This document shows, in pieces, positions 1 through 64,000 of a stretch of 64,000 nucleotides of DNA; within the stretch, counting starts at the first letter, position 1; each line of letters opens with the position of its first letter. The notes under the pieces are model-generated. The model was not told the origin of the DNA and ran no database searches. It worked only from the letters and a program-made list of their open reading frames with translations. Made by a program: the position numbers and the translations under genes. The stretch is taken from NCBI GenBank assembly GCA_029254375.1, contig JAQWXR010000002.1:1-64000 (forward strand). The letters are read 5' to 3'. This DNA comes from Schleiferiaceae bacterium (GTDB taxonomy: Bacteria > Bacteroidota > Bacteroidia > Flavobacteriales > Schleiferiaceae).

Positions 1-75
1 ATACCTACTCCTCGAAGGGGGACGTGTATTTAACGTTCGGGCCCATGAAGGGGCTCAAGTTCGTTGGAAGTTGGA

Positions 76-120
76 GGGTTGAAGGGTGAAAGGGTTGAAG
101 GGTGAAAGGGTTGAAGGGGG
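76..120. repeat. Short tandem repeat, period 16 bp (GGGTTGAAGGGTGAAA x ~2.8)
   Basis: Direct reading: GGGTTGAAGGGTGAAA at 76-91, the same at 92-107, partial GGGTTGAAGGGGG at 108-120. Confidence 0.9.
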
Positions 121-210
121 AATAAACGCTTATGATCTTTTCCTCTTTAGTTTGCTTTTCGACCTTTAACGCGCGCCGGACTTTGCGGGCATTTACTTAC
201 GTTTATCCGA

Positions 211-897
211 TCAATGTTCAGCCAATTCGGGCTTTCCGAAGTAGCCCCTGAACAACCAAGTACCGGCGTACATGAAGGGGGTATCCAGGGCGGCGCAGAG
301 AACTTTGAATAGCCAACCATCCAAAACCATGGACCCAATAGTGCCTAGAGATTCGCGGTCAATAAAAATGATACCCACAACTAAGACCGTATCAACAAAT
401 TGAGAAAGCATGGTGCTAAAATTATTCCGAATCCATAGGTGCTTGCCCTTGGTTAAGTTTTTCCAAAAGTGATAAAGGCGCACATCGACCAATTGAGCCA
501 CGATGTATGCCGCCATGGAGGCGAGGATCACGCGCTGAGAGTTTCCAAAGACCATGGCATAGGCTGATTCACTGACCGGGGAGGAGTCAATGGCTTCAAA
601 CTGGGCTCCAAGCCAAAGCACTCCGAGGACAAACAATAAAACCACAAAGCCACTTAGGACCACTTGATTGGTTCGCCTCCGCCCGTAGAATTCACTGAGC
701 AAATCCGTTACCAAAAAGGTCAGTGGATAAGGTAAGACTCCGGCCGAAATGACAAAAGTGTGAAAGCCCAAATCAATCGAAATGAACTTATTGGCGATGA
801 GGTTGCACACGACCAAGGCGGCTATGAATAGAGCCGATAGGATCATATACAGGGCCAAGGCATGGCGTTGCTTGGAGAGGGAGAGGCTTGAATCCAT
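211..897 (-). CDS. Queuosine precursor transporter family (YhhQ/QueT-like) integral membrane protein
   Basis: 228-aa ORF; multi-TM; motifs LVVCNLIANKFISIDLG, PYPLTFLVTDLLSEFYGRRRTNQVV, RNNFSTMLSQFVDTV typical of the YhhQ family. Confidence 0.85.
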   Translation of the reverse strand: MDSSLSLSKQRHALALYMILSALFIAALVVCNLIANKFISIDLGFHTFVISAGVLPYPLTFLVTDLLSEFYGRRRTNQVVLSGFVVLLFVLGVLWLGAQFEAIDSSPVSESAYAMVFGNSQRVILASMAAYIVAQLVDVRLYHFWKNLTKGKHLWIRNNFSTMLSQFVDTVLVVGIIFIDRESLGTIGSMVLDGWLFKVLCAALDTPFMYAGTWLFRGYFGKPELAEH

Positions 898-906
898 GAA
901 TACTAC

Positions 907-2607
907 TTACAAGTTCAAATCGATGGCGCGCATTTGAATCCCTTGGCGTTGCTCCAAATGCGCCCATTCCGCCTGAAGAGCATTAAGCCATTCTTGCGCT
1001 GGCCCTCCGATCCAGGCGGACCATGATTGGTTGATATTGCTTGACAATGAATTGATAAATTCTTCAATCGGATCCATGTCTTCTGGGTAAAAAACAATTC
1101 GGGCATCGTTCGTGTAACCGGCGAGTTCGCGCGCCCGTCCAAGTGCCGCGAGGAATCCACCTTCGCGGTCGACGAGTCCAAGACTTAAGGCATCTCGGCC
1201 GCTGTACACATGTCCTTGGGCAAGGGAATCAACCCTTTGCCTTTCCATTTTACGGCCTTGGGCTACGACGTTTTTAAACCGATCGTAGGTGTGATCGACA
1301 TTCTTCTGCATGATGGCCATAAAGGCTTCACTTGGCGCTTGGTCTAATTGCAATGCCGTGCTAAACGGATGACTACCTACCGGTTGCGAGCGGATGCCCA
1401 AATGTTCATGCATGAGTTGTTCGCCGCTAAATAGCAAGCCAAAAACACCAATAGAACCGGTAATGGTTGCGGGACTTGCATAAATTTCTTGGGCTGGAGC
1501 GGCGATGTAGTAGCCACCGGAGGCGGCAACATCCCCCATGGAAACGATGATGGGCTTATCCGTCACGTCGCTAAGAGCTCCCCATATCATGTCGGAGGCG
1601 AGGGCGGACCCTCCAGGGGAGTTGATGCGTAGGAGGATGGCTCCCACTCTTTTTTGCTTGGAAATTTTTTTTATGGCTTTGCGCAGACTTCCATCCGTGA
1701 TAACTCCATCGCTGCCATTGCCATCTTGAACATCGCCTTCAGCAATGAGCACCGCAATACTCTGTCGGGCAGATGGCTCTTCCAAGGCCCGGTAATAGTC
1801 GGCGACCGAAATAGATTCGGCCTCTTCATCTAGGTTCAAGGTGTAGGAGATTTGATCCACCAAGCCAAAGTGCTTGGCTTCTTCAGCATCAAAGAGGGGG
1901 CTCACCATGAGGCGAGTCTCCAACGCATCCCCATCGAGACCATCGGCCACCCAATCATTGTGAATCTGGGACCAGATGGATTGAAGACGTTCCTGAATTT
2001 GCAGTCGGTTGGCTTCGGACATGATTTCGGCGATAAAAGGTTCGCCAGCACTTTTATAAATATTGTCGGACCCCCGAATTAAGTGAGCTTGAATACCTGC
2101 TTTATCTAAAGCCCCTTTGAGATAAAGGGGGGAAGCACTAAGTCCGGAAATTTCCACCATGCCTTCGGGGACGATTTGGACATGACTTGCAGCCCGCGCA
2201 AGGTATATGGCTTTCTGGCTGTAAATTTTGGCTTGGACACTCACAGGCTTTCCAGCGGCTTCTAGGGCTTGGATGGCCGTGCGAAGTTCTTGAATGCTTG
2301 CATAGCCCATTTCAAAGAGACCGATATGAATATGGAGGGCTTCAATGCGATCATCTTTCCGAGCAGCATCCATGGCCAAAAGGGTTTGGGTCAGCGATAA
2401 AGGCTCGGGCTGGTCCAAAAGTTCAGATAGCAATGCCAAAGAATTGGTGGGGCGATCCTGAATAACCCCGTTGAGATCGAGGACTAAGGTACTTTTAGGG
2501 GCAATTTCTATTTTGCCTGAGGGAATACTGGCTAAGCCAATGACGAGGAGAACTAAGAATAATAGTCCAGATATAACTCCAAAAAAGCTAGAGAAGAATA
2601 TTTTCAT
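907..2607 (-). CDS. sppA: Signal peptide peptidase SppA, 67K type (S49 family)
   Basis: ORF 907-2709; likely start is the internal ATG at 2607 (MKIFFSSFFGVISGLLFLVLLVIG membrane anchor). Motifs LRINSPGGSALASDMIW, GDVAASGGYYIA, ATITGSIGVFG. Confidence 0.88.
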   Translation of the reverse strand: MKIFFSSFFGVISGLLFLVLLVIGLASIPSGKIEIAPKSTLVLDLNGVIQDRPTNSLALLSELLDQPEPLSLTQTLLAMDAARKDDRIEALHIHIGLFEMGYASIQELRTAIQALEAAGKPVSVQAKIYSQKAIYLARAASHVQIVPEGMVEISGLSASPLYLKGALDKAGIQAHLIRGSDNIYKSAGEPFIAEIMSEANRLQIQERLQSIWSQIHNDWVADGLDGDALETRLMVSPLFDAEEAKHFGLVDQISYTLNLDEEAESISVADYYRALEEPSARQSIAVLIAEGDVQDGNGSDGVITDGSLRKAIKKISKQKRVGAILLRINSPGGSALASDMIWGALSDVTDKPIIVSMGDVAASGGYYIAAPAQEIYASPATITGSIGVFGLLFSGEQLMHEHLGIRSQPVGSHPFSTALQLDQAPSEAFMAIMQKNVDHTYDRFKNVVAQGRKMERQRVDSLAQGHVYSGRDALSLGLVDREGGFLAALGRARELAGYTNDARIVFYPEDMDPIEEFINSLSSNINQSWSAWIGGPAQEWLNALQAEWAHLEQRQGIQMRAIDLNL

Positions 2608-2624
2608 CGGAGATTTGCCTTTAA

Positions 2625-3161
2625 GTGAAAAATCAAGAAACCAAGGTAAGAACTTCAGCCCACGAAAACCGGGCCATCCTCTTGTTGGGGAGTAATTCGG
2701 AGGATGCATCTGAGGCTCTTGCAGAGGCTACGACGCGGTTGGCCAAGCGAATGGGGCTAATTCTAAGGGGGTCGATTTGGAAAACGGCCGCTTGGGGCTT
2801 TGAAGGGCCCGACTTTTTGAATCAAGCGATTGAGGTTTCGTGGACGGCAGCATTGGATGAACTGATGGATCACTGTCTTGAGGTGGAAAAAGCGATGGGA
2901 AGGCTTCGCAATCCGCTGGCTGAAGGCTATGAAAATCGTCGCATGGATGTCGATATTATCTTGTGGTCAGGCGGTGAGTACCAATCTGATTCTGTGATAG
3001 TTCCGCATCCAAGGATGGAAGCTCGACGCTTTGTGCTTCAACCTTTGGCCGAATATTGGGGTGATTGGAAACATCCAGTCTTAAATATGAGCGTTGCGCA
3101 GCTCTTGGGCAGCTGCAGCGATGAAAATTTGATACATTTGCATCAAACAATTGAAAATTGA
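2625..3161 (+). CDS. folK: 2-amino-4-hydroxy-6-hydroxymethyldihydropteridine pyrophosphokinase
   Basis: LLLGSNSEDASEALAEA, FLNQAIEV, MGRLRNPLAEGYENRRMDVDIILW, VPHPRMEARRFVLQPLAE: HPPK motifs. GTG start at 2625 in this frame. Confidence 0.9.
   Translation: MKNQETKVRTSAHENRAILLLGSNSEDASEALAEATTRLAKRMGLILRGSIWKTAAWGFEGPDFLNQAIEVSWTAALDELMDHCLEVEKAMGRLRNPLAEGYENRRMDVDIILWSGGEYQSDSVIVPHPRMEARRFVLQPLAEYWGDWKHPVLNMSVAQLLGSCSDENLIHLHQTIEN
3133..3140 (+). promoter_or_regulatory. Candidate Bacteroidota -7 element TACATTTG upstream of the ompA-like gene
   Basis: Exact match to TAnnTTTG; 26 nt separate it from the ATG at 3167. Confidence 0.45.
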
Positions 3162-3166
3162 CACAC

Positions 3167-3901
3167 ATGAAATATGCAGTTTTGGGAGTTGCTGCCTTGG
3201 CGCTAGCTTCCTGCGGACAAATCAAAGAACTCGAAGAGCAAGTAGGCACCCTAAAAGGTGACTTGGCAAAAGTTCAGGCAGATGCAGACGGAGACGGCGT
3301 CTCGGATGTGTTTGACTTGGAAGCAAATACTCCCAAAGGTGCCCTAGTGGACGGCTCAGGCCGTGCCTTGGACTTGGACGGAGACGGAATCCGCCACGAG
3401 TTGGATACCGATCCTTTCACTCAACGTGGAGCGCGCGTAGATGCCTCTGGCCGAGAATTGGATAGCGACGGTGACGGCGTTCTTGATTCAAAGGACATGG
3501 AGCCCAACACCCCAGCAGGCGCTTTGGTAAACTTCCAGGGAAAGAAAATTGAAGGAACTGTAACCACGCAAGTGGCTGAGGCCTTTATACCAGAAGTTCA
3601 CTTTACTACAAACTCTGCGACGGTCAGCACCGAGGACGAGGCAAAATTGGCTGTCGTAGCCAAAATGATGAAGACCAATCCAAGCTTGCGTTTACGCGTA
3701 GTCGGCCATGCGGATGCCACTGGATCTGAGCGAGTCAACTTGAAAGTTGGTGAGCGTCGTGCAAAAGCCGTTGTTCGCGTTTTGACCACCACCTTTGGTA
3801 TCTCTGAGGCCCGCTTCGAGGTGCTTTCTAAAGGAGAGGCTGAGCTTTTGAGCAAGAAAAATGTGCACAATCGCCGCGTAGAATTCCAATTTATTCAATA
3901 A
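3167..3901 (+). CDS. OmpA-family outer membrane (lipo)protein with thrombospondin type-3-like Ca-binding repeats
   Basis: Signal/lipobox MKYAVLGVAALALASCGQ; repeats DADGDGVSDVFD, DLDGDGIRHELD, DSDGDGVLDSKD; C-terminal OmpA domain (VVGHADATGSERVNLKVGERRAKAVVRVL). The provided ORF uses an upstream TTG at 3158; the ATG is at 3167. Confidence 0.88.
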   Translation: MKYAVLGVAALALASCGQIKELEEQVGTLKGDLAKVQADADGDGVSDVFDLEANTPKGALVDGSGRALDLDGDGIRHELDTDPFTQRGARVDASGRELDSDGDGVLDSKDMEPNTPAGALVNFQGKKIEGTVTTQVAEAFIPEVHFTTNSATVSTEDEAKLAVVAKMMKTNPSLRLRVVGHADATGSERVNLKVGERRAKAVVRVLTTTFGISEARFEVLSKGEAELLSKKNVHNRRVEFQFIQ

Positions 3902-3925
3902 TTGCTTACCTGGCGATAGTAGTAT

Positions 3926-3955
3926 AGAGGGGCCCATTAGGGTCCCTCTTTTTTT
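3926..3955 (+). terminator. Intrinsic terminator downstream of the ompA-like gene
   Basis: AGAGGGGCCC-ATTA-GGGTCCCTCT followed by TTTTTTT. Confidence 0.85.
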
Positions 3956-3982
3956 CTCCCCAACCCTCCCCTCCTCCTCCTC

Positions 3983-4195
3983 ATGGAAAAAGCTCCCAAA
4001 CGCTGGAAAATGATCTTCATTTCCTGGCTATTTGTTTATCCCGTCGTCAATGTCATGTTTGCATTGATTTTTCCCCTATTGTCTGACCTACCTCAACTCG
4101 TAAAGACCTTGGTCTTTACGGTCATTCTGGTTCCCTTGATGGGCATTGCCATTCCAGTCTTGCACAGGCGATTTTGGGAGTGGATTACGAAATAA
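3983..4195 (+). CDS. Small two-TM membrane protein of unknown function (resembles the C-terminal TM segment of some ABM-domain membrane proteins)
   Basis: 70-aa ORF MEKAPKRWKMIFISWLFVYPVVNVMFALIFPLLSDLPQLVKTLVFTVILVPLMGIAIPVLHRRFWEWITK; two hydrophobic segments. Confidence 0.55.
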   Translation: MEKAPKRWKMIFISWLFVYPVVNVMFALIFPLLSDLPQLVKTLVFTVILVPLMGIAIPVLHRRFWEWITK

Positions 4196-4202
4196 GAAGG
4201 AG

Positions 4203-4742
4203 TTATTTCCCTGTCGGGAAGCGGTAGCGTCGAGTAGCCTCCCACAGGACGGCTCCGCCGCAAACGCTGACATTTAGACTATGCTTCATGCCGAATTGAG
4301 GGATTTCGATTGCTCCGTCACAGGCGTCGACGGTGGCTTGTTCGACCCCATTCACCTCATTCCCAAAAACGAGAGCGAGACCTGATGGGGGGGATGGAAG
4401 TGCTTCGAGTCCGAGGGCATCGTGAACCTGTTCAATGGCGAGTACTAAAAAGCCTTGGTCCTTCGCATGGGCAATCGCTTGGTTGGCATGGTCAAAGCCA
4501 AGCCAAGGCACACTTTCGGTGGACCCCAAAGCCACTTTATCTAGTTGATTATGAGGGGGACGCGCGCTATATCCACAGATGGAAATCCCTGCACAGCCAA
4601 AGGCATCCGCAGTTCGAAAAAAACTCCCTACGTTGTGCGCACTTCGGAGATTTTCTAGAATAATCCAGATAGGAGTTTTGTTCGAAGAAGTATATTCTTC
4701 GGTGGACATCCGTCCGAGTTCCGATGTAAGACGTTTTTGCAT
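4203..4742 (-). CDS. SpoU/TrmH-family RNA 2'-O-methyltransferase
   Basis: ILENLRSAHNVGSFFRTADAFGC, LALVFGNEVNGVEQATVDACDGAIEIPQFGMKHSLNVSVCGGAVLWE. Likely start at 4742 (MQKRLTSELGR) given the -7 element just upstream. Confidence 0.85.
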   Translation of the reverse strand: MQKRLTSELGRMSTEEYTSSNKTPIWIILENLRSAHNVGSFFRTADAFGCAGISICGYSARPPHNQLDKVALGSTESVPWLGFDHANQAIAHAKDQGFLVLAIEQVHDALGLEALPSPPSGLALVFGNEVNGVEQATVDACDGAIEIPQFGMKHSLNVSVCGGAVLWEATRRYRFPTGK

Positions 4743-4753
4743 AGTTATCTTCG

Positions 4754-4761
4754 CAAAGGTA
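4754..4761 (-). promoter_or_regulatory. Candidate -7 element (TACCTTTG on the minus strand) for the trmH-like gene
   Basis: Plus-strand CAAAGGTA; exact TAnnTTTG on the minus strand, 11 nt from the ATG at 4742. Confidence 0.4.
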
Positions 4762-4783
4762 ACCCTCATTTTCCTGCCCATTT

Positions 4784-7384
4784 ATGGCTTCGACGTCTAA
4801 AGAAACACCACTCATGCGCCAATACAACGCCCTCAAGGCGGAGTATCCGGAGGCATTGCTTTTGTTTCGGGTGGGCGATTTCTATGAAACCTTCGGGGAG
4901 GATGCCATCAAAGCGTCAAAAGCCCTTGAAATCACTCTGACAAAAAGGAGTAACGGAGCTGCAGCCGATATGGAATTGGCGGGATTCCCTCACCATTCAA
5001 TGGATACATACATGCCCCGACTTGTAAAGGCGGGGTACAAGGTGGCTGTTTGCGAACAGCTCGAAGATCCCAAGTCAGTCAAGGGCATTGTCAAGCGGGG
5101 TGTTACGGAAGTAGTCACTCCGGGTATTGCGCATCAAGAGAGTCTATTGCCGTCAAAAGCAAATAATTACTTAGCCTGCTTTCACGAGGGAGAGGGCGCC
5201 ATTGGTCTGGCCTTTCTCGATGTGTCTACGGGGGATTTTTTTGTTTCCCAGAGCACGCAGGTAGAGGCCCTCAAGTGGGTGCAGACATTTAACCCGTCCG
5301 AGATGGTCTATAACCGCCGAAACCGCGGAGAGCACGCCCAAGCCCTCCTTGGCCAACGTAGCCCTTCCAGTTTAGAAGATTGGGTCTTTCAAACAGAATA
5401 CAGTGAGGAAGCAGTCCAAAAGCAATTTGGTAGTTCGAGCATCAAGGGCTTTGGTCTAGAAGATGCCCCCTTGGCGGTCATAGCCGCAGGGGCCCTGTTA
5501 CACTACCTCCAACAATCGAAGTATACTGCTACCCAGCACATCCAGACCTTGCAACGTCTGCGCCCAGCGACGCATTTGTGGATGGATAAATTCACCCTGC
5601 GCAATTTGGAGCTCTTTAACACGGCACATGGAGGGGGTACGAGTCTTTTGGATGTATTGGACCAAACCGCAAGCCCGATGGGAGGGCGTTGGTTGCGCCG
5701 ATGGCTTGCGCTACCCCTCGTGGAGGAGGATGCCATCATGGAGCGTCAAGCTGCCGTGGCCTCCGGTTTAGCTGAGGAAGCACAACGAATCGCATTGCGC
5801 CAACTTTTGGGCCAAATGGGAGATATGGAGCGCATGGCAACACGTCTTTCTACGGGTCGAATTGGACCTCGCGAACTTCAACGTCTCGCGCAGTCTCTGT
5901 TTTCTGTGGAGGCCTTAGGCGCAGAGCTCAATGGCGAGTCCGCCTGGATGCCCTACCTCGAAAAACTTGATCCGATGGGTGCATGGCGGGATAAAATCTT
6001 GCGGGCCTTAGCAGATGAGCCCCCTGCCGTAGCAAGTAAAGGCGGCCTATTTCGGCCTGGATTCCATGCTGAACTAGATAAATATAAAAACTTAAAGCGT
6101 GACGCCAAGCAAGTATTGGATAACATCTTGGCGCGCGAAACGGAAGAAACGGGCATACAAGGCTTAAAAGTGGCCTTTAATTCGGTCTTTGGCTACTATT
6201 TGGAGGTCCGCAATAGTCAAAAGGACCGGGTGCCCGAAACATGGATTCGAAAGCAGACCCTGGTCAACGCCGAACGCTATATCACAGAAGAGCTAAAATC
6301 CCTAGAAACAGAAATTTTACAGGCGAATGAAAAGGTGCATGACCTTGAGCAGCAACTTTACTTAAATCTAGTCACAGAGTCCCAAGGGCAAATCACAACC
6401 CTATTGGCGACGGCACGCAGTATGGCAGCGGTTGATGTCTTGCTCACCTTTGCCCATTTGGCTCAAAAGCATCGCTGGTGCCGGCCAATATTTTCAAAGG
6501 ATCTAACCTGGAAAGTGACTGGGGGAAGGCATCCCGTGATCGAACAACGCTTGTCAGAATCAAATCCGTATATCCCAAATGACGTGGACCTAAGTGCCGG
6601 GCATGAGCAAATGTGGATCATAACGGGACCGAATATGAGCGGTAAATCAGCCCTATTGAGGCAGACGGCGCTGCAAGCAATTTTAGCCCAAATAGGGTCC
6701 TATGTGCCCGCCAAATCTGCCCAACTTCCGCTACTGGATCGTCTTTTTGTCCGTGTTGGCGCTAGTGATAATTTGAGTGAAGGGGAATCGACATTTATGG
6801 TAGAAATGGCAGAAACTGCGAGTATTCTCCATGGCCTCACCGAACGAAGCTTGGTACTCCTCGATGAGATAGGACGCGGAACGGCGACCTATGATGGCTT
6901 GAGTATTGCACAATCCATTGCGGAATACCTGCACCAGCATCCTTTTCGTCCCCTCACACTCTTTGCGACGCACTACCACGAACTCAATGCACTTGAGGCG
7001 AGATGGGAGCGCATTGCCAACCGGCACGTATCCATTTTGGAAGAAGAGGGTCAAGTCGTATTCTTGCGAACCCTTGCGCCGGGTGGATCCAATCACTCCT
7101 TCGGTATCCATGTGGCCCGAATGGCAGGCATGCCCAAGCCTGTGGTTCTTCGAGCGCAAGAAGTACTGAATGATTTGGAGCGAATGCACGGCGAGCAACT
7201 TTCCATCTCATCCAATTCGACATCAAATGCTGATACGGCGATGCAGCTGTCCTTTATTCAATGGGAGGATCCAGAGGCAGAAGCGTGGAAAACGGAATTG
7301 ATTGAAGCTGATCCTAATAGTCTCAGCCCCATTGAAGCCTTATTGCTTCTTCAGCGTTGGAAAGAGCGCTTTGGAAAGGGCTAA
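4784..7384 (+). CDS. mutS: DNA mismatch repair protein MutS
   Basis: 866 aa; TPLMRQYNALKAEYPEALLLFRVGDFYETFGEDA N-terminus; ITGPNMSGKSALLRQTALQAILAQIGSYVPA Walker A; LVLLDEIGRGTATYDGLSIAQS Walker B; FATHYHEL. Confidence 0.98.
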   Translation: MASTSKETPLMRQYNALKAEYPEALLLFRVGDFYETFGEDAIKASKALEITLTKRSNGAAADMELAGFPHHSMDTYMPRLVKAGYKVAVCEQLEDPKSVKGIVKRGVTEVVTPGIAHQESLLPSKANNYLACFHEGEGAIGLAFLDVSTGDFFVSQSTQVEALKWVQTFNPSEMVYNRRNRGEHAQALLGQRSPSSLEDWVFQTEYSEEAVQKQFGSSSIKGFGLEDAPLAVIAAGALLHYLQQSKYTATQHIQTLQRLRPATHLWMDKFTLRNLELFNTAHGGGTSLLDVLDQTASPMGGRWLRRWLALPLVEEDAIMERQAAVASGLAEEAQRIALRQLLGQMGDMERMATRLSTGRIGPRELQRLAQSLFSVEALGAELNGESAWMPYLEKLDPMGAWRDKILRALADEPPAVASKGGLFRPGFHAELDKYKNLKRDAKQVLDNILARETEETGIQGLKVAFNSVFGYYLEVRNSQKDRVPETWIRKQTLVNAERYITEELKSLETEILQANEKVHDLEQQLYLNLVTESQGQITTLLATARSMAAVDVLLTFAHLAQKHRWCRPIFSKDLTWKVTGGRHPVIEQRLSESNPYIPNDVDLSAGHEQMWIITGPNMSGKSALLRQTALQAILAQIGSYVPAKSAQLPLLDRLFVRVGASDNLSEGESTFMVEMAETASILHGLTERSLVLLDEIGRGTATYDGLSIAQSIAEYLHQHPFRPLTLFATHYHELNALEARWERIANRHVSILEEEGQVVFLRTLAPGGSNHSFGIHVARMAGMPKPVVLRAQEVLNDLERMHGEQLSISSNSTSNADTAMQLSFIQWEDPEAEAWKTELIEADPNSLSPIEALLLLQRWKERFGKG

Positions 7385-7443
7385 ATTTTACTTGTAAAAG
7401 TGCTTGTTCACAGAACTTTTCTTTCTATTTTTGTCGCCCCACT

Positions 7444-7519
<76 letters not shown>

Positions 7520-7520
7520 G

Positions 7521-7552
7521 AAAAAACCAGCGCGAGTAGCGCTGGTTTTTTT
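7521..7552 (+). terminator. Intrinsic terminator after tRNA-Gly
   Basis: AAAAAACCAGCGC-GAGTA-GCGCTGGTTTTTTT. Confidence 0.85.
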
Positions 7553-7630
7553 ATGCCCGGTACTGCGGAGTTCACGTTGGTAGAATCTGCTGTAGTCCCA
7601 ATCCAATGCCTAGGCTTGTCCGAGAGAATG

Positions 7631-7666
7631 GAAATAAAAAGAGCCGGCCCTTGCGGACCGGCTCTA
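7631..7666 (-). terminator. Intrinsic terminator for the minus-strand T9SS/TonB cluster
   Basis: GAGCCGGCCC-TTGC-GGACCGGCTC hairpin; on the minus strand it is followed by TTTTTATTTC, just after the stop of the 7688 gene. Confidence 0.8.
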
Positions 7667-7687
7667 GTCATGTTGGGCGTGATACCC

Positions 7688-10600
7688 TTAGTGCTGGACA
7701 ACCAGGCGCAGCGTGCGCTGACCCGCTTCGCTTTGAATTCGGACCATGTAGATGCCGGACTTCATAGAGGCAACGTTCAAATGGATCTCATTTGAATTCG
7801 TGTGTTGGTTCAAGACGGGTTGACCCAATGTGTTTAATACCGTTACGGTCTTGCCGCCGTCCATTGGAAGCTTCAAAGTGGCTAGCGTACCGGCAGGGTT
7901 GGGATAGAGGCGCACTTTCTCGAGGGTATTCTCCCCAACGCTGATGGTTTGATTACCTGGAGAGCCTACGTCCGTTCCCGTAGAAGTGTAGGCTCCACGA
8001 ATACCGACCGTGGCATTGCCTAGGTAGGTGCAGTTGGTGTCGAACTCGACAGAGTGTCCCGCTTGCGTACTGGTGTATTCGGCCTTACAGATTTCAATCG
8101 GGTTGGAAGAGGTGTCGAAAAGAACAACCACATCGCTACTGGAGCTCAATGAGGGATAGGCACCATTGACCAATTCATCCGAAGAAATGATCTGCACGTT
8201 GGTATTCGTGAGGCTCCATGCCGCAGCGAAGTCAGCCTCATTGGCTTGAGTGCCCGCCCAAACTACGATCGCTTCGCCTGAAGCGATGCTTACGTTTTGG
8301 AAGACAGAGGTTCCTGGAGCTAAGCTGTTGTCGTCCCATGAGAAGCCGTCCAAATTCACGGTGCTGCTGCCATAGTTCAAGATTTCGAACCAATCGTCGC
8401 TCACATTGCTATTAGGGTCGTTGGAACCTGCCATGATTTCCGTTACAGCCAAGTCGTAGGACATTGGAGTTGGGAAGATGACATCGGCGATGTAACGAGG
8501 AAGCATCTGGTAGCCACTTGTGTAGGGGCTGCTGTTGTCAAATTGACCGCCAATACCCACTACGTCAAAGGTGCCTACAGGGCAAGGTTGGCTGTAAAGA
8601 TCAACATCGGCATCAATACGCAATTGAAGTGTGTTGGTGCCATCCGTGACATCTACGTTGAAGCCTGAACCAGCGTTGGTCCATTGTGCCGGATTGACGA
8701 TTGTGACGTTGTTCATGCGGAGCAGATCACTTTCGGTGCTTTCGTCCAAGGCTACAATAGTTGTAGGCACGGGCAAGCTACCGCCCGAACTAACAATAAC
8801 AATAGAGTCAGCATTGACTTGCGACAGGCCGTTGAACTGTCCGATGGTACCAATAATACGCAGCACATCGCCTTCATTGACGGTATAGTTATGGTTGGCA
8901 GTTGAAGGAGAGAAGACACCAAAGCCTACACTACCATCGTGAAAAGTGAAGGCCACATTGCCCGTGCTGGCGCTTTGGGTATTCACACCAAGCACAGTTC
9001 CTAGAACCTTACAATACACTCCATTGGAATCATTGACGCCATTCGCATCCTGGCCCTTGATTTGAGGAATCGTATAGGTTGGGATGATGATGTCATTATC
9101 GATAATCGTGAAACGCATGGAGTCAATGGCCCCGATTTGGAGGCCGGTTCCTGCTGCGTCAATCAGAAGATCTATATACTCGTTTCCTTCGGTCAATGCA
9201 TCATCAATTAAGGTGATGGATAAGCTCAGGGTATCCGCATTTGCAGGAATAGTTATGCTCGTGCCCGTTGCAGAAATACTCGGATTGAAGCTTGCATCCG
9301 TACCCAGAATGAATCCGGCACCCGCATTGTGACGGATGGTCACCGTTGAGGCTGAAGCGTAGGTCGGGCTGATAACTAAATGAATGGTTTCCGTCACATT
9401 CCCTTCCAGCGCGGATTGTGCCGAAGCGGCAAAACGGATGCTTGGGTTAGTGGACATCACGGGAATGATGTCGTTAGTGTCACGTGGGAAAAGCTGATAG
9501 CCACTGGTATAGGGGCTACTCGCGTCAAATTGACTACCCACACCAATGACATCAAATAAACCGCTTGGAGCTGAGGTGCCATAGAGGTTACAGTCAGCGT
9601 CAATGCGCAAGGCATAGGTATTTGAGCCATCGGTGATGTCCACGTTAAAACCTGATCCGCTATTCGTCCACTGAGATGGGGTCACCAGAGACATATTGTT
9701 ATAGCGAAGCAACTCAGATTCTTCGGGTTCACCCAATCCTGAGGCCAGTGTAGGTGTTTGAATCGCAGCTCCGGTGCTGATCAAAGTCAAGCTATCGGGT
9801 AACAATTCGGTCAAGCCATTGTATTGGGCTATGGTTCCATAGACTTCAATGACATCGCCCATCATAGGAGCAGTATAGCTGCCAATATCGGTGGATTTGT
9901 AAATGTTGATGCCGCCGGTGCCGTCATGGAGATACAAGCTGTAGCCGGCATTCCCGTCGTAATCAATCGTGAAGACCGTTCCTTGGAAGCGAGCCATTGA
10001 ACCCAAGCTATCCGCCACGCCAGAAGCATCTACATTGTTATAGCTACCAATGGCATCGAGGTTGGAAACGGTGCCGCCGTATATGATGTCGTTCGTATCG
10101 CGTGGGAATAATTGGTAACCGCTTGTATAGGGGCTACTGTTATCAAATTGACTACCGACGCCAATTACGTCAAAGGTTCCTACAGGAACGGCTGTGCCAA
10201 AAAGGTCGCAATCGGCGTCAATACGCAGGGCAAAGGTGCTGGTGCCGTTGGTCACGTCCACATTAAAGCCTGATCCGCTATTGCTCCACTGTGAAGGGGT
10301 CACCAAGCTGACGTTGTTGATGCGAACCAACTCCGATTCTTGTGGCTCGTCTAGCGTAGTTGTGATGCTTGCATTTTGCGTGAGGGCACCTAAGGCCAAA
10401 ACGTTGATGCTATCTGGTGCGATTTCGGTCAAACCGTTGAATTGAATAATCGTTCCATATACTTCGATGGAATCACCGCGCTCTGGGGTGGTATAGCTAC
10501 CCAAGTCGCTTGACTTGTAGACGTTAATTCCACCTGTTCCATCATGGATGTAGAAGCTGTAACCGGCATTTCCGTCGTAATCAATCGTGAAAATGGTAGC

Positions 10601-11572
10601 GATGAAGTGGGCATAGGCAGTTAAGCTGTCGGCCACGCCGTTGGCATCCACGCTAGTGTAGTCGCCAATCATGTCATAGGCGGGAGGAGTGCTTGCACAG
10701 GTGGAAACGTGAGCGCCGAGTTGTGTGAAGGTATTTTGAGGATAGACCGTCCATTCCGTTGCGCCGATGGTCCAGTCCAATTGGCCCTTTGTGATGGAGG
10801 CCATGCGCTCCAAGGTATATTCATTGGTCGCTCCCGTTCCAACGGTCCAGTTGCTTCCAGGATCTACGCCCACGATGCCAATAATATCTAAGGTGTCGTT
10901 GTTAGGATCTAATAGCACGACCGCATCGTCCCCATTGTAACTAACTACGTTAGGATAGCCGTAGCTGCTGTCTGCCACAGCCAAAATGGCGGCTACGCTT
11001 TGAGCGTGTGCAATAACATAGGTGCCATAGGCTGGAATCGTTTTACCTGCAGGGAAAACGAAGGTGTTGGTCGTGCTGGTCGCACCGTTAGAGAAGAGGG
11101 CTAAGGTGTAGCCAGCGATACTCTTAGCCGAAGCCGTCGGATTGTATATCTCCAAGGCCTTGTTGTTGCTAGAGCCTTCTACATATTCCGAAATGAAGAA
11201 CTCTGTGCATGGGGCCACATTAGTCGCTACGGATGTCACAGTGATTGTTCCTTGCATGCTGGAGGCATGAGGATCGCATTGATACTGGTAGACGCCAGCA
11301 GTTGCAAAAACATATTGGTAAGACCAGGTACCTCCTGCAGCTGCCCCGTTGCCAAAGCTGGCGGGATTGCTCGAGAAGGTGCTCATAGAACCATTGACAT
11401 TGTGTGTGCCGTTGACTTGAGTCCAGGTTACCGTGTCCCCTTGGCTAATCGTCAAAGAGGAGGGGGAAAAACTCATGTTGACCACAGAAACCGCATGGCT
11501 TGTGGCAAAGGCCATCATGGAAAGTGCCATGAAGGCTAAAGCGTACATTTTTTTCATCATCATATCATTCAT
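7688..11572 (-). CDS. Very large secreted T9SS cargo: plastocyanin-like domain, lamin-tail-like domains, three OB-like repeat modules, Calx-beta domain, type A C-terminal sorting domain
   Basis: Signal MKKMYALAFMALSMMAFATSHA; cupredoxin-like MSFSPSSLTISQGDTVTWTQVNGTHN...YQYQCDPHASSMQGTITV; lamin-tail-like TEFFISEYVEGSSNNKALEIYNPT; repeated DVIGVGSQFDNSSPYTSGYQLFPRDTNDII; Calx-beta-like ALEGNVTETIHLVIS..TEGNEYIDLLID; C-terminus VRLYPNPAGTLATLKLP..GIYMVRIQSEAGQRTLRLVVQH. Start chosen at an internal ATG (11572 or 11563). Confidence 0.85.
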   Translation of the reverse strand: MNDMMMKKMYALAFMALSMMAFATSHAVSVVNMSFSPSSLTISQGDTVTWTQVNGTHNVNGSMSTFSSNPASFGNGAAAGGTWSYQYVFATAGVYQYQCDPHASSMQGTITVTSVATNVAPCTEFFISEYVEGSSNNKALEIYNPTASAKSIAGYTLALFSNGATSTTNTFVFPAGKTIPAYGTYVIAHAQSVAAILAVADSSYGYPNVVSYNGDDAVVLLDPNNDTLDIIGIVGVDPGSNWTVGTGATNEYTLERMASITKGQLDWTIGATEWTVYPQNTFTQLGAHVSTCASTPPAYDMIGDYTSVDANGVADSLTAYAHFIATIFTIDYDGNAGYSFYIHDGTGGINVYKSSDLGSYTTPERGDSIEVYGTIIQFNGLTEIAPDSINVLALGALTQNASITTTLDEPQESELVRINNVSLVTPSQWSNSGSGFNVDVTNGTSTFALRIDADCDLFGTAVPVGTFDVIGVGSQFDNSSPYTSGYQLFPRDTNDIIYGGTVSNLDAIGSYNNVDASGVADSLGSMARFQGTVFTIDYDGNAGYSLYLHDGTGGINIYKSTDIGSYTAPMMGDVIEVYGTIAQYNGLTELLPDSLTLISTGAAIQTPTLASGLGEPEESELLRYNNMSLVTPSQWTNSGSGFNVDITDGSNTYALRIDADCNLYGTSAPSGLFDVIGVGSQFDASSPYTSGYQLFPRDTNDIIPVMSTNPSIRFAASAQSALEGNVTETIHLVISPTYASASTVTIRHNAGAGFILGTDASFNPSISATGTSITIPANADTLSLSITLIDDALTEGNEYIDLLIDAAGTGLQIGAIDSMRFTIIDNDIIIPTYTIPQIKGQDANGVNDSNGVYCKVLGTVLGVNTQSASTGNVAFTFHDGSVGFGVFSPSTANHNYTVNEGDVLRIIGTIGQFNGLSQVNADSIVIVSSGGSLPVPTTIVALDESTESDLLRMNNVTIVNPAQWTNAGSGFNVDVTDGTNTLQLRIDADVDLYSQPCPVGTFDVVGIGGQFDNSSPYTSGYQMLPRYIADVIFPTPMSYDLAVTEIMAGSNDPNSNVSDDWFEILNYGSSTVNLDGFSWDDNSLAPGTSVFQNVSIASGEAIVVWAGTQANEADFAAAWSLTNTNVQIISSDELVNGAYPSLSSSSDVVVLFDTSSNPIEICKAEYTSTQAGHSVEFDTNCTYLGNATVGIRGAYTSTGTDVGSPGNQTISVGENTLEKVRLYPNPAGTLATLKLPMDGGKTVTVLNTLGQPVLNQHTNSNEIHLNVASMKSGIYMVRIQSEAGQRTLRLVVQH
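8470..10690 (-). repeat. Three intragenic ~0.6-kb repeat modules in the large T9SS protein gene (approx. 10080-10690, 9465-10060, 8470-9080; Calx-beta segment between the second and third)
   Basis: Recurring protein blocks: FTIDYDGNAGYS(F/L)Y(I/L)HDGTGGIN(V/I)YKS, (N/S)LVTPSQW(S/T)NSGSGFNVD, LRIDADC(D/N)L(F/Y)GT, SPYTSGYQ(L/M)(F/L)PR. Boundaries are approximate. Confidence 0.8.
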
Positions 11573-11628
11573 TGCATCAAAATTACGGCGAACAAGTTGC
11601 TCAAGCGTTAAGTGAAGGTTAGCAGTGT

Positions 11629-12825
11629 TCATTGAAAGTCTAGGGTACATTTAAATCGAGAGATTCTGCCATTCCCTGCATCTACGACGTACAGAATTTT
11701 TTTCCAATGGGCCACGGCACAGGGCTCCATAAATTGCATCGGTCCATTGCCCTCTCCGCCAAAAGACACATTGGTATACCTTGTTTCACCACTAGCCGGG
11801 GGAGGAGGAATGCCTTCCAAGCCGCTGGCTGTGAATTGGTATACTGAATCGCGTTCACGATCGACAATAAAGAGGTATCGGGTGTTATCCCCTGCCATGG
11901 TCATGGCACAGGGATCGGTAAATCGATTCGCCATATTGATGCTGCGGTCAGCCAAGCTGCTATTCCCCGCATAAATCACCGGCCGGTAGTCCGCTCCAAA
12001 TTCGGTTTCGATAAAACTAATATGCTGCACCTGCAGGGCTTGGTCGGGGTCTTGGGATGTAAACCAAAAATCATCCCCTGCAGCCGCGGTATACTGAGGG
12101 GGTTGAGCAAAGGAAACGATTCCTTGAGGATCCTGGAAGTAGTTGGTGAATAAGCCGGAGGAGGTACTTATACTCAAGGGAGAGATGTATGCATCTTCAT
12201 TGCTGAAAAGAATCACGGCATCATCTGGCCCTTGATTGGCATTATTCGAACTTGGCCCTTTGCGAGTGAGATAGTAGCGGTTGTTCTTCTCGGAGTCTGA
12301 ATTCGCAAGGATAGCCACTTGACCAAAACGCACTTGGGCATCAGAGGCAGAGAAGGTGTTTTTGAAATAAAACGGGTGGATGGTTTTATGAATCACTTGA
12401 GCATAGGGAAGGCCATATTGGCCGTCTGAATCAATTTGGCGGATGCGATAGAGGCAGGCCAAGGAGTAATTTACACCGTTCACTAAGGTGTCAAAGCTTC
12501 CAATTGCAAGGAGATCGAGTTGGCGATCTTGACGAACGCTTTGTACCCCGGGGATGGTCATTCTTCCCTGCTCCGCGCCAGATTCATTCAGACAAATAAT
12601 TTCCTCGGTGGCCTCATCTACGACGTAGAGCAATTCATCATAGCCAATACAGAGGTCGGAGGGATGGACAAAGCCACCAAAAGAAGGCTCAATGGGGACG
12701 TAGGCAATGTCACGAATGCTATAGGTCGGGACATCAATGAAACTCAAGTCCGTTTTGTTTCCAAGGTAGCCCTCGCACCCTACTAAGGTCGCCGCAGCGA
12801 GAATCAGTGCAAAATACTTATTCAT
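11629..12825 (-). CDS. Exported lipoprotein with NHL/beta-propeller-like repeats
   Basis: Lipoprotein signal MNKYFALILAAATLVGCEG (start at 12825; ATGA overlap with the upstream gene's stop); repeated segments such as FVHPSDLCIGYDELLYVVDEATEEIICL, PCAMTMAGDNTRYLFIVDRERDSVYQF, PCAVAHWKKILYVVDAGNGRISRF. Confidence 0.75.
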   Translation of the reverse strand: MNKYFALILAAATLVGCEGYLGNKTDLSFIDVPTYSIRDIAYVPIEPSFGGFVHPSDLCIGYDELLYVVDEATEEIICLNESGAEQGRMTIPGVQSVRQDRQLDLLAIGSFDTLVNGVNYSLACLYRIRQIDSDGQYGLPYAQVIHKTIHPFYFKNTFSASDAQVRFGQVAILANSDSEKNNRYYLTRKGPSSNNANQGPDDAVILFSNEDAYISPLSISTSSGLFTNYFQDPQGIVSFAQPPQYTAAAGDDFWFTSQDPDQALQVQHISFIETEFGADYRPVIYAGNSSLADRSINMANRFTDPCAMTMAGDNTRYLFIVDRERDSVYQFTASGLEGIPPPPASGETRYTNVSFGGEGNGPMQFMEPCAVAHWKKILYVVDAGNGRISRFKCTLDFQ

Positions 12826-13847
12826 GGCTTCGCAAATTGAGGGGTAAATACAAGGCCAAGGGTATTTCTCCAGCCCATGGCATCCGTTCGTTGTGCAGCC
12901 ACATCTACACGGATGCCAAATGGACCCATCGTTCCTCCATCGTAGGACAAGCCTCCCATTGGCCACGATTGGCCCCGCTGATTAAATCGACTGCCAAGGC
13001 GAGCCTTCAGTCGGTTATTGAATTGATATTCGAGCCCCAAACGATAATTTTCTGCATTGTCATTGGGGTGAACCAATTGCGCGGCCACCAATAATTGACG
13101 TTTTCCAGATGCCCAGGGCACAAGACTCAGGCCCATGGCAAATTCGGTAGGTAAAGTGTTTGATTCTAAGCCTTCCATAGGGGTACGATTGTAGGAAACA
13201 GGTAAAAATTGCCCTCGCAATGCGGAGGACCCTCCAAAATTCCGAAGTACCACGGCAAAGCGAAGATCCTTGACATCGGTCGTGTATAAAAAGCCGACAT
13301 CAGCTGCAGCCGTGTAGGCAGAATAGGCTCCTGTTTGACTTCCTGTGGTATAGACTTCTCCGATGCCTTTGAGGGTTATGCCGAGTTGAAACTGTTCACT
13401 AAGACGCTGGGCATAGCTCAATCCAACCGCGCTTTGGGAGGAGTATAATTGATAGCCTGTACCTCCGGGCTGGAATTCTGTTCGTTCAGTAAAGGCAGGA
13501 GTTTGTAAATGATTGATTGCAATTCCCCAGGCGGCATCTCGGCCTTTCCTGGGCAGTGTGAGCATGACGCCCATGTTCTGGCTTCCACCAGCAAGACCTA
13601 GTTGACTCAACGCGAGGGAGGAGCTCTTCAGAGAGGCTATCCCCGCGGGATTGGTACCCAAGGAATAGGCATCTCCGTCCAAGGCGACCGATGCGCCAGC
13701 TAGGCCAGCAGAACGCACATTGAGATCATTTTTAAGGAAAGGGAAGGCGGATTGACCCGCGCGTTCGCCCCCGTAGGAAGGAAGTAACTGTGCATTCACC
13801 CCATAAGCGAGGGCAATGATGCTAAAATATGTCAATAGGATCCTCAT
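12822..13847 (-). CDS. PorV/PorQ-family (UPF0164-like) outer membrane beta-barrel protein
   Basis: Signal peptide; GQSAFPFLKNDLNVRSAGLAGASVALDGDAYSLGTNPAGIASLKSSSLALSQL; VGLSYAQRLSEQFQLGITLKGI; YRLGLEYQFNNRLKARLGSRF. Confidence 0.78.
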   Translation of the reverse strand: MRILLTYFSIIALAYGVNAQLLPSYGGERAGQSAFPFLKNDLNVRSAGLAGASVALDGDAYSLGTNPAGIASLKSSSLALSQLGLAGGSQNMGVMLTLPRKGRDAAWGIAINHLQTPAFTERTEFQPGGTGYQLYSSQSAVGLSYAQRLSEQFQLGITLKGIGEVYTTGSQTGAYSAYTAAADVGFLYTTDVKDLRFAVVLRNFGGSSALRGQFLPVSYNRTPMEGLESNTLPTEFAMGLSLVPWASGKRQLLVAAQLVHPNDNAENYRLGLEYQFNNRLKARLGSRFNQRGQSWPMGGLSYDGGTMGPFGIRVDVAAQRTDAMGWRNTLGLVFTPQFAKP

Positions 13848-16696
13848 AGCTTGAACGTTAGGCCATAAAGGATTTGACGGGGCGCTTGGTAGCGCGAGGG
13901 ATCCCGTGGATCTAAGCCACTTTCTTGGGGACCGTTATATTCGGGACGAGGGTCTCGCCATTCATTGGGAACATCATCCCCGTATTCATAGGCGCGCCCT
14001 GTGATTGGGTTGATAATTTGTGAATTTCTTCGGTCGAATATATTCTTGATTTCCAGCGATAGGGTAATTCCCCGTTGGTACGTTCCCCGTGCCAAAGTAT
14101 AGGACCACTTAGTATCAAAGTTGTGCCATGGCTGGGCAATGGACTGAAGGTATTGATCAATCAATGGGCGGTATTGTGGACGTCCTAGGTTGTTGACTCC
14201 AGTATATTCATAAGGGGTGTAGCGGTAACCTGAAGAGGCGTTATACTGCACATAACCGCTTAGTCCAGCCAGAGAAAGGCGCCCAAAGCGAAAGGTCGTG
14301 TCGGCGCTAAAAAACACCCCCCAATTTGTGCTCCACGGGCGGTCCCATGCGAGGTAATTCTCTTTGGTGAGCGAAACTTCGCCGTTTTGTTCAATTTGGA
14401 GAGCGGACTCCCTTGCGGAGTTCGACTTGCCGCGGGCAACTTGGAAACTTCCATTTCCAAAGAGGCGGAAGTAGCGGGCAAATCGGAAATCTACGCCTAA
14501 TTCTAGTCCTTGGATTTTGGCATAATCCTGATTAATGTACATTGTTTTGGTGACTGGACGGCCCGTTTGGTCTTTAACGATTACGCGGCGGGAGACGATG
14601 TAGTCAAAGCGATTATTGTTATAGGCTCCTACCGTGATGGCCAAATCACGAGTCAATGCGGCCTTATAGCCTACCTCGTAGGATACGTTGACCTCGGGAT
14701 CGAGGTCAGGATTTCCTAAAAAGCTCAAGAAACTTCGATCCTGGTATATGGGATCCAAGCCCGCATACAAGAAGCGCGGGTGGGGGAGACGCATGCTGTG
14801 TCCGTAGTTAAAATACAAGACATTGTTTGGGGTCACGGGAAAAGAGACGTTGATTCTTGGCAAAAGGCGCGCTTTCCAGCGAAGTCCTCCAAGAGCGATT
14901 GTCTTATCCATGTATTCGCTGCGGATGGCGGGAATAACCGGCGCAGTAGAATCTGCTACGGCCTGGTCAGCGAATGCCCCAGGGGCCCAATAATTAAAGC
15001 GCATTCCAAGACTGGCTTGAATCCCTTTGTAACTGATTTGGTCTTCAAAAAAGGCGCCTCCTTTCTGTGGGTTGACCTTCCAAATGTCGTTGCTCGAACC
15101 AATGCTGATGCTCGGCGTACTGAGCGTGTCGTTGATTTGAATCGGCGCTCCTACCCAAGGAGCGGTGACGTCAACCCATTGGTATTCGTTCCATTGATGC
15201 TCCCAGCCGCTGGCAATTTGGTGGACTTGATTCTCGGGGTAATAGTTGAGCTTTCCACGCAAGGTATACTCTTGGGCATAGTGATCGTGCCAAGTGGAGC
15301 TAATGCCGCCATTGTTGATCAGGCCATCTCCAGGGCGGATGTAAAAGATGCCACTGGGATCATAGGGATTGAAGACCTCCAATGGGTACGATGCGATATT
15401 GTCTTCATCCAAAATACCGTCAACCGTCGCAGTGCGGAAGGGTCGGCCATTGGCGTCTGCGCGCAGGTTGGTAAACATTCTGCCGGCACTCAAGGTGAGT
15501 CCCCAATGACGATTAATCACATGGCTTAGATTCAACGCTGTCAAATTGCTGTGATGGGTATAGGTCGTGGCATTATCCAAATTGCGGGAACGCGCATATT
15601 GGTAGCCGGGGGCCAAAATGGCATCGAAGCCAACGATTTGGAGCGTCCGAGAATTTTGGTTGATGTTCAAGGAATGTTGATTCGTCACAGTGAGTTTGGT
15701 GCCGCGCTTTACTTGCCAGCCGATCTTGGCCGTATGGGTCCAGCTATTGCTTTGCCTTGGGGCATAGCGTTCTGGATTCTCTGGAAACAGCGATGAGTGC
15801 AATTGATCCGCTACGGAAGGGAAGTAGTCATCCGTGATGTCCATGGTGGCAGAGTTAAAAACGGTCACATTATTCTTTGTGCCCGGAAGTGGAAAGGAAA
15901 CATTGAGTTCTGCCTGATCCGTGTTGAAACTACTGTTTGGTCGCTCAGAGCCCAGGTAGTCCCGGATGTAACGCCCCGAAACTTCGAGTCGGTCTCCCCC
16001 CTCGCGTATTTTGGTGCTAATCACCCCAGATGAGCCACCTCCAAATTCGGCAGAAGCCCCACCCGTCGTGACCTTGACACTTTGAATGGCGGAGGATTGT
16101 ACGCGAACGCCAAATCCTGTGCCAGCCAGAGGATCTTGGGCGGAAATCCCATCGACTAGATATTCCGTTTCATAGACCCGTGCGCCACGAATTTGAATGC
16201 CATCGTTGGTTTTGGCCACACCCGCTTGAAGGGAAACGACTTCTTCCACGGAACGGACATTCATTTGGGCGATATCGTCTCCGGTGATGGAGCGTTCGCT
16301 TTTGGCCGACTCGAGGTCGACTTGCGCCCGTTGACCCAAAACCGTGACAGTTTGCAAGACATCGACGGAGGAGCTCATTTTGATGTTGCGTTGAACCACG
16401 GCACCTCCTTGTATTCGAAGGCCATTGATTACCTGGGTTCCATATCCGAGGACTTGGACCTTAATGCTATAATCTCCCGCAGGCACCAAGGGGAACTGGT
16501 AGCGGCCATCAAAGTCCGATACTGCATTGAGGTAGGTTCCCACGATCGTGATTCCAACATTGGGGAGCGTCTCGCCCGTCTCGCTATCGCTGACCACCCC
16601 ACGTAAAATTCCCGTCTTCTGAGCATAGCCACTGAAGGCACACAAAAGCATGAAAATAAGCCAAGGGAAGCGCCTACCAGTTGAAGTCATAAACAA
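13844..16696 (-). CDS. TonB-dependent receptor with N-terminal carboxypeptidase-regulatory-like domain
   Basis: GILRGVVSDSETGETLPNVGITIVGTYLNAVSDFDGRYQFPLVPAGDYSIKVQVLGYGTQ; plug RSITGDDIAQMNVRSVEEVVSLQAGVAKTNDGIQIRGARVYETEYLVDGI; ~950-aa barrel. Confidence 0.92.
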   Translation of the reverse strand: MFMTSTGRRFPWLIFMLLCAFSGYAQKTGILRGVVSDSETGETLPNVGITIVGTYLNAVSDFDGRYQFPLVPAGDYSIKVQVLGYGTQVINGLRIQGGAVVQRNIKMSSSVDVLQTVTVLGQRAQVDLESAKSERSITGDDIAQMNVRSVEEVVSLQAGVAKTNDGIQIRGARVYETEYLVDGISAQDPLAGTGFGVRVQSSAIQSVKVTTGGASAEFGGGSSGVISTKIREGGDRLEVSGRYIRDYLGSERPNSSFNTDQAELNVSFPLPGTKNNVTVFNSATMDITDDYFPSVADQLHSSLFPENPERYAPRQSNSWTHTAKIGWQVKRGTKLTVTNQHSLNINQNSRTLQIVGFDAILAPGYQYARSRNLDNATTYTHHSNLTALNLSHVINRHWGLTLSAGRMFTNLRADANGRPFRTATVDGILDEDNIASYPLEVFNPYDPSGIFYIRPGDGLINNGGISSTWHDHYAQEYTLRGKLNYYPENQVHQIASGWEHQWNEYQWVDVTAPWVGAPIQINDTLSTPSISIGSSNDIWKVNPQKGGAFFEDQISYKGIQASLGMRFNYWAPGAFADQAVADSTAPVIPAIRSEYMDKTIALGGLRWKARLLPRINVSFPVTPNNVLYFNYGHSMRLPHPRFLYAGLDPIYQDRSFLSFLGNPDLDPEVNVSYEVGYKAALTRDLAITVGAYNNNRFDYIVSRRVIVKDQTGRPVTKTMYINQDYAKIQGLELGVDFRFARYFRLFGNGSFQVARGKSNSARESALQIEQNGEVSLTKENYLAWDRPWSTNWGVFFSADTTFRFGRLSLAGLSGYVQYNASSGYRYTPYEYTGVNNLGRPQYRPLIDQYLQSIAQPWHNFDTKWSYTLARGTYQRGITLSLEIKNIFDRRNSQIINPITGRAYEYGDDVPNEWRDPRPEYNGPQESGLDPRDPSRYQAPRQILYGLTFKL

Positions 16697-18143
16697 GAAT
16701 TTGCTCTAGGAGGGCATTCATATCGCTGCTACTGGATGCAACCCTATGGAGTTCCATAGAAAAGAAGACTTCATTGATGTGGGCGGGATTCCCCAAATAT
16801 TTTCGTCGTACCCCAACGACATTATCTCCTTGCCAACCACTTAATTTAGTCAGCTGCGCTCGATAAAAAATCTCCGCATCGGCCGAGGGGACCAAAGGGC
16901 TAATGCCGATTAAAATACTTGCCGGATGCAGGTTTGGAAAGGGCCCTGTGACCTGAGGAACAAGAGCGGAATCTGGCAGCAAACGAACTTGTCCGGAGGA
17001 GCTAACGATGCCATCCATCGGAAAGGACCCTACAAATGGGCTGAAGTCGGTGTTTGGACCAAAAGCGGTACTGGTCATCAACTTGCCGCCTTGGCCGGTA
17101 AAGTTTTGAAGTGCCTGGGCCATATGGGCTAACAAAGGTTGCGTGGCTCCGGTGACGGGATCCAAGGCATTGTCGGAATTGGTTACGGTCAATACCCGGT
17201 CATATTGGGACAGGATGTGGCGAAACGTCGGGTTCCAGAAATAGGGACGTGATTCTCCGCTATTAACGTTCAGGTCAAGAAGGTCGTAGCTCAAGTTTAG
17301 TGTGTCCATCCAGCCTTGATATTGGGCTGTTACGAAGGCCGTTTGACCACTGACAAAAAGGAGATCAGAACTTGGACGACTCACTTGAACGGCCAAGGCA
17401 GAATCTATTGCGCTCTGCGCTCCAGCAATATCCTGAATGCGGACTTGCAAGATGTTGGAGGCATTTTCCTGCAATCCATCAAGGCCCGTCAAGGTCGCTT
17501 GAAGCGCATTTCCATAAAACATGGAGGCCGTAGCGCCCATGCCTCCACCTTGGTCCGGTTCAAGGACAAAGGTGAGCATGGACTGTTTAGGGTCAATGGT
17601 ATGCCAGTCGCCGTTATTGAATCGGATTTCGGCCCCAGCAATCGTCTCATTTCCATCGGGATCTGTGGCGCTCCAACGATAGGTAAGCACGCCCAAGGCA
17701 TTGCCTAAGGACTGACTGCTTTGATCGATTTCCGCCACGGGTGGCGCATTTTTAAGTGGGAAAATTAGCGTTGCAGGACTTTCATCCTTGGCGCCCAAGT
17801 TGTCAATGGCCCGAACATATAACGTGATGTCGGCCGTATCACTTCCAGCAGGGATGGCAAACAAAAAGGTGCTATCCTGTGACTGGCTATACTTCCAATT
17901 CTGGCCATCCAAGGACAATTCGTATCCTGTGACATAGCCATCGATGTCCGTGCCATACCATGACATCTCCACTTTGGAGTTCAGGCGGTCCGGGCCACTG
18001 CGCTCAATGGATTTGACCGCCAGATGGGTTTCGGGCGCACGGTTATCATTGGCTTCGCCCCGGTCACAACTGGGGCTCGCCACCGTTAGGAGGCCGAGCC
18101 CTAGAATTGCCAGGGTAAAGTATGGATAACGAATGCTCCGCAT
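16674..18143 (-). CDS. Exported (probable lipo)protein with Fn3/Ig-like region and an uncharacterised C-terminal domain
   Basis: Signal LAILGLGLLTVASPSCDRGE; SWYGTDIDGYVTGYELSLDGQNWKYSQSQDSTFLF and TYRWSATDPDGNETIAGAEIRFNNGDWHTID Fn3-like; C-terminal LLFVSGQTAF...YDRVLTVTNSDN. Confidence 0.65.
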   Translation of the reverse strand: MRSIRYPYFTLAILGLGLLTVASPSCDRGEANDNRAPETHLAVKSIERSGPDRLNSKVEMSWYGTDIDGYVTGYELSLDGQNWKYSQSQDSTFLFAIPAGSDTADITLYVRAIDNLGAKDESPATLIFPLKNAPPVAEIDQSSQSLGNALGVLTYRWSATDPDGNETIAGAEIRFNNGDWHTIDPKQSMLTFVLEPDQGGGMGATASMFYGNALQATLTGLDGLQENASNILQVRIQDIAGAQSAIDSALAVQVSRPSSDLLFVSGQTAFVTAQYQGWMDTLNLSYDLLDLNVNSGESRPYFWNPTFRHILSQYDRVLTVTNSDNALDPVTGATQPLLAHMAQALQNFTGQGGKLMTSTAFGPNTDFSPFVGSFPMDGIVSSSGQVRLLPDSALVPQVTGPFPNLHPASILIGISPLVPSADAEIFYRAQLTKLSGWQGDNVVGVRRKYLGNPAHINEVFFSMELHRVASSSSDMNALLEQILVYDFNW

Positions 18144-18152
18144 GGTAATGAC

Positions 18153-20384
18153 CTAGTGTGTGAGGATGATGCGGATCACTTGGTGCTGACCTTCGTGCTG
18201 AATGCTGAGGAGGTAGCTTCCACGAGCCCATGCGCTGGTGCCAAGGCGGAATTGCTCGCTGCTCACCTTGCCGGAAGCAATGGGACGCCCCAAGGCATCA
18301 AGGACCACATACATAGATCCTACCGGGGCTTCGACTATTAAATAGTCATTCGCTGGGTTGGGATACGCCCTTAAAGTCAATGCATCGGGATGCGAAATGC
18401 CCACAGAACTTTGGGGTAAATCGGTGCTATCCAGGCTCACATTAATACCAATGAAGTCATCATTGTTTCGAGGCATCACACGGAAATTATTGAAGCCATA
18501 GAAGCAAATGCCTTCAACGGCGGTCATAGACATCGTATCACTGACCACGATGGGATTGACCTCCATCATTCCATCCAAGGTGTCATAGATTGCATCAGTC
18601 ACCAACTGGACATAAAGGGAGCTGAAGGAGGTCGCTGATTGACGGCCTGCGAGTACAAGCGCACGGTTCCAATAGCCAGCAGTGGGCAGAGAGGACACGG
18701 CATAATCACCGAAGCCCAAGTTGGTTTGTGCGATGACTAAAGGCTGTTGTGCGGGGTCTTCAAGGCGAACTAAGCAGCCCTCCCATTTTTCCCAGGCATA
18801 CCCATACTTCTCCAGGCTATCTGAAGGATTGACCACCGCTGCGACAGGCATCTGACGATTGCCTGTTTTTGAAATAGAAGCCACATTTAGACGGGTCATG
18901 CCGTAGTACTCTTCGATGGTGCCGCTTACTTGGACTTCCTCCTCGCGGAAGAACTGGGTAATTCCTGAGCCCACACACCAAATACCACTCCATGGACCAC
19001 CGCCTTCATCTTGAATGTAAAGGAAGCCTAAGTCATGTTGCTTGGTACTTGCGGTCACGATGCCTTTGACGGTAACATTTTGGCCCATGTAGGGTGAATT
19101 GCCATTGCTCGAAAGGGTGAACTGAAGGTCTTTTATGATGGCTCCGTTATTTCGAACGGTGTAGTAATCGACGTTGGGCTGAACTTGGCCTACCGGTGTG
19201 GTGGGATAGTAGGACACGTTACCCTCATTATCCCACGCTTGGATATAGTAGCGCACCAAGGTGCCTAGAGCTTGGCTTGGGAGCGTGGCTTCGTACTCAT
19301 CCGTGGTACCTGCCGCCAAGTTCATGTTCATTTGGCTGAATTGGCTGGGTAGAAGCGACGTATCGGCAGAGTAGTAAACAAACACAGAATCCACCGTGCC
19401 ATCAAAATCCGTGATATTACAAACGAGATCCACCGATTGGTTAGGGGTAGGGACCATGGGGTCGCGCTCAAAGTTGGCGATATATGGAGGCGCATAGGCC
19501 ACGATGTAGTGAGTGGAATCGAAAGGATTTAACTCATAGCCGCGGCTTCCGGATCCGACTAAGCAGCCATTTCCGTCGTGACGAACAACGCCTTTGAGGC
19601 TAGAATAAAACGTTCCAGGAACAGGGGTAACGAATGAACCGGTGGCTTGAGGAGAGTATGGGTTGACCGTCTGCCAAGAAGGAAGTTTTTGAGCCAAGAA
19701 GCGGTCCGAAACGTTGATTTTATTACCGTTACCATCGACTGCATTAAAGCTGACGCGGTTTCCGCTAAAAGGAATGACCTCCGTGACGGTCACGTTGTTG
19801 AATTCGACAAAGCTGTTTTCCCATTGCTCGCCCGTGGTTAAAATATTCACCCGAAGAGGGTCATTGAGATCCCCAATGGTGATTTGCGCTGGCGTGGGAG
19901 CTGGACGTGAACCAATGACTTGAAGCGAGTTACCGTCAATCGCCTCTAATTGAGTTCCATTGTTGTAGACTCCAACACGGCCGGTGAACTTCACTAAGTC
20001 ACCAGGTAGCAGAAATTCCACGTTTGGAAGGGGTAAAAGCTGACCTTGAGCGTTAGTATACACCCCCATGCACTCCATTCCGCGAAATGCACCCGCAGCC
20101 CCTTGAGCTACGGTATCCACTAGAAAGAAAAAGGGTCTATTGCCCCCTTGAACTGATCCGGAAGCAACTTCGGATATATTTCCTGGGGTAACCACAATAC
20201 CATAGGTCATCACGGTGTCGCCCAAGAAACTGGAAGTGTCATTGCAAGCGGCCAAATTTGCCGGGGATACATATTGGATATCGGTGATAGAAGTGTAGGG
20301 GAGAATCTGGGCCTGCGCAGTAAAGGCGAAACCGAGTCCCAAAAGAATGGCAATGCGTTTCATTATGTGTGGGGGTTGTATCAT
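18153..20384 (-). CDS. T9SS-exported protein with OB-like (DUF5689-like) domains and type A C-terminal sorting domain
   Basis: Signal MKRIAILLGLGFAFTAQAQ (internal ATG; ORF starts slightly upstream); VMTYGIVVTPGNISE..LLPGDLVKFTGRVGVYNNGTQLEA; NVTVKGIVTASTKQHDLGFLYIQDEGGGPWSGIW; C-terminus LRAYPNPANDYLIVEAPVG...RGSYLLSIQHEGQHQVIRI. Confidence 0.75.
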   Translation of the reverse strand: MIQPPHIMKRIAILLGLGFAFTAQAQILPYTSITDIQYVSPANLAACNDTSSFLGDTVMTYGIVVTPGNISEVASGSVQGGNRPFFFLVDTVAQGAAGAFRGMECMGVYTNAQGQLLPLPNVEFLLPGDLVKFTGRVGVYNNGTQLEAIDGNSLQVIGSRPAPTPAQITIGDLNDPLRVNILTTGEQWENSFVEFNNVTVTEVIPFSGNRVSFNAVDGNGNKINVSDRFLAQKLPSWQTVNPYSPQATGSFVTPVPGTFYSSLKGVVRHDGNGCLVGSGSRGYELNPFDSTHYIVAYAPPYIANFERDPMVPTPNQSVDLVCNITDFDGTVDSVFVYYSADTSLLPSQFSQMNMNLAAGTTDEYEATLPSQALGTLVRYYIQAWDNEGNVSYYPTTPVGQVQPNVDYYTVRNNGAIIKDLQFTLSSNGNSPYMGQNVTVKGIVTASTKQHDLGFLYIQDEGGGPWSGIWCVGSGITQFFREEEVQVSGTIEEYYGMTRLNVASISKTGNRQMPVAAVVNPSDSLEKYGYAWEKWEGCLVRLEDPAQQPLVIAQTNLGFGDYAVSSLPTAGYWNRALVLAGRQSATSFSSLYVQLVTDAIYDTLDGMMEVNPIVVSDTMSMTAVEGICFYGFNNFRVMPRNNDDFIGINVSLDSTDLPQSSVGISHPDALTLRAYPNPANDYLIVEAPVGSMYVVLDALGRPIASGKVSSEQFRLGTSAWARGSYLLSIQHEGQHQVIRIILTH

Positions 20385-22510
20385 TTTAAAATGGTGAATT
20401 GTCCGGTGAAAAAGTCTCCGGAATCAAGGTCTTGAACGGAATAGAAATAAATACCACGAGCGAGAATTTGGCTCTGATCGGTTAAAAGGTCCCAGGCATG
20501 TTCCCCACCTGAAAAGACGCGATCCTCGGGTCGCTCCCCGGCAAAGGTCTGGAACCAACGGATGTCTGAACCTACATAGGTGGAATGGTGCTCAAATTGA
20601 TCCATGACATCTCCCGCTGGAGAGGTGATGGTAATGCGTGCATGAGCAGGCAGATTGGCAAAGACCAGCTTACGGCTTTCTTCTTGGAAATTGGATTGGC
20701 CTTCCCATGCCGCTCCTGCATAGTAGGGGTTAGGGTATACAAATGGGGGGTAGGACTTCATGCTTGGGTTAGCCGTGGTTCCCGCAAAGGCTCGAACATC
20801 ATTCGCCAAAAAGCTAGACTCCAAGGATTCCAATTGCGTATCGGGATTGCCCTGATCAAATGCCGTTACAGCTACGGCATGTTGCCAGCCATTGGGAAGG
20901 TTTTCGAGTGCGTAATGGTAGGAATATTTGGTGGTATCGCCTGCAAAGAAGATGGGTTCAGGCAAGGCAATGTCCGCCAATCCGGTTTCGTAAAAAAGCC
21001 CATTCCCTGCCATGTCATATTCCGCGGCTCGAACAAAGTCTTCGGAAAGATTTTGACTTCCGTTGACATCAAATCCAAGACGGCTTAGGTAAACACGGTA
21101 GCCCTCAAAGTCTTTTTTCTGTGTTATGGGGTCGACACTTTCTTCGGCATTCGTAGACCAGAAAAGGTCAATGCGGTGATCTCCTGGGATGGCGCGCATG
21201 CGCGGGGCATCGGGGGGGCTTGGCAGAATGAATCGTGTAATCTTTCCATTGCCGTCGCGGTCTTCCCCATCATCCAATATTCCATTGAAGTTGATGTCTT
21301 CCCCATTGTAGGCGACTTGTGCCCATTCTGCATTACTGATAAACCGCGCTTTTTGAGCCCCGGTATTGGCGGTATTGGACTGGCCATCGTCAACCTTCTT
21401 TCCGAAGACAAAGGCAAAGGCCATGGTGATTTCATCTCCCGGAGCAAAGGCAGAAAAAGGTCCGACGCTGAGCAGATCGGATCGGTTTCCGGAGGCATTT
21501 AGCAGCGCTTGGATGTCCATTCCCACGCCATTCTGGCAATCTAATCCACTCGGTTCGTTCCAGCACGGGCTTTGGTTCAGACCCTGGGTCATTTTCACAT
21601 AACGCTGGGGGTCAGATGTGGGAAAAAAGAATAGGGCTTGGCCGGAATTATTAAAAACCCATGTATTGTAATGATCCAAAAAGCCCGAAGTAATATCGGG
21701 ATGCTTAAATCCCTGTTTGTCTTCGGCGCCAAGAAATTTTTGGCCCACATAGGAGTCGGTTATCCCCACATCCCCCGTGGCATCATAGCAGTAAGCCATA
21801 TGTAGACTATCCAAGAATCCATTCCCGCCTTGGGAATAAAACACCGAACCCCCAGCTCCAGCCGGGGTGGAATTGATATTTCGTACTACCGTATTGGCCC
21901 ATAAGGCCACATGTAAATCATCATAGGTTTCAAGGCTAACATTTTTAATCGTCATGTTCGCAATGACAAAGAAGTCCGAAAAGCGATAATTCCAATTGTA
22001 GGTCTCCATGCTCACATCGATTCCCATTGGGTTCGTGTGACCACTAATGGGAATGGAGGTGCCAGGAATGAGCAAATTGGCATCGGTGAAACTGCTCCGA
22101 AAATCCTGGTGCGAAACGGCGTCCGGTCGAAAGTTTGGATTATCGCGCAAGGAGGATACTTCGTCCATACCACCCAGGCTATTGGTAAATTCGAAACCGC
22201 CTCGACCAGGCGCATAGCCTTGCGGCGCGTCATAGGCAGAGGTACTCACGCGAACCGTTCCGCTTCCATCCACGCCGCCAATCCAAATACCGGATTCAAA
22301 GACGTGTTCGGTGCCTGATCCCGCTGGATACTCCCCTGAAGGATTCCCGGTTCCGTCTTTATAGCCTCGAAAAGCGTTGCCAAAGGTGCCCACATTGGTG
22401 ACAGTCATCCGAATGTTGCTTGCATTGGTCATTCGCTCCACAAAATTCTGAGCGGAGACGCTCCAAGTGAAAGTTAGTAGCACCAGGGTACTTGTCAACT
22501 TCAATCTCAT
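20381..22510 (-). CDS. Large exported protein of unknown function with Fn3-like region and EF-hand-like Ca-binding segment
   Basis: Signal MRLKLTSTLVLLTFTWSVSAQ; DINFNGILDDGEDRDGNGKI; DAPRMRAIPGDHRIDLFWSTNAEESVDPITQKKDFEGYRVYLSR; C-terminus GIYFYSVQDLDSGDFFTGQFTILK. Confidence 0.65.
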   Translation of the reverse strand: MRLKLTSTLVLLTFTWSVSAQNFVERMTNASNIRMTVTNVGTFGNAFRGYKDGTGNPSGEYPAGSGTEHVFESGIWIGGVDGSGTVRVSTSAYDAPQGYAPGRGGFEFTNSLGGMDEVSSLRDNPNFRPDAVSHQDFRSSFTDANLLIPGTSIPISGHTNPMGIDVSMETYNWNYRFSDFFVIANMTIKNVSLETYDDLHVALWANTVVRNINSTPAGAGGSVFYSQGGNGFLDSLHMAYCYDATGDVGITDSYVGQKFLGAEDKQGFKHPDITSGFLDHYNTWVFNNSGQALFFFPTSDPQRYVKMTQGLNQSPCWNEPSGLDCQNGVGMDIQALLNASGNRSDLLSVGPFSAFAPGDEITMAFAFVFGKKVDDGQSNTANTGAQKARFISNAEWAQVAYNGEDINFNGILDDGEDRDGNGKITRFILPSPPDAPRMRAIPGDHRIDLFWSTNAEESVDPITQKKDFEGYRVYLSRLGFDVNGSQNLSEDFVRAAEYDMAGNGLFYETGLADIALPEPIFFAGDTTKYSYHYALENLPNGWQHAVAVTAFDQGNPDTQLESLESSFLANDVRAFAGTTANPSMKSYPPFVYPNPYYAGAAWEGQSNFQEESRKLVFANLPAHARITITSPAGDVMDQFEHHSTYVGSDIRWFQTFAGERPEDRVFSGGEHAWDLLTDQSQILARGIYFYSVQDLDSGDFFTGQFTILK

Positions 22511-23811
22511 GGCATTTTTTGGCTCGAGGGTTGGCGCCCTGGAGGCCTCAAAGTGAAAACCAGAAGGCCTTGGGCTGAGCTTAAATCTGGAAGCGGAAAG
22601 CGCAAGGATTCAACGTGACCTTGTGCCACGATGCGTCCCAAAAGGTCTGTGCAATGCCAGGGAGAGCCCAAGGCGGCTTGACTCACGTCCACCCAATAGC
22701 CATCTTGGCGTTTCCCTAGGATTTGAAGTGCTAGGGCTTGCTGCTCGTTGATAGAGATTTGCAAGCGTTCAATATCAATGTCCACATACACTGGGAGGTG
22801 GTCACTCATTTCATATAAGGCTGTCAGAATATTCGATGGGACCGAGTTGTTTGTAGGAGAATTGATGGAGGAATTGAAGTGGAGTCCATCGTTGCCCACC
22901 GGAGTGAGTGATCCATTAATGTAGGTCATTTTGGCGGTGCCATCGGCGACATCGTCGCTAAACAGCACATGGTCAAATCGGTCATCCAGACCTCCGCCAG
23001 AAAAGCATCCATTGTTGGTGGCGCCATCTCGAGTACTCTGACTGTGGAGATTTCGAAATGTGTAGTTGTTGTTCCAGTTTCCGGGTTGATTTTCGGGATC
23101 GTAAAAACGAAGTGCCGCGGTGGAGTAATTCAATAGATTCTGAAAACCGGTTTCTTGGCTTTTGGGCATGTTCAAATCCCCTGCCAGAAAATAATTTGAA
23201 CCGAGATTGTGGGAGGATATGTATGCCATCAGGGCGGCCGTCTCACGGGCACGGTCGGCGATGTCGGAGGCCGACGATCCGGCTTTTAGGTGGGCAGCAA
23301 ACACGGTAAAGATCACGGTATCCGGATTGATCATCAATAAGGAGTCCCGATAATAGAAGGTTTTCACATCGATCCCACGGACCAAGTTCTGATTGCTTAC
23401 GTCCTTGGTTATCAGGTCTTGGTTCAACAGACCCAATTTATTTTGGTCGTAGTAGATGCCATTCACCAAGGAGGATCCGTTGGAAAAGAAGTCGGTCTTT
23501 TCCCAACGAGTTTCGCCGTTGACATTGAGTGAGTAATTCAATACTCGACCGTGCGCAGTGGTATTGTCCCCGTTGATTTCGTTGCAAACCAAGAGGTCAG
23601 GCTGGCTGTAGGCAATGATATCCGCTAGGTAGCCTTCTTTACTGACGGCGTTATTGCTTGAGCTTGGACAATAACTGGTGAAGTTGCGGTAATTGAGCAG
23701 ATTGTAGGTCATCACGCGCAAACGCTCCGGAGCCTGTCCATACAGCGAAGCGCTAGCCATTGCACAGCAGATAAATACGGAAAAAATGAACTTGTAGCTT
23801 GATCCGGGCAT
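22507..23811 (-). CDS. Secreted endonuclease/exonuclease/phosphatase-family protein
   Basis: Signal MPGSSYKFIFSVFICCAMASASLYGQ (internal start near 23811); RVMTYNLLNYRN, PDLLVCNEING, FAAHLKAGSS, YFLAGDLNMPKS, LDDRFDHVLFSDDV, MSDHLPVYVDI: EEP-fold motifs; weak C-terminal sorting-domain-like end. Confidence 0.82.
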   Translation of the reverse strand: MPGSSYKFIFSVFICCAMASASLYGQAPERLRVMTYNLLNYRNFTSYCPSSSNNAVSKEGYLADIIAYSQPDLLVCNEINGDNTTAHGRVLNYSLNVNGETRWEKTDFFSNGSSLVNGIYYDQNKLGLLNQDLITKDVSNQNLVRGIDVKTFYYRDSLLMINPDTVIFTVFAAHLKAGSSASDIADRARETAALMAYISSHNLGSNYFLAGDLNMPKSQETGFQNLLNYSTAALRFYDPENQPGNWNNNYTFRNLHSQSTRDGATNNGCFSGGGLDDRFDHVLFSDDVADGTAKMTYINGSLTPVGNDGLHFNSSINSPTNNSVPSNILTALYEMSDHLPVYVDIDIERLQISINEQQALALQILGKRQDGYWVDVSQAALGSPWHCTDLLGRIVAQGHVESLRFPLPDLSSAQGLLVFTLRPPGRQPSSQKMP

Positions 23812-23875
23812 AGCGTTCAAAGGTAGACCAAAGTGGCGCAAAAAAAGAATGCCAGCTTCACCCGCATTCCATGTT

Positions 23876-26773
23876 TTAGAGCTGAAAAGCAAGCCCGCCA
23901 TTGAGCCCCCAACCCGGCATGTAGCGACTATAGATTTTATCCGTGGCTTGGTAGGATTTGTAAACGCTTAACACGTCATCATTGAGCAAATTGCTTGCAC
24001 GCAACTTGAGGCTGATTCCCTTTTCCTTTCCCAATTTGGTAGTGAAGCTAAAATTCAAACTGTGGAAGGGCTGCGAATACACATCAGGGAACAAGCCCAA
24101 TCCCACAATTTGGAGCGTTGGGCCCTTCACGTTGTAATACACGCCAAAGTTAGTTTGGCTCTCGGGAGTTGTATAACTCACGCCGCCATTCAAAACATAC
24201 GGGCTCTGGCCGGCCATGGCACGGGTGTTGGTAATCGTTTGACCAATGCGCTCATAGCTCTTACGCGAATTGAACTCGACATCACTCATGGTAATGCGGG
24301 AGTCGATGAAAGTCACGTTTCCGTTGAAGAATAAGTTCTCCATGGATTCGCTCAGTCCCGCAAAGCTGGCATTCCACTCTACTTCAGCGCCAAACATGCT
24401 GCCTCGACCCACGTTCCTGGGTTGAAATTCCGTAGAGGTTTGCTGCTCTGCGATGCGCACCATCTCGATGGGATCACTAAAGTCTTTGAAAAAGCCACTG
24501 ATTGAGAACATTTGGCCACGGTCCCAGAACGTCTCCCAACGAAGGTCTGCGTTATTAATGCGCGTCTCAACCAATTGGCCATCCCAGGCAGCGTATTGGA
24601 AGAAGGAGCCATTAAAAATCCGGTTGGTCAAAGGGTCGATAATCTGGGCAAAGCTCAACTCCTTAAACGAGGGGCGTGCGATGGTACGCGTGGCAGAGAA
24701 GCGCAGGTTTTGAGATTCATTCAGCGAGTAAATGACATTGAGCGATGGGAAAAGATCGAGCGAATTCAAAACGACATCATTCGTCAAATTTTTCCCGTTC
24801 GTAATATTGCCACTGGCATAGGCTTGGTCTCGTCCAGTGTAGCGTTGAATGTAGTGTTCTGCGCGCAGACCTAGGGTTGCTTTCGTCCGAAGATTGAGTG
24901 AAAATTCCGTACTCACATAGGCGCTAGCCGTATTCGAATTAGAGGAATATTCGTTGGGATTTGGATCGTTGTTACCGGTTTGGTAATAGATACGATTTGG
25001 GTAGTTGGGATAGATGTTCGCCGGATTCAAAACTTGGTTGGGGTCATCGTCAGACCAACTCTGGCCTCCAAAAAATTGCATGTCGTAGAAGAGAATCTCA
25101 TAGTGACGGAACTTGAACGCATTGCCTACGCCATAGAGCAATTTAGCGGGCTCATCCAGGAAGGTGTATTTCTTGGTGACATCATACCGAAAGGGAACAT
25201 TCACTTCTTGGAGGTAGCGCCAGATTCTTGAGGGATTGCCTCCCGCACCTGCAGAAAAGAAGGTATCCGTGCCATACGTAAAGGCTGTTTTGCGAATGTC
25301 TGGATCCGTTGAGAGGGATAAAGTGGGGGCCACGCGCCAATCAATTTCCACGTTTTTCTCTGGCTTTACCGTGGTTCCATTGAACAAGATATTGGTCAAG
25401 GAGCGTTGGTTATACTCTAGGTTGTTAGAAAAAGCGAGGTATCCAGATTGACCTACTGCTTCGGCATCATTGTCAATCCAAAACTGGCCCGCACGGCTTT
25501 CGCCATTTTGGAGGTGCATGAGTGTCATGCGGAATTTTTTCAAATTCGTCTTGTAGGCAAATCCGAGGATACCGCCCAATAGTGTACTCTTTTCACCGAT
25601 CTGGCCTTGCTGCTTCGTAGCATAGCGAAGTTCGTATGCCGCAGGGTCGATGTAGCGTTGATATTCCCCGTAGAAAACATCATTGTAGAAGTTGTAGTTG
25701 CTCTTGTAGCTGAGGGAGAGGACAAAGCCCATCTTGGGCGTCTCGCCTGATTTGGTGGTCTTCTTTCCTTCCCATTGATTTCCAGTAGAGTAGCCCATGC
25801 TCAGATCCATTAAGGACATCTGCTTCATCGCCCCGAGGGTCGGATTAAAACTCTGTACAAAAGAAGTTACTTCACTGTTCGGATAGAAAATTGGCGTCGG
25901 TATGGATGAGCCACGCGCCCCAGCAGGTAAACGTCGGGTGCCATCGTCAAAACCCAGGAAATCTAATTTTCCACCTTGGTAAGTCAAATAGTTTGTGTTG
26001 AGATTCATCGCCGGATTGTAGCTCGTGCTCAAAGAAAAAGAAGCAATCTTCTTGTCCGGGAATGCCTTGGTCTCAATATTAAGTAGTCCGCCGGTGAAGT
26101 CCGCCGGTTGATCCGCGGTAAAAGATTTGCTGACCACAATGTTACTGACCAAATCCGTTGGGAAAATGTCCATCTGGATGGTGTTCTTGTCTGGATCCAA
26201 TCCAGGAATATCCATGCCGTTCAATGTGGTTTTTGAATAGCGATCCCCAAGTCCGCGAATGTAAACGTACTTACCGCCTTCAACGGTCACGCCGGTCACC
26301 CGTTTAGCTGCTTCTACAGCGGTAGCATCTCCGATTTGGCTGATGCGCGCGGCCGAGATGCCGTCCACCATGGCGGTGGATTTTTTCTTCAGCGTAAGGA
26401 GTGCAATTTCATTGTTGCGTTGAACTTCCGCTACAATGAGTACCTCATCCAACTTGAGGTTGTCTTCTGGATTGAGAGCCAGTTCTCCCAAAACGGTCAC
26501 CTCATTGGAATTCACTTGAACACCAGCCAGTCGCAAGGTCTGAAAGGTGAAGTAAGAAATCTCAATCACGTGCGCACCTGGAGCGGCTTTAAGGCTGAAG
26601 TTGCCATCTAAGTCCGTGGCGGTGTTTCCATTCTCGCAGGTAGCACAGGTAACGGCTGCCCCAATGATCGTTTCTCCTGATTCACTATCAAGGACGATAC
26701 CGCGAATAGTCCCACTTTGTCCAAAGCTACTTAATGAGCTGATAAGCAATGCAATAGCTATAAAAGTGCGCAT
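23876..26773 (-). CDS. TonB-dependent receptor with carboxypeptidase-regulatory-like domain
   Basis: GTIRGIVLDSESGETIIGAAVTCATCENGNTATDLDGNFSLKAAPGAHVIEISYFTFQT; plug ISQIGDATAVEAAKRVTGVTVEGGKYVYIRGLGDRYSKTTLNGMDIPGLDPDKNTIQMDIFPTDLVSNIVVSKSFTADQPADFTGG. Confidence 0.93.
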   Translation of the reverse strand: MRTFIAIALLISSLSSFGQSGTIRGIVLDSESGETIIGAAVTCATCENGNTATDLDGNFSLKAAPGAHVIEISYFTFQTLRLAGVQVNSNEVTVLGELALNPEDNLKLDEVLIVAEVQRNNEIALLTLKKKSTAMVDGISAARISQIGDATAVEAAKRVTGVTVEGGKYVYIRGLGDRYSKTTLNGMDIPGLDPDKNTIQMDIFPTDLVSNIVVSKSFTADQPADFTGGLLNIETKAFPDKKIASFSLSTSYNPAMNLNTNYLTYQGGKLDFLGFDDGTRRLPAGARGSSIPTPIFYPNSEVTSFVQSFNPTLGAMKQMSLMDLSMGYSTGNQWEGKKTTKSGETPKMGFVLSLSYKSNYNFYNDVFYGEYQRYIDPAAYELRYATKQQGQIGEKSTLLGGILGFAYKTNLKKFRMTLMHLQNGESRAGQFWIDNDAEAVGQSGYLAFSNNLEYNQRSLTNILFNGTTVKPEKNVEIDWRVAPTLSLSTDPDIRKTAFTYGTDTFFSAGAGGNPSRIWRYLQEVNVPFRYDVTKKYTFLDEPAKLLYGVGNAFKFRHYEILFYDMQFFGGQSWSDDDPNQVLNPANIYPNYPNRIYYQTGNNDPNPNEYSSNSNTASAYVSTEFSLNLRTKATLGLRAEHYIQRYTGRDQAYASGNITNGKNLTNDVVLNSLDLFPSLNVIYSLNESQNLRFSATRTIARPSFKELSFAQIIDPLTNRIFNGSFFQYAAWDGQLVETRINNADLRWETFWDRGQMFSISGFFKDFSDPIEMVRIAEQQTSTEFQPRNVGRGSMFGAEVEWNASFAGLSESMENLFFNGNVTFIDSRITMSDVEFNSRKSYERIGQTITNTRAMAGQSPYVLNGGVSYTTPESQTNFGVYYNVKGPTLQIVGLGLFPDVYSQPFHSLNFSFTTKLGKEKGISLKLRASNLLNDDVLSVYKSYQATDKIYSRYMPGWGLNGGLAFQL

Positions 26774-26806
26774 AGGTGTTCATTTTGTTGCCGCAAAAGT
26801 CCTAAT

Positions 26807-26835
26807 AAAAAATGCCCGCACTTTCGTGCGGGCAC
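26807..26835 (-). terminator. Intrinsic terminator/attenuator between the beta-helix lipoprotein gene and the TonB receptor gene
   Basis: TGCCCGCAC-TTTC-GTGCGGGCA hairpin; minus-strand reading is followed by TTTTTT. Confidence 0.75.
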
Positions 26836-26866
26836 TTGTTTAACCATTTGTTAATGGTTTAGAAAC

Positions 26867-28051
26867 TTACTTGATCGCGCCAGACTGGGCAGCCCAAGTC
26901 CAAGAGAAGACGGAGGTGTTCGCTTTTGGCGTCGTTCCCGCGGTGATTCCGGGAACCGTCACTCCACCTTTGATAAAGTTCTGAACGGTATCTACATTCA
27001 AGACGATGTCTGTGAAGAAAACAGCGGGAGCATCCACACGGTTGATTATCTGACCTGGCTTGATGTCTGTGATGTAGATATGCTCCAAACTCACAGGAGT
27101 GTTTGCGTCGGTGTTGATTAAGTCATGTGAAGTGTGGTCATCGCTGGATGCTTGAACATTGCCATTTTTGATGGTGTGTGAAGCAGTATACGAACCTTCA
27201 GGCCCATCTAGCTCAAAGCAATGATCCAAAGGAGTAATGATGACAAAGTTGTCCAAGGTACCGCCCCATGCTTGGTCGGTATCAAAAGCATCATCCCCTG
27301 CGTTCCAAGATACCAAGTTGGTAATGTTAATCATACCACCCCAAACCTCGACGCCGTCATCCTGATTGGATACGATTTCGATGTTTTCAATGGTTGTTCC
27401 AGAACCTATCCCACCCAAAGAAAGACCATTGATTTCATTACCCGCGCCGATGTTCGTACCACCATGACGGATAGAAACGTAGGAAAGGTGACCTGAATTG
27501 TCGGTGTTGTCTGAACCACCATATAAACCGTTGGCATCAGAAGTTGGAATGCCTTCGATTTGAACTTCAGAAACATCTCCAGCTGAGTTGGAAGCGGAAA
27601 TGATTCCGTTACCAAGGATGATCACACCCCCCCACAAACCACTTACGTTCGGATCGAGGTTAGGTCCTTTGAAATCGCCAGTCATCAATTGCTCATGGGA
27701 GATTTCATCCGCTACCGTCGTGAAGATGATTGGCATAGAGGCGGTGCCTACAGCCATCAATTTAGCACCACGTGCGATTAACAAAGCCGTAGCGTTGGCA
27801 CCGGTACCCGCTTCGCCTTTAATCACCGTTCCAGGCTGGATGGTGAGTGTTGCGCCGGCGGTTACAGTGATACGTCCGCCCAATTGGTAGGTCGTGTCCG
27901 AATACCAAGTCTCGTTAACGGTAATGTTTTCAGTGATAATTTTGTTGGTGTTGTCCCCTGGATTTGGATCCACTGGTGTCGCGGGATCGCATGAAGTCAA
28001 GGCAAAAGCCGCGAGGGATGCGAATGCTGAGATCTGAAAAAATGTTTTCAT
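26867..28051 (-). CDS. Lipoprotein with predicted right-handed beta-helix-like repeats
   Basis: Lipobox AALAAFALTSCDPATP..; GGRITVTAGATLTIQPGTVIKGEAGTGANATALLIARGAKLMAVGTASMPIIFTTVADE; repeated beta-helix-like turns with WGGVIILGNG. Confidence 0.75.
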   Translation of the reverse strand: MKTFFQISAFASLAAFALTSCDPATPVDPNPGDNTNKIITENITVNETWYSDTTYQLGGRITVTAGATLTIQPGTVIKGEAGTGANATALLIARGAKLMAVGTASMPIIFTTVADEISHEQLMTGDFKGPNLDPNVSGLWGGVIILGNGIISASNSAGDVSEVQIEGIPTSDANGLYGGSDNTDNSGHLSYVSIRHGGTNIGAGNEINGLSLGGIGSGTTIENIEIVSNQDDGVEVWGGMINITNLVSWNAGDDAFDTDQAWGGTLDNFVIITPLDHCFELDGPEGSYTASHTIKNGNVQASSDDHTSHDLINTDANTPVSLEHIYITDIKPGQIINRVDAPAVFFTDIVLNVDTVQNFIKGGVTVPGITAGTTPKANTSVFSWTWAAQSGAIK

Positions 28052-28080
28052 AATTAATTCATGATTTTTAATTGACGCTG

Positions 28081-28088
28081 CAAACGTA
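28081..28088 (-). promoter_or_regulatory. Candidate -7 element (TACGTTTG on the minus strand) for the TonB/T9SS cluster
   Basis: Plus-strand CAAACGTA; exact TAnnTTTG, 29 nt upstream of the ATG at 28051. Confidence 0.5.
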
Positions 28089-28097
28089 TCCGGGATA

Positions 28098-28125
28098 TGT
28101 TAAGGCAGTTTTAAATCCATATGAA
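28098..28125 (-). promoter_or_regulatory. Candidate Pho-box-like array: TTCATA-N5-TTAAAA-N5-TTAACA (minus strand), 11-bp phased
   Basis: Minus strand reads TTCATATGGATTTAAAACTGCCTTAACA; three hexamers at exact 11-bp spacing ending 9 nt upstream of the -7 element. Similarity to the Bacillus PhoP TT(A/T/C)ACA-N5 repeat is by recollection. Confidence 0.35.
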
Positions 28126-28252
28126 GAAATAAATTCGATATGCTTCCTAAGCTTTTTGTAATATTAACCTAACATTGAAGCGGTTGATGTTAGCCCAAGT
28201 AGGCATTCGTTTTATGGATTTGTAAAGTCCCCGTAGGATGATAAGCTCGTGG

Positions 28253-28260
28253 TAAATTTG
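28253..28260 (+). promoter_or_regulatory. Candidate -7 element TAAATTTG upstream of the phoB-like gene
   Basis: Exact TAnnTTTG, 30 nt upstream of the ATG at 28291. Confidence 0.45.
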
Positions 28261-28290
28261 AAACGAAAAACCAAATAATCCAGTGTATTC

Positions 28291-28971
28291 ATGAGCAAGC
28301 ACAGTATACTTCTTGTTGACGACGATCCGGATATTCGCGAATTCCTTTCGTTTAATCTTGAAAAGGAAGGATTTCAAGTATACACGGCAAAAAATGGATT
28401 GGATGGCGTGGAGGCCTGCAAGAAACACAAGCCAGATCTCGTCATATTAGATGTCATGATGCCCGGAATGGATGGCATAGAAGCCTGTGAGGCGATTCGT
28501 GCCATTCCTGAGATCTCCAATACCCTTGTTGCTTTTTTGAGTGCTCGTGGAGAGGACTATTCGCAAGTGGCAGGGTTCGATTCCGGAGGCGATGATTACA
28601 TTACCAAGCCCATTCGCCCCAAAGTTTTGGTGAGCCGGATTAAGGCTTTGCTACGTCGAAATTTAAAGTCAGATGTGCTGCGAGAGTCCATCATAGTGCT
28701 TGGAGAACTGCGCATTGATATGGAAAAATACCAGGTATTTAAAGGCGATAGAATTCTTGACATGCCTAGAAAGGAATTTGAACTACTTAAGCTCCTTGCC
28801 AGCAAGCCGGGCAAAGTCTTCAGCCGCGACACTATCATGGATCGCGTTTGGGGAACGGAGGTCATTGTCGGCGGGCGGACTATTGATGTGCACATTCGTA
28901 AAATCCGTGAAAAGATTGGGGATGATCGAATTAAGACCATCAAGGGAGTGGGTTATAAGTTTGAAGATTAA
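28291..28971 (+). CDS. OmpR/PhoB-family response regulator
   Basis: ILLVDDDPDIREFLSFNLEKEGFQVYTA, VILDVMMPGMDGIEACEAIR, DDYITKPIRPKVLVSRIKALLRR; winged-helix DNA-binding domain MPRKEFELLKLLASKPGKVFSRDTIMDRVWG. Confidence 0.95.
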   Translation: MSKHSILLVDDDPDIREFLSFNLEKEGFQVYTAKNGLDGVEACKKHKPDLVILDVMMPGMDGIEACEAIRAIPEISNTLVAFLSARGEDYSQVAGFDSGGDDYITKPIRPKVLVSRIKALLRRNLKSDVLRESIIVLGELRIDMEKYQVFKGDRILDMPRKEFELLKLLASKPGKVFSRDTIMDRVWGTEVIVGGRTIDVHIRKIREKIGDDRIKTIKGVGYKFED

Positions 28972-28977
28972 CCTGCC

Positions 28978-30057
28978 ATGTTAGACCGTCCGGAGCGAAT
29001 TGCTTTTTTCGTAGCGGCCTGCTTAGGACCCGTTGTTTGGGGGGTAATGTTTGCACTTTTCGTCTTGGTCCAAAGTCCTTCCGGAGGGCTTCCTCTGCCT
29101 GTCACCGAGATTCCCTACTTAGAAATTTCCTTGTTGAGCATCTTTATTGCCAGTGCCGTGGCCTTTTTGGTCGAGGCTTTGGTTCGCCAATTTTTATACA
29201 CCCGCTTGCTAAAAATTTACAAGGTCATTTCCAACCCAGATAAGTACCGAAGTGCCTTGCTAGCGGACGCCGAAGAGATTGGAAAAGTAGAGATGGAAGT
29301 TCGAAGCTGGGCCCAGCGCACCTCCACGGAGGTGGTAAGCCTTCAGGCCCGTGATGATGTTCGTCGGGAGTTTATCGCCAACCTCTCCCACGAATTGCGC
29401 ACCCCAATTTTTAATATCCAAGGATACGTGCTCACGCTGATTGACGGAGTCAAGGACGGCAAAGTCCGAAAGGATTACCTAAAAAAGGCGAACCGAAATG
29501 TGGAGCGAATGATTCGACTGGTGCAAGACATGGATGTGCTCGCCCACCTTGAATCCAATCGGCTCAACCTGAACCAAGAAAATTACAGTCTTACGGAGCA
29601 AATTGAAGATGCCTTAGAGCAAATGTCAGATCGACTAAATCAAGGGGGGATCCTTGTCATCCGCGACTATGACTTGAGCGAAAACTATGAGGTGAATGCT
29701 GATCCCGAGCGAATGGATCAAGTATTGTTGAATTTGATCAGCAACAGTATTAAATATTCAAGAGAAGAGGAAGGCGCTTCGGTCAAGGTGTCCATCCGAG
29801 ATGCAGACAAACAATACTTGATTGTTATTGAAGATAACGGAATTGGGATCCAAAAAGAGGATCAGGGGCGGGTTTTTGAACGTTTTTATCGGGCAGATCG
29901 AAGCCGAACGCATACCAAAAAGGTTGGGGGAACAGGCTTGGGATTGGCCATTGTAAAGCATATTATCGAAGCCCATGGACATTCCATTAAGGTGACTAGT
30001 GCCCCGGGGCAAGGCACATCATTCTCTTTTACGCTCAGCAAGGTGCAGGCGGTCTAA
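28978..30057 (+). CDS. PhoR-like sensor histidine kinase
   Basis: Two TM segments at the N-terminus; FIANLSHELRTPIFNIQGYV H-box; LLNLISNSIKYS N-box; DNGIGIQKEDQGRVFERFYRADRSR; GGTGLGLAIVKHIIEAHGHSI. Confidence 0.95.
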   Translation: MLDRPERIAFFVAACLGPVVWGVMFALFVLVQSPSGGLPLPVTEIPYLEISLLSIFIASAVAFLVEALVRQFLYTRLLKIYKVISNPDKYRSALLADAEEIGKVEMEVRSWAQRTSTEVVSLQARDDVRREFIANLSHELRTPIFNIQGYVLTLIDGVKDGKVRKDYLKKANRNVERMIRLVQDMDVLAHLESNRLNLNQENYSLTEQIEDALEQMSDRLNQGGILVIRDYDLSENYEVNADPERMDQVLLNLISNSIKYSREEEGASVKVSIRDADKQYLIVIEDNGIGIQKEDQGRVFERFYRADRSRTHTKKVGGTGLGLAIVKHIIEAHGHSIKVTSAPGQGTSFSFTLSKVQAV

Positions 30058-30082
30058 GTCCCTGCCTTCGTACCTTTCTCCT

Positions 30083-31033
30083 ATGGATGACGCGATCAAT
30101 GGGCGTATTGAGGCCCTCAAAGAAAAATACGCAGCTTCGGGGCAAGAACTTCTCGACTTCCTCGATGGCTTACTCGAGACCGAATACCTCACCTATTGGG
30201 ACTATATCCGACTGGATAGCCTGCTGAGCTTACAGCAGCCACGCACGGGCCATCATGATGAACCCATTTTCATCATGTACCATCAAATCACGGAACTCTA
30301 TTTCAAGCTCGTACTCCATGAACTGGACTCTGTGCTCGAAAATTCCCCCGTCAGTCCAGACGTTTTGCTTGAGGCTATTCGCCGATCCAACCGTTACTTT
30401 GGCGCGTTGGAGCACAGCTTTGGGGTGATGGTGGATGGCATGGACCGCGAGCAGTTTTTGCGCTTCCGCATGGCCTTGATTCCGGCGAGCGGATTCCAAT
30501 CAGGGCAGTACCGCATGATTGAAATCGCTAGCGCAAAACTCAATGATTTGGTCCATTTGGACCAACGTGAAGCCTACATGAACGAAACAAATTTGGCAAC
30601 CTTATTAGGGCAGATTTATTGGCTTCGCGGAGCGACCCTAGAAAAAGGAGGGCAAAAGACCCTCACCCTGCAGCAATTTGAAAAGCAATATGGGGAGGTC
30701 TTCCTCAAACGCGCCCATAAAGCCCGAGGAAAATCCATCGCAGACCAAGCTTTTCAACTTTTGCAGTCGGGAGAACTTCAGGAGGATTTGCGCAAGGAAC
30801 TACGCGTTTACGATCAGTATGTCAATGTGCTTTGGCCCTTGCAACACTATCGCTCGGCCGTGCGGTATCTCGCTAAACAGCCTTCCGATGCGCGAGCGAC
30901 AGGGGGGACCAACTGGCAGAAATATCTCCCACCGCGATTCCAAAAGCGGATTTTCTTTCCCTTCTTATGGTCCGAAGCAGAGCAAGAAGATTGGGGTAAG
31001 TCCTTTGTGGATCGCTATGTAACGGGGAACTGA
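30083..31033 (+). CDS. Tryptophan 2,3-dioxygenase family protein
   Basis: YLTYWDYIRLDSLLSLQQPRTGHHDEPIFIMYHQITELYFKLVLHELDSV; QFLRFRMALIPASGFQSGQYRMIEIASAKL. Likely start at 30083 (MDDAINGRI). Confidence 0.88.
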   Translation: MDDAINGRIEALKEKYAASGQELLDFLDGLLETEYLTYWDYIRLDSLLSLQQPRTGHHDEPIFIMYHQITELYFKLVLHELDSVLENSPVSPDVLLEAIRRSNRYFGALEHSFGVMVDGMDREQFLRFRMALIPASGFQSGQYRMIEIASAKLNDLVHLDQREAYMNETNLATLLGQIYWLRGATLEKGGQKTLTLQQFEKQYGEVFLKRAHKARGKSIADQAFQLLQSGELQEDLRKELRVYDQYVNVLWPLQHYRSAVRYLAKQPSDARATGGTNWQKYLPPRFQKRIFFPFLWSEAEQEDWGKSFVDRYVTGN

Positions 31034-32085
31034 TCCCAGTCAAATACATCGGGGCGAGGGAGCGCTTGTTCCGTCTTGCGGAATTCTAATTTGCCTTGAA
31101 TCATTCGGGTCATCAAGTCAAGACTTTGATCTGGCCATTTTATAGCCCTAGGAAGGGGACTGACGAGCCACCTTTGCAGTTTCTTGACATGCTTCTTCTT
31201 CAACTTTGTGAAAAGCCATGCCCCAAAATTCTGCGCCGCCGACCCGTTGCAGCTTTGCTCATATTGATGCTGGATTGGCACTACAGCCAAGCGTTTGCCA
31301 TGGAATAGTGCTTCGGTAGGCAGCTCAAATCCTGCGCCGCACAACACGGAGTCTACACGACTAAACGCTTGCAAGAAGGCCTCACTCGAAATAGACTTAA
31401 CCTGAATATGCCCGAGTGTATACGGTTCAAAATCCCCCGCAAAAAAGGCGTAGATGGGCAGATTCAATTCTTGCAGTATGGGAATCAATACCTTCGGATG
31501 ATATGCGGGGAGGTAGACCAACAAAGCATGCGACGTCTGTTGGATTTGGTGGCGAATTTCACGTCGAATGATGGGAGGGAAAATACTAGGGGCAAAGGCA
31601 TCAAAATGGAAACCTATACCCCGTCGGTGAGGTGCGAGCCAAAACATGAACTTTTCGATAGCCTTCTGGCGCTTCTTTGGTTTAGGACTTTTGGCATGCA
31701 TTACTGCATATTGATGACTGCAGGCCCACAGTGGAGCGCCTTTAATCCAAGCGGCCCAGGCAGAAATGGGCTCGAAATCATTAATGATTATATCAAATTC
31801 TCCCACGGGCGCGCGCAGGATATCCCATAGCAAGCGTATCCAATTATTTCGCAAGATGGTGCCCGCCCAATAGATGCCTCCTCTTTTGGAATAGTAAAAC
31901 GTGAGCCCCGGAAATTGGCGATGTACCGGCCAGCCCAGGCTGAGTTCAGATTTTGTCCCTGAGATCCAAAGCTGCAAGTCCACTCCCGGAATACTGGCAA
32001 TTAGGGGAACTAACTCCCTTGCTCGCGCTACGTGCCCATTTCCTGTGCCTTGCAAGGCATACAGTATCTTACGCCTCGCTTCCAT
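31015..32085 (-). CDS. Glycosyltransferase family protein (MurG/GT28-like fold)
   Basis: KILYALQGTGNGHVARARELVPLI, DIIINDFEPISAWAAWIKGAPLWACSHQYAVM, SRVDSVLCGAGFELPTEALFHGKRLAVVPIQHQYEQSCNGSAAQNFGAWLF. Likely start at 32085. Confidence 0.78.
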   Translation of the reverse strand: MEARRKILYALQGTGNGHVARARELVPLIASIPGVDLQLWISGTKSELSLGWPVHRQFPGLTFYYSKRGGIYWAGTILRNNWIRLLWDILRAPVGEFDIIINDFEPISAWAAWIKGAPLWACSHQYAVMHAKSPKPKKRQKAIEKFMFWLAPHRRGIGFHFDAFAPSIFPPIIRREIRHQIQQTSHALLVYLPAYHPKVLIPILQELNLPIYAFFAGDFEPYTLGHIQVKSISSEAFLQAFSRVDSVLCGAGFELPTEALFHGKRLAVVPIQHQYEQSCNGSAAQNFGAWLFTKLKKKHVKKLQRWLVSPLPRAIKWPDQSLDLMTRMIQGKLEFRKTEQALPRPDVFDWDQFPVT

Positions 32086-32911
32086 AAATGGATTCGTAGA
32101 GAAGATCGGTAAGTATTTCTTTTGGGCTGGCATCCAATTTATTGTCCTCATCATCCCACTCCTCCAAACTGCGTTCATAGCAGTATTGACTCCAGGTATG
32201 TCCATCCCACTCTAATGCAGTCAAATTCTCAATCCAATCGCCAGAATTCATGTAGACCATTGGACCACGAGTAGTTTGAATCGTTCTAATTTGAGGTTTG
32301 TGAATATGCCCGCAAATAACTTGTTCATAGCCCTGCTTAGCGGCTATTTCCGCCGCAGCCAACTCAAAATCTCCCATGTATTTCACTGCTTTTTTGACCC
32401 CATCCTTAATCGCTCTGCTCAATGAGTATTTTTCCCGACCAAGGGCTTCCAGGAGGCGGTTGACATGGTGGTTAATCCAAATCAAAAGGTCATAGCTCCA
32501 GCCGCCTAATTTGGCGAGCCATTTGGCGCTTTGAATGGAGGCATCAAAAATATCACCATGGAAAATCCATGTTCGCTTGCCTCCAATGTCTATGCGTAAT
32601 TGGTTACGTAGGTGGATACTACCCAAGTCACTATCGGCAAAGCGTCGAAATAATTCATCATGGTTGCCGGTGATGTAGTAGACCTCTGTCCCTTTTTGCG
32701 CCAGATGTATGAAGTACTTAATGACCTTCATGTGGGACTAAGGGAAGTAGCGCTTTTTAAAATTCCAGACGTCTATGATATCCCCGTTGAGGATGATCTT
32801 TTTGGGGCGGATACTTTTAAGATATTGAAGTAGTTCGGTGGCGTGACAGCCGAATGTGCCCAGGTGAATGTCAGATAGCACCACCACATCAATGTCCCTT
32901 TTCTCTCCCAT
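32069..32911 (-). pseudogene. UDP-2,3-diacylglucosamine diphosphatase-like (LpxH-family metallophosphoesterase) interrupted by an in-frame TAG codon
   Basis: Minus strand from ATG at 32911: MGEKRDIDVVVLSDIHLGTFGCHATELLQYLKSIRPKKIILNGDIIDVWNFKKRYFP-TAG(32740-32738)-SH-MKVIKYFIHLAQKGTEVYYITGNHDELFRRF...ICGHIHKPQ. Same frame both sides of the stop; metallophosphoesterase motifs split across it. Confidence 0.85.
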
Positions 32912-33066
32912 GGAGTGGATGTTCTTAGTTTGGACAAAAGAAATTCCTGCAGTTCAGTCAGGTGTTATGCACTAATTATCAGATTGATATTAATTAATCC
33001 CTCATGTTTCGTCCATGTTAATGGATATTATTGATTCAACGCCATGGCTTTCCCAAAGGGCATCCG

Positions 33067-33074
33067 TAGTTTTG
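33067..33074 (+). promoter_or_regulatory. Candidate -7 element TAGTTTTG upstream of the M23 peptidase gene
   Basis: Exact TAnnTTTG, 19 nt upstream of the ATG at 33094. Confidence 0.4.
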
Positions 33075-33093
33075 GGTTTTACCCACAGGCTGT

Positions 33094-34371
33094 ATGACCT
33101 CTTCCAAGAAACATAAAAAACGACTAGTCCGCCGCGCTAAAGCGGGAGGAATAGGTTTATTGCTGGTCTGCGCACTCTATTTTTTAGTGCGGGCTTGTGC
33201 AGGAGATGTGAGCCTAGATCCTTTGGGAGATCGCGGAGAAGCAGTCGATCCAGGCAACATGTATGGTATTTCACTCGCTAACTACGCCCCAACGCGCTAC
33301 CTCGTCAAGGATGGCCAGGCCTTCGGCTCCGTCATGGACGACATAGGTGTTTCTTACCCGGCCGTGGCCGAATTGCTCACCCTTTCCAAGGGAATTTTTA
33401 ACCCTCGACGCTGGCGCGCGGGAGATGCCTATTGGGTCTTTCGCAGCACAGATAGCACGGAAGCGGCCCATTACTTCATTTATGAGGCATCACAGACAGA
33501 ATATCTGGTTTTTGGACTGGATAGTTTGTACGTCGAGCGCGTAGTACGCCCAACTAAGGTGATTCAAAGGACCGTCGCTGGGAGTATAGAGAGCTCTTTG
33601 TACGAAACCCTGTCCAAAGAAAATGTAAGCCCAGCCGTAGCCGTTCGTTTGAGTGAGGTCTATGCCTGGACGATTGACTTTTTTCGTTTGCAAAAAGGGG
33701 ATCGATTTGAAGTCATATTTGAAGAGCGCTATGTCGATGACACCTCATTCGTTGGGACAGGTCGTATCCTAGGCGCCCGCTTTGTTCACAGTGGCAAAGA
33801 ATTCTATGCGTTTCGATTTGAAGATGAGGCTTCAGGGATTCGAGATTTTTATTCGGAATCGGGTGAGGGACTTAAGCGAATGTTTTTGAAAGCACCTTTG
33901 GAGTTTGCGCGCATTACATCACGGTACACCATGAAGCGTTTCCATCCAGTTCAGAAGCGATGGAAAGCGCATTTGGGAACGGATTATGCCGCGCCAACAG
34001 GAACACCCATTTTGGCTACCGCAGGAGGGACGGTCATCGCTGCTACCTATACGAGTGCCAATGGCAATTACGTGAAGTTGCGTCATAATTCCACCTACAC
34101 CACGCAGTATCTGCACATGAGCCGAATCGCCAAAGGGATGCGTCCTAATGTGCATGTTGAGCAGGGGCAGGTGATTGGTTATGTCGGTTCCACAGGGCTA
34201 GCCACGGGACCGCACGTGTGCTATCGCTTCTGGAAGAATGGCAAACAGGTAGATCCCTTGCGCGAACCCATGCAGCGCACGGAGCCCTTGCCATCCAAGC
34301 TTTGGGCGGTTTATGAGGCCCAGATGGTCCCGCTTAAGGCTCAGATTGACTCGGTCGCAGCGTTGTACTGA
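33094..34371 (+). CDS. M23-family metallopeptidase (LytM-type murein hydrolase)
   Basis: N-terminal TM anchor; FHPVQKRWKAHLGTDYAAPTGTPILATAGGTVIAATYTSANGNYVKLRHNSTYTTQYLHMSRIAKGM...GQVIGYVGSTGLATGPHVCYRFWKNGKQVDPL. Confidence 0.93.
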   Translation: MTSSKKHKKRLVRRAKAGGIGLLLVCALYFLVRACAGDVSLDPLGDRGEAVDPGNMYGISLANYAPTRYLVKDGQAFGSVMDDIGVSYPAVAELLTLSKGIFNPRRWRAGDAYWVFRSTDSTEAAHYFIYEASQTEYLVFGLDSLYVERVVRPTKVIQRTVAGSIESSLYETLSKENVSPAVAVRLSEVYAWTIDFFRLQKGDRFEVIFEERYVDDTSFVGTGRILGARFVHSGKEFYAFRFEDEASGIRDFYSESGEGLKRMFLKAPLEFARITSRYTMKRFHPVQKRWKAHLGTDYAAPTGTPILATAGGTVIAATYTSANGNYVKLRHNSTYTTQYLHMSRIAKGMRPNVHVEQGQVIGYVGSTGLATGPHVCYRFWKNGKQVDPLREPMQRTEPLPSKLWAVYEAQMVPLKAQIDSVAALY

Positions 34372-34390
34372 TCCTGTTCCGCTCTGGCGT

Positions 34391-37144
34391 TTAGCCGACG
34401 ACCACGTTGACGATGCGGCCAAGAATCACGATCACTTTACGAATTTGCTTGTCTTCCACATAGCTCGCAGTTTTTTGATGGCCGCGCACTAGGGCTTCTA
34501 CGTCAGCTACAGCCGTTCCGTTGGGAACTTCAACCATAAAACGAGTCTTGCCATTGAATTGGACGGGATATTGCTGGCTATCCTCAATTAGAAGTGCAGG
34601 ATTTAAGGCTGGGAAGGGCGCGTAAGCGATGCTTTGCGAATGCCCCAGTTGGCTCCACAATTCCTCCCCCAAATGTGGGGCAAAAGGGGAAAGGAGTACG
34701 GCAAAATCGGCTAAGGTTTTATCGGCTAATTGCGCCTTATTACCCCATTCATTTACGGCAATCATCATGGCGCTCACACTTGTATTAAACGAGAGGCTCT
34801 CCATATCGCGCTGAATTTTATCTATCAGTTTGTGGAGGGTCTTTGATTCCTCCTTACTTGCGTCACCTGCGTGGCGCTTGTCCATTAAACGGCTGACTTT
34901 GCGTAGGAATCCAGTGACCCCACTCAGGCCGTTGGTATCCCAGGGTTTGGATTGTTCCAAGGGCCCCAAAAACATTTCATAAAGTCTCAGCGCATCCGCT
35001 CCGTGCTGCGAACAAATAGCATCTGGATTGATGACATTATGTTTGGACTTTGACATTTTTTCTACTTCACGTCGGACCCGAATGGGTCCTTGAGCTGGGT
35101 CAAATTGGGCCTGTGAAAATTCGGGCATCCATTGGCGAAATGCTTTAAGATCCAACTCGTCTTTTTCGTTGACCAGCGATACATCTACATGGACGGCTTG
35201 GCAGGGCTGAGACGCAACGACATCGGCCGAGATATAGGTTTGACTACCTTCGACGCGATGCACAAACGCGGAGATGCCCTGAATCATGCCTTGATTCACC
35301 AGCTTCTTGAAGGGTTCTGCGAAGGGGATAAAGCCCCTGTCAAAAAGGAAATTCCCCCAAAAACGGGAATAGAGAAGGTGACCAGTTCCATGCTCACTTC
35401 CACCCACATATAAGTCCACTTGCCCCCAGTAATCCATGGAGTCCATGTGTGCAAAGGCTTGATCATTTTTCGAGTCCATGTAGCGAAGAAAATACCAGCT
35501 ACTGGCCGCCCAACCCGGCATCGTGGTGGTCTCTAAAGGCAGACCTTCGCGGGATTCCCAATGCGCAGCACGAGCGAGCGGCGGCTCCCCGTCTTCGGTA
35601 GGTAGGTAGGCATCCACCGGGGGAAGTATGAGAGGCAACTCGCTTTCTGGAAGGGTCTCTGGGACTCCGTCGCGGTACTGCACAGGGATGGGCTCCCCCC
35701 AGTAGCGCTGCCGTCCAAAAACAGCGTCGCGCAAACGGTATTGAATTCGTCGTTCGCCTAGACATCGTGATTCTACTTCTTGGATGGCGCGGTCAATGGC
35801 ATCCTGCACTTCCAGACCATTGAGAAAGTCAGAATTTATCAGCTGCCCTTCTTTGGCGTCATGGGATCCTTTACTCAGCTCACCCCCGCCGACCACTTCC
35901 ACCATTGGAAGATCAAAGTGACGGGCAAAAGCATAGTCTCGGCTATCATGGGCAGGGACCGCCATGATGGCTCCAGTGCCATATCCCATCAATACATAAT
36001 CACTCGTCCAAATGGGAATCTGCGCTCCAGAAAAGGGATGGCGAGCATAGGATCCCGTGAAGGCGCCAGAAATGCTCTTGGTGTCGGCTTGACGCTCGCG
36101 TTCGCTTCGTCGCGCAGCCTGCTCTTGGTAGGCAGCGACTTGGGCTTTTTGCTCCGTTGTGCTCAGGGCATCGAGGAGGGGATGCTCTGGGGCGAGCACC
36201 ATGAAGGTGACACCATATAGAGTGTCAGGCCGAGTGGTAAAGATCTCTAAGAACTCCCCAGGGAGGGTTGGTAAGTTGAAGCGCACGCGAGCACCTTGAC
36301 TGCGTCCAATCCAATTCCGTTGAGTTTCCTTCATCGAATCCGACCAATCAATGCCGTCTAGACCGCTCAGAAGGCGCTCAGCATAGGCTGAAATGCGCAA
36401 GCTCCATTGGAGCATTGGCTTTTGCACCACAGGATGCCCTCCTCGCTCTGAGCGCCCATCAAGCACTTCGTCATTAGCGAGTACTGTGCCCATTGCCGGG
36501 CACCAGTTCACCACAGATTCCGAACGAAAGGCAAGACGGTAATGTTGAAGAAGGGCTTCGCGATCTGCCGGACCAAATTCAGCCCAATCATTTGAGCTGC
36601 AACTTGGGTTCCCGTGATGGCTTGCCTTGAGGCCCTGCGTTCCATGGGCCGCTATCCGGTCCACCAAGGTCGAAATAGGTTCTGCTTTTTGACGGTCTTC
36701 GTTGAACCAGCTATGAAAAAGTTGAATAAAAATCCACTGCGTCCAGCGATAATAATCCGACCGGCATGTGCGTACTTCTCGGCCCCAGTCGAAACTGAAT
36801 CCGATACGATCTAACTGCTCTCTGTAGCGATCAATGTTTTTTTCGGTCGTGAGCTCTGGATGCTGACCTGTTTGGATGGCATATTGCTCGGCGGGGAGTC
36901 CAAAGGCGTCATAGCCCATCGGATGAAGCACATTGAAACCTTGATGTCGCTTGTAGCGTGCAACAATATCACTGGCAATGTAGCCGAGTGGATGCCCCAC
37001 GTGTAGCCCCGCACCGGAGGGATAGGGAAACATGTCCAAGACATAAAATTTGGGCTTTTCACTCGGAAAATCTGCAGAAAAGGTTTGCTTCTCTCTCCAA
37101 AAGCGTTGCCATTTGGCGTCCAATTCTGCGGGGCGGTACTCCAT
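34391..37144 (-). CDS. leuS: Leucyl-tRNA synthetase
   Basis: MEYRPAELDAKWQRFWREKQTF; PYPSGAGLHVGHPLGYIASDIVARYKR (HIGH-type); VEKMSKSKHNVINPD (KMSKS); editing domain. The ORF extends upstream; ATG at 37144 chosen. Confidence 0.97.
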   Translation of the reverse strand: MEYRPAELDAKWQRFWREKQTFSADFPSEKPKFYVLDMFPYPSGAGLHVGHPLGYIASDIVARYKRHQGFNVLHPMGYDAFGLPAEQYAIQTGQHPELTTEKNIDRYREQLDRIGFSFDWGREVRTCRSDYYRWTQWIFIQLFHSWFNEDRQKAEPISTLVDRIAAHGTQGLKASHHGNPSCSSNDWAEFGPADREALLQHYRLAFRSESVVNWCPAMGTVLANDEVLDGRSERGGHPVVQKPMLQWSLRISAYAERLLSGLDGIDWSDSMKETQRNWIGRSQGARVRFNLPTLPGEFLEIFTTRPDTLYGVTFMVLAPEHPLLDALSTTEQKAQVAAYQEQAARRSERERQADTKSISGAFTGSYARHPFSGAQIPIWTSDYVLMGYGTGAIMAVPAHDSRDYAFARHFDLPMVEVVGGGELSKGSHDAKEGQLINSDFLNGLEVQDAIDRAIQEVESRCLGERRIQYRLRDAVFGRQRYWGEPIPVQYRDGVPETLPESELPLILPPVDAYLPTEDGEPPLARAAHWESREGLPLETTTMPGWAASSWYFLRYMDSKNDQAFAHMDSMDYWGQVDLYVGGSEHGTGHLLYSRFWGNFLFDRGFIPFAEPFKKLVNQGMIQGISAFVHRVEGSQTYISADVVASQPCQAVHVDVSLVNEKDELDLKAFRQWMPEFSQAQFDPAQGPIRVRREVEKMSKSKHNVINPDAICSQHGADALRLYEMFLGPLEQSKPWDTNGLSGVTGFLRKVSRLMDKRHAGDASKEESKTLHKLIDKIQRDMESLSFNTSVSAMMIAVNEWGNKAQLADKTLADFAVLLSPFAPHLGEELWSQLGHSQSIAYAPFPALNPALLIEDSQQYPVQFNGKTRFMVEVPNGTAVADVEALVRGHQKTASYVEDKQIRKVIVILGRIVNVVVG

Positions 37145-37149
37145 AATGG

Positions 37150-37157
37150 CAAAAGTA
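37150..37157 (-). promoter_or_regulatory. Candidate -7 element (TACTTTTG on the minus strand) 5 nt from the leuS ATG
   Basis: Plus-strand CAAAAGTA; spacer CCATT to the ATG at 37144. Confidence 0.45.
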
Positions 37158-37237
37158 CGCAGACTCGTGAGATTCAGCAGTGCTTTGGGCCGAGTAATTG
37201 GCGGGAAAATCAGAAGACAAGTACCCACTCAATTTGT

Positions 37238-37245
37238 TAGATTTG
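37238..37245 (+). promoter_or_regulatory. Candidate -7 element TAGATTTG 4 nt from the ftsX ATG
   Basis: Exact TAnnTTTG, spacer CAGT to the ATG at 37250. Confidence 0.45.
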
Positions 37246-37249
37246 CAGT

Positions 37250-38134
37250 ATGAGCCGTGCCACAGGAGAAGATCAATTTAATCGGAAGCGCCTGCGTTAT
37301 TCCTACCTCTCTGTCATTGTGAGTATTGGCTTGGTGCTATTTGTTTTGGGAGTTATGATGACGCTCCTATACCAAGCACGTACCCTCACTAACGAATTGA
37401 AGGAAAACTTCACATTCACCCTTTTCCTTCAGCCAGAAACCACCAAAGACCAGCGTGAAGCCCTGGAGAGCACCTGGGCCATGGCCCCAGAGGTAAGACA
37501 GATCATCTACGTGAGTAAAGAAGATGCCGCGGCCAAATTCCAATCTGAATTGGGCGAAGACTTTGTCGATTTTTTGGACTACAACCCCTTGAGTGACGCC
37601 TTGGATCTCAAACTGAATGCGGACTTCGTAACCCCCGAGGTGCTGAGCGACCTAAAATCAAGGCTCATGAAGGAAGCCATTGTTGAGGACATGGTCTATG
37701 ACCGTGACTTAATATCCGCCATCCACAAGAACATTGACCGAATCACCTCCGCGATGCTCGCTGCGGCCTTGGTGCTTTTACTCGTATCGATGGCGCTGAT
37801 TAACAGCTCGATCCGATTGGCAATTTATGCGCGCCGCTTCTCCATCAAAACAATGCAACTAGTAGGCGCCACGAAGAATTTCATCCATCGTCCTTTCTTG
37901 GGTCAAGGCCTTCGCCTCGGCCTGATGGGGGGCATTTTTGCCGCGGTGCTTTTGGCGATACTATTCCAAACCATTCACCAAGTGTATCCGGAGTTAGCCA
38001 CGTCACTTCCATGGCGTCTATGGATTATTGAGGTGCTTGCGATGACCACTATTGGACTGGTTTTGACCGCCTCAAGCACCGCCTTTGCCGTTCGACGGTA
38101 TCTTGCACTAAAAACGAATCAACTCTACGAATAA
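37250..38134 (+). CDS. ftsX: Cell division protein FtsX (permease-like)
   Basis: RKRLRYSYLSVIVSIGLVLFVLGVMMTL; SKEDAAAKFQSELGEDFVDFLDYNPLSDALDLKL; INSSIRLAIYARRFSIKTMQLVGATKNFIHRPFLGQGL. Confidence 0.93.
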   Translation: MSRATGEDQFNRKRLRYSYLSVIVSIGLVLFVLGVMMTLLYQARTLTNELKENFTFTLFLQPETTKDQREALESTWAMAPEVRQIIYVSKEDAAAKFQSELGEDFVDFLDYNPLSDALDLKLNADFVTPEVLSDLKSRLMKEAIVEDMVYDRDLISAIHKNIDRITSAMLAAALVLLLVSMALINSSIRLAIYARRFSIKTMQLVGATKNFIHRPFLGQGLRLGLMGGIFAAVLLAILFQTIHQVYPELATSLPWRLWIIEVLAMTTIGLVLTASSTAFAVRRYLALKTNQLYE

Positions 38135-38361
38135 TGAGCCAAAATTCTTTCCTCTTCGACAAGACGAACTATCTCTTCTTTGCCATCGGACTTGGCTTTA
38201 TCATATTGGGTTTTATCCTGATGTCTGGCGGAGGGTCTGAAGACCCCACCGTCTATAATGAAGAGCTTTTCAACGCCCAACGTATAACCTGGGCTCCCCT
38301 GTTGATTGTCATTGGCTTTGTCGTCGAGGTGTTTGCTATTTTACATCGGCCCAAGTCATGA
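38134..38361 (+). CDS. DUF3098 family small membrane protein
   Basis: 75 aa, FDKTNYLFFAIGLGFIILGFILMSGGGSEDPTVYNEELFNAQRITWAPLLIVIGFVVEVFAIL, between ftsX and uppP. Confidence 0.85.
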   Translation: MSQNSFLFDKTNYLFFAIGLGFIILGFILMSGGGSEDPTVYNEELFNAQRITWAPLLIVIGFVVEVFAILHRPKS

Positions 38362-39164
38362 ACGCAGACTTTTGGAACGCCCTTATTTTGGGCATTATTC
38401 AAGGTTTAACCGAATTTTTGCCTGTGAGCTCTTCGGGCCACTTAGAGCTGGGAAGGACGATTTTAGGTACGACCTGGGATACGAGTAGTAATATGATGTT
38501 TACGGTTACGGTGCATGGAGCAACCGCTCTGGCCACAGTGCTGACATTCCAAAAAGATATTCGGAATATCATCTCGGGGCTTTTCAAAGAAGGCACAGAA
38601 GAACGACGTTTTGCCCTGGCTTTGATCCTCTCCATGATACCCGCGGCTATCGTTGGTTTGTTCTTTAATGATGTAATTGAGTTGCTCTTCTCCGGAAATA
38701 TCTTCATGGTGGCCGTCATGCTCATTATTTCCGGCCTTCTTCTTTTCTTGGCAGATGGGGCCAAAAAAACCCATAAAAAAGTCTCCTATTTAGATGCCTT
38801 GATAATTGGCCTCGCACAGGCTATTGCAATCCTTCCGGGCATCAGTCGTTCTGGTGCCACGATTTCTATTTCCGTGCTGTTGGGCATTGACCGGGAGCAA
38901 GCTGCACGTTTTAGCTTTTTGATGGTCGTACCCCTGATTTTGGGCAAAATGATCATGGATACGAAAGAGCTTTTTGGGATGGGGCAGATGGAGCAAGAGC
39001 AACATTTGATTCCCTTGCTCATCGGCTTTTTGGCTGCGTTTGTCACAGGGCTATGGGCCTGTAAATTGATGATCTCCTTAGTGAAGCGAGCCAAGTTATC
39101 CGGCTTTGCGATCTATTGCATGGCCGTTGGGGCCGCGGCAGGAGCCTGGACTCTGTTGGGATGA
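38358..39164 (+). CDS. uppP: Undecaprenyl-diphosphate phosphatase
   Basis: LILGIIQGLTEFLPVSSSGHLELG; AILPGISRSGATISISVLLGIDREQAARFSFLMVVPLILGKM. Confidence 0.96.
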   Translation: MNADFWNALILGIIQGLTEFLPVSSSGHLELGRTILGTTWDTSSNMMFTVTVHGATALATVLTFQKDIRNIISGLFKEGTEERRFALALILSMIPAAIVGLFFNDVIELLFSGNIFMVAVMLIISGLLLFLADGAKKTHKKVSYLDALIIGLAQAIAILPGISRSGATISISVLLGIDREQAARFSFLMVVPLILGKMIMDTKELFGMGQMEQEQHLIPLLIGFLAAFVTGLWACKLMISLVKRAKLSGFAIYCMAVGAAAGAWTLLG

Positions 39165-39868
39165 ACATTCCTCCCGATGTAGAAACACTTCAAGAAGGCT
39201 GGATTTTTTCCGTTGACAAACCCTTGGGTTGGACCTCATTTGATATCGTCGCCAAGGTTCGAAATGCCCTGAAGCGCCGCTATGGAGCCAAAGTAAAAAT
39301 TGGCCATGCCGGAACCCTAGATCCATTAGCAACCGGAGTATTAGTGCTTTGCGCAGGTCGAGCAACTAAGACGATTCCGCATTGGGTAGATACCCCTAAA
39401 GGCTACCGTGCTACGATTCAGCTTGGAGCCACGACCGCAAGCTATGATGCCGAAACGGAGGCAATTCCTTCCGGCCAGCCAGTTCCTGAATGGACAGAAG
39501 TATGGGCTGAGCGCCTAAACACGCGGTTCACAGGCGAGATTGATCAAGTTCCGCCGATTTATTCGGCAGTTCGCGTCGGTGGAAAACGAGCTTATGCCGA
39601 AGCGCGCAAAGGCAATGAGATAGATATGCCAAGTCGTAAAGTGACTATTCATGCGCTTGATTTCATCGAGACAGAAAGCAATAGGTGGATTCTTGAAGTG
39701 GCCTGTAGTAAAGGCACCTACATCCGAAGCTTGGCGCATGATATAGGAGTCGAAATGGGCTGCGGTGCCTATTTGGCTGGCTTAGTTCGAACGCGTGTGG
39801 GGGATTTCTCACTGGAAGAAAGCCATTCGATCGAAGAGGTCTTGGGGGCTCTTGCTGTTGCGACCTAA
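39161..39868 (+). CDS. truB: tRNA pseudouridine(55) synthase
   Basis: GWIFSVDKPLGWTSFDIVAKVRNAL; KIGHAGTLDPLATGVLVLCAGRATK; PPIYSAVRVGGKRAYAEARKG; CSKGTYIRSLAHDIG. ATGA overlap with uppP. Confidence 0.96.
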   Translation: MNIPPDVETLQEGWIFSVDKPLGWTSFDIVAKVRNALKRRYGAKVKIGHAGTLDPLATGVLVLCAGRATKTIPHWVDTPKGYRATIQLGATTASYDAETEAIPSGQPVPEWTEVWAERLNTRFTGEIDQVPPIYSAVRVGGKRAYAEARKGNEIDMPSRKVTIHALDFIETESNRWILEVACSKGTYIRSLAHDIGVEMGCGAYLAGLVRTRVGDFSLEESHSIEEVLGALAVAT

Positions 39869-39922
39869 GGACATTGAAGATCGCCTGTCTCGCAAGATAT
39901 TGAAGGAAGTTTGGCTAAACAC

Positions 39923-39954
39923 TTGACAAGCCCCTATTCAAAAGGGTATCTTTG
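39923..39954 (+). promoter_or_regulatory. Candidate Bacteroidota promoter TTGAC-N19-TATCTTTG for queA
   Basis: -33-like TTGAC 39923-39927 and -7 TATCTTTG 39947-39954; ATG at 39961. Confidence 0.55.
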
Positions 39955-39960
39955 CCGCCT

Positions 39961-41016
39961 ATGAAAATGAAGCTCTCCCATTTTGCGTATGAATTGCCTG
40001 AGTCGCAAATCGCGCAATACCCCACTGATTATCGCGATGATGCACGCATGATGGTCGTTCACCGGGAAACCGGAAAAGTAGAGCACCGACAGTTTAAGGA
40101 CATCTTGGATTACTTTGACGAGGGAGATCTTATGGTGATGAATAACACCAAGGTCTTTCCTGCCCGGATGTGGGGAAATAAGGAGAAAACAGGGGCCCTC
40201 ATCGAGGTCTTTTTACTTCGCGAACTCAATGCGGAGAGTCGCCTTTGGGATGTCTTGGTTGACCCTGCCCGCAAAATCAGAATTGGGAACAAACTTTATT
40301 TTGGCGATGACGATAGCCTGGTGGCTGAAGTCATTGATAACACAACCTCACGTGGGCGTACCCTCCGTTTCTTGTATGATGGTAGCTACGAGGAGTTCCG
40401 AGAGAAGCTGAAGCAAATGGGGGAAACCCCATTGCCAAACTACGTTCAGCGCCCCTTAGAGCCCGAAGATTCCGATCGCTACCAGAGTATTTTCGCCAAA
40501 GTTGAAGGGGCCGTTGCGGCGCCTGTGGCTTCGTTGCACTTTTCAAAGCATCTTTTGAAGCGCATGGAGATCAAAGGAATCGAAACCGCCGAAATGACGA
40601 TGCACGTTGGATTGGGAACCTTCCGCCTCGTCGAGGTTGAGGACTTGTCCAAGCACAAAATGGAGTCGGAGCAATTTTGGCTCTATGATGACACTGCGGA
40701 CAAGATCAACCATGCCAAAGCCAACAAGAAGCGCGTAGTTGCGGTAGGCACTTCGGTGATTCGTTCGATGGAAAGCTCCACGATTACAGACAATCGTGTG
40801 AAACCGACCAACGGTTGGACGAGCAAGTTCATCTTCCCTCCTTATGCGTTCACGACGGCGGATGCCTTGATCACTAATTTCCAAGGCCCACAGAGCACCA
40901 TGCTCATGCTGACCAGTGCCTTTGCCGGTCATGATTTGACCATGGATATATACAAACTCGCTGTGAAAGAAGGCTATCGCTTCCTTTGCTACGGAGATGC
41001 ACTTTTGATCATTTAA
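39961..41016 (+). CDS. queA: S-adenosylmethionine:tRNA ribosyltransferase-isomerase
   Basis: [98 protein letters not shown]. The ORF track starts at a TTG (39952); ATG at 39961. Confidence 0.95.
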
Positions 41017-41046
41017 ATGCCCTGGCTTTGAGCCGAAGATTTCCTT

Positions 41047-41082
41047 AAAAAAAAGCCCGGGATTTTTGCCCGGGCTTTTTTG
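41047..41082. terminator. Bidirectional intrinsic terminator between queA and the convergent 41087 gene
   Basis: AAAAAAAAGCCCGGG-ATTTTTG-CCCGGGCTTTTTT. Confidence 0.9.
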
Positions 41083-41086
41083 TTTT

Positions 41087-41905
41087 CTAGCGACGCCGAC
41101 GGCGGCGGCGTTTGCTCCTTTTTTTCTTTGTGCTTTTGGAATTGGCGGTCGAAGAGGATTTACTCGATGCACCTTTGATGATGCTCGTGCCATAGAGGTA
41201 GCTGAGTTTAAATCCAAGCAATACACCGATCGTGGGGTATCGGTCATTGACGATGTCCAAGTTTGAAACTACATTCCCAGAGATTGGATCAATGATCTGT
41301 GTGAGCGTAGGTCGGTCCCAATTGACATGGCGCTGCGCCACACCGGCATACACATCAAGCATGATGTGGTCAGAGGGACGTCCTTGGAATCCAAATACGA
41401 GCCCAATATCTGTAAATCGTTTTGTCGCACGACTCGTACTACCGTTCACATTGAAGCCTTTGGAGTAAGGGCGATAGTGGTAGTCAAAACCCAAATAGTA
41501 GCCATCATTGAAAGCTAGTCCCTCTGGAAATACCTTGAGGGAAACATAATGACTCATGTTTATCAAATTGCGATCAGCTAAGTCATAAAAATCCGTATAT
41601 CCAGAATACAGAAGCTCGTCTAACGAATTGTTGGTGGTAATGCCCAAGCCGGCTTCTGCGCTGAGATAATCGTTGATCTTCACTTCATAACCTAGGGGCA
41701 TTTCTCCAATGAAAAAAGGAAGAAAATTATACTTAATTGCTTGGTTGAGGGAAGAGTTGGTATTGCTTTTGCTTGAACTAGAACTGTAGATCTCGCCAGT
41801 TTCGACATTTCGTTTTTTGACCACCACAGCTTGACCATAGGCCTCAGGGGCGGTCATCACCACAAGGGTTAAAAAGGAAATAAAGGAAATAAAGCGGCTC
41901 TTCAT
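41087..41905 (-). CDS. Exported outer-membrane-like protein (DUF3575-like) with polybasic C-terminal tail
   Basis: Signal MKSRFISFISFLTLVVMTAPEAYGQ (ATG at 41905); amphipathic beta-strand pattern; C-terminus SSKSSSTANSKSTKKKRSKRRRRRRR. Confidence 0.7.
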   Translation of the reverse strand: MKSRFISFISFLTLVVMTAPEAYGQAVVVKKRNVETGEIYSSSSSKSNTNSSLNQAIKYNFLPFFIGEMPLGYEVKINDYLSAEAGLGITTNNSLDELLYSGYTDFYDLADRNLINMSHYVSLKVFPEGLAFNDGYYLGFDYHYRPYSKGFNVNGSTSRATKRFTDIGLVFGFQGRPSDHIMLDVYAGVAQRHVNWDRPTLTQIIDPISGNVVSNLDIVNDRYPTIGVLLGFKLSYLYGTSIIKGASSKSSSTANSKSTKKKRSKRRRRRRR

Positions 41906-41947
41906 CGTTGCATCGTTTCTTTGCAAATATTCCAAAACCCTGCCACA

Positions 41948-43510
41948 ATGCGGTCATTAAAATATTTTTTTCTTCTTTTTTTAGCTTTTGGGCTTGAAAG
42001 TCATGCCCAACTGCCCGCATATGAACTGCAATGGGGGGCCGCGTATAAATACCGTGATGTGCAAACCCAAGACATCTTGGACATGGACTCCAACGCCTTC
42101 TACACCTATGGAAGTCGCTTTGCCCTTTTGACGGCCAACCGGTGGTATTTCGCCAAATATGACCGGCAAAGTGCTAGACAAATATGGCAATCAGAGATTG
42201 AGCAAATTGTGTTCAAAGGATCACGGACAGAGCTGATATCAGCCCATGTGGTCCAGGGGGAAATCTACATCTTCCTTCAGGCCTATGACCGTCAATTGGA
42301 TCAGAAAATCCTTCTCCTTCAAATATTGGATGCCCAGGGCGACCCCAAAGAACTTAGTGTGATAGAGAAACTGGATACGCGCCGTAAATACAAAGGCAGT
42401 TTTAAGATCAGCTTTTCTCAGGATCGCCAAAAATTCATGATTTTTTCTAACCCGGATTACAGTATTCGAGATAATGAAAAATTCTCGGTAGCCATCTATA
42501 ATTTAAACTTGGAGCTGCTTTGGGCGAAAGACATTGAATTGGACATTTTGGACCGCTACTTTAGTCTCTATCGATCGGATGTAACGAATGAGGGAGATGT
42601 ATACTTCATTGGTAAAAAAACACCGGAGCGCAACAAAGGAGAGCGCTGGGTTTGGGGCCAATCCAACGAAGAATTTATCGTGTATCGGCTGAGTGGAAAA
42701 GATGATCGGGTCTTCGAAATAGATCTAGGCTTGGACTTGGTCTTTGTGACCAACATGGGCATGGAATTGGACTTCGGCAACAATACTATGGCGGTGGCGG
42801 GTTTTTATTCTGAGCAAGGGTACAATCGAACATCTATGAAAGGAATGTTTTATATCACTCTGGACCAATCCGAAGCCAATGTGGTATCGACCCACCTTTC
42901 CCCCTTTTCATCAGAGTTTTTGGATGAATTTATGGGTACAGGTCGCGCAAACCGAGGTGCCGAAATTCGCGAAGATTTTGTTTTTAGGCATTTCTTGCAC
43001 CGCGAAGATGGTGGATCCTTTGTGATTGCAGAAGATTATGAAATGCAGGTGGTGACTACCCAAACGCGCAGTGGATCTGTGACCAACTACTATTATTACT
43101 ACTACGATATCATCGCCTTTGGAATTTCGGATAAGGGAGAAATCGAATGGTCCGGCCATATCCCAAAACGCCAATTCTCCAAGAACGATGGGGGTAGAGC
43201 CTCAGGATACCTCCCCTTAGTGGATGGCAAGCAATTGCATCTCGTCTTCAATGATCATAAGTCCAATGCCAAGCGCTTCGGTGCGCGTCGCCCCAATATC
43301 ATGCGCAACGCCCGTACATCCAATGTGGTAGCGGTCACGATTACGCCTGAAGCGGAGATGACCTATACGGTGCTATTCAACAATTCCAGAGACAAAGTCC
43401 AGACTTTGCCCCGTCGGAGTGCATCAAGTGAGAAAGTCCAGGGCGAGGCTGTTTTTTATTCTTACCGTAAAAACAAGGTGCAATTTGGCTCCTTACAACG
43501 AGCGAAATAA
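41948..43510 (+). CDS. Exported protein of unknown function (possible beta-propeller)
   Basis: Signal MRSLKYFFLLFLAFGLESHAQ (ATG at 41948); ~520 aa; contains TNYYYYYYDII. Confidence 0.65.
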   Translation: MRSLKYFFLLFLAFGLESHAQLPAYELQWGAAYKYRDVQTQDILDMDSNAFYTYGSRFALLTANRWYFAKYDRQSARQIWQSEIEQIVFKGSRTELISAHVVQGEIYIFLQAYDRQLDQKILLLQILDAQGDPKELSVIEKLDTRRKYKGSFKISFSQDRQKFMIFSNPDYSIRDNEKFSVAIYNLNLELLWAKDIELDILDRYFSLYRSDVTNEGDVYFIGKKTPERNKGERWVWGQSNEEFIVYRLSGKDDRVFEIDLGLDLVFVTNMGMELDFGNNTMAVAGFYSEQGYNRTSMKGMFYITLDQSEANVVSTHLSPFSSEFLDEFMGTGRANRGAEIREDFVFRHFLHREDGGSFVIAEDYEMQVVTTQTRSGSVTNYYYYYYDIIAFGISDKGEIEWSGHIPKRQFSKNDGGRASGYLPLVDGKQLHLVFNDHKSNAKRFGARRPNIMRNARTSNVVAVTITPEAEMTYTVLFNNSRDKVQTLPRRSASSEKVQGEAVFYSYRKNKVQFGSLQRAK

Positions 43511-44583
43511 TGGCGTTAAAAAATTTACGAAGCCTCAGTAAGGCAGATTTAGTGATCCTCTTTGCCGAATGGGGGGAGCCAAGCTTTCGTGCAGCCCAAG
43601 TCTATGATTGGATTTGGGCCAAAGGGGTGCACCACATCGTTGACATGCGTAATATCCCTCGCAGCCTGATTGAACGTTTGGAGTCAGAATACAGTATCCG
43701 ACCCAATGCTCTTGCTCAAGCCCAGCACTCCGAAGATGGCACAATTAAAAATGCAGTCAAACTTCCAGATGGGCTGATTGTCGAATCCGTCTTGATTCCA
43801 ACTGAAAAGCGCATTACCGCTTGCGTTAGCTCTCAGGTGGGTTGTTCGCTGAATTGTGCGTTCTGTGCCACGGCGCGACTTAAACGCATGCGAAATCTTG
43901 AGCCGGATGAGATTTATGACCAAGTACGACAAATCCATCAGCAAGGGATGGAGCACTTTGGCCGCCCACTGACCAACATCGTCTTTATGGGAATGGGTGA
44001 GCCTTTGATGAATTACTCTAATGTGCTGACAGCGATAGAAAAGATTACCCAGCCGGATGGATTGGGAATTTCTCCACGCCGAATCACCTTGTCCACTGTA
44101 GGCCTACCGAAAATGATCAAGAAGTTGGCTGATGATGGGGTCAAGTTCAATTTGGCAGTGAGCTTGCATTCCGCCCGGGATGTGGTTCGCTCGAAGATCA
44201 TGCCCATCAATGATGCCGCCCCCATCGCCGTGCTCCAGGAATCCTTGGACTATTGGTACCGAATGACCAAACGCCGGATCACCTTTGAATATGTGGTGTG
44301 GAAGGGAGTAAATGACAGCGCCGAAGACATTGAGGCCTTAGTCCATTTGTGCAAGCGCCTTCCCTGTAAGGTCAACTTGATTGAATACAATGCCATTGGT
44401 GACGAGCGTTTTATGCAAGCGGACCCAGAAGTAATTGACGCCTATTTGCTCGCTCTTGATCGCATTGGGGTGACCGCCAAAGTGCGACGCTCGCGAGGCA
44501 AAGATATTGATGCAGCCTGTGGCCAGCTGGCTAACAAGACCTTGCCTGAAGGCTTAGAAGCCGTTCCGGAGGAGATTGTCTGA
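43510..44583 (+). CDS. rlmN: 23S rRNA (adenine(2503)-C2)-methyltransferase RlmN
   Basis: Radical SAM CSLNCAFCATARL; NIVFMGMGEPLMNYSNV; LAVSLHSARDVVRSKIMPIN; FEYVVWKGVNDS. Confidence 0.96.
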   Translation: MALKNLRSLSKADLVILFAEWGEPSFRAAQVYDWIWAKGVHHIVDMRNIPRSLIERLESEYSIRPNALAQAQHSEDGTIKNAVKLPDGLIVESVLIPTEKRITACVSSQVGCSLNCAFCATARLKRMRNLEPDEIYDQVRQIHQQGMEHFGRPLTNIVFMGMGEPLMNYSNVLTAIEKITQPDGLGISPRRITLSTVGLPKMIKKLADDGVKFNLAVSLHSARDVVRSKIMPINDAAPIAVLQESLDYWYRMTKRRITFEYVVWKGVNDSAEDIEALVHLCKRLPCKVNLIEYNAIGDERFMQADPEVIDAYLLALDRIGVTAKVRRSRGKDIDAACGQLANKTLPEGLEAVPEEIV

Positions 44584-44613
44584 TAAAAGTCAGACCTTCC
44601 CGACCTTCCGCCG

Positions 44614-44621
44614 TAATTTTG
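44614..44621 (+). promoter_or_regulatory. Candidate -7 element TAATTTTG 4 nt from the mrp ATG
   Basis: Exact TAnnTTTG, spacer CCAC to the ATG at 44626. Confidence 0.45.
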
Positions 44622-44625
44622 CCAC

Positions 44626-45765
44626 ATGGTCACACGAAAACAAGTCGAAGAAGCCCTATCTGCCGTTGCAAATGCTTCAGGCAAGGGATTGCTTATGGCA
44701 TCGGATGGTTTGCGCAATGTGCAGATTATGGGAAATGAAGTAATGGTGGACGTTATTTGCGATAGCCCCGTGTTGCACCAAAAGAAAAAATTGGAAGTCG
44801 AAGTACTCCAAGCGCTGCATGCGCGAATCGATCCGAAACTACAAGTCAAAATTCAATTGATCGTGGAAGCCCCTGTAACGCCCGAAAGCACGGTGCTTCG
44901 CGGAAAGGCTATCCCGGGGATAGCCCATGTCGTTGCCATTGCCTCGGGCAAAGGCGGCGTGGGAAAATCTACCATGACCGCCAACCTTGGCGTGACGCTA
45001 GCAGGCATGGGATTTAAGGTGGGAATTCTCGATGCGGACATTTATGGTCCATCGATGCCCCTTATGTTCGATGTGATGAGTGATCGCCCAGGCGGCATTG
45101 AGGTGGACGGCGTTCGTAAAATGGAGCCGGTCGAATCCTACGGGGTAAAAGTCATGTCGATCGGATTCTTTGCCGGTACAGATCAAGCCGTTGTTTGGCG
45201 CGGCCCTATGGCGACCAAAGCACTGAACCAAATGCTCCAAGAAACGCATTGGGGGGAATTAGATTTCTTACTAATTGACTTGCCCCCGGGCACAGGGGAT
45301 ATCCATTTGAGTATAGTTCAGGCCCTCCCTATTACCGGAGCAGTCGTCGTGTCTACACCGCAGCATGTAGCTCTAGCAGATGCTCGTAAGGGCGTGGGAA
45401 TGTTCCAAATGGACGCCATTAAAATACCCGTCCTAGGTATCGTTGAAAACATGTCCTACTTCACGCCAGTTGAACTTCCCGATATGAAATATTATCTCTT
45501 CGGAAAAGAAGGCGCGCAGCAATTAGCCCATCAGTTGGAACTGCCTTTCCTTGGGGAGATACCCTTGGTGCAAAGTATTCGCGAAGCGGGAGATGTAGGC
45601 CATCCCGCCGCATTGCAGCCTATTGGACCGACCGTGGAGGCCTTCACGCAGCTGGCTCAAAATATGATTGCCTCCTTGGCCGATCGAATTGAAAATTTAC
45701 CACCTACAGAAGCCGTTCGAATAACGACAATGGCCGGCTGTAAAACACGACCACGCAAAGTATGA
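44626..45765 (+). CDS. mrp: Mrp/NBP35 (ApbC) family P-loop ATPase, Fe-S carrier
   Basis: VVAIASGKGGVGKSTMTANLGVTLAGMGFKVGILDADIYGPSMPLMF; DFLLIDLPPGTGDIHLSIVQ; GIVENMSYF. Confidence 0.95.
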   Translation: MVTRKQVEEALSAVANASGKGLLMASDGLRNVQIMGNEVMVDVICDSPVLHQKKKLEVEVLQALHARIDPKLQVKIQLIVEAPVTPESTVLRGKAIPGIAHVVAIASGKGGVGKSTMTANLGVTLAGMGFKVGILDADIYGPSMPLMFDVMSDRPGGIEVDGVRKMEPVESYGVKVMSIGFFAGTDQAVVWRGPMATKALNQMLQETHWGELDFLLIDLPPGTGDIHLSIVQALPITGAVVVSTPQHVALADARKGVGMFQMDAIKIPVLGIVENMSYFTPVELPDMKYYLFGKEGAQQLAHQLELPFLGEIPLVQSIREAGDVGHPAALQPIGPTVEAFTQLAQNMIASLADRIENLPPTEAVRITTMAGCKTRPRKV

Positions 45766-45998
45766 GTGATCTCTTGGACCGCGTGGACCGCGCATTGAAT
45801 GAAATCCGCCCCTTCCTGCAAAACGATGGGGGGGATATCCAATTGGCGGAAATCACCGAAAACCATGAAGTAATTGTGCGATTGCTTGGCGCCTGTGCTG
45901 GCTGCTCGGTGAACCAAATGACCCTGAAAAACGGAGTTGAGACGACGATTAAAAAACATGCGCCAGAAATTGTAGCTGTGATTCATAGCCATGACTAA
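45762..45998 (+). CDS. NifU-like C-terminal domain protein
   Basis: LDRVDRALNEIRPFLQNDGGDIQLAEITENHEVIVRLLGACAGCSVNQMTLKNGVE. Confidence 0.93.
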   Translation: MSDLLDRVDRALNEIRPFLQNDGGDIQLAEITENHEVIVRLLGACAGCSVNQMTLKNGVETTIKKHAPEIVAVIHSHD

Positions 45999-47808
45999 AG
46001 TCCTTTCTCATTTGGTCGTGCTCATGGCTGGCGACTCCGGGGATGGGGTTCAGTTACTGGGCTCACAACTTATTCGTGCGGCCGCTCAAAGTGGGCAGGA
46101 CGTTCGCACCCTAAGCGATTTTCCTGCAGAAATTCGCGCCCCGCAAGGGACCATCTCTGGGGTATCTGGTTTCCAATTTCAAATGGCCAGTGAAGCCATT
46201 TTTGACCCGGGAGATGCAGCGGATGTATTTGTGGCATTCAACGTGGCGGGCTGGATCAAGCATCAACACAAGCTCAAGCCAGGGGGCCTACTCCTCGCAT
46301 CCATTGACGGTTTTGATGCCCGGTCTAAATCAACAGCCGGCCTAGAGGCCAGTGAGAACCCTCTGGAAGAAGCCAAATCCAACTTCCAGGTTTTGGAAGT
46401 AGATTTCAAGAAAATCACTTCGGAAGCCCTGAAGAATCAAAGTCTTTCGGGTAGAGAGAAGTCGCGCGCCAAAAATATGACGATTTTGGGGCTGCTGACC
46501 TGGCTCTATGGGCAATCAGCGCCCGCCATGGAAGTAGACCTCCAACGTCAATTCCAAGGCGACCTTGCTGCAGCGAATGTTCTAGCCTTCCGCGCAGGCT
46601 ATCACCTCGGGGAAACGGCAGAATGGACCGCTTTCAGGCGCGAAGTCCCCCAGCGAAAGGCTCTCCCCGGAACCTACAAAACGCTCTCAGGCAGTCAAGC
46701 CATGGCCTTGGGTCTGGCGGCTGTGGCACGCCAACTGGGTCGTCAAGTCCTATACGCTGGATACCCTATTACGCCGGCTTCCGAAATTCTCCATGAACTG
46801 GCACGTATACGCCCAGCGGGCGTGCTGCCTTTCCAGGCAGAAGATGAAATAGCATCCATCACAGCCGCCATTGGTGCTTCGTATGCTGGTAACCTCGGGG
46901 CAACAGCTTCGTCAGGACCGGGAATCAGCCTAAAAGGCGAAGGCATGGGGCTGGCAGTCATGATGGAATTGCCGCTTTTGATAATCAATGTGCAGCGCGG
47001 AGGTCCCAGTACCGGATTGCCTACGAAGATGGAGCAGTCGGATCTTCTTCAAGCATTGTACGGTCGACACGGCGAAGCGCCTATGCCCGTGATGGCGATT
47101 AAGCGTACGGGGGAAGCCTTAGATGATGTGCTCTTAGCAGCGAAAATAGCGGTCGAGTCGATGACGCCGGTGATGCTTCTTTCGGATGCCTATATTGCGA
47201 ATAGTGCCGAGCCTTTTCGACTGCCCGATCCGGAGCAAATGCGACGTATCGAGGCGCCCAAAGCAGATATACGACGCGCACCTTATGCCCGAGACGAGCA
47301 TGGCGTTCGTCCGTGGATTGTTCCAGGGACTCCAGAGGGTATGCACCGTGTGGGAGGCCTGGAAACAGAGGCGGAAACAGGCAATGTCTCCTATGATCCG
47401 AAAAATCACCAGTCGATGGTTGAGCAGCGTTCGGCCAAAGTTCAAGCTGTCACCCGGTTTTATGGTCCTTTGAGTGTAGAAGTCGGCGAAGATCAAGGGG
47501 ATGTTCTCATTGTTGGCTGGGGTAGCACCTATGGGGCGATTCGGACGGCTGTCGAAAGCCTCCGGGTTCAAGGGCATGCGGTTAGCCATTTGCATTTGAA
47601 GCATTTATTCCCGCTTCATCCCCAGGTTATTCCCTTCATGACGGGATTTAAGCAGGTCGTAGTTGCCGAAATGAATGAAGGCCAATTAGTCCAGGTACTT
47701 CGGAGTCAAACCCAACAGGTCATTCACTTTCTTGGAAAAACAAGTGGCCAGCCCTTTGCTTCCTCTGAGCTCCAAGCTGGAATCATCCCATACATTTCCG
47801 CCTCATGA
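45991..47808 (+). CDS. korA: 2-oxoacid:acceptor (ferredoxin) oxidoreductase, fused gamma-alpha subunit
   Basis: MAGDSGDGVQLLGSQLIRAAAQSGQDVRTLSDFPAEIRAPQGT; YAGYPITPASEILHELA; NVQRGGPSTGLPTKMEQSDLLQALYGRHGEAPMPV. Confidence 0.92.
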   Translation: MTKVLSHLVVLMAGDSGDGVQLLGSQLIRAAAQSGQDVRTLSDFPAEIRAPQGTISGVSGFQFQMASEAIFDPGDAADVFVAFNVAGWIKHQHKLKPGGLLLASIDGFDARSKSTAGLEASENPLEEAKSNFQVLEVDFKKITSEALKNQSLSGREKSRAKNMTILGLLTWLYGQSAPAMEVDLQRQFQGDLAAANVLAFRAGYHLGETAEWTAFRREVPQRKALPGTYKTLSGSQAMALGLAAVARQLGRQVLYAGYPITPASEILHELARIRPAGVLPFQAEDEIASITAAIGASYAGNLGATASSGPGISLKGEGMGLAVMMELPLLIINVQRGGPSTGLPTKMEQSDLLQALYGRHGEAPMPVMAIKRTGEALDDVLLAAKIAVESMTPVMLLSDAYIANSAEPFRLPDPEQMRRIEAPKADIRRAPYARDEHGVRPWIVPGTPEGMHRVGGLETEAETGNVSYDPKNHQSMVEQRSAKVQAVTRFYGPLSVEVGEDQGDVLIVGWGSTYGAIRTAVESLRVQGHAVSHLHLKHLFPLHPQVIPFMTGFKQVVVAEMNEGQLVQVLRSQTQQVIHFLGKTSGQPFASSELQAGIIPYISAS

Positions 47809-48770
47809 TGACCGGCAAAGATTTTCTATCCGACCAAGAGGTTCGCTGGTGTCCCGGATGCGGGGACTATTCCATCTTGAAACAGTTCACTGAGGTGCTT
47901 GCCCTGATTGGAGCGGATCCTAGCCAAACCGTCGTCATTTCGGGTATAGGCTGTGCCAGTCGCCTGCCCTACTATGTGAATGCATATGGGATGCACAGCC
48001 TTCACGGAAGGGCCCCCGCGGTCGCCACAGGCATCAAGCTGGCCAATCCCTCCCTAGATGTGTGGCTGATTACGGGTGATGGAGACGCGTTGAGCATCGG
48101 GGGGAATCATTTGATTCATGCCCTGCGTCGAAACGTTGGCGTACCCATCTTGCTCTTCAACAATGAAATATATGGCCTGACAAAAGGACAATATTCACCT
48201 ACAAGTCGCTCTGGAGCGGTATCCAAATCCACCCCATTGGGTAGTATCGACCACCCTGTAAATCCGCAAACCTTAGCCTTAGGTGCCGGTGCAACATTTT
48301 TGGCCCGAAGTATGGACCGGCACCCAGCCCACCTGCGAGAGGTATTAGCGGCGTCAAAGGCACATAAAGGGTCGGCCTTCGTAGAAATCTATCAAAACTG
48401 CAACGTCTTCCATGATGGGGCATTTGAGCAATTCACCGATAAGAAGAGTCAAAGCGACCACGCCATCTTTTTACAACACGGCGAACCGATCACCTTCGGT
48501 ACAAACTTGGATCATGGATTGATCCTCGAAGGCAGCCAAGTCAAAGTAGTACCGCTCGCAGAGCGATCGGCTAGCGAGTGTTGGATTCACGATGAACGTG
48601 ATCCAATGAAGGCCTTTGCTTTGGCCCGAATGACAGAAGATCTTCGGCCCTTTGGTATTCTTTATCGAGAGGATCGCCCCGTATTCGAGCAGCAGGTTCA
48701 TGCAGCCCATCAGAACAGTCGAAGTTTTGAAGAGGTGTTGGCCATGGGTAGGACTTGGACGGTAGACTAA
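47805..48770 (+). CDS. korB: 2-oxoacid:acceptor (ferredoxin) oxidoreductase, beta subunit
   Basis: VRWCPGCGDYSILKQF; GIGCASRLPYYVNAYGMHSLHGRAPAVATGIKLANP; ITGDGDALSIGGNHLIHALRRN; YGLTKGQYSPTS. Confidence 0.93.
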   Translation: MMTGKDFLSDQEVRWCPGCGDYSILKQFTEVLALIGADPSQTVVISGIGCASRLPYYVNAYGMHSLHGRAPAVATGIKLANPSLDVWLITGDGDALSIGGNHLIHALRRNVGVPILLFNNEIYGLTKGQYSPTSRSGAVSKSTPLGSIDHPVNPQTLALGAGATFLARSMDRHPAHLREVLAASKAHKGSAFVEIYQNCNVFHDGAFEQFTDKKSQSDHAIFLQHGEPITFGTNLDHGLILEGSQVKVVPLAERSASECWIHDERDPMKAFALARMTEDLRPFGILYREDRPVFEQQVHAAHQNSRSFEEVLAMGRTWTVD

Positions 48771-48836
48771 GGAAAGGAGCCTTGGCGAGAAGGGATTTCG
48801 ATCACGTGTACTTTAACCCTTTTGCCCTTCAACGCC

Positions 48837-48844
48837 TACATTTG
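48837..48844 (+). promoter_or_regulatory. Candidate -7 element TACATTTG upstream of the YebC-family gene
   Basis: Exact TAnnTTTG, ~106 nt upstream of the ATG at 48951. Confidence 0.35.
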
Positions 48845-48950
48845 TAGCATGTCGATGGGCTTTCGGCGCTAGGGCATCCTCGCTCTTTCTCCTGGCTGCC
48901 TCTAACTTTTTGACCTCAGATCCTTCACCTCTAAAACCCTCCTCCTCCCT

Positions 48951-49679
48951 ATGGGACGCGCATTTGAATACCGAAAAGCCCGCAAAATGAAGCGCTGGTC
49001 TTCCATGGCCAAAGTGTTCACCCGAATCACCAAGGACATCATTATGGCGGTGAAAGAAAGTGGGCCAAGTCCCGATGCCAATGGCCGTTTAAAGGCCTTG
49101 ATACAAAATGCGCGCGACGCCAACATGCCCAAGGAAAATGTGGAGCGCGCCATCAAGCGAGCGTCAAACAAGGATCAGGCAGATTACAAGGAAATGGTCT
49201 ACGAAGGCTATGCGCCAAATGGAATTGCCATTTTAGTTGAAACGGCCACAGATAACACGACGCGTACGGTGGGAAATGTTCGCTCCTACTTTAACAAGTG
49301 CAACGGTAACCTAGGAACCAGTGGCAGTGTAGAGTTTCTGTTTGATCGAAAGTGCTATTTCAAAATGGAAAAGGGGAGTACCGATCTAGAAGAGTTTGAA
49401 TTTGAAATGATCGACTTTGGAGTTGAAGAGATATTTGAAGAACACGATGAAGAAAGAGGTGCTGACCTTATGATGATTTATGGGCCTTTTGCGGAATATG
49501 GGGCCATTGCGAAAGCATTGGAGGAAAAGGGCCTGGAGATTTTGAATTCTGGCTTTGAACGCATTCCGATGGAAACAAAAGCATTGACAGAGGACCAGCA
49601 AGCCGAGGTGGAAAAACTCATCGAAAAGCTCGAAGAGGATGAAGACGTCCAAGCGGTCTATCATACCATGGCGGGATGA
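48951..49679 (+). CDS. YebC/PmpR-family protein
   Basis: MGRAFEYRKARKMKRWSSMAKVFTRITKDIIMAVKESGPSPDANGRLKALIQNARDANMPKENVERAIKRA; YEGYAPNGIAILVETATDNTTRTVGNVRSYFNK. Confidence 0.96.
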   Translation: MGRAFEYRKARKMKRWSSMAKVFTRITKDIIMAVKESGPSPDANGRLKALIQNARDANMPKENVERAIKRASNKDQADYKEMVYEGYAPNGIAILVETATDNTTRTVGNVRSYFNKCNGNLGTSGSVEFLFDRKCYFKMEKGSTDLEEFEFEMIDFGVEEIFEEHDEERGADLMMIYGPFAEYGAIAKALEEKGLEILNSGFERIPMETKALTEDQQAEVEKLIEKLEEDEDVQAVYHTMAG

Positions 49680-52660
49680 GAAAAATCCCTATCCTCCTCG
49701 CTTTAGTTGCTTCAATAGCAGCATTCGGGCAAGAAAATCCTTTGGCGTCCATTGAAAAACGCCCACTGACCCACGCCGATTACGACCGCTGGGAAAGTCT
49801 CAAGTCCTATGGGATGGATGCGATGGGCGATTTGGCCTATGCGTTGGTTGCTTCCCAAGAAGGCGATGGCTACCTGGCGGTGTATCAGTTGGCTTCCGGG
49901 GAAGAAATTGCGCGCATCCCCCGTGTTTCACTTGCCGATTGGCTTCCTAACACAGGCACGCTCTTGATCAAGCAAGACCCTGCCGAGGCCGAAATGCGCC
50001 GCCTCAAGCTGAAGAAAACCAAAAAGGACGACCTCCCCACCTCACAGGCCTATCTGCTATACTTCGAATCCGGAGCCGCGACGGGCATCTCACGCACGGA
50101 CACCTTAGGTGCCATCGCGCGTTGGGGCATTCAAGGGGGCTACGAGGAAAATGAGACCATCATCGACGAACTCATCTTGGAACGTCCCGCCAAGGACAAG
50201 GAAAAACCGCATGTGGATTTCCTGATGGTGTGGATGGACTATGAAGACATAATCCAGGAGGAGACCGGGGAGAGGTCCACGAAACTCTACCCGCCCGTGC
50301 TGGACACAGTACGAGCTTTTGACCAAGTGCTCGACTGGGGTTTTCCCAAGGAGGATCAAAACCTCTTCGCTATGTACTATGTCATCACGGAAAACAAAGA
50401 CAGCAAGCTGGCGGAACTGCATTGGGACAGACCTGAAGTTATCGGAACCGCTGCAGAATTCGCCAACGTCACTTTTGCCTTCAACGGATTGATCTATCAG
50501 AAAAAGGACCGAAAAGACCAGGCCTACCCCTCCTTCTGGTACTGCGATGCACAACTCGAGATCGAGCCTCAACTCATCGCCGAATTTAATAGTCCCGGCC
50601 TTCCTCCAGGCTATGGGCCGTATTCGGGAGGGAGAAAGCACAGCTACAAGGCCAACGCTCTTAGTGGGGATGCAGATTACCCCTATCCCTTCCAAATCAC
50701 CCGCACAGTGAAAGCGCCAGAGTGGGACGACTCAACCTCCTTGCCCGATGAACGCGCCAAACTGGATGTTTGGACCTGGCACGATGCCCAAATCCAGCCC
50801 CTACAGGCAAAGCGCAAACGGGACCTGGAAAACCCTAGCCTTTGGATGTCTTGGAGCCCTCAAGAAGGCCTTCGGGCCGTGACGACGCCCGCCTTCCCAG
50901 ACGCCAATTTGCCTGCGCATAGCACGTCGGGCATAGCTATCCGCTATACGCAGGAACCCTACGAAGGCCAATACAGCTGGGACGTTCAGCTGCCCTACGA
51001 TGTGGAGCTCCTCCACGTAGCATCTGGCGTCAGTGTTCCGGTCGGGCAGAGCATGAACTTGGCGGGCGCCCCCCAGGTCAGCCCCATGGGCCATGCGATC
51101 ACCTATTACGATTTGGTGCAACGCGCGTGGTTCATGCAAAGCATATCCGTCAAGGTGGCCAACAGCTCTCCATGGGAGGTGGTCCTTTCACTTGGTGATC
51201 CGGTGAAAATTCCCATTCCGTATGCGGTGCATGACGAGGAGCATGACAGCCCATCCCATCCCTATCCCTATGGGGCACCCGGTTGGACAAGCACAGGCTA
51301 CTTTGTGGTCTATGATGCCTATGACATTTGGGCTTATTCGCCGAGTGGAGAGCTTAGGCAGTTGACCGAATACGGCCGAAAGGGGCAAACTCGATTCCGC
51401 GTCGTGAATCCTGAATATACCTCCACCCCCTTCGTGGACGGTCAAGATGAATCCCTCGTCGTTCGCCTGTTTCATGAGCCTACAAAGCAAGCGGGTTTGC
51501 AAGTCCTTCGCTTCAAAGACCAGTTTAACGCCTACACGGCAACTTCTGAGCCCGGACCAAACGCATTGCGCGGCACGATGGGCATCATGGGACGAAACAC
51601 AATGGTCGAGCCCGTGACCTGGGGTGATTTTTCCGAGACGGGGTACACGTATGCACGGTGGGGTGGAGACAAGCTGCTTTTCAGACGAGAGACCGTGACC
51701 TCTTCGCCCAACCTTTTTGTATATGACTACAGCCGAGAAAAAGGATCTTCCGTAGACTTCGATATTAAGCAGCTCAGCCAGTTAAATCCACAGCAGGATT
51801 CCATTATTTGGCCGGAGGTTCGGATGATTTCATATAAAGCCATGGGACGTGAATTGCAAGGTCTTCTATATACGCCGGAAGGGGCAGAAGGAAAGGCCAG
51901 CGTTCCTGTCGTGGTGTATTTCTACGAAACGTATTCGGATCAATTACACGATTACAAAACGCCAGCTCCTTCTGCCTCAACGGTGAATGTTTCCTGGTTT
52001 TGTAGCAATGGATATGCGGTGTTTATCCCGGACATCATCTATCGGGATGGATATCCTGGAAAGAGCGCTTTAGAATGTATCAACAAAGGTGTCGATGCGG
52101 CGCTCAAAGCGGATCAGCGCCTGGACGCGAAGCGCATGGGATTGCAAGGCCAAAGTTGGGGAGGATATCAAACAGCGTACCTAATCACTCAAACGGACCG
52201 CTTCATCTGTGGGATGGCCGGTGCGCCGGTGAGCAACATGTTCTCGGCCTATGGCGGCATTCGCTACAGCAGTGGGATGTCTCGTCAATTCCAATACGAA
52301 AAGACCCAATCGCGCATAGGAGCGACCCCTTGGGAAAAGGAAAAACTTTACCGCAAAAACTCCCCCGTTTTCTTCTCGGATCAGGTAAATACCCCCTTGC
52401 TCATCATGCATAATGACAACGATGGGGCGGTACCCTACACCCAAGGCATTGAGTACTTTATGGCCTTAAAACGATTGCAGAAACCGGTGTGGATGCTCGT
52501 CTACAACGACGAGGAGCACAATCTTATGCGCCGAGCGAATCGCAAAGACCTATCTCAGCGAATGGGCGAATTCTTTGACCACTACCTCAAAGGGGCTCCA
52601 CAGCCCGATTGGATGGCTAAAGGTCGGCCCATCACGGAGAAGCCTGTCAACGCCAAATAA
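49676..52660 (+). CDS. Secreted S9-family prolyl oligopeptidase-like peptidase
   Basis: Signal MRKIPILLALVASIAAFGQ; C-terminal alpha/beta hydrolase with MGLQGQSWGGYQTAYLIT (GxSxGG), NDNDGAVPYTQGIEYFMALKR, YNDEEHNL. Confidence 0.9.
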   Translation: MRKIPILLALVASIAAFGQENPLASIEKRPLTHADYDRWESLKSYGMDAMGDLAYALVASQEGDGYLAVYQLASGEEIARIPRVSLADWLPNTGTLLIKQDPAEAEMRRLKLKKTKKDDLPTSQAYLLYFESGAATGISRTDTLGAIARWGIQGGYEENETIIDELILERPAKDKEKPHVDFLMVWMDYEDIIQEETGERSTKLYPPVLDTVRAFDQVLDWGFPKEDQNLFAMYYVITENKDSKLAELHWDRPEVIGTAAEFANVTFAFNGLIYQKKDRKDQAYPSFWYCDAQLEIEPQLIAEFNSPGLPPGYGPYSGGRKHSYKANALSGDADYPYPFQITRTVKAPEWDDSTSLPDERAKLDVWTWHDAQIQPLQAKRKRDLENPSLWMSWSPQEGLRAVTTPAFPDANLPAHSTSGIAIRYTQEPYEGQYSWDVQLPYDVELLHVASGVSVPVGQSMNLAGAPQVSPMGHAITYYDLVQRAWFMQSISVKVANSSPWEVVLSLGDPVKIPIPYAVHDEEHDSPSHPYPYGAPGWTSTGYFVVYDAYDIWAYSPSGELRQLTEYGRKGQTRFRVVNPEYTSTPFVDGQDESLVVRLFHEPTKQAGLQVLRFKDQFNAYTATSEPGPNALRGTMGIMGRNTMVEPVTWGDFSETGYTYARWGGDKLLFRRETVTSSPNLFVYDYSREKGSSVDFDIKQLSQLNPQQDSIIWPEVRMISYKAMGRELQGLLYTPEGAEGKASVPVVVYFYETYSDQLHDYKTPAPSASTVNVSWFCSNGYAVFIPDIIYRDGYPGKSALECINKGVDAALKADQRLDAKRMGLQGQSWGGYQTAYLITQTDRFICGMAGAPVSNMFSAYGGIRYSSGMSRQFQYEKTQSRIGATPWEKEKLYRKNSPVFFSDQVNTPLLIMHNDNDGAVPYTQGIEYFMALKRLQKPVWMLVYNDEEHNLMRRANRKDLSQRMGEFFDHYLKGAPQPDWMAKGRPITEKPVNAK

Positions 52661-52734
52661 CTCGAGCCGCGGTGACATCAGTCACAATTTTTTGTTGCAA
52701 TTGCCCGAAATTTGACCCACTAAAATTCCAACTA

Positions 52735-53013
52735 ATGACCATCAACGAAGCAATCAATCACCCAGCGGCCACCATCGTGGATGTGCGTTCAGAAGATGAA
52801 TTTGCCAGCGGCAATGTCCCGGGCTCCGTCAATATTCCACTGCATACGGTGCCGGATCTCGTCGAAGATTTCAAGAACATGTCCCAGCCCATCGTTTTGT
52901 GCTGCCTGTCCGGTGGCCGTTCCGGTCAAGCTCTGATTTACTTGCAAGCGCAAGGGGTAGAAGGATTGCACAATGGAGGTGGCTACAGTGAGGTTTTGAT
53001 TCACAAGATGTAA
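52735..53013 (+). CDS. Single-domain rhodanese-like protein
   Basis: ATIVDVRSEDEFASGNVPGSVNIPLHTVPD...IVLCCLSGGRSGQALIYLQAQG; likely ATG at 52735. Confidence 0.9.
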   Translation: MTINEAINHPAATIVDVRSEDEFASGNVPGSVNIPLHTVPDLVEDFKNMSQPIVLCCLSGGRSGQALIYLQAQGVEGLHNGGGYSEVLIHKM

Positions 53014-53016
53014 TTA

Positions 53017-53739
53017 ATGGGCATTTTCTCCAAATTATTCGGACCACGGGAAGATCCCAAAGAATGGCTCGCACGCGGCGCAAAAATTGTGGATGTGCGC
53101 AGCCCAAGTGAATTTGCATCGGGACATGCGCCTAAAGCCATCAATGTCCCACTGAACACCCTGAGCACGCTGTCCAAGAAAATCAAAGACAAGGATTCCG
53201 AAATCATCGTGTGCTGTGCTAGTGGTATGCGTTCGGCCGCGGCCAAACAAAATCTAGATAAAATGGGCTATACCCGCATTCTCAACGCAGGTCCTTGGAC
53301 TAAACTCCGAACTTTGGCGGGCATGGCTTTCTTGTCCTTTACTTTGGCGACAAGTACTGCATGTGCACAGTCTACCGAAACCAGCACTCAGGAAACCGCC
53401 CAAGGAAACGAGACAGGCTTCGTGGAAAATCTTAACCTGGCTGCGTTCAAGACAGCTCAGGTAGGCCATATTCTTGTGGATGTTCGCACTCCAGAAGAGG
53501 TGGCAGAAGGTCATGTCGAAGGGGCAGATTTCATTGATTTTTATTCCGATGACTTCGTCGCTCAAATGGAATCCAAGTATGGGGAGAATAAAGACCAAGA
53601 AGTCTTTTTGTACTGCCGTTCGGGCGGCCGGAGTGGCAAAGCGCTCGGGCTACTTAAGCAAGCGGGTTTTACCCATGTGCATCACTTACTTGGGGGCTTC
53701 AATGCATGGAGCGTATCCGAGCCATTTGTCAAGCCGTAA
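53017..53739 (+). CDS. Double rhodanese-domain protein with a signal/lipobox-like segment between domains
   Basis: KIVDVRSPSEFASGHAPKAINVPL..IIVCCASGMRSAAAKQNL; then TLAGMAFLSFTLATSTACAQS; then HILVDVRTPEEVAEGHVEGADFIDFYS..VFLYCRSGGRSGKALGLLKQAGF. Confidence 0.9.
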   Translation: MGIFSKLFGPREDPKEWLARGAKIVDVRSPSEFASGHAPKAINVPLNTLSTLSKKIKDKDSEIIVCCASGMRSAAAKQNLDKMGYTRILNAGPWTKLRTLAGMAFLSFTLATSTACAQSTETSTQETAQGNETGFVENLNLAAFKTAQVGHILVDVRTPEEVAEGHVEGADFIDFYSDDFVAQMESKYGENKDQEVFLYCRSGGRSGKALGLLKQAGFTHVHHLLGGFNAWSVSEPFVKP

Positions 53740-53748
53740 GCTAGCATC

Positions 53749-54090
53749 GTGGCAGAAATAGCCAAATTCAAGGATCTAGTCCATGGGGATCACCCTGTGC
53801 TCGTGGACTTCTATGCGACGTGGTGTGGCCCATGCAAGGCCTTGGCGCCGATCCTTCAGGACGTCGCCAAAAGTTTGGACGGCTGTGTGCGTGTCATCAA
53901 AATCGATGTAGATCGGAATCCGGCAATCTCAAACGCTTACGAGGTTCAAGGGGTCCCAACGTTGGCACTATTTAGTGAAGGCAAAATTCTTTGGCGTCAG
54001 TCGGGTGTTCTGCCTGCTTCTGCTATCCTAGACCAGGTGAAAAATCACTTACCGGGCTCAACGTCAGGAGCCCGCACGACAAAAGCTTGA
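53749..54090 (+). CDS. Thioredoxin
   Basis: HPVLVDFYATWCGPCKALAPILQDVAK; VQGVPTLALFSEGKI; GTG start. Confidence 0.94.
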   Translation: MAEIAKFKDLVHGDHPVLVDFYATWCGPCKALAPILQDVAKSLDGCVRVIKIDVDRNPAISNAYEVQGVPTLALFSEGKILWRQSGVLPASAILDQVKNHLPGSTSGARTTKA

Positions 54091-54488
54091 GGAAAGTGCC
54101 TGCGCCAACGACGCAGTTCGTGTTCGGCGGCCAATCGAATGGGATACAGACCTACAGAAACTTTAAAATTGGGCTCATCAAAATGCAGCATCACTTGTTG
54201 CGGTCCTAGGGAATCTCGGAGGCGGCCAAACCATTGACTTGCCTCCATTCTTTTTCCACTAAAGACCTGAATCGTATAACGCTCCAAATCCATGGATCGG
54301 CCTTGATTCACCCCGGCAGCCAACACTTTACGATGCGCACTCCATGCCGAATCAAAGGCTCGCCCTTCCTCCAGATAAACGGAATCATTTGAGCAGCCAA
54401 TGCACGCTTGAAATGGTCCATTACCGGGTAAAGTAAAGGACCAAGAAATCATGGCGATGAGACTAAGTGCAATGAGCAGTTTACGCAT
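54045..54488 (-). CDS. Small exported SPOR-like protein
   Basis: Signal MRKLLIALSLIAMISWSFTLPG (ATG at 54488); ERYTIQVFSGKRMEASQWFGRLRDSLG...VSVGLYPIRLAAEHELRRWRRHFPQAFVV resembles a SPOR domain. Confidence 0.65.
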   Translation of the reverse strand: MRKLLIALSLIAMISWSFTLPGNGPFQACIGCSNDSVYLEEGRAFDSAWSAHRKVLAAGVNQGRSMDLERYTIQVFSGKRMEASQWFGRLRDSLGPQQVMLHFDEPNFKVSVGLYPIRLAAEHELRRWRRHFPQAFVVRAPDVEPGK

Positions 54489-54590
54489 GAGGCAAAGGTG
54501 AAAAAATCTGGGCAAACATTCCTTATTTAGACCGATTTTAAATTAGGAAAAACGAAGTCGGAAAGTTCAATGCCCGCAAGCGCTGTGTTG

Positions 54591-54598
54591 TATTTTTG
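54591..54598 (+). promoter_or_regulatory. Candidate -7 element TATTTTTG for the alternative complex III operon
   Basis: Exact TAnnTTTG, 20 nt upstream of the ATG at 54619. Confidence 0.5.
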
Positions 54599-54618
54599 CG
54601 ATGCCTTAAAAAGCTCCT

Positions 54619-55926
54619 ATGAACCGCAGTAAAACGCCTACTCGCATGCGCTTCTTCGCAATCAAAGTACTCCGCGTTCTAACTATCGCATTGATGGTTA
54701 GCGCCTTAGCCAACCCTGTCCACGCAGAAGTGGATGCGGAACTCGGTAAAAAACTCTTTAAAGCCAACTGTGCTTCGTGCCACAAATTGGACAAAAAACT
54801 CGTCGGACCTGCGCTTGCAGGAGTGACTGAGCGTCGTTCCGAGGAGTGGTTATTGGCATGGATCCGCAATAATGCCGAGCTCCGAGCGAGTGGCGATGCG
54901 GATGCTAATGCCATTTTTGAAGAATATGGTGGCTCGGTGATGTCCGCCTTTGAGAATCTCAGTGAAGACGACATCAAGAGTATTCTTGCCTACACAAGCA
55001 TCCCAGCAGCAGCCCCAGCCCCTGCGAAAGACTTGGTGCCAGCGCCACTTGCGGACAGACCCGTCGAGGACGATAGCACCTTGCTTTATATTCTAGGTGC
55101 ATTCCTTTTCCTTTTCGTTATCCTTTTGCTTCGCATCCGAAATACCTTGAAAGAGGTGAATGGAGATACGGGCACCACGGTCATCCAAGACGCCAATGCC
55201 TTAACCCGCTGGTTGGTTAGCAATAAGCGTTTCATGACGGCCATGACGATCATAGTCACTGTGGCGTTTCTCTATCAGCTGTTCTGGTTCCTCATGGGAA
55301 TAGGGGTAGAGCAGAACTATCAGCCGGTGCAGCCGATTGCTTTCTCTCATAAGATTCACGCGGGAGAGAACCAGGTGGACTGTAATTACTGCCACAGCAG
55401 TGCGCGCTCTTCGAAACATTCAGGCATTCCTTCGACCAATGTCTGCATGAACTGCCATATGTACATCGATGGATCAGAAATCGTCAACGAAGCGGGTGCC
55501 CTGAAGTACGCTGGTGACCGCTCTCCAGAGATCGCAAAAATCTACGCTGCTATTGGTTGGGACGCAGAAAATCGCACCTACATCGAGAACTACGAGCAGA
55601 AGCCCGTGAAATGGATTCGCTTACACAATTTGCCAGATTTGGCCTACTTCAATCATGCCCAGCACGTTACAGCAGGTCAGGTAGAGTGCCAAACGTGCCA
55701 CGGTCCAGTGGAAGAGATGGATGTGATGTACCAGTATTCAGAGCTTACTATGGGATGGTGTATCAACTGCCACCGTGAGACTGAAGTGAAGAAAACAAAT
55801 GGCTATTATGCCAATGCAGAAGAAGGCACTCAAACCATCAATGAGCGCCTTGCTGCAAAATTCCACGACGAGAAGATCACAGTCGAGAAAATCGGTGGTC
55901 TAGAATGCGGCAAGTGCCACTATTAA
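54619..55926 (+). CDS. actA: Alternative complex III subunit ActA, multiheme cytochrome c
   Basis: Six CxxCH motifs (CASCH, CNYCH, CMNCH, CQTCH, CINCH, CGKCH); internal TM segments; first gene of the act operon. Confidence 0.93.
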   Translation: MNRSKTPTRMRFFAIKVLRVLTIALMVSALANPVHAEVDAELGKKLFKANCASCHKLDKKLVGPALAGVTERRSEEWLLAWIRNNAELRASGDADANAIFEEYGGSVMSAFENLSEDDIKSILAYTSIPAAAPAPAKDLVPAPLADRPVEDDSTLLYILGAFLFLFVILLLRIRNTLKEVNGDTGTTVIQDANALTRWLVSNKRFMTAMTIIVTVAFLYQLFWFLMGIGVEQNYQPVQPIAFSHKIHAGENQVDCNYCHSSARSSKHSGIPSTNVCMNCHMYIDGSEIVNEAGALKYAGDRSPEIAKIYAAIGWDAENRTYIENYEQKPVKWIRLHNLPDLAYFNHAQHVTAGQVECQTCHGPVEEMDVMYQYSELTMGWCINCHRETEVKKTNGYYANAEEGTQTINERLAAKFHDEKITVEKIGGLECGKCHY

Positions 55927-55935
55927 TTGAAGCAA

Positions 55936-58900
55936 ATGGCAACTGAAAAAGTCTATTGGAAAGGGTTTGACCAGCTGGCAAACACAGAGGTTTCGCAGCG
56001 CATGGCTCAAAATGAGTTTGCATCAGAGATCCCTATGGAGCAGTTTTTAGGTGACGAAAAACTCATGGGCAGTGCCCAAACTTCCCGCCGAGATTTCTTG
56101 AAGTATTTGGGCTTCTCGACTGCCGCGGCCACCTTGGCGGCATGTGAGGCTCCGATCATCGAAAGTATTCCCTACGTTGTCAAGCCTGATAGCCTGACTC
56201 CAGGAATGCCGACCTATTATGCTACTGCGTACACGGATGGGCAAGATTTTGCTTCGGTTCTTGTCAAAACACGCGAAGGTCGTCCCATCAAAATCGAAGC
56301 AGGGGATCAAGGACGGTTCAACCGCGGAACCAACGGCCGTGCGCAAGCAAGTGTGCTTTCCTTATATGACTCAGCTCGCTTGCGTCAGCCTCAAAAGGGT
56401 GGTGTGGAAAGTGATTGGGCCACTATTGAAGCCGACCTCAAATCAGCCGTGGACGCGTCAATCACCTCCGGCAAACAGTTTATACTTATTACCGGCAGCG
56501 TTTTCAGTCCTTCCTTCAAAGGCTTAATCGCCAAGCTTCGCCAAGCGCACAACAATTTTATTCACGTAGAAGTGGATGCGGTTTCTTCATCCGAGGTTTT
56601 GGATGTTTGGGAAGCTTTGACTGGCGTGCGCGCCATCCCAACGATGGATCTTTCCGCAGCCAAATTAGTCGTCTCTTTTGGAGAGGATTTCTTGTCTGCA
56701 GGAAGTGCTCAACAAATGTCCAAGGCTTATGCGGGGAGCCGCAAGCCAGGTAAGTCAATGTTGCGCCATATCCAAGTCGAATCCAATTTAAGCCTCACCG
56801 GGTCTAATGCGGACAAACGAGTGAAAATCAAGCCATCTCAAGTAGGATCAGCCTTAGCTTACCTGCTTAATGAGGTAAGCAATACATCTTTGGCCATTGC
56901 CTCATTAGATGATAGCTTGAAAGGGCAATTAAAAGGGATCGCGGCAGAATTGATGGCTCTCAAAGGGCAATCATTGGTTCTTGTCGGGGGTAACTCTGGA
57001 GCAAATGCGCACCTTGCAGTGGCATTGAATGCTGCCCTTAATAACGTGGGAAGCACCGTACGTGTGGACCAACCAATTTACATCCGTTCAGGAAACGATC
57101 GTGCCTTTGATAATGCAATGGCCGATATGTCTGCTAACGCCGTTGGAGTCGTAGTGCTTGTGGGGGCTAATCCAGGGTACTCGCGACCTGGCTTTCCAGA
57201 GGCGATGGCCAAGGTGGAATACAGCTTAAGCTTGTGTGACCGTCTGGATGAGACTGCAGCACTCTGTGCGGCAGCGGCTCCAGTACCTCATTACTTGGAG
57301 TCTTGGGCAGATTACATGCCGACTGCATCGGATTTGGCCATAGCTCAGCCGACGATCCGCCCCTTGTTCAATAGCAAGCCAGCGATAGAAGTCTTAGGAA
57401 GCCTGATTGGCGAAGCACAGTCCTCCAAGGATTGGGTCAAATCGACCGTATCCGCCAAGGGATTGAGCTGGTCTCAAACCCTGCATGACGGTGGGGCAAG
57501 TATGGAAGTCAAATCTTCTATTTCTGCTTCTGAAGTAGCTTCTCGAGCCATGTCTGGAGCTTCTGAAGCGGCTAGCACCGCGGCTTCAGCGAAGTCAGGT
57601 GACTTTGAAATTGCCTTGTACCAAAAAACAGTAGGTTCTGGGAACCAATCAAACAACCCATGGTTGCACGAGCTACCGGATCCAATTTCTCGTGCTGCAT
57701 GGGACAACTATTTGACTATCAGCGCAAAGGATGCCCTGGCCTTGGGTATCGTCAATGAAACTCAGAGCAATGGTGCCTTGAATGGCAGCTTGGTAACCTT
57801 GACGGTAGGAGATATCACCTTGGCCAATGTGCCTGCTTTAATCCAACCAGGACAGGCACAAGGTACCGTAGGTCTGGCTGTAGGCTATGGTCGCACTGCG
57901 GCAGGTCGCGTGGCAGATGGCCTTGGAGTCAATGCATATAGTTTGAATATCTCCCAAGGATTTGCAGCGGTTTCCATGACCCTGGAAGAAGGCGAACATG
58001 AATTTGCTTCTACACAGTTGGGTAACACCATGATGGGTCGTAAGATCGTTAATGAAGTTAGCTTGGCTGATTATGTGGCGGATCCCGCAGGAGCAAGCTG
58101 GAACGAAAAGCCAACCTTCCACACCTTAGAAGGAAGCAAAACGGCGAACGAAGCCAACTTGTGGGCCAATCATGACCACGAGACGATGCACATGTGGAAC
58201 ATGAGCATCGACTTGAACAGCTGTACCGGCTGTGGCGCATGCGTCATTGCCTGCCACATGGAAAACAACGTTCCCGTTGTAGGCAAGCAGGAGATTCGCA
58301 ACTTCCGCGATATGCACTGGTTGCGCATTGACCGCTACTATTCTTCAGACATGACTAAGGATCGTGCGAACGACGAAAACGTAGGAGGCATCGATATGTA
58401 TGCGCAGATGGAGGTCCCCGGAGAGAGCCCTGAGGTGGTCTTCCAGCCGGTGATGTGCCAACACTGTAATCATGCTCCTTGTGAGACAGTTTGTCCAGTA
58501 GGTGCAACAGTTCATTCACGCGAGGGACTCAATCATATGGCCTATAACCGTTGTATAGGCACCCGTTACTGTGCGAACAACTGTCCGTACAAAGTGCGTC
58601 GCTTTAATTGGTTTAACTACCAGAAAAATGAGCGCTTCACGTCAGTCAACCCTGCGCAAGACGATTACGGCCGCATGGTTCTCAACCCCGACGTTACTGT
58701 GCGTTCACGTGGTGTTATGGAGAAGTGTACGATGTGTATTCAGCGTATACAATATGGTAAGCTTGAAGCGAAGAAAGCCGGTCAGCCTTTGGCTGATGGA
58801 GCTGTTACCACCGCGTGTGCCCAAGCCTGTGACAGTGGTGCCATCACATTTGGTGATGTCAACACGGCAGGTAGTGCAGTGCAAGTGGCCAAAAATGATG

Positions 58901-58983
58901 CTCGCTCCTACCACCTCCTCGAGGAAGTAGGAACGCAACCTTCTGTATTCTATCAAACTAAAGTTCGCAACACCCGCGCCTAA
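55936..58983 (+). CDS. actB: Alternative complex III subunit ActB (molybdopterin-like plus Fe-S domains)
   Basis: SRRDFLKYLGFSTAAATLAACEAPIIESIPYVV Tat/lipobox-like; 4Fe-4S motifs SCTGCGACVIACHMENNVP, MCQHCNHAPCETVCPVGA, CIGTRYCANNCPYKVRRFNWF. ATG at 55936. Confidence 0.95.
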   Translation: MATEKVYWKGFDQLANTEVSQRMAQNEFASEIPMEQFLGDEKLMGSAQTSRRDFLKYLGFSTAAATLAACEAPIIESIPYVVKPDSLTPGMPTYYATAYTDGQDFASVLVKTREGRPIKIEAGDQGRFNRGTNGRAQASVLSLYDSARLRQPQKGGVESDWATIEADLKSAVDASITSGKQFILITGSVFSPSFKGLIAKLRQAHNNFIHVEVDAVSSSEVLDVWEALTGVRAIPTMDLSAAKLVVSFGEDFLSAGSAQQMSKAYAGSRKPGKSMLRHIQVESNLSLTGSNADKRVKIKPSQVGSALAYLLNEVSNTSLAIASLDDSLKGQLKGIAAELMALKGQSLVLVGGNSGANAHLAVALNAALNNVGSTVRVDQPIYIRSGNDRAFDNAMADMSANAVGVVVLVGANPGYSRPGFPEAMAKVEYSLSLCDRLDETAALCAAAAPVPHYLESWADYMPTASDLAIAQPTIRPLFNSKPAIEVLGSLIGEAQSSKDWVKSTVSAKGLSWSQTLHDGGASMEVKSSISASEVASRAMSGASEAASTAASAKSGDFEIALYQKTVGSGNQSNNPWLHELPDPISRAAWDNYLTISAKDALALGIVNETQSNGALNGSLVTLTVGDITLANVPALIQPGQAQGTVGLAVGYGRTAAGRVADGLGVNAYSLNISQGFAAVSMTLEEGEHEFASTQLGNTMMGRKIVNEVSLADYVADPAGASWNEKPTFHTLEGSKTANEANLWANHDHETMHMWNMSIDLNSCTGCGACVIACHMENNVPVVGKQEIRNFRDMHWLRIDRYYSSDMTKDRANDENVGGIDMYAQMEVPGESPEVVFQPVMCQHCNHAPCETVCPVGATVHSREGLNHMAYNRCIGTRYCANNCPYKVRRFNWFNYQKNERFTSVNPAQDDYGRMVLNPDVTVRSRGVMEKCTMCIQRIQYGKLEAKKAGQPLADGAVTTACAQACDSGAITFGDVNTAGSAVQVAKNDARSYHLLEEVGTQPSVFYQTKVRNTRA

Positions 58984-58997
58984 TACTCTAGCGAATT

Positions 58998-60386
58998 ATG
59001 CATTACGAATCTAACGTACGCGAACCACTTATTCTCGGGGATAAGTCCTATAAGGACATCACCGTGGACGTGGCTCGTCCTGTAGAAACGGCGGCCCCCA
59101 GAGCTTGGTGGATCGTTTTCTCCATTTCATTGGTCATGTTCCTATGGGGCGTGGGCTGCATCTTGTACACGATCGGAACGGGTATCGGCGTTTGGGGCTT
59201 GAATAAAACCGTAGGCTGGGCCTGGGACATCACCAACTTCGTATGGTGGGTAGGTATCGGTCATGCGGGGACTTTGATTTCAGCCGTTCTGCTCTTATTC
59301 CGTCAAAAGTGGCGTATGGCCATCAACCGTTCAGCGGAAGCCATGACCATCTTCTCGGTCATTCAAGCGGGATTGTTCCCCTTGATTCACATGGGTCGTA
59401 TTTGGATGGGCTATTGGGTGTTCCCATTTCCTAACCAGTACGGTTCACTCTGGGTAAACTTTAACTCTCCCTTGTTGTGGGACGTATTTGCCATCTCGAC
59501 CTACTTGACGGTATCTACGGTTTTCTGGTACACGGGCTTGATTCCAGACTTTGCGATGATTCGCGACCGTGCGATCAATCCGGTTCAAAAGCATATCTAT
59601 CGCATCCTCTCCTTCGGTTGGGGGGGTAAGGCCAAAGCATGGCAGCGTTTCGAAGAGGTGTCCTTGGTTTTGGCCGGTTTGGCTACGCCTTTGGTACTCT
59701 CCGTGCACACGATTGTATCCATGGACTTCGCTACCTCGGTGATTCCAGGGTGGCACACGACCATCTTCCCTCCCTACTTCGTTGCAGGAGCAATCTTCTC
59801 CGGTTTTGCGATGGTGCAGACCTTGCTGCTGATCGTTCGCAAGATTTTCAAGATGGAGGACTACATCACGATTCAACATATCGAAATGATGAATATCGTC
59901 ATCATGGTGACGGGTTCAATTGTGGGTGTCGCCTACATCACGGAGCTCTTCATCGCTTGGTACTCCGGGGTTGAATATGAACAATATGCCTTCCTAAATC
60001 GGGCTACAGGACCTTATTGGTGGGCCTATTGGTCTATGATGACCTGCAACGTGTTCTCACCTCAGTTTATGTGGTTCAAGAAGCTGCGCACCAACTTGGT
60101 TTTCACCTTCTTGATTTCGATCATTGTTAATATCGGTATGTGGTTTGAGCGATTTGTCATTATCGTGACATCACTCCACCGCGATTACTTGCCATCAAGT
60201 TGGAGTATGTTCTCCCCCACATTTGTAGATATCGGCATCTTCATTGGAACCATCGGATTCTTCTTCGTTTTGTTCCTTTTGTATGCACGCTCCTTCCCGG
60301 TCATTGCCCAAGCCGAATTGAAGACTATCCTTAAATCTTCTGGAGAATCCCAGAAAAAACACCACGATCCCCATGGCGCACACTGA
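58998..60386 (+). CDS. actC: Alternative complex III subunit ActC (NrfD/PsrC-like membrane protein)
   Basis: Multi-TM; WDITNFVWWVGIGHAGTLISAVLLLFRQKWRMAINRSAEAMT; operon position. Confidence 0.95.
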   Translation: MHYESNVREPLILGDKSYKDITVDVARPVETAAPRAWWIVFSISLVMFLWGVGCILYTIGTGIGVWGLNKTVGWAWDITNFVWWVGIGHAGTLISAVLLLFRQKWRMAINRSAEAMTIFSVIQAGLFPLIHMGRIWMGYWVFPFPNQYGSLWVNFNSPLLWDVFAISTYLTVSTVFWYTGLIPDFAMIRDRAINPVQKHIYRILSFGWGGKAKAWQRFEEVSLVLAGLATPLVLSVHTIVSMDFATSVIPGWHTTIFPPYFVAGAIFSGFAMVQTLLLIVRKIFKMEDYITIQHIEMMNIVIMVTGSIVGVAYITELFIAWYSGVEYEQYAFLNRATGPYWWAYWSMMTCNVFSPQFMWFKKLRTNLVFTFLISIIVNIGMWFERFVIIVTSLHRDYLPSSWSMFSPTFVDIGIFIGTIGFFFVLFLLYARSFPVIAQAELKTILKSSGESQKKHHDPHGAH

Positions 60387-60891
60387 GCACACCCCGGTCG
60401 TACGCGCGCTTTACCTAGACGATGATGTCGTACTAGATGCGGTTAAAGACCTGCGCGGAAAAGGCATTAAGGTGAAGGAGGTTTATTCCCCTTTCCCGAT
60501 CCACGGTTTGGATAAAGCCATGGGATTAAAAGAAACACGTATCGCGATGGCGGCGTTCATGTATGGTTTGATCGGTTTGTCCGTCGCCATTCTGATCACT
60601 TCCTATATGATGAACATAGATTGGCCGCAGAACATTGGCGGAAAGCCTTCTATGACCTGGGGGAAAAATATGCCTGCATTTGTGCCCATTATTTTTGAAT
60701 TAACGGTATTCTTTGCGGCCCACTTAATGGTTTGGACGTTTTTGATTATTAATAAGTTGTACCCCGGTGCAGCGCCTCAGAATCCAGATCCCCGGACTAC
60801 GGACCACCACTTCATGATTGAAGTTGCGGCAGGTGATGGGGTCGTGGACGCCCTGAAAGCTACGGGTGCCATTGAAATTGCAGAAGCCTAA
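60373..60891 (+). CDS. actD: Alternative complex III subunit ActD (DUF3341)
   Basis: VRALYLDDDVVLDAVKDLRGKGIKVKEVYSPFPIHGLDKAMGLKETRIA; HHFMIEV. Confidence 0.93.
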   Translation: MAHTEHTPVVRALYLDDDVVLDAVKDLRGKGIKVKEVYSPFPIHGLDKAMGLKETRIAMAAFMYGLIGLSVAILITSYMMNIDWPQNIGGKPSMTWGKNMPAFVPIIFELTVFFAAHLMVWTFLIINKLYPGAAPQNPDPRTTDHHFMIEVAAGDGVVDALKATGAIEIAEA

Positions 60892-60895
60892 TCCC

Positions 60896-61483
60896 ATGAA
60901 AAAAGGAATCCTACTCTCCTCGATTGTTGTGCTTGGTCTAATGACTGCGTGCAATTCAGACAAATCGACACCAGGCTATACGTTCATGGACGATATGTAT
61001 CGTTCCCCTTCATTGGAAACGTATTCTGCCGCTGCCAATACGGCGCAAGGAACGGCGGCCCAATTGCCCGTCGAAGGAACGGTGGCTCGCGGTTATGTCC
61101 CTTATGACCTTCCGAATAGTAATGAAGGCTATGAGGCGTCAAAGAACAACTCAGCGGTACCATCATACTTTTCTGACCTGGATGCGGAGCAAGGGAAGGA
61201 GCTTTATTCCGCTTTCTGTTCGCATTGCCACGGAGTAAAAGGAGATGGAAATGGCATCCTGATGGAGCGAGAGAAGATCCTAGGTGTACCCGGGTATAGC
61301 ACTTCGCGATTGCCAGATATCACGCCAGGAACCATCTACCATGTCATCATGCATGGAAAGAACAACATGGGATCTCACGCTTCCCAACTGACCTATGAAG
61401 AGCGTTGGAAAATCATCAAATACGTGATGAAACTTCGCGAAGATCAATCTGCAACGGCTGCTCCTGCTGAGCCCGCTGCCTAA
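60896..61483 (+). CDS. actE: Alternative complex III subunit ActE (monoheme cytochrome c lipoprotein)
   Basis: Lipobox MKKGILLSSIVVLGLMTACNSD; GKELYSAFCSHCHGVKGDGNGILMEREKILGVPGYSTSRLPDITPGTIYHVIMHGKNNMGSHASQL. Confidence 0.94.
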   Translation: MKKGILLSSIVVLGLMTACNSDKSTPGYTFMDDMYRSPSLETYSAAANTAQGTAAQLPVEGTVARGYVPYDLPNSNEGYEASKNNSAVPSYFSDLDAEQGKELYSAFCSHCHGVKGDGNGILMEREKILGVPGYSTSRLPDITPGTIYHVIMHGKNNMGSHASQLTYEERWKIIKYVMKLREDQSATAAPAEPAA

Positions 61484-61489
61484 TTTCAA

Positions 61490-62881
61490 ATGCCGACTAC
61501 GATGTTTGTATTTACTAAAAAGGCTAAACTTTTCGCCGGCGCCCTCACCTTGGTGGGCTTGGTCATGATGGTGATTGGTTTTAATACTGGCGGTCACGAA
61601 CTAGATAGCCATGACGGGCATGCTACTGAGATGCACGCAATGGACGCGCACGCGGAAGAGGCTCATGCGGATCACTCTAAAGAGGATCACTCTGAAGAGG
61701 CCCACCCAGAAGCAGCCCATGCCGAGCACGCGGAAGAAGCTCATGCGGATCACGAGGAAGGCCATGGAGGTCATGAAGATCACGGAGCCGCCAATCGCCC
61801 TTGGGCAGCATTCATGGTTAATACCATCTTTTTCCTGGGTATTGGAATAGGGACGCTATTCTTCTTAGCCATTCAGTATGCCGCTCAGGCTGGCTGGTCT
61901 GCTGGTATTCTGCGTGTAATGGAGGCTGTGGCTCTATTCGTGAGCATCCCCCTCCTTGGAATGCTATTCCTGGCCATTACGGGGTCAATGGACCTGCACC
62001 ACATTTGGCATTGGATGCAAGACGGTATCATGGATCCAACGAGTCCAAACTATGATTCCATTATTGCTGGCAAAGAGGCCTATCTCAATGATACATTCTT
62101 TACTTTGAGAACCGTGGCCTACTTGATAATTTGGGGGGGTGCTGCCTATTTGTTGCGACGCAATAGTTTAAAAGAAGATGCACTGCCTGAAGGCCAAACG
62201 ATATTCTTCACCCAGCGTAAATTGGCGGCGATTTTCATTGTGCTTTATGCCGTGACAAGCTCCACTAGCGCATGGGATTGGATTATGTCGATTGATACGC
62301 ACTGGTTTAGCACCTTGTTTGGCTGGTACACCTTTGCAGGAATGTTCGTAACAGCCTTGACGGTCTTGAACGTATTGGTTATGTTCCTTCGCGTGCAAAA
62401 CTACTTGCCTTGGGTGAATGATAACCACCAGCATGATTTAAGTAAGTTCATGTTTGCCTTCTCCGTCTTCTGGACCTATCTGTGGTTCTCTCAGTATATG
62501 TTGATCTGGTACTCAAATATTCCTGAAGAAACGCCCTACTACCTGGCGCGTTTTGGCGAATTCAAACCGCTATTCATTACCATGCTGGTTTTAAACTTCT
62601 TCATGCCTGTATTGGTTTTGATGTCGCGAGATTCCAAGCGAATTATGGGATTCATCATGCTTGCGGCGGTATTCGTTCTAGCGGGTCACTGGATGGATCA
62701 TTATATCATGATTATGCCCGGTAGCGTAGGATACCACTACGGTTTTGGTTGGGTAGAAATCGGGGGATTCTTGTTCTATGCAGGGTTGTTTCTTTATGTG
62801 GTTCAACGCAACTTGGCCGCAGCGCCCTTGCGCTTGAAGAACCACGCTCTGATTCATGAAAGTAAATTGTTCCACCAATAA
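61490..62881 (+). CDS. actF: Alternative complex III subunit ActF with His/Glu-rich N-terminal insert
   Basis: Multi-TM; ALEM-type segments SSTSAWDWIMSIDTHWFSTLFGWYTFAGMFVTALTVLNVL; insert HELDSHDGHATEMHAMDAHAEEAHADHSKEDHSEEAHPEAAHAEHAEEAHADHEEGHGGHEDHG. Confidence 0.93.
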   Translation: MPTTMFVFTKKAKLFAGALTLVGLVMMVIGFNTGGHELDSHDGHATEMHAMDAHAEEAHADHSKEDHSEEAHPEAAHAEHAEEAHADHEEGHGGHEDHGAANRPWAAFMVNTIFFLGIGIGTLFFLAIQYAAQAGWSAGILRVMEAVALFVSIPLLGMLFLAITGSMDLHHIWHWMQDGIMDPTSPNYDSIIAGKEAYLNDTFFTLRTVAYLIIWGGAAYLLRRNSLKEDALPEGQTIFFTQRKLAAIFIVLYAVTSSTSAWDWIMSIDTHWFSTLFGWYTFAGMFVTALTVLNVLVMFLRVQNYLPWVNDNHQHDLSKFMFAFSVFWTYLWFSQYMLIWYSNIPEETPYYLARFGEFKPLFITMLVLNFFMPVLVLMSRDSKRIMGFIMLAAVFVLAGHWMDHYIMIMPGSVGYHYGFGWVEIGGFLFYAGLFLYVVQRNLAAAPLRLKNHALIHESKLFHQ

Positions 62882-62892
62882 TATTCTTTGAT

Positions 62893-63918
62893 ATGACTGG
62901 TCTTTTGATGGTTATTGTGCTTGCCCTTGCGGTCTTTGCCGCGGCACAAATCATGCGTATTTATGAGCTTTCGGCCAAAGTCAGCCAAGTACGCGAATAC
63001 GAGGTGACAGACAAGGATAATTCGAATCAAGGTCGCATGATGTTGGTATTTGGAATTGGACTCGTCGTTGCTTTCTTTTGGATGGTGGCTACATGGGGTG
63101 AGATCATGTTGCCCAAACCCTCTTCCATGCACGGCGTTGAAATAGATCGCTTGTGGGATATTTCTATGGGCATGATCATCTTCATGTTCGTTGTGGTTCA
63201 GCTTGTTACATTCTATTTCGCCTTCAAGTATCGTGGACGTAAGGATGGAAAAGCTACATTCTATGAGCACAATGATCGCTTGGAATTCATTTGGACCATC
63301 GTTCCAGCCATTGTGTTGGCGGTATTGATCATCTATGGCCTAACAACGTGGTCGAATGTGATGAATCCAGAAAATGAAGAGGAGCCCATGGTGGTTGAAC
63401 TCTATGCGCAGCAGTTCAAATGGACCGCGCGTTATTCTGGAGATGACAATACCCTCGGGTTTGCGAATGTCCGCTTGATTGGCGGGGCCAATATCGTTGG
63501 AGTGGATACCTTGCATGTAAATTCGGCAGACGACTTTTTGGCGACTGAAATTCACCTGCCCGTAGGGCGCCCTGTGCTGTTCAAATTCCGCGCTCAGGAT
63601 GTGATTCACTCGGCATACATGCCCCACTTCCGCGCTCAAATGAACTGCGTGCCCGGCATGGAAACACATTTTCAATTCACTCCCACTATTACTACAGCAG
63701 AAATCCGCCAAGATGCAGATGTGCAAGGAAAGGTGGCGCGCATCAATGCCATCCGCCAGGCTAAAGGTCTCGAGCTCTACGAGTACGACTACCTACTACT
63801 TTGTAACAAAATTTGTGGCTCTGCCCACTACAATATGCAAATGAACATTGTTGTGGAAACGCAAGCAGAATATGATGCTTGGGCGAAGGAACAAAAGACA
63901 ATTGCTGAAACTCTCTAA
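62893..63918 (+). CDS. coxB: Cytochrome c oxidase subunit II
   Basis: TM hairpin then EFIWTIVPAIVLAVLIIYGLTTW; VVELYAQQFKWTARYSGDDN; QDVIHSAYMPHFRAQMNCVPGMETHFQFTPT; LLCNKICGSAHYNMQMNIVVE (CuA ligands). Confidence 0.95.
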   Translation: MTGLLMVIVLALAVFAAAQIMRIYELSAKVSQVREYEVTDKDNSNQGRMMLVFGIGLVVAFFWMVATWGEIMLPKPSSMHGVEIDRLWDISMGMIIFMFVVVQLVTFYFAFKYRGRKDGKATFYEHNDRLEFIWTIVPAIVLAVLIIYGLTTWSNVMNPENEEEPMVVELYAQQFKWTARYSGDDNTLGFANVRLIGGANIVGVDTLHVNSADDFLATEIHLPVGRPVLFKFRAQDVIHSAYMPHFRAQMNCVPGMETHFQFTPTITTAEIRQDADVQGKVARINAIRQAKGLELYEYDYLLLCNKICGSAHYNMQMNIVVETQAEYDAWAKEQKTIAETL

Positions 63919-63944
63919 TCAAGGACGTTAAAAAGGGAAACCCT

Positions 63945-64000
63945 ATGGCTTCGCACGAACACGGTAACGACCACGCTCACGATCACGATCACGAGCATCA
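63945..64000 (+). CDS. Truncated 5' end of the next gene, presumably cytochrome c oxidase subunit I
   Basis: ATG at 63945: MASHEHGNDHAHDHDHEH...; identity inferred from synteny only. Confidence 0.5.
   Translation, partial: MASHEHGNDHAHDHDHEH

Follow-up and report, generated by a model that had tools for sequence, protein, structure and literature searches.

The gene string at positions 7688-30057 of the window (the whole 64,000-nucleotide stretch of contig JAQWXR010000002.1 analysed here, from the Schleiferiaceae bacterium assembly GCA_029254375.1) consists of two loci that most of its relatives carry apart, their junction being specific to the genus. The first, designated locus A, is a conserved Pho locus of the PUSIV type, an already known kind, in which a PhoB/PhoR pair diverges from a lipoprotein gene and a TonB-dependent receptor gene. 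The second, module B (11629-23811), consists of an endonuclease/exonuclease/phosphatase-fold (EEP) enzyme gene followed by a six-gene core. Our preferred reading, held with moderate confidence, is that two systems meet at this site—a Pho-driven locus A and an independent operon, module B, lodged inside it and proposed to act as a phosphodiester scavenger. The source assembly (1.70 Mb, 88.5% complete), from a marine bacterium, falls in the family that includes Owenweeksia and Phaeocystidibacter (Schleiferiaceae); it encodes SprA of the type IX secretion system (T9SS), and a search of this incomplete genome returned no PstB above the cut-off. The first-pass annotation had treated the region as one phosphate-starvation system for capturing and degrading extracellular nucleic acid or organophosphate, an interpretation that is partly supported as a whole: every open reading frame it named was found, with coordinates and strands as given there, its two TonB-dependent receptors were borne out by domain search (Pfam), and the conservation of the gene arrangement in many genomes rules out a chance arrangement.

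Locus A begins with the divergent PhoB-like and PhoR-like genes recognised earlier, which are indeed present at 28291-30057. The PhoB-type response regulator (28291..28971, plus strand) combines a receiver with a winged-helix output domain and is partnered with a HisKA kinase according to domain search; its best NCBIfam match is PhoB (210 bits against a cut-off of 296), and no other close homologue of it was found in the window genome. Directly after PhoB, here and across the family, lies the gene for a PhoR/PnpS-type histidine kinase (28978..30057, plus strand; HisKA, HATPase_c), with PnpS (229 bits) and PhoR (207 bits) as its best NCBIfam matches, both under their cut-offs. A regulator outside the PhoBR clade had been named as a finding that would overturn the Pho interpretation. 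That assignment is rejected by the locus context and the Pho box, despite equivalog scores below the cut-offs: the region holds a receiver/winged-helix PhoB with a HisKA partner and tandem 11-bp Pho-box repeats at the promoter, and the window regulator is supported as orthologous to PhoB, within a conserved Pho locus.

On the opposite strand, the run of genes starts at 28051 and not at 26773, the start assigned to it originally, with a secreted lipoprotein of the FII type (26867..28051, minus strand) standing between PhoB and the first receptor. This lipoprotein has a signal peptide with the lipidation Cys and no match in a Pfam search; its predicted beta-helix-like fold was assigned by inspection, and its gene is followed by a terminator-like stem (26810-26837). 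TonB-dependent receptor 1 (23876..26773, minus strand; CarboxypepD_reg, plug and barrel) adjoins the lipoprotein in nearly all of the locus A regions fetched. The remaining member encodes a protein with cupredoxin, lamin-tail (LTD) and DUF5689/OB domains and a T9SS tail (7688..11650, minus strand; likely start at 11563), the N-terminal cupredoxin domain being an addition to the earlier description. It is normally part of locus A, located after receptor 1 in most other genera, and follows the NHL gene of module B in genomes such as L056 and L083, both of one genus.

In the intergenic region between the lipoprotein and PhoB, we found a Pho box composed of three 11-bp direct repeats, TGTTAAGGCAG/TTTTAAATCCA/TATGAA (28098..28125, plus strand), and 11-bp direct repeats are common to the corresponding intergenic regions of the family. 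A 28-bp matrix, built from 18 sites in other genera only and with the window site held out, scored 28098-28125 at 18.8 bits, compared with 0.2 +/- 3.5 for shuffled sequences (0/200 as high); among 127,946 scored window positions this was the top one, with the runner-up at 11.5 bits. The three-repeat pattern has a single perfect match genome-wide, namely this same box. When two mismatches were allowed, the looser pattern did not rise above its reversed-pattern control genome-wide, and further regulon members are therefore not claimed. The Pho box is followed, nine bases further downstream, by a Bacteroidota -7 promoter box, TACGTTTG (28081..28088, minus strand), that would serve the lipoprotein operon, and this 9-base spacing recurs at the lipoprotein in other genera. 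By eye, the stretch close to the phoB start also shows conserved repeats and another candidate site, but these failed the combined box/-7 test.

The arrangement of locus A is widely conserved. The lipoprotein and PhoB genes are divergent and no more than 1.5 kb apart in 44 of 49 family genomes, spanning 13 genera, and in 14/20 genomes from two other families of the same order a lipoprotein homologue lies no further than 5 kb from PhoB. In other genera, the PhoB regions contain PhoBR, the lipoprotein and receptor 1, often together with the cupredoxin/LTD/OB protein, and no module B. In Flavobacterium johnsoniae, Fjoh_0543-0546 encode PhoR, PhoB, a TonB receptor and an FII lipoprotein (PMC8115612), and Fjoh_0544-0546, the counterparts of locus A, are strongly induced at low Pi, receptor and lipoprotein included (PMC8115612). 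PUSIV of that organism and locus A have in common a PhoBR pair that diverges from the genes for a TonB receptor and for a secreted lipoprotein of pectin-lyase-fold type; the window differs in having the receptor and lipoprotein in reversed order, in adding the cupredoxin/LTD/OB T9SS protein and, within the window's genus, in carrying a seven-gene module lodged inside. A further possible likeness is to ElpS of Caulobacter crescentus, a secreted lipoprotein made under phosphate starvation (PMC2996285, as cited in PMC8115612), and Lidbury et al. report homology between ElpS and the FI-FIII lipoproteins (PMC8115612).

Comparing the genome-wide positions of the EEP, beta-helix lipoprotein and PhoB genes gave a different picture for module B. 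In 44 genomes, EEP and PhoB were located on different contigs or at a distance above 20 kb; in several of these 44, the two shared a contig yet were separated by 33 to 889 kb. Linkage between them was confined to the window's genus (g1) and one other (g5), and the surroundings of EEP, fetched for 60 family genomes, showed PhoBR, TDO-like and M23 genes beside module B only in these two genera. In the window, and likewise in the sisters nearest to it, module B occupies a place within the Pho locus, with receptor 1 on one side and the cupredoxin/LTD protein on the other. Some further g1 genomes have EEP facing PhoB directly, with the lipoprotein and receptor 1 on other contigs. The gene order of module B itself is constant in nearly every genus sampled.

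The cluster from 26773 to 7688, previously described as continuous, does lie on one strand, but it is interrupted after the first receptor by a gap of ~65 bases before EEP that contains a hairpin resembling a terminator, with its T run (23840..23870, minus strand; dG -15.1 in the window), and a TAnnTTTG box. In the sister genome L025 the hairpin has a perfect stem, with a similar stem in L026. Both sisters also keep the candidate -7 box of the EEP module, TACCTTTG (23818..23825, minus strand), which differs by one base in L027. As this box lies very near the EEP start codon, a leaderless message, or another promoter, is possible. A scan of the EEP promoter in the window clade gave no recognisable Pho box. 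These observations bear on the original idea of a single machine, by which everything from 28051 to 7688 would form one co-transcribed, Pho-regulated system for scavenging nucleic acid. The shared strand with its many overlaps, the single Pho box at the head and the presence of EEP and OB modules would all suit such a system; the separation of the two loci in 44 other genomes, the terminator and separate -7 box at 23818-23870 and the additional terminator-like stem behind the lipoprotein do not. We reject it on account of the unlinked genomes and the terminator, and hold it to be very improbable.

The first gene of module B encodes the EEP-fold enzyme (22507..23811, minus strand). Its open reading frame extends to 23901 (22507-23901), with the real start at the ATG at 23811. 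The protein had no match in a Pfam search, and its assignment to the EEP family stands on other evidence: every EEP motif is present, with residues N67, E108, H204, D242, N244, D310, D367 and H368 invariant in an alignment of 14 homologues, the homologue profile matches Nocturnin (6mal, E 0.004), and the protein also has a profile hit to the MnuA nuclease. At the C-terminus, the homologue profile matches the solved T9SS C-terminal domains 8glk/8glj, a tail that is recognised only through the family profile. As judged from sequence, the catalytic residue set is intact and a T9SS tail is present. The invariant motif residues rule out a catalytically dead fold, another circumstance that the first-pass annotation had singled out as fatal to its proposal. 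The EEP fold also covers phosphomonoesterases and sphingomyelinases, so that a nucleic acid substrate is not implied by it, and nucleic acid as the substrate of module B is unproven.

The order within module B is EEP, a 709-aa secreted protein, an OB/T9SS protein, a 489-aa lipoprotein, receptor 2, a PorV/PorQ-family barrel and an NHL-like lipoprotein, all on the minus strand. The 709-aa protein (20381..22510), with a mean column identity of 69% across the bacterial family, matched neither Pfam nor NCBIfam; it was not recognised by T9SS C-terminal sorting domain models, and its profile gave nothing significant against PDB sequences. The predicted model (pLDDT 87.6) suggests an N-terminal beta-sandwich, FN3-like regions and a C-terminal Ig-like region, for which Foldseek returned only generic beta-sandwich/FN3 matches of low TM-score, none of them hinting at a function. 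The second core gene encodes an OB-fold protein with a type A T9SS tail (18153..20384; TIGR04183 26.7 bits, Pfam 31.2), the OB region of which is related to ExeM/NucH. The two type A tails proposed previously thus both exceed curated cut-offs—the other, at 7688-11650, with 55.5 bits against TIGR04183—and the OB and lamin-tail modules were likewise recovered, as LTD, DUF5689 and OB in 7688-11650 and as OB in 18153-20384. The third product is a surface lipoprotein of 489 aa (16674..18143), modelled with FN3-like domains and an alpha/beta C-terminal domain (pLDDT 91.4); its Foldseek matches were generic FN3 domains at low TM-scores, again with no functional lead, and its profile matched a chitinase FN3 domain. 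TonB-dependent receptor 2 (13844..16696), identified by domain search, shows about 58-96% identity across the bacterial family and scores highest against hemin receptor models, below their cut-off.

The fifth core gene encodes an outer membrane barrel (12822..13847) for which the earlier PorV/PorQ label holds at the family level (NF033709, 111.6 bits, cut-off 90) and fails for both equivalogs, with 42.9 bits against a cut-off of 250 for PorV (NF033710) and a score below the cut-off for PorQ. It is distinct from the main PorV of the genome (377 bits, contig C9) and from a second member of the family (130 bits, C42). Finally, the NHL/beta-propeller-like lipoprotein (11629..12825; open reading frame to 12966) has a weak NHL match, with one homologue exceeding the NHL cut-off, and a lipoprotein signal at the internal Met.

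Comparison with known systems places module B beside several of them. With the PusCD systems (PUSI, PUSII; PMC8115612), it has in common outer-membrane import combined with phosphodiesterase-type enzymes, for which organophosphate scavenging has been proposed; it differs in its other accessory proteins and in having no SusD-type binding protein. Indeed, domain search detected a SusD domain in none of the cluster proteins, and hence no SusC/SusD pair, and the window receptors score far below the cut-off of the SusC/RagA model. With ExeM/NucH nucleases, the window shares LTD, OB and EEP modules, here distributed over separate T9SS-exported proteins and not joined in a single LTD-OB-EEP chain; the corresponding family model (NF033681) reached 48 of the 300 bits required, with partial coverage restricted to the OB region. 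The barrel, for its part, resembles PorV/PorQ of the T9SS by family and differs in being dedicated to an operon, with the true PorV encoded elsewhere. Module B could be mainly an auxiliary T9SS branch, in which the barrel would serve the operon's own T9SS-tailed proteins as their dedicated shuttle, since a PorV-family barrel is encoded beside T9SS-tailed cargos in nearly every lineage examined. Against this, the operon conserves its TonB receptor and two lipoproteins just as well, and its barrel differs clearly from true PorV. We regard this account as rather unlikely; it is compatible with the preferred two-system reading, of which it covers the display step only.

The distribution of the core extends well beyond the family. 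The 709-aa protein was found in 93/396 sampled genomes of the class (best match E 1e-80 or better), nearly always as a single match per genome, with homologues in Owenweeksia, Phaeocystidibacter luteus, Thermaurantimonas aggregans and Schleiferiaceae- or Cryomorphaceae-labelled MAGs; it was absent from the listed genomes of the two same-order families that have the lipoprotein near PhoB. Strong matches were also obtained in many genomes from other classes of Bacteroidota. There, each core family occurs in 35-39 of the 40 loci fetched, in fixed order and strand (~35/40 collinear), and the next commonest gene family in the surroundings reaches 6/40 loci. The most divergent core member is the OB gene, detected in 28/40 loci by family profile and in 36/40 by clustering. 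EEP stands ahead of the core in Flavobacteriales-type genomes only; elsewhere the core occurs without it, and the genes upstream in other lineages are mostly housekeeping. We conclude that the six-gene core predates its EEP partner. In one lineage, a polyphosphate kinase gene lies just upstream of the core. A literature search of open-licence PMC papers yielded no description of module B and no function for the core.

For Pho control, a claim that stands for the flanking locus A with its PhoB ortholog and Pho box, the support for EEP and the core is indirect. The upstream regions of EEP were scanned initially with the 28-bp matrix and then, as a second attempt picked after viewing the regions, with a two-repeat matrix trained on sites from locus A only. 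With the latter, 26/59 loci scored above the 95th percentile of a control set of 807 upstream regions (rank test, p = 2.7e-14, a figure inflated by related genomes), and the genus median exceeded that percentile in ten other genera, nearly all with an unlinked module B. Where these sites have a -7 match, the distance from the Pho-box-like site to it is in most cases 19 or 30 bases; together with the 9 bases at the lipoprotein, these spacings fit steps of about one helical turn. The distance in g1 and g5 is 24-26 bases by script count, and most genomes of the large genus g18 have no box before EEP. In the other classes, 7/38 core upstream regions were above the 95th percentile (p = 0.0025), which is suggestive only of a Pho link; given this number and the occurrence of the core without EEP outside Flavobacteriales, the function of the core need not be phosphate-related. 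Pho-controlled scavenging by module B is plausible.

The main rival to the preferred reading takes the core as a general outer-membrane system—for adhesin or surface-layer assembly, or for importing a ligand without phosphorus, for instance a metal complex or a glycan—with EEP and the PhoBR neighbourhood as lineage-specific additions. The collinearity of the core in other classes, where EEP is missing and Pho boxes are few, would be expected of such a system, and the generic beta-sandwich/FN3 matches of the 709-aa protein and the sub-threshold preference of receptor 2 for hemin receptor models point the same way. However, the Pho-box-like sites before EEP recur in ten genera and are mostly helically phased, OB and LTD modules are typical of extracellular nucleases, and the polyphosphate kinase gene noted above also tells against it. 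On balance, we grant this rival a serious, if minority, chance.

Under the two-system reading that we prefer, locus A would respond to phosphate starvation through its Pho box, with the cupredoxin/LTD/OB T9SS protein encoded at its distal end. From gene content and domain matches, we infer the surface display, substrate, import and actual regulation of module B as follows. The T9SS would export the EEP enzyme and the OB protein, with the dedicated PorV-family barrel aiding their display at the surface, where EEP, the OB protein and the two lipoproteins could bind and cleave an extracellular phosphodiester substrate, be it nucleic acid or another organophosphate. The lipoproteins and the 709-aa protein may form a surface complex, and TonB receptor 2 would import the cleavage products. 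In most related genera, the EEP promoter would be a direct target of PhoB; for the window clade, Pho control would be exerted only via read-through past the terminator, or may have been lost.

A more far-reaching proposal, which we advance tentatively, is that the core represents a distinct and ancient machine for uptake across the Bacteroidota outer membrane, without SusD, which Flavobacteriales made into a phosphodiester scavenger under Pho control through the addition of EEP and a Pho box. Its parts would be T9SS-exported binding proteins, a PorV-family barrel, a TonB receptor and two lipoproteins, and the physical merger with the Pho locus would be a later step taken in streamlined marine lineages. 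The core keeps its order across classes of a major phylum, has sharp boundaries and includes one member with no Pfam or NCBIfam family; recognising it turns genes annotated as hypothetical into a defined, testable surface system. The Pho-box matrix, moreover, lets Pho regulons be predicted in those Bacteroidota lineages that lack genetics. If the proposed scavenging function is true, small-genome marine Bacteroidota without a recognisable PstB would gain a route to phosphorus from dissolved organic matter.

Within the cluster, a strong terminator-like stem (window 26810-26837) separates the gene for the beta-helix lipoprotein from that for TonB receptor 1, a pattern that would be expected were the lipoprotein expressed in excess over the receptor. 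At the far end, a tRNA-Gly(GCC) gene (7444-7519) lies between mutS and the cluster, adjoining the strong hairpin with which the latter ends. We also observed that the beta-helix lipoprotein occurs in tandem duplicate in genus g18 of the family (loci L255-L257 and L269)—and that one of these genomes (L269) encodes PhoB twice, with about 4 kb between the two genes. A reduced arrangement was found in genome G042, assigned to the genus of the window, where locus L045 retains the EEP gene, a gene for an LTD/DUF5689 protein and PhoBR, with the remaining module genes absent from the region.

Good Pho-box-like sites (14-16 bits) precede the 709-aa gene in four core operons from other classes (L206, L204, L212 and L234). 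Elsewhere in the window's genome, several TTAA-type repeats with 11-bp spacing (L286; contig C21, about 83407-83444) lie immediately 5' of a gene for a small secreted, uncharacterised 131-aa protein, and these repeats rank second genome-wide among matches to the Pho-box pattern.

In three loci of Flavobacteriales-type genomes (L166, L180 and L181), a gene encoding 697-698 aa sits immediately upstream of the 709-aa gene that opens the core, on the same strand. The gene in this position at L166 encodes a polyphosphate kinase, possibly representing an additional link between the core and phosphate.
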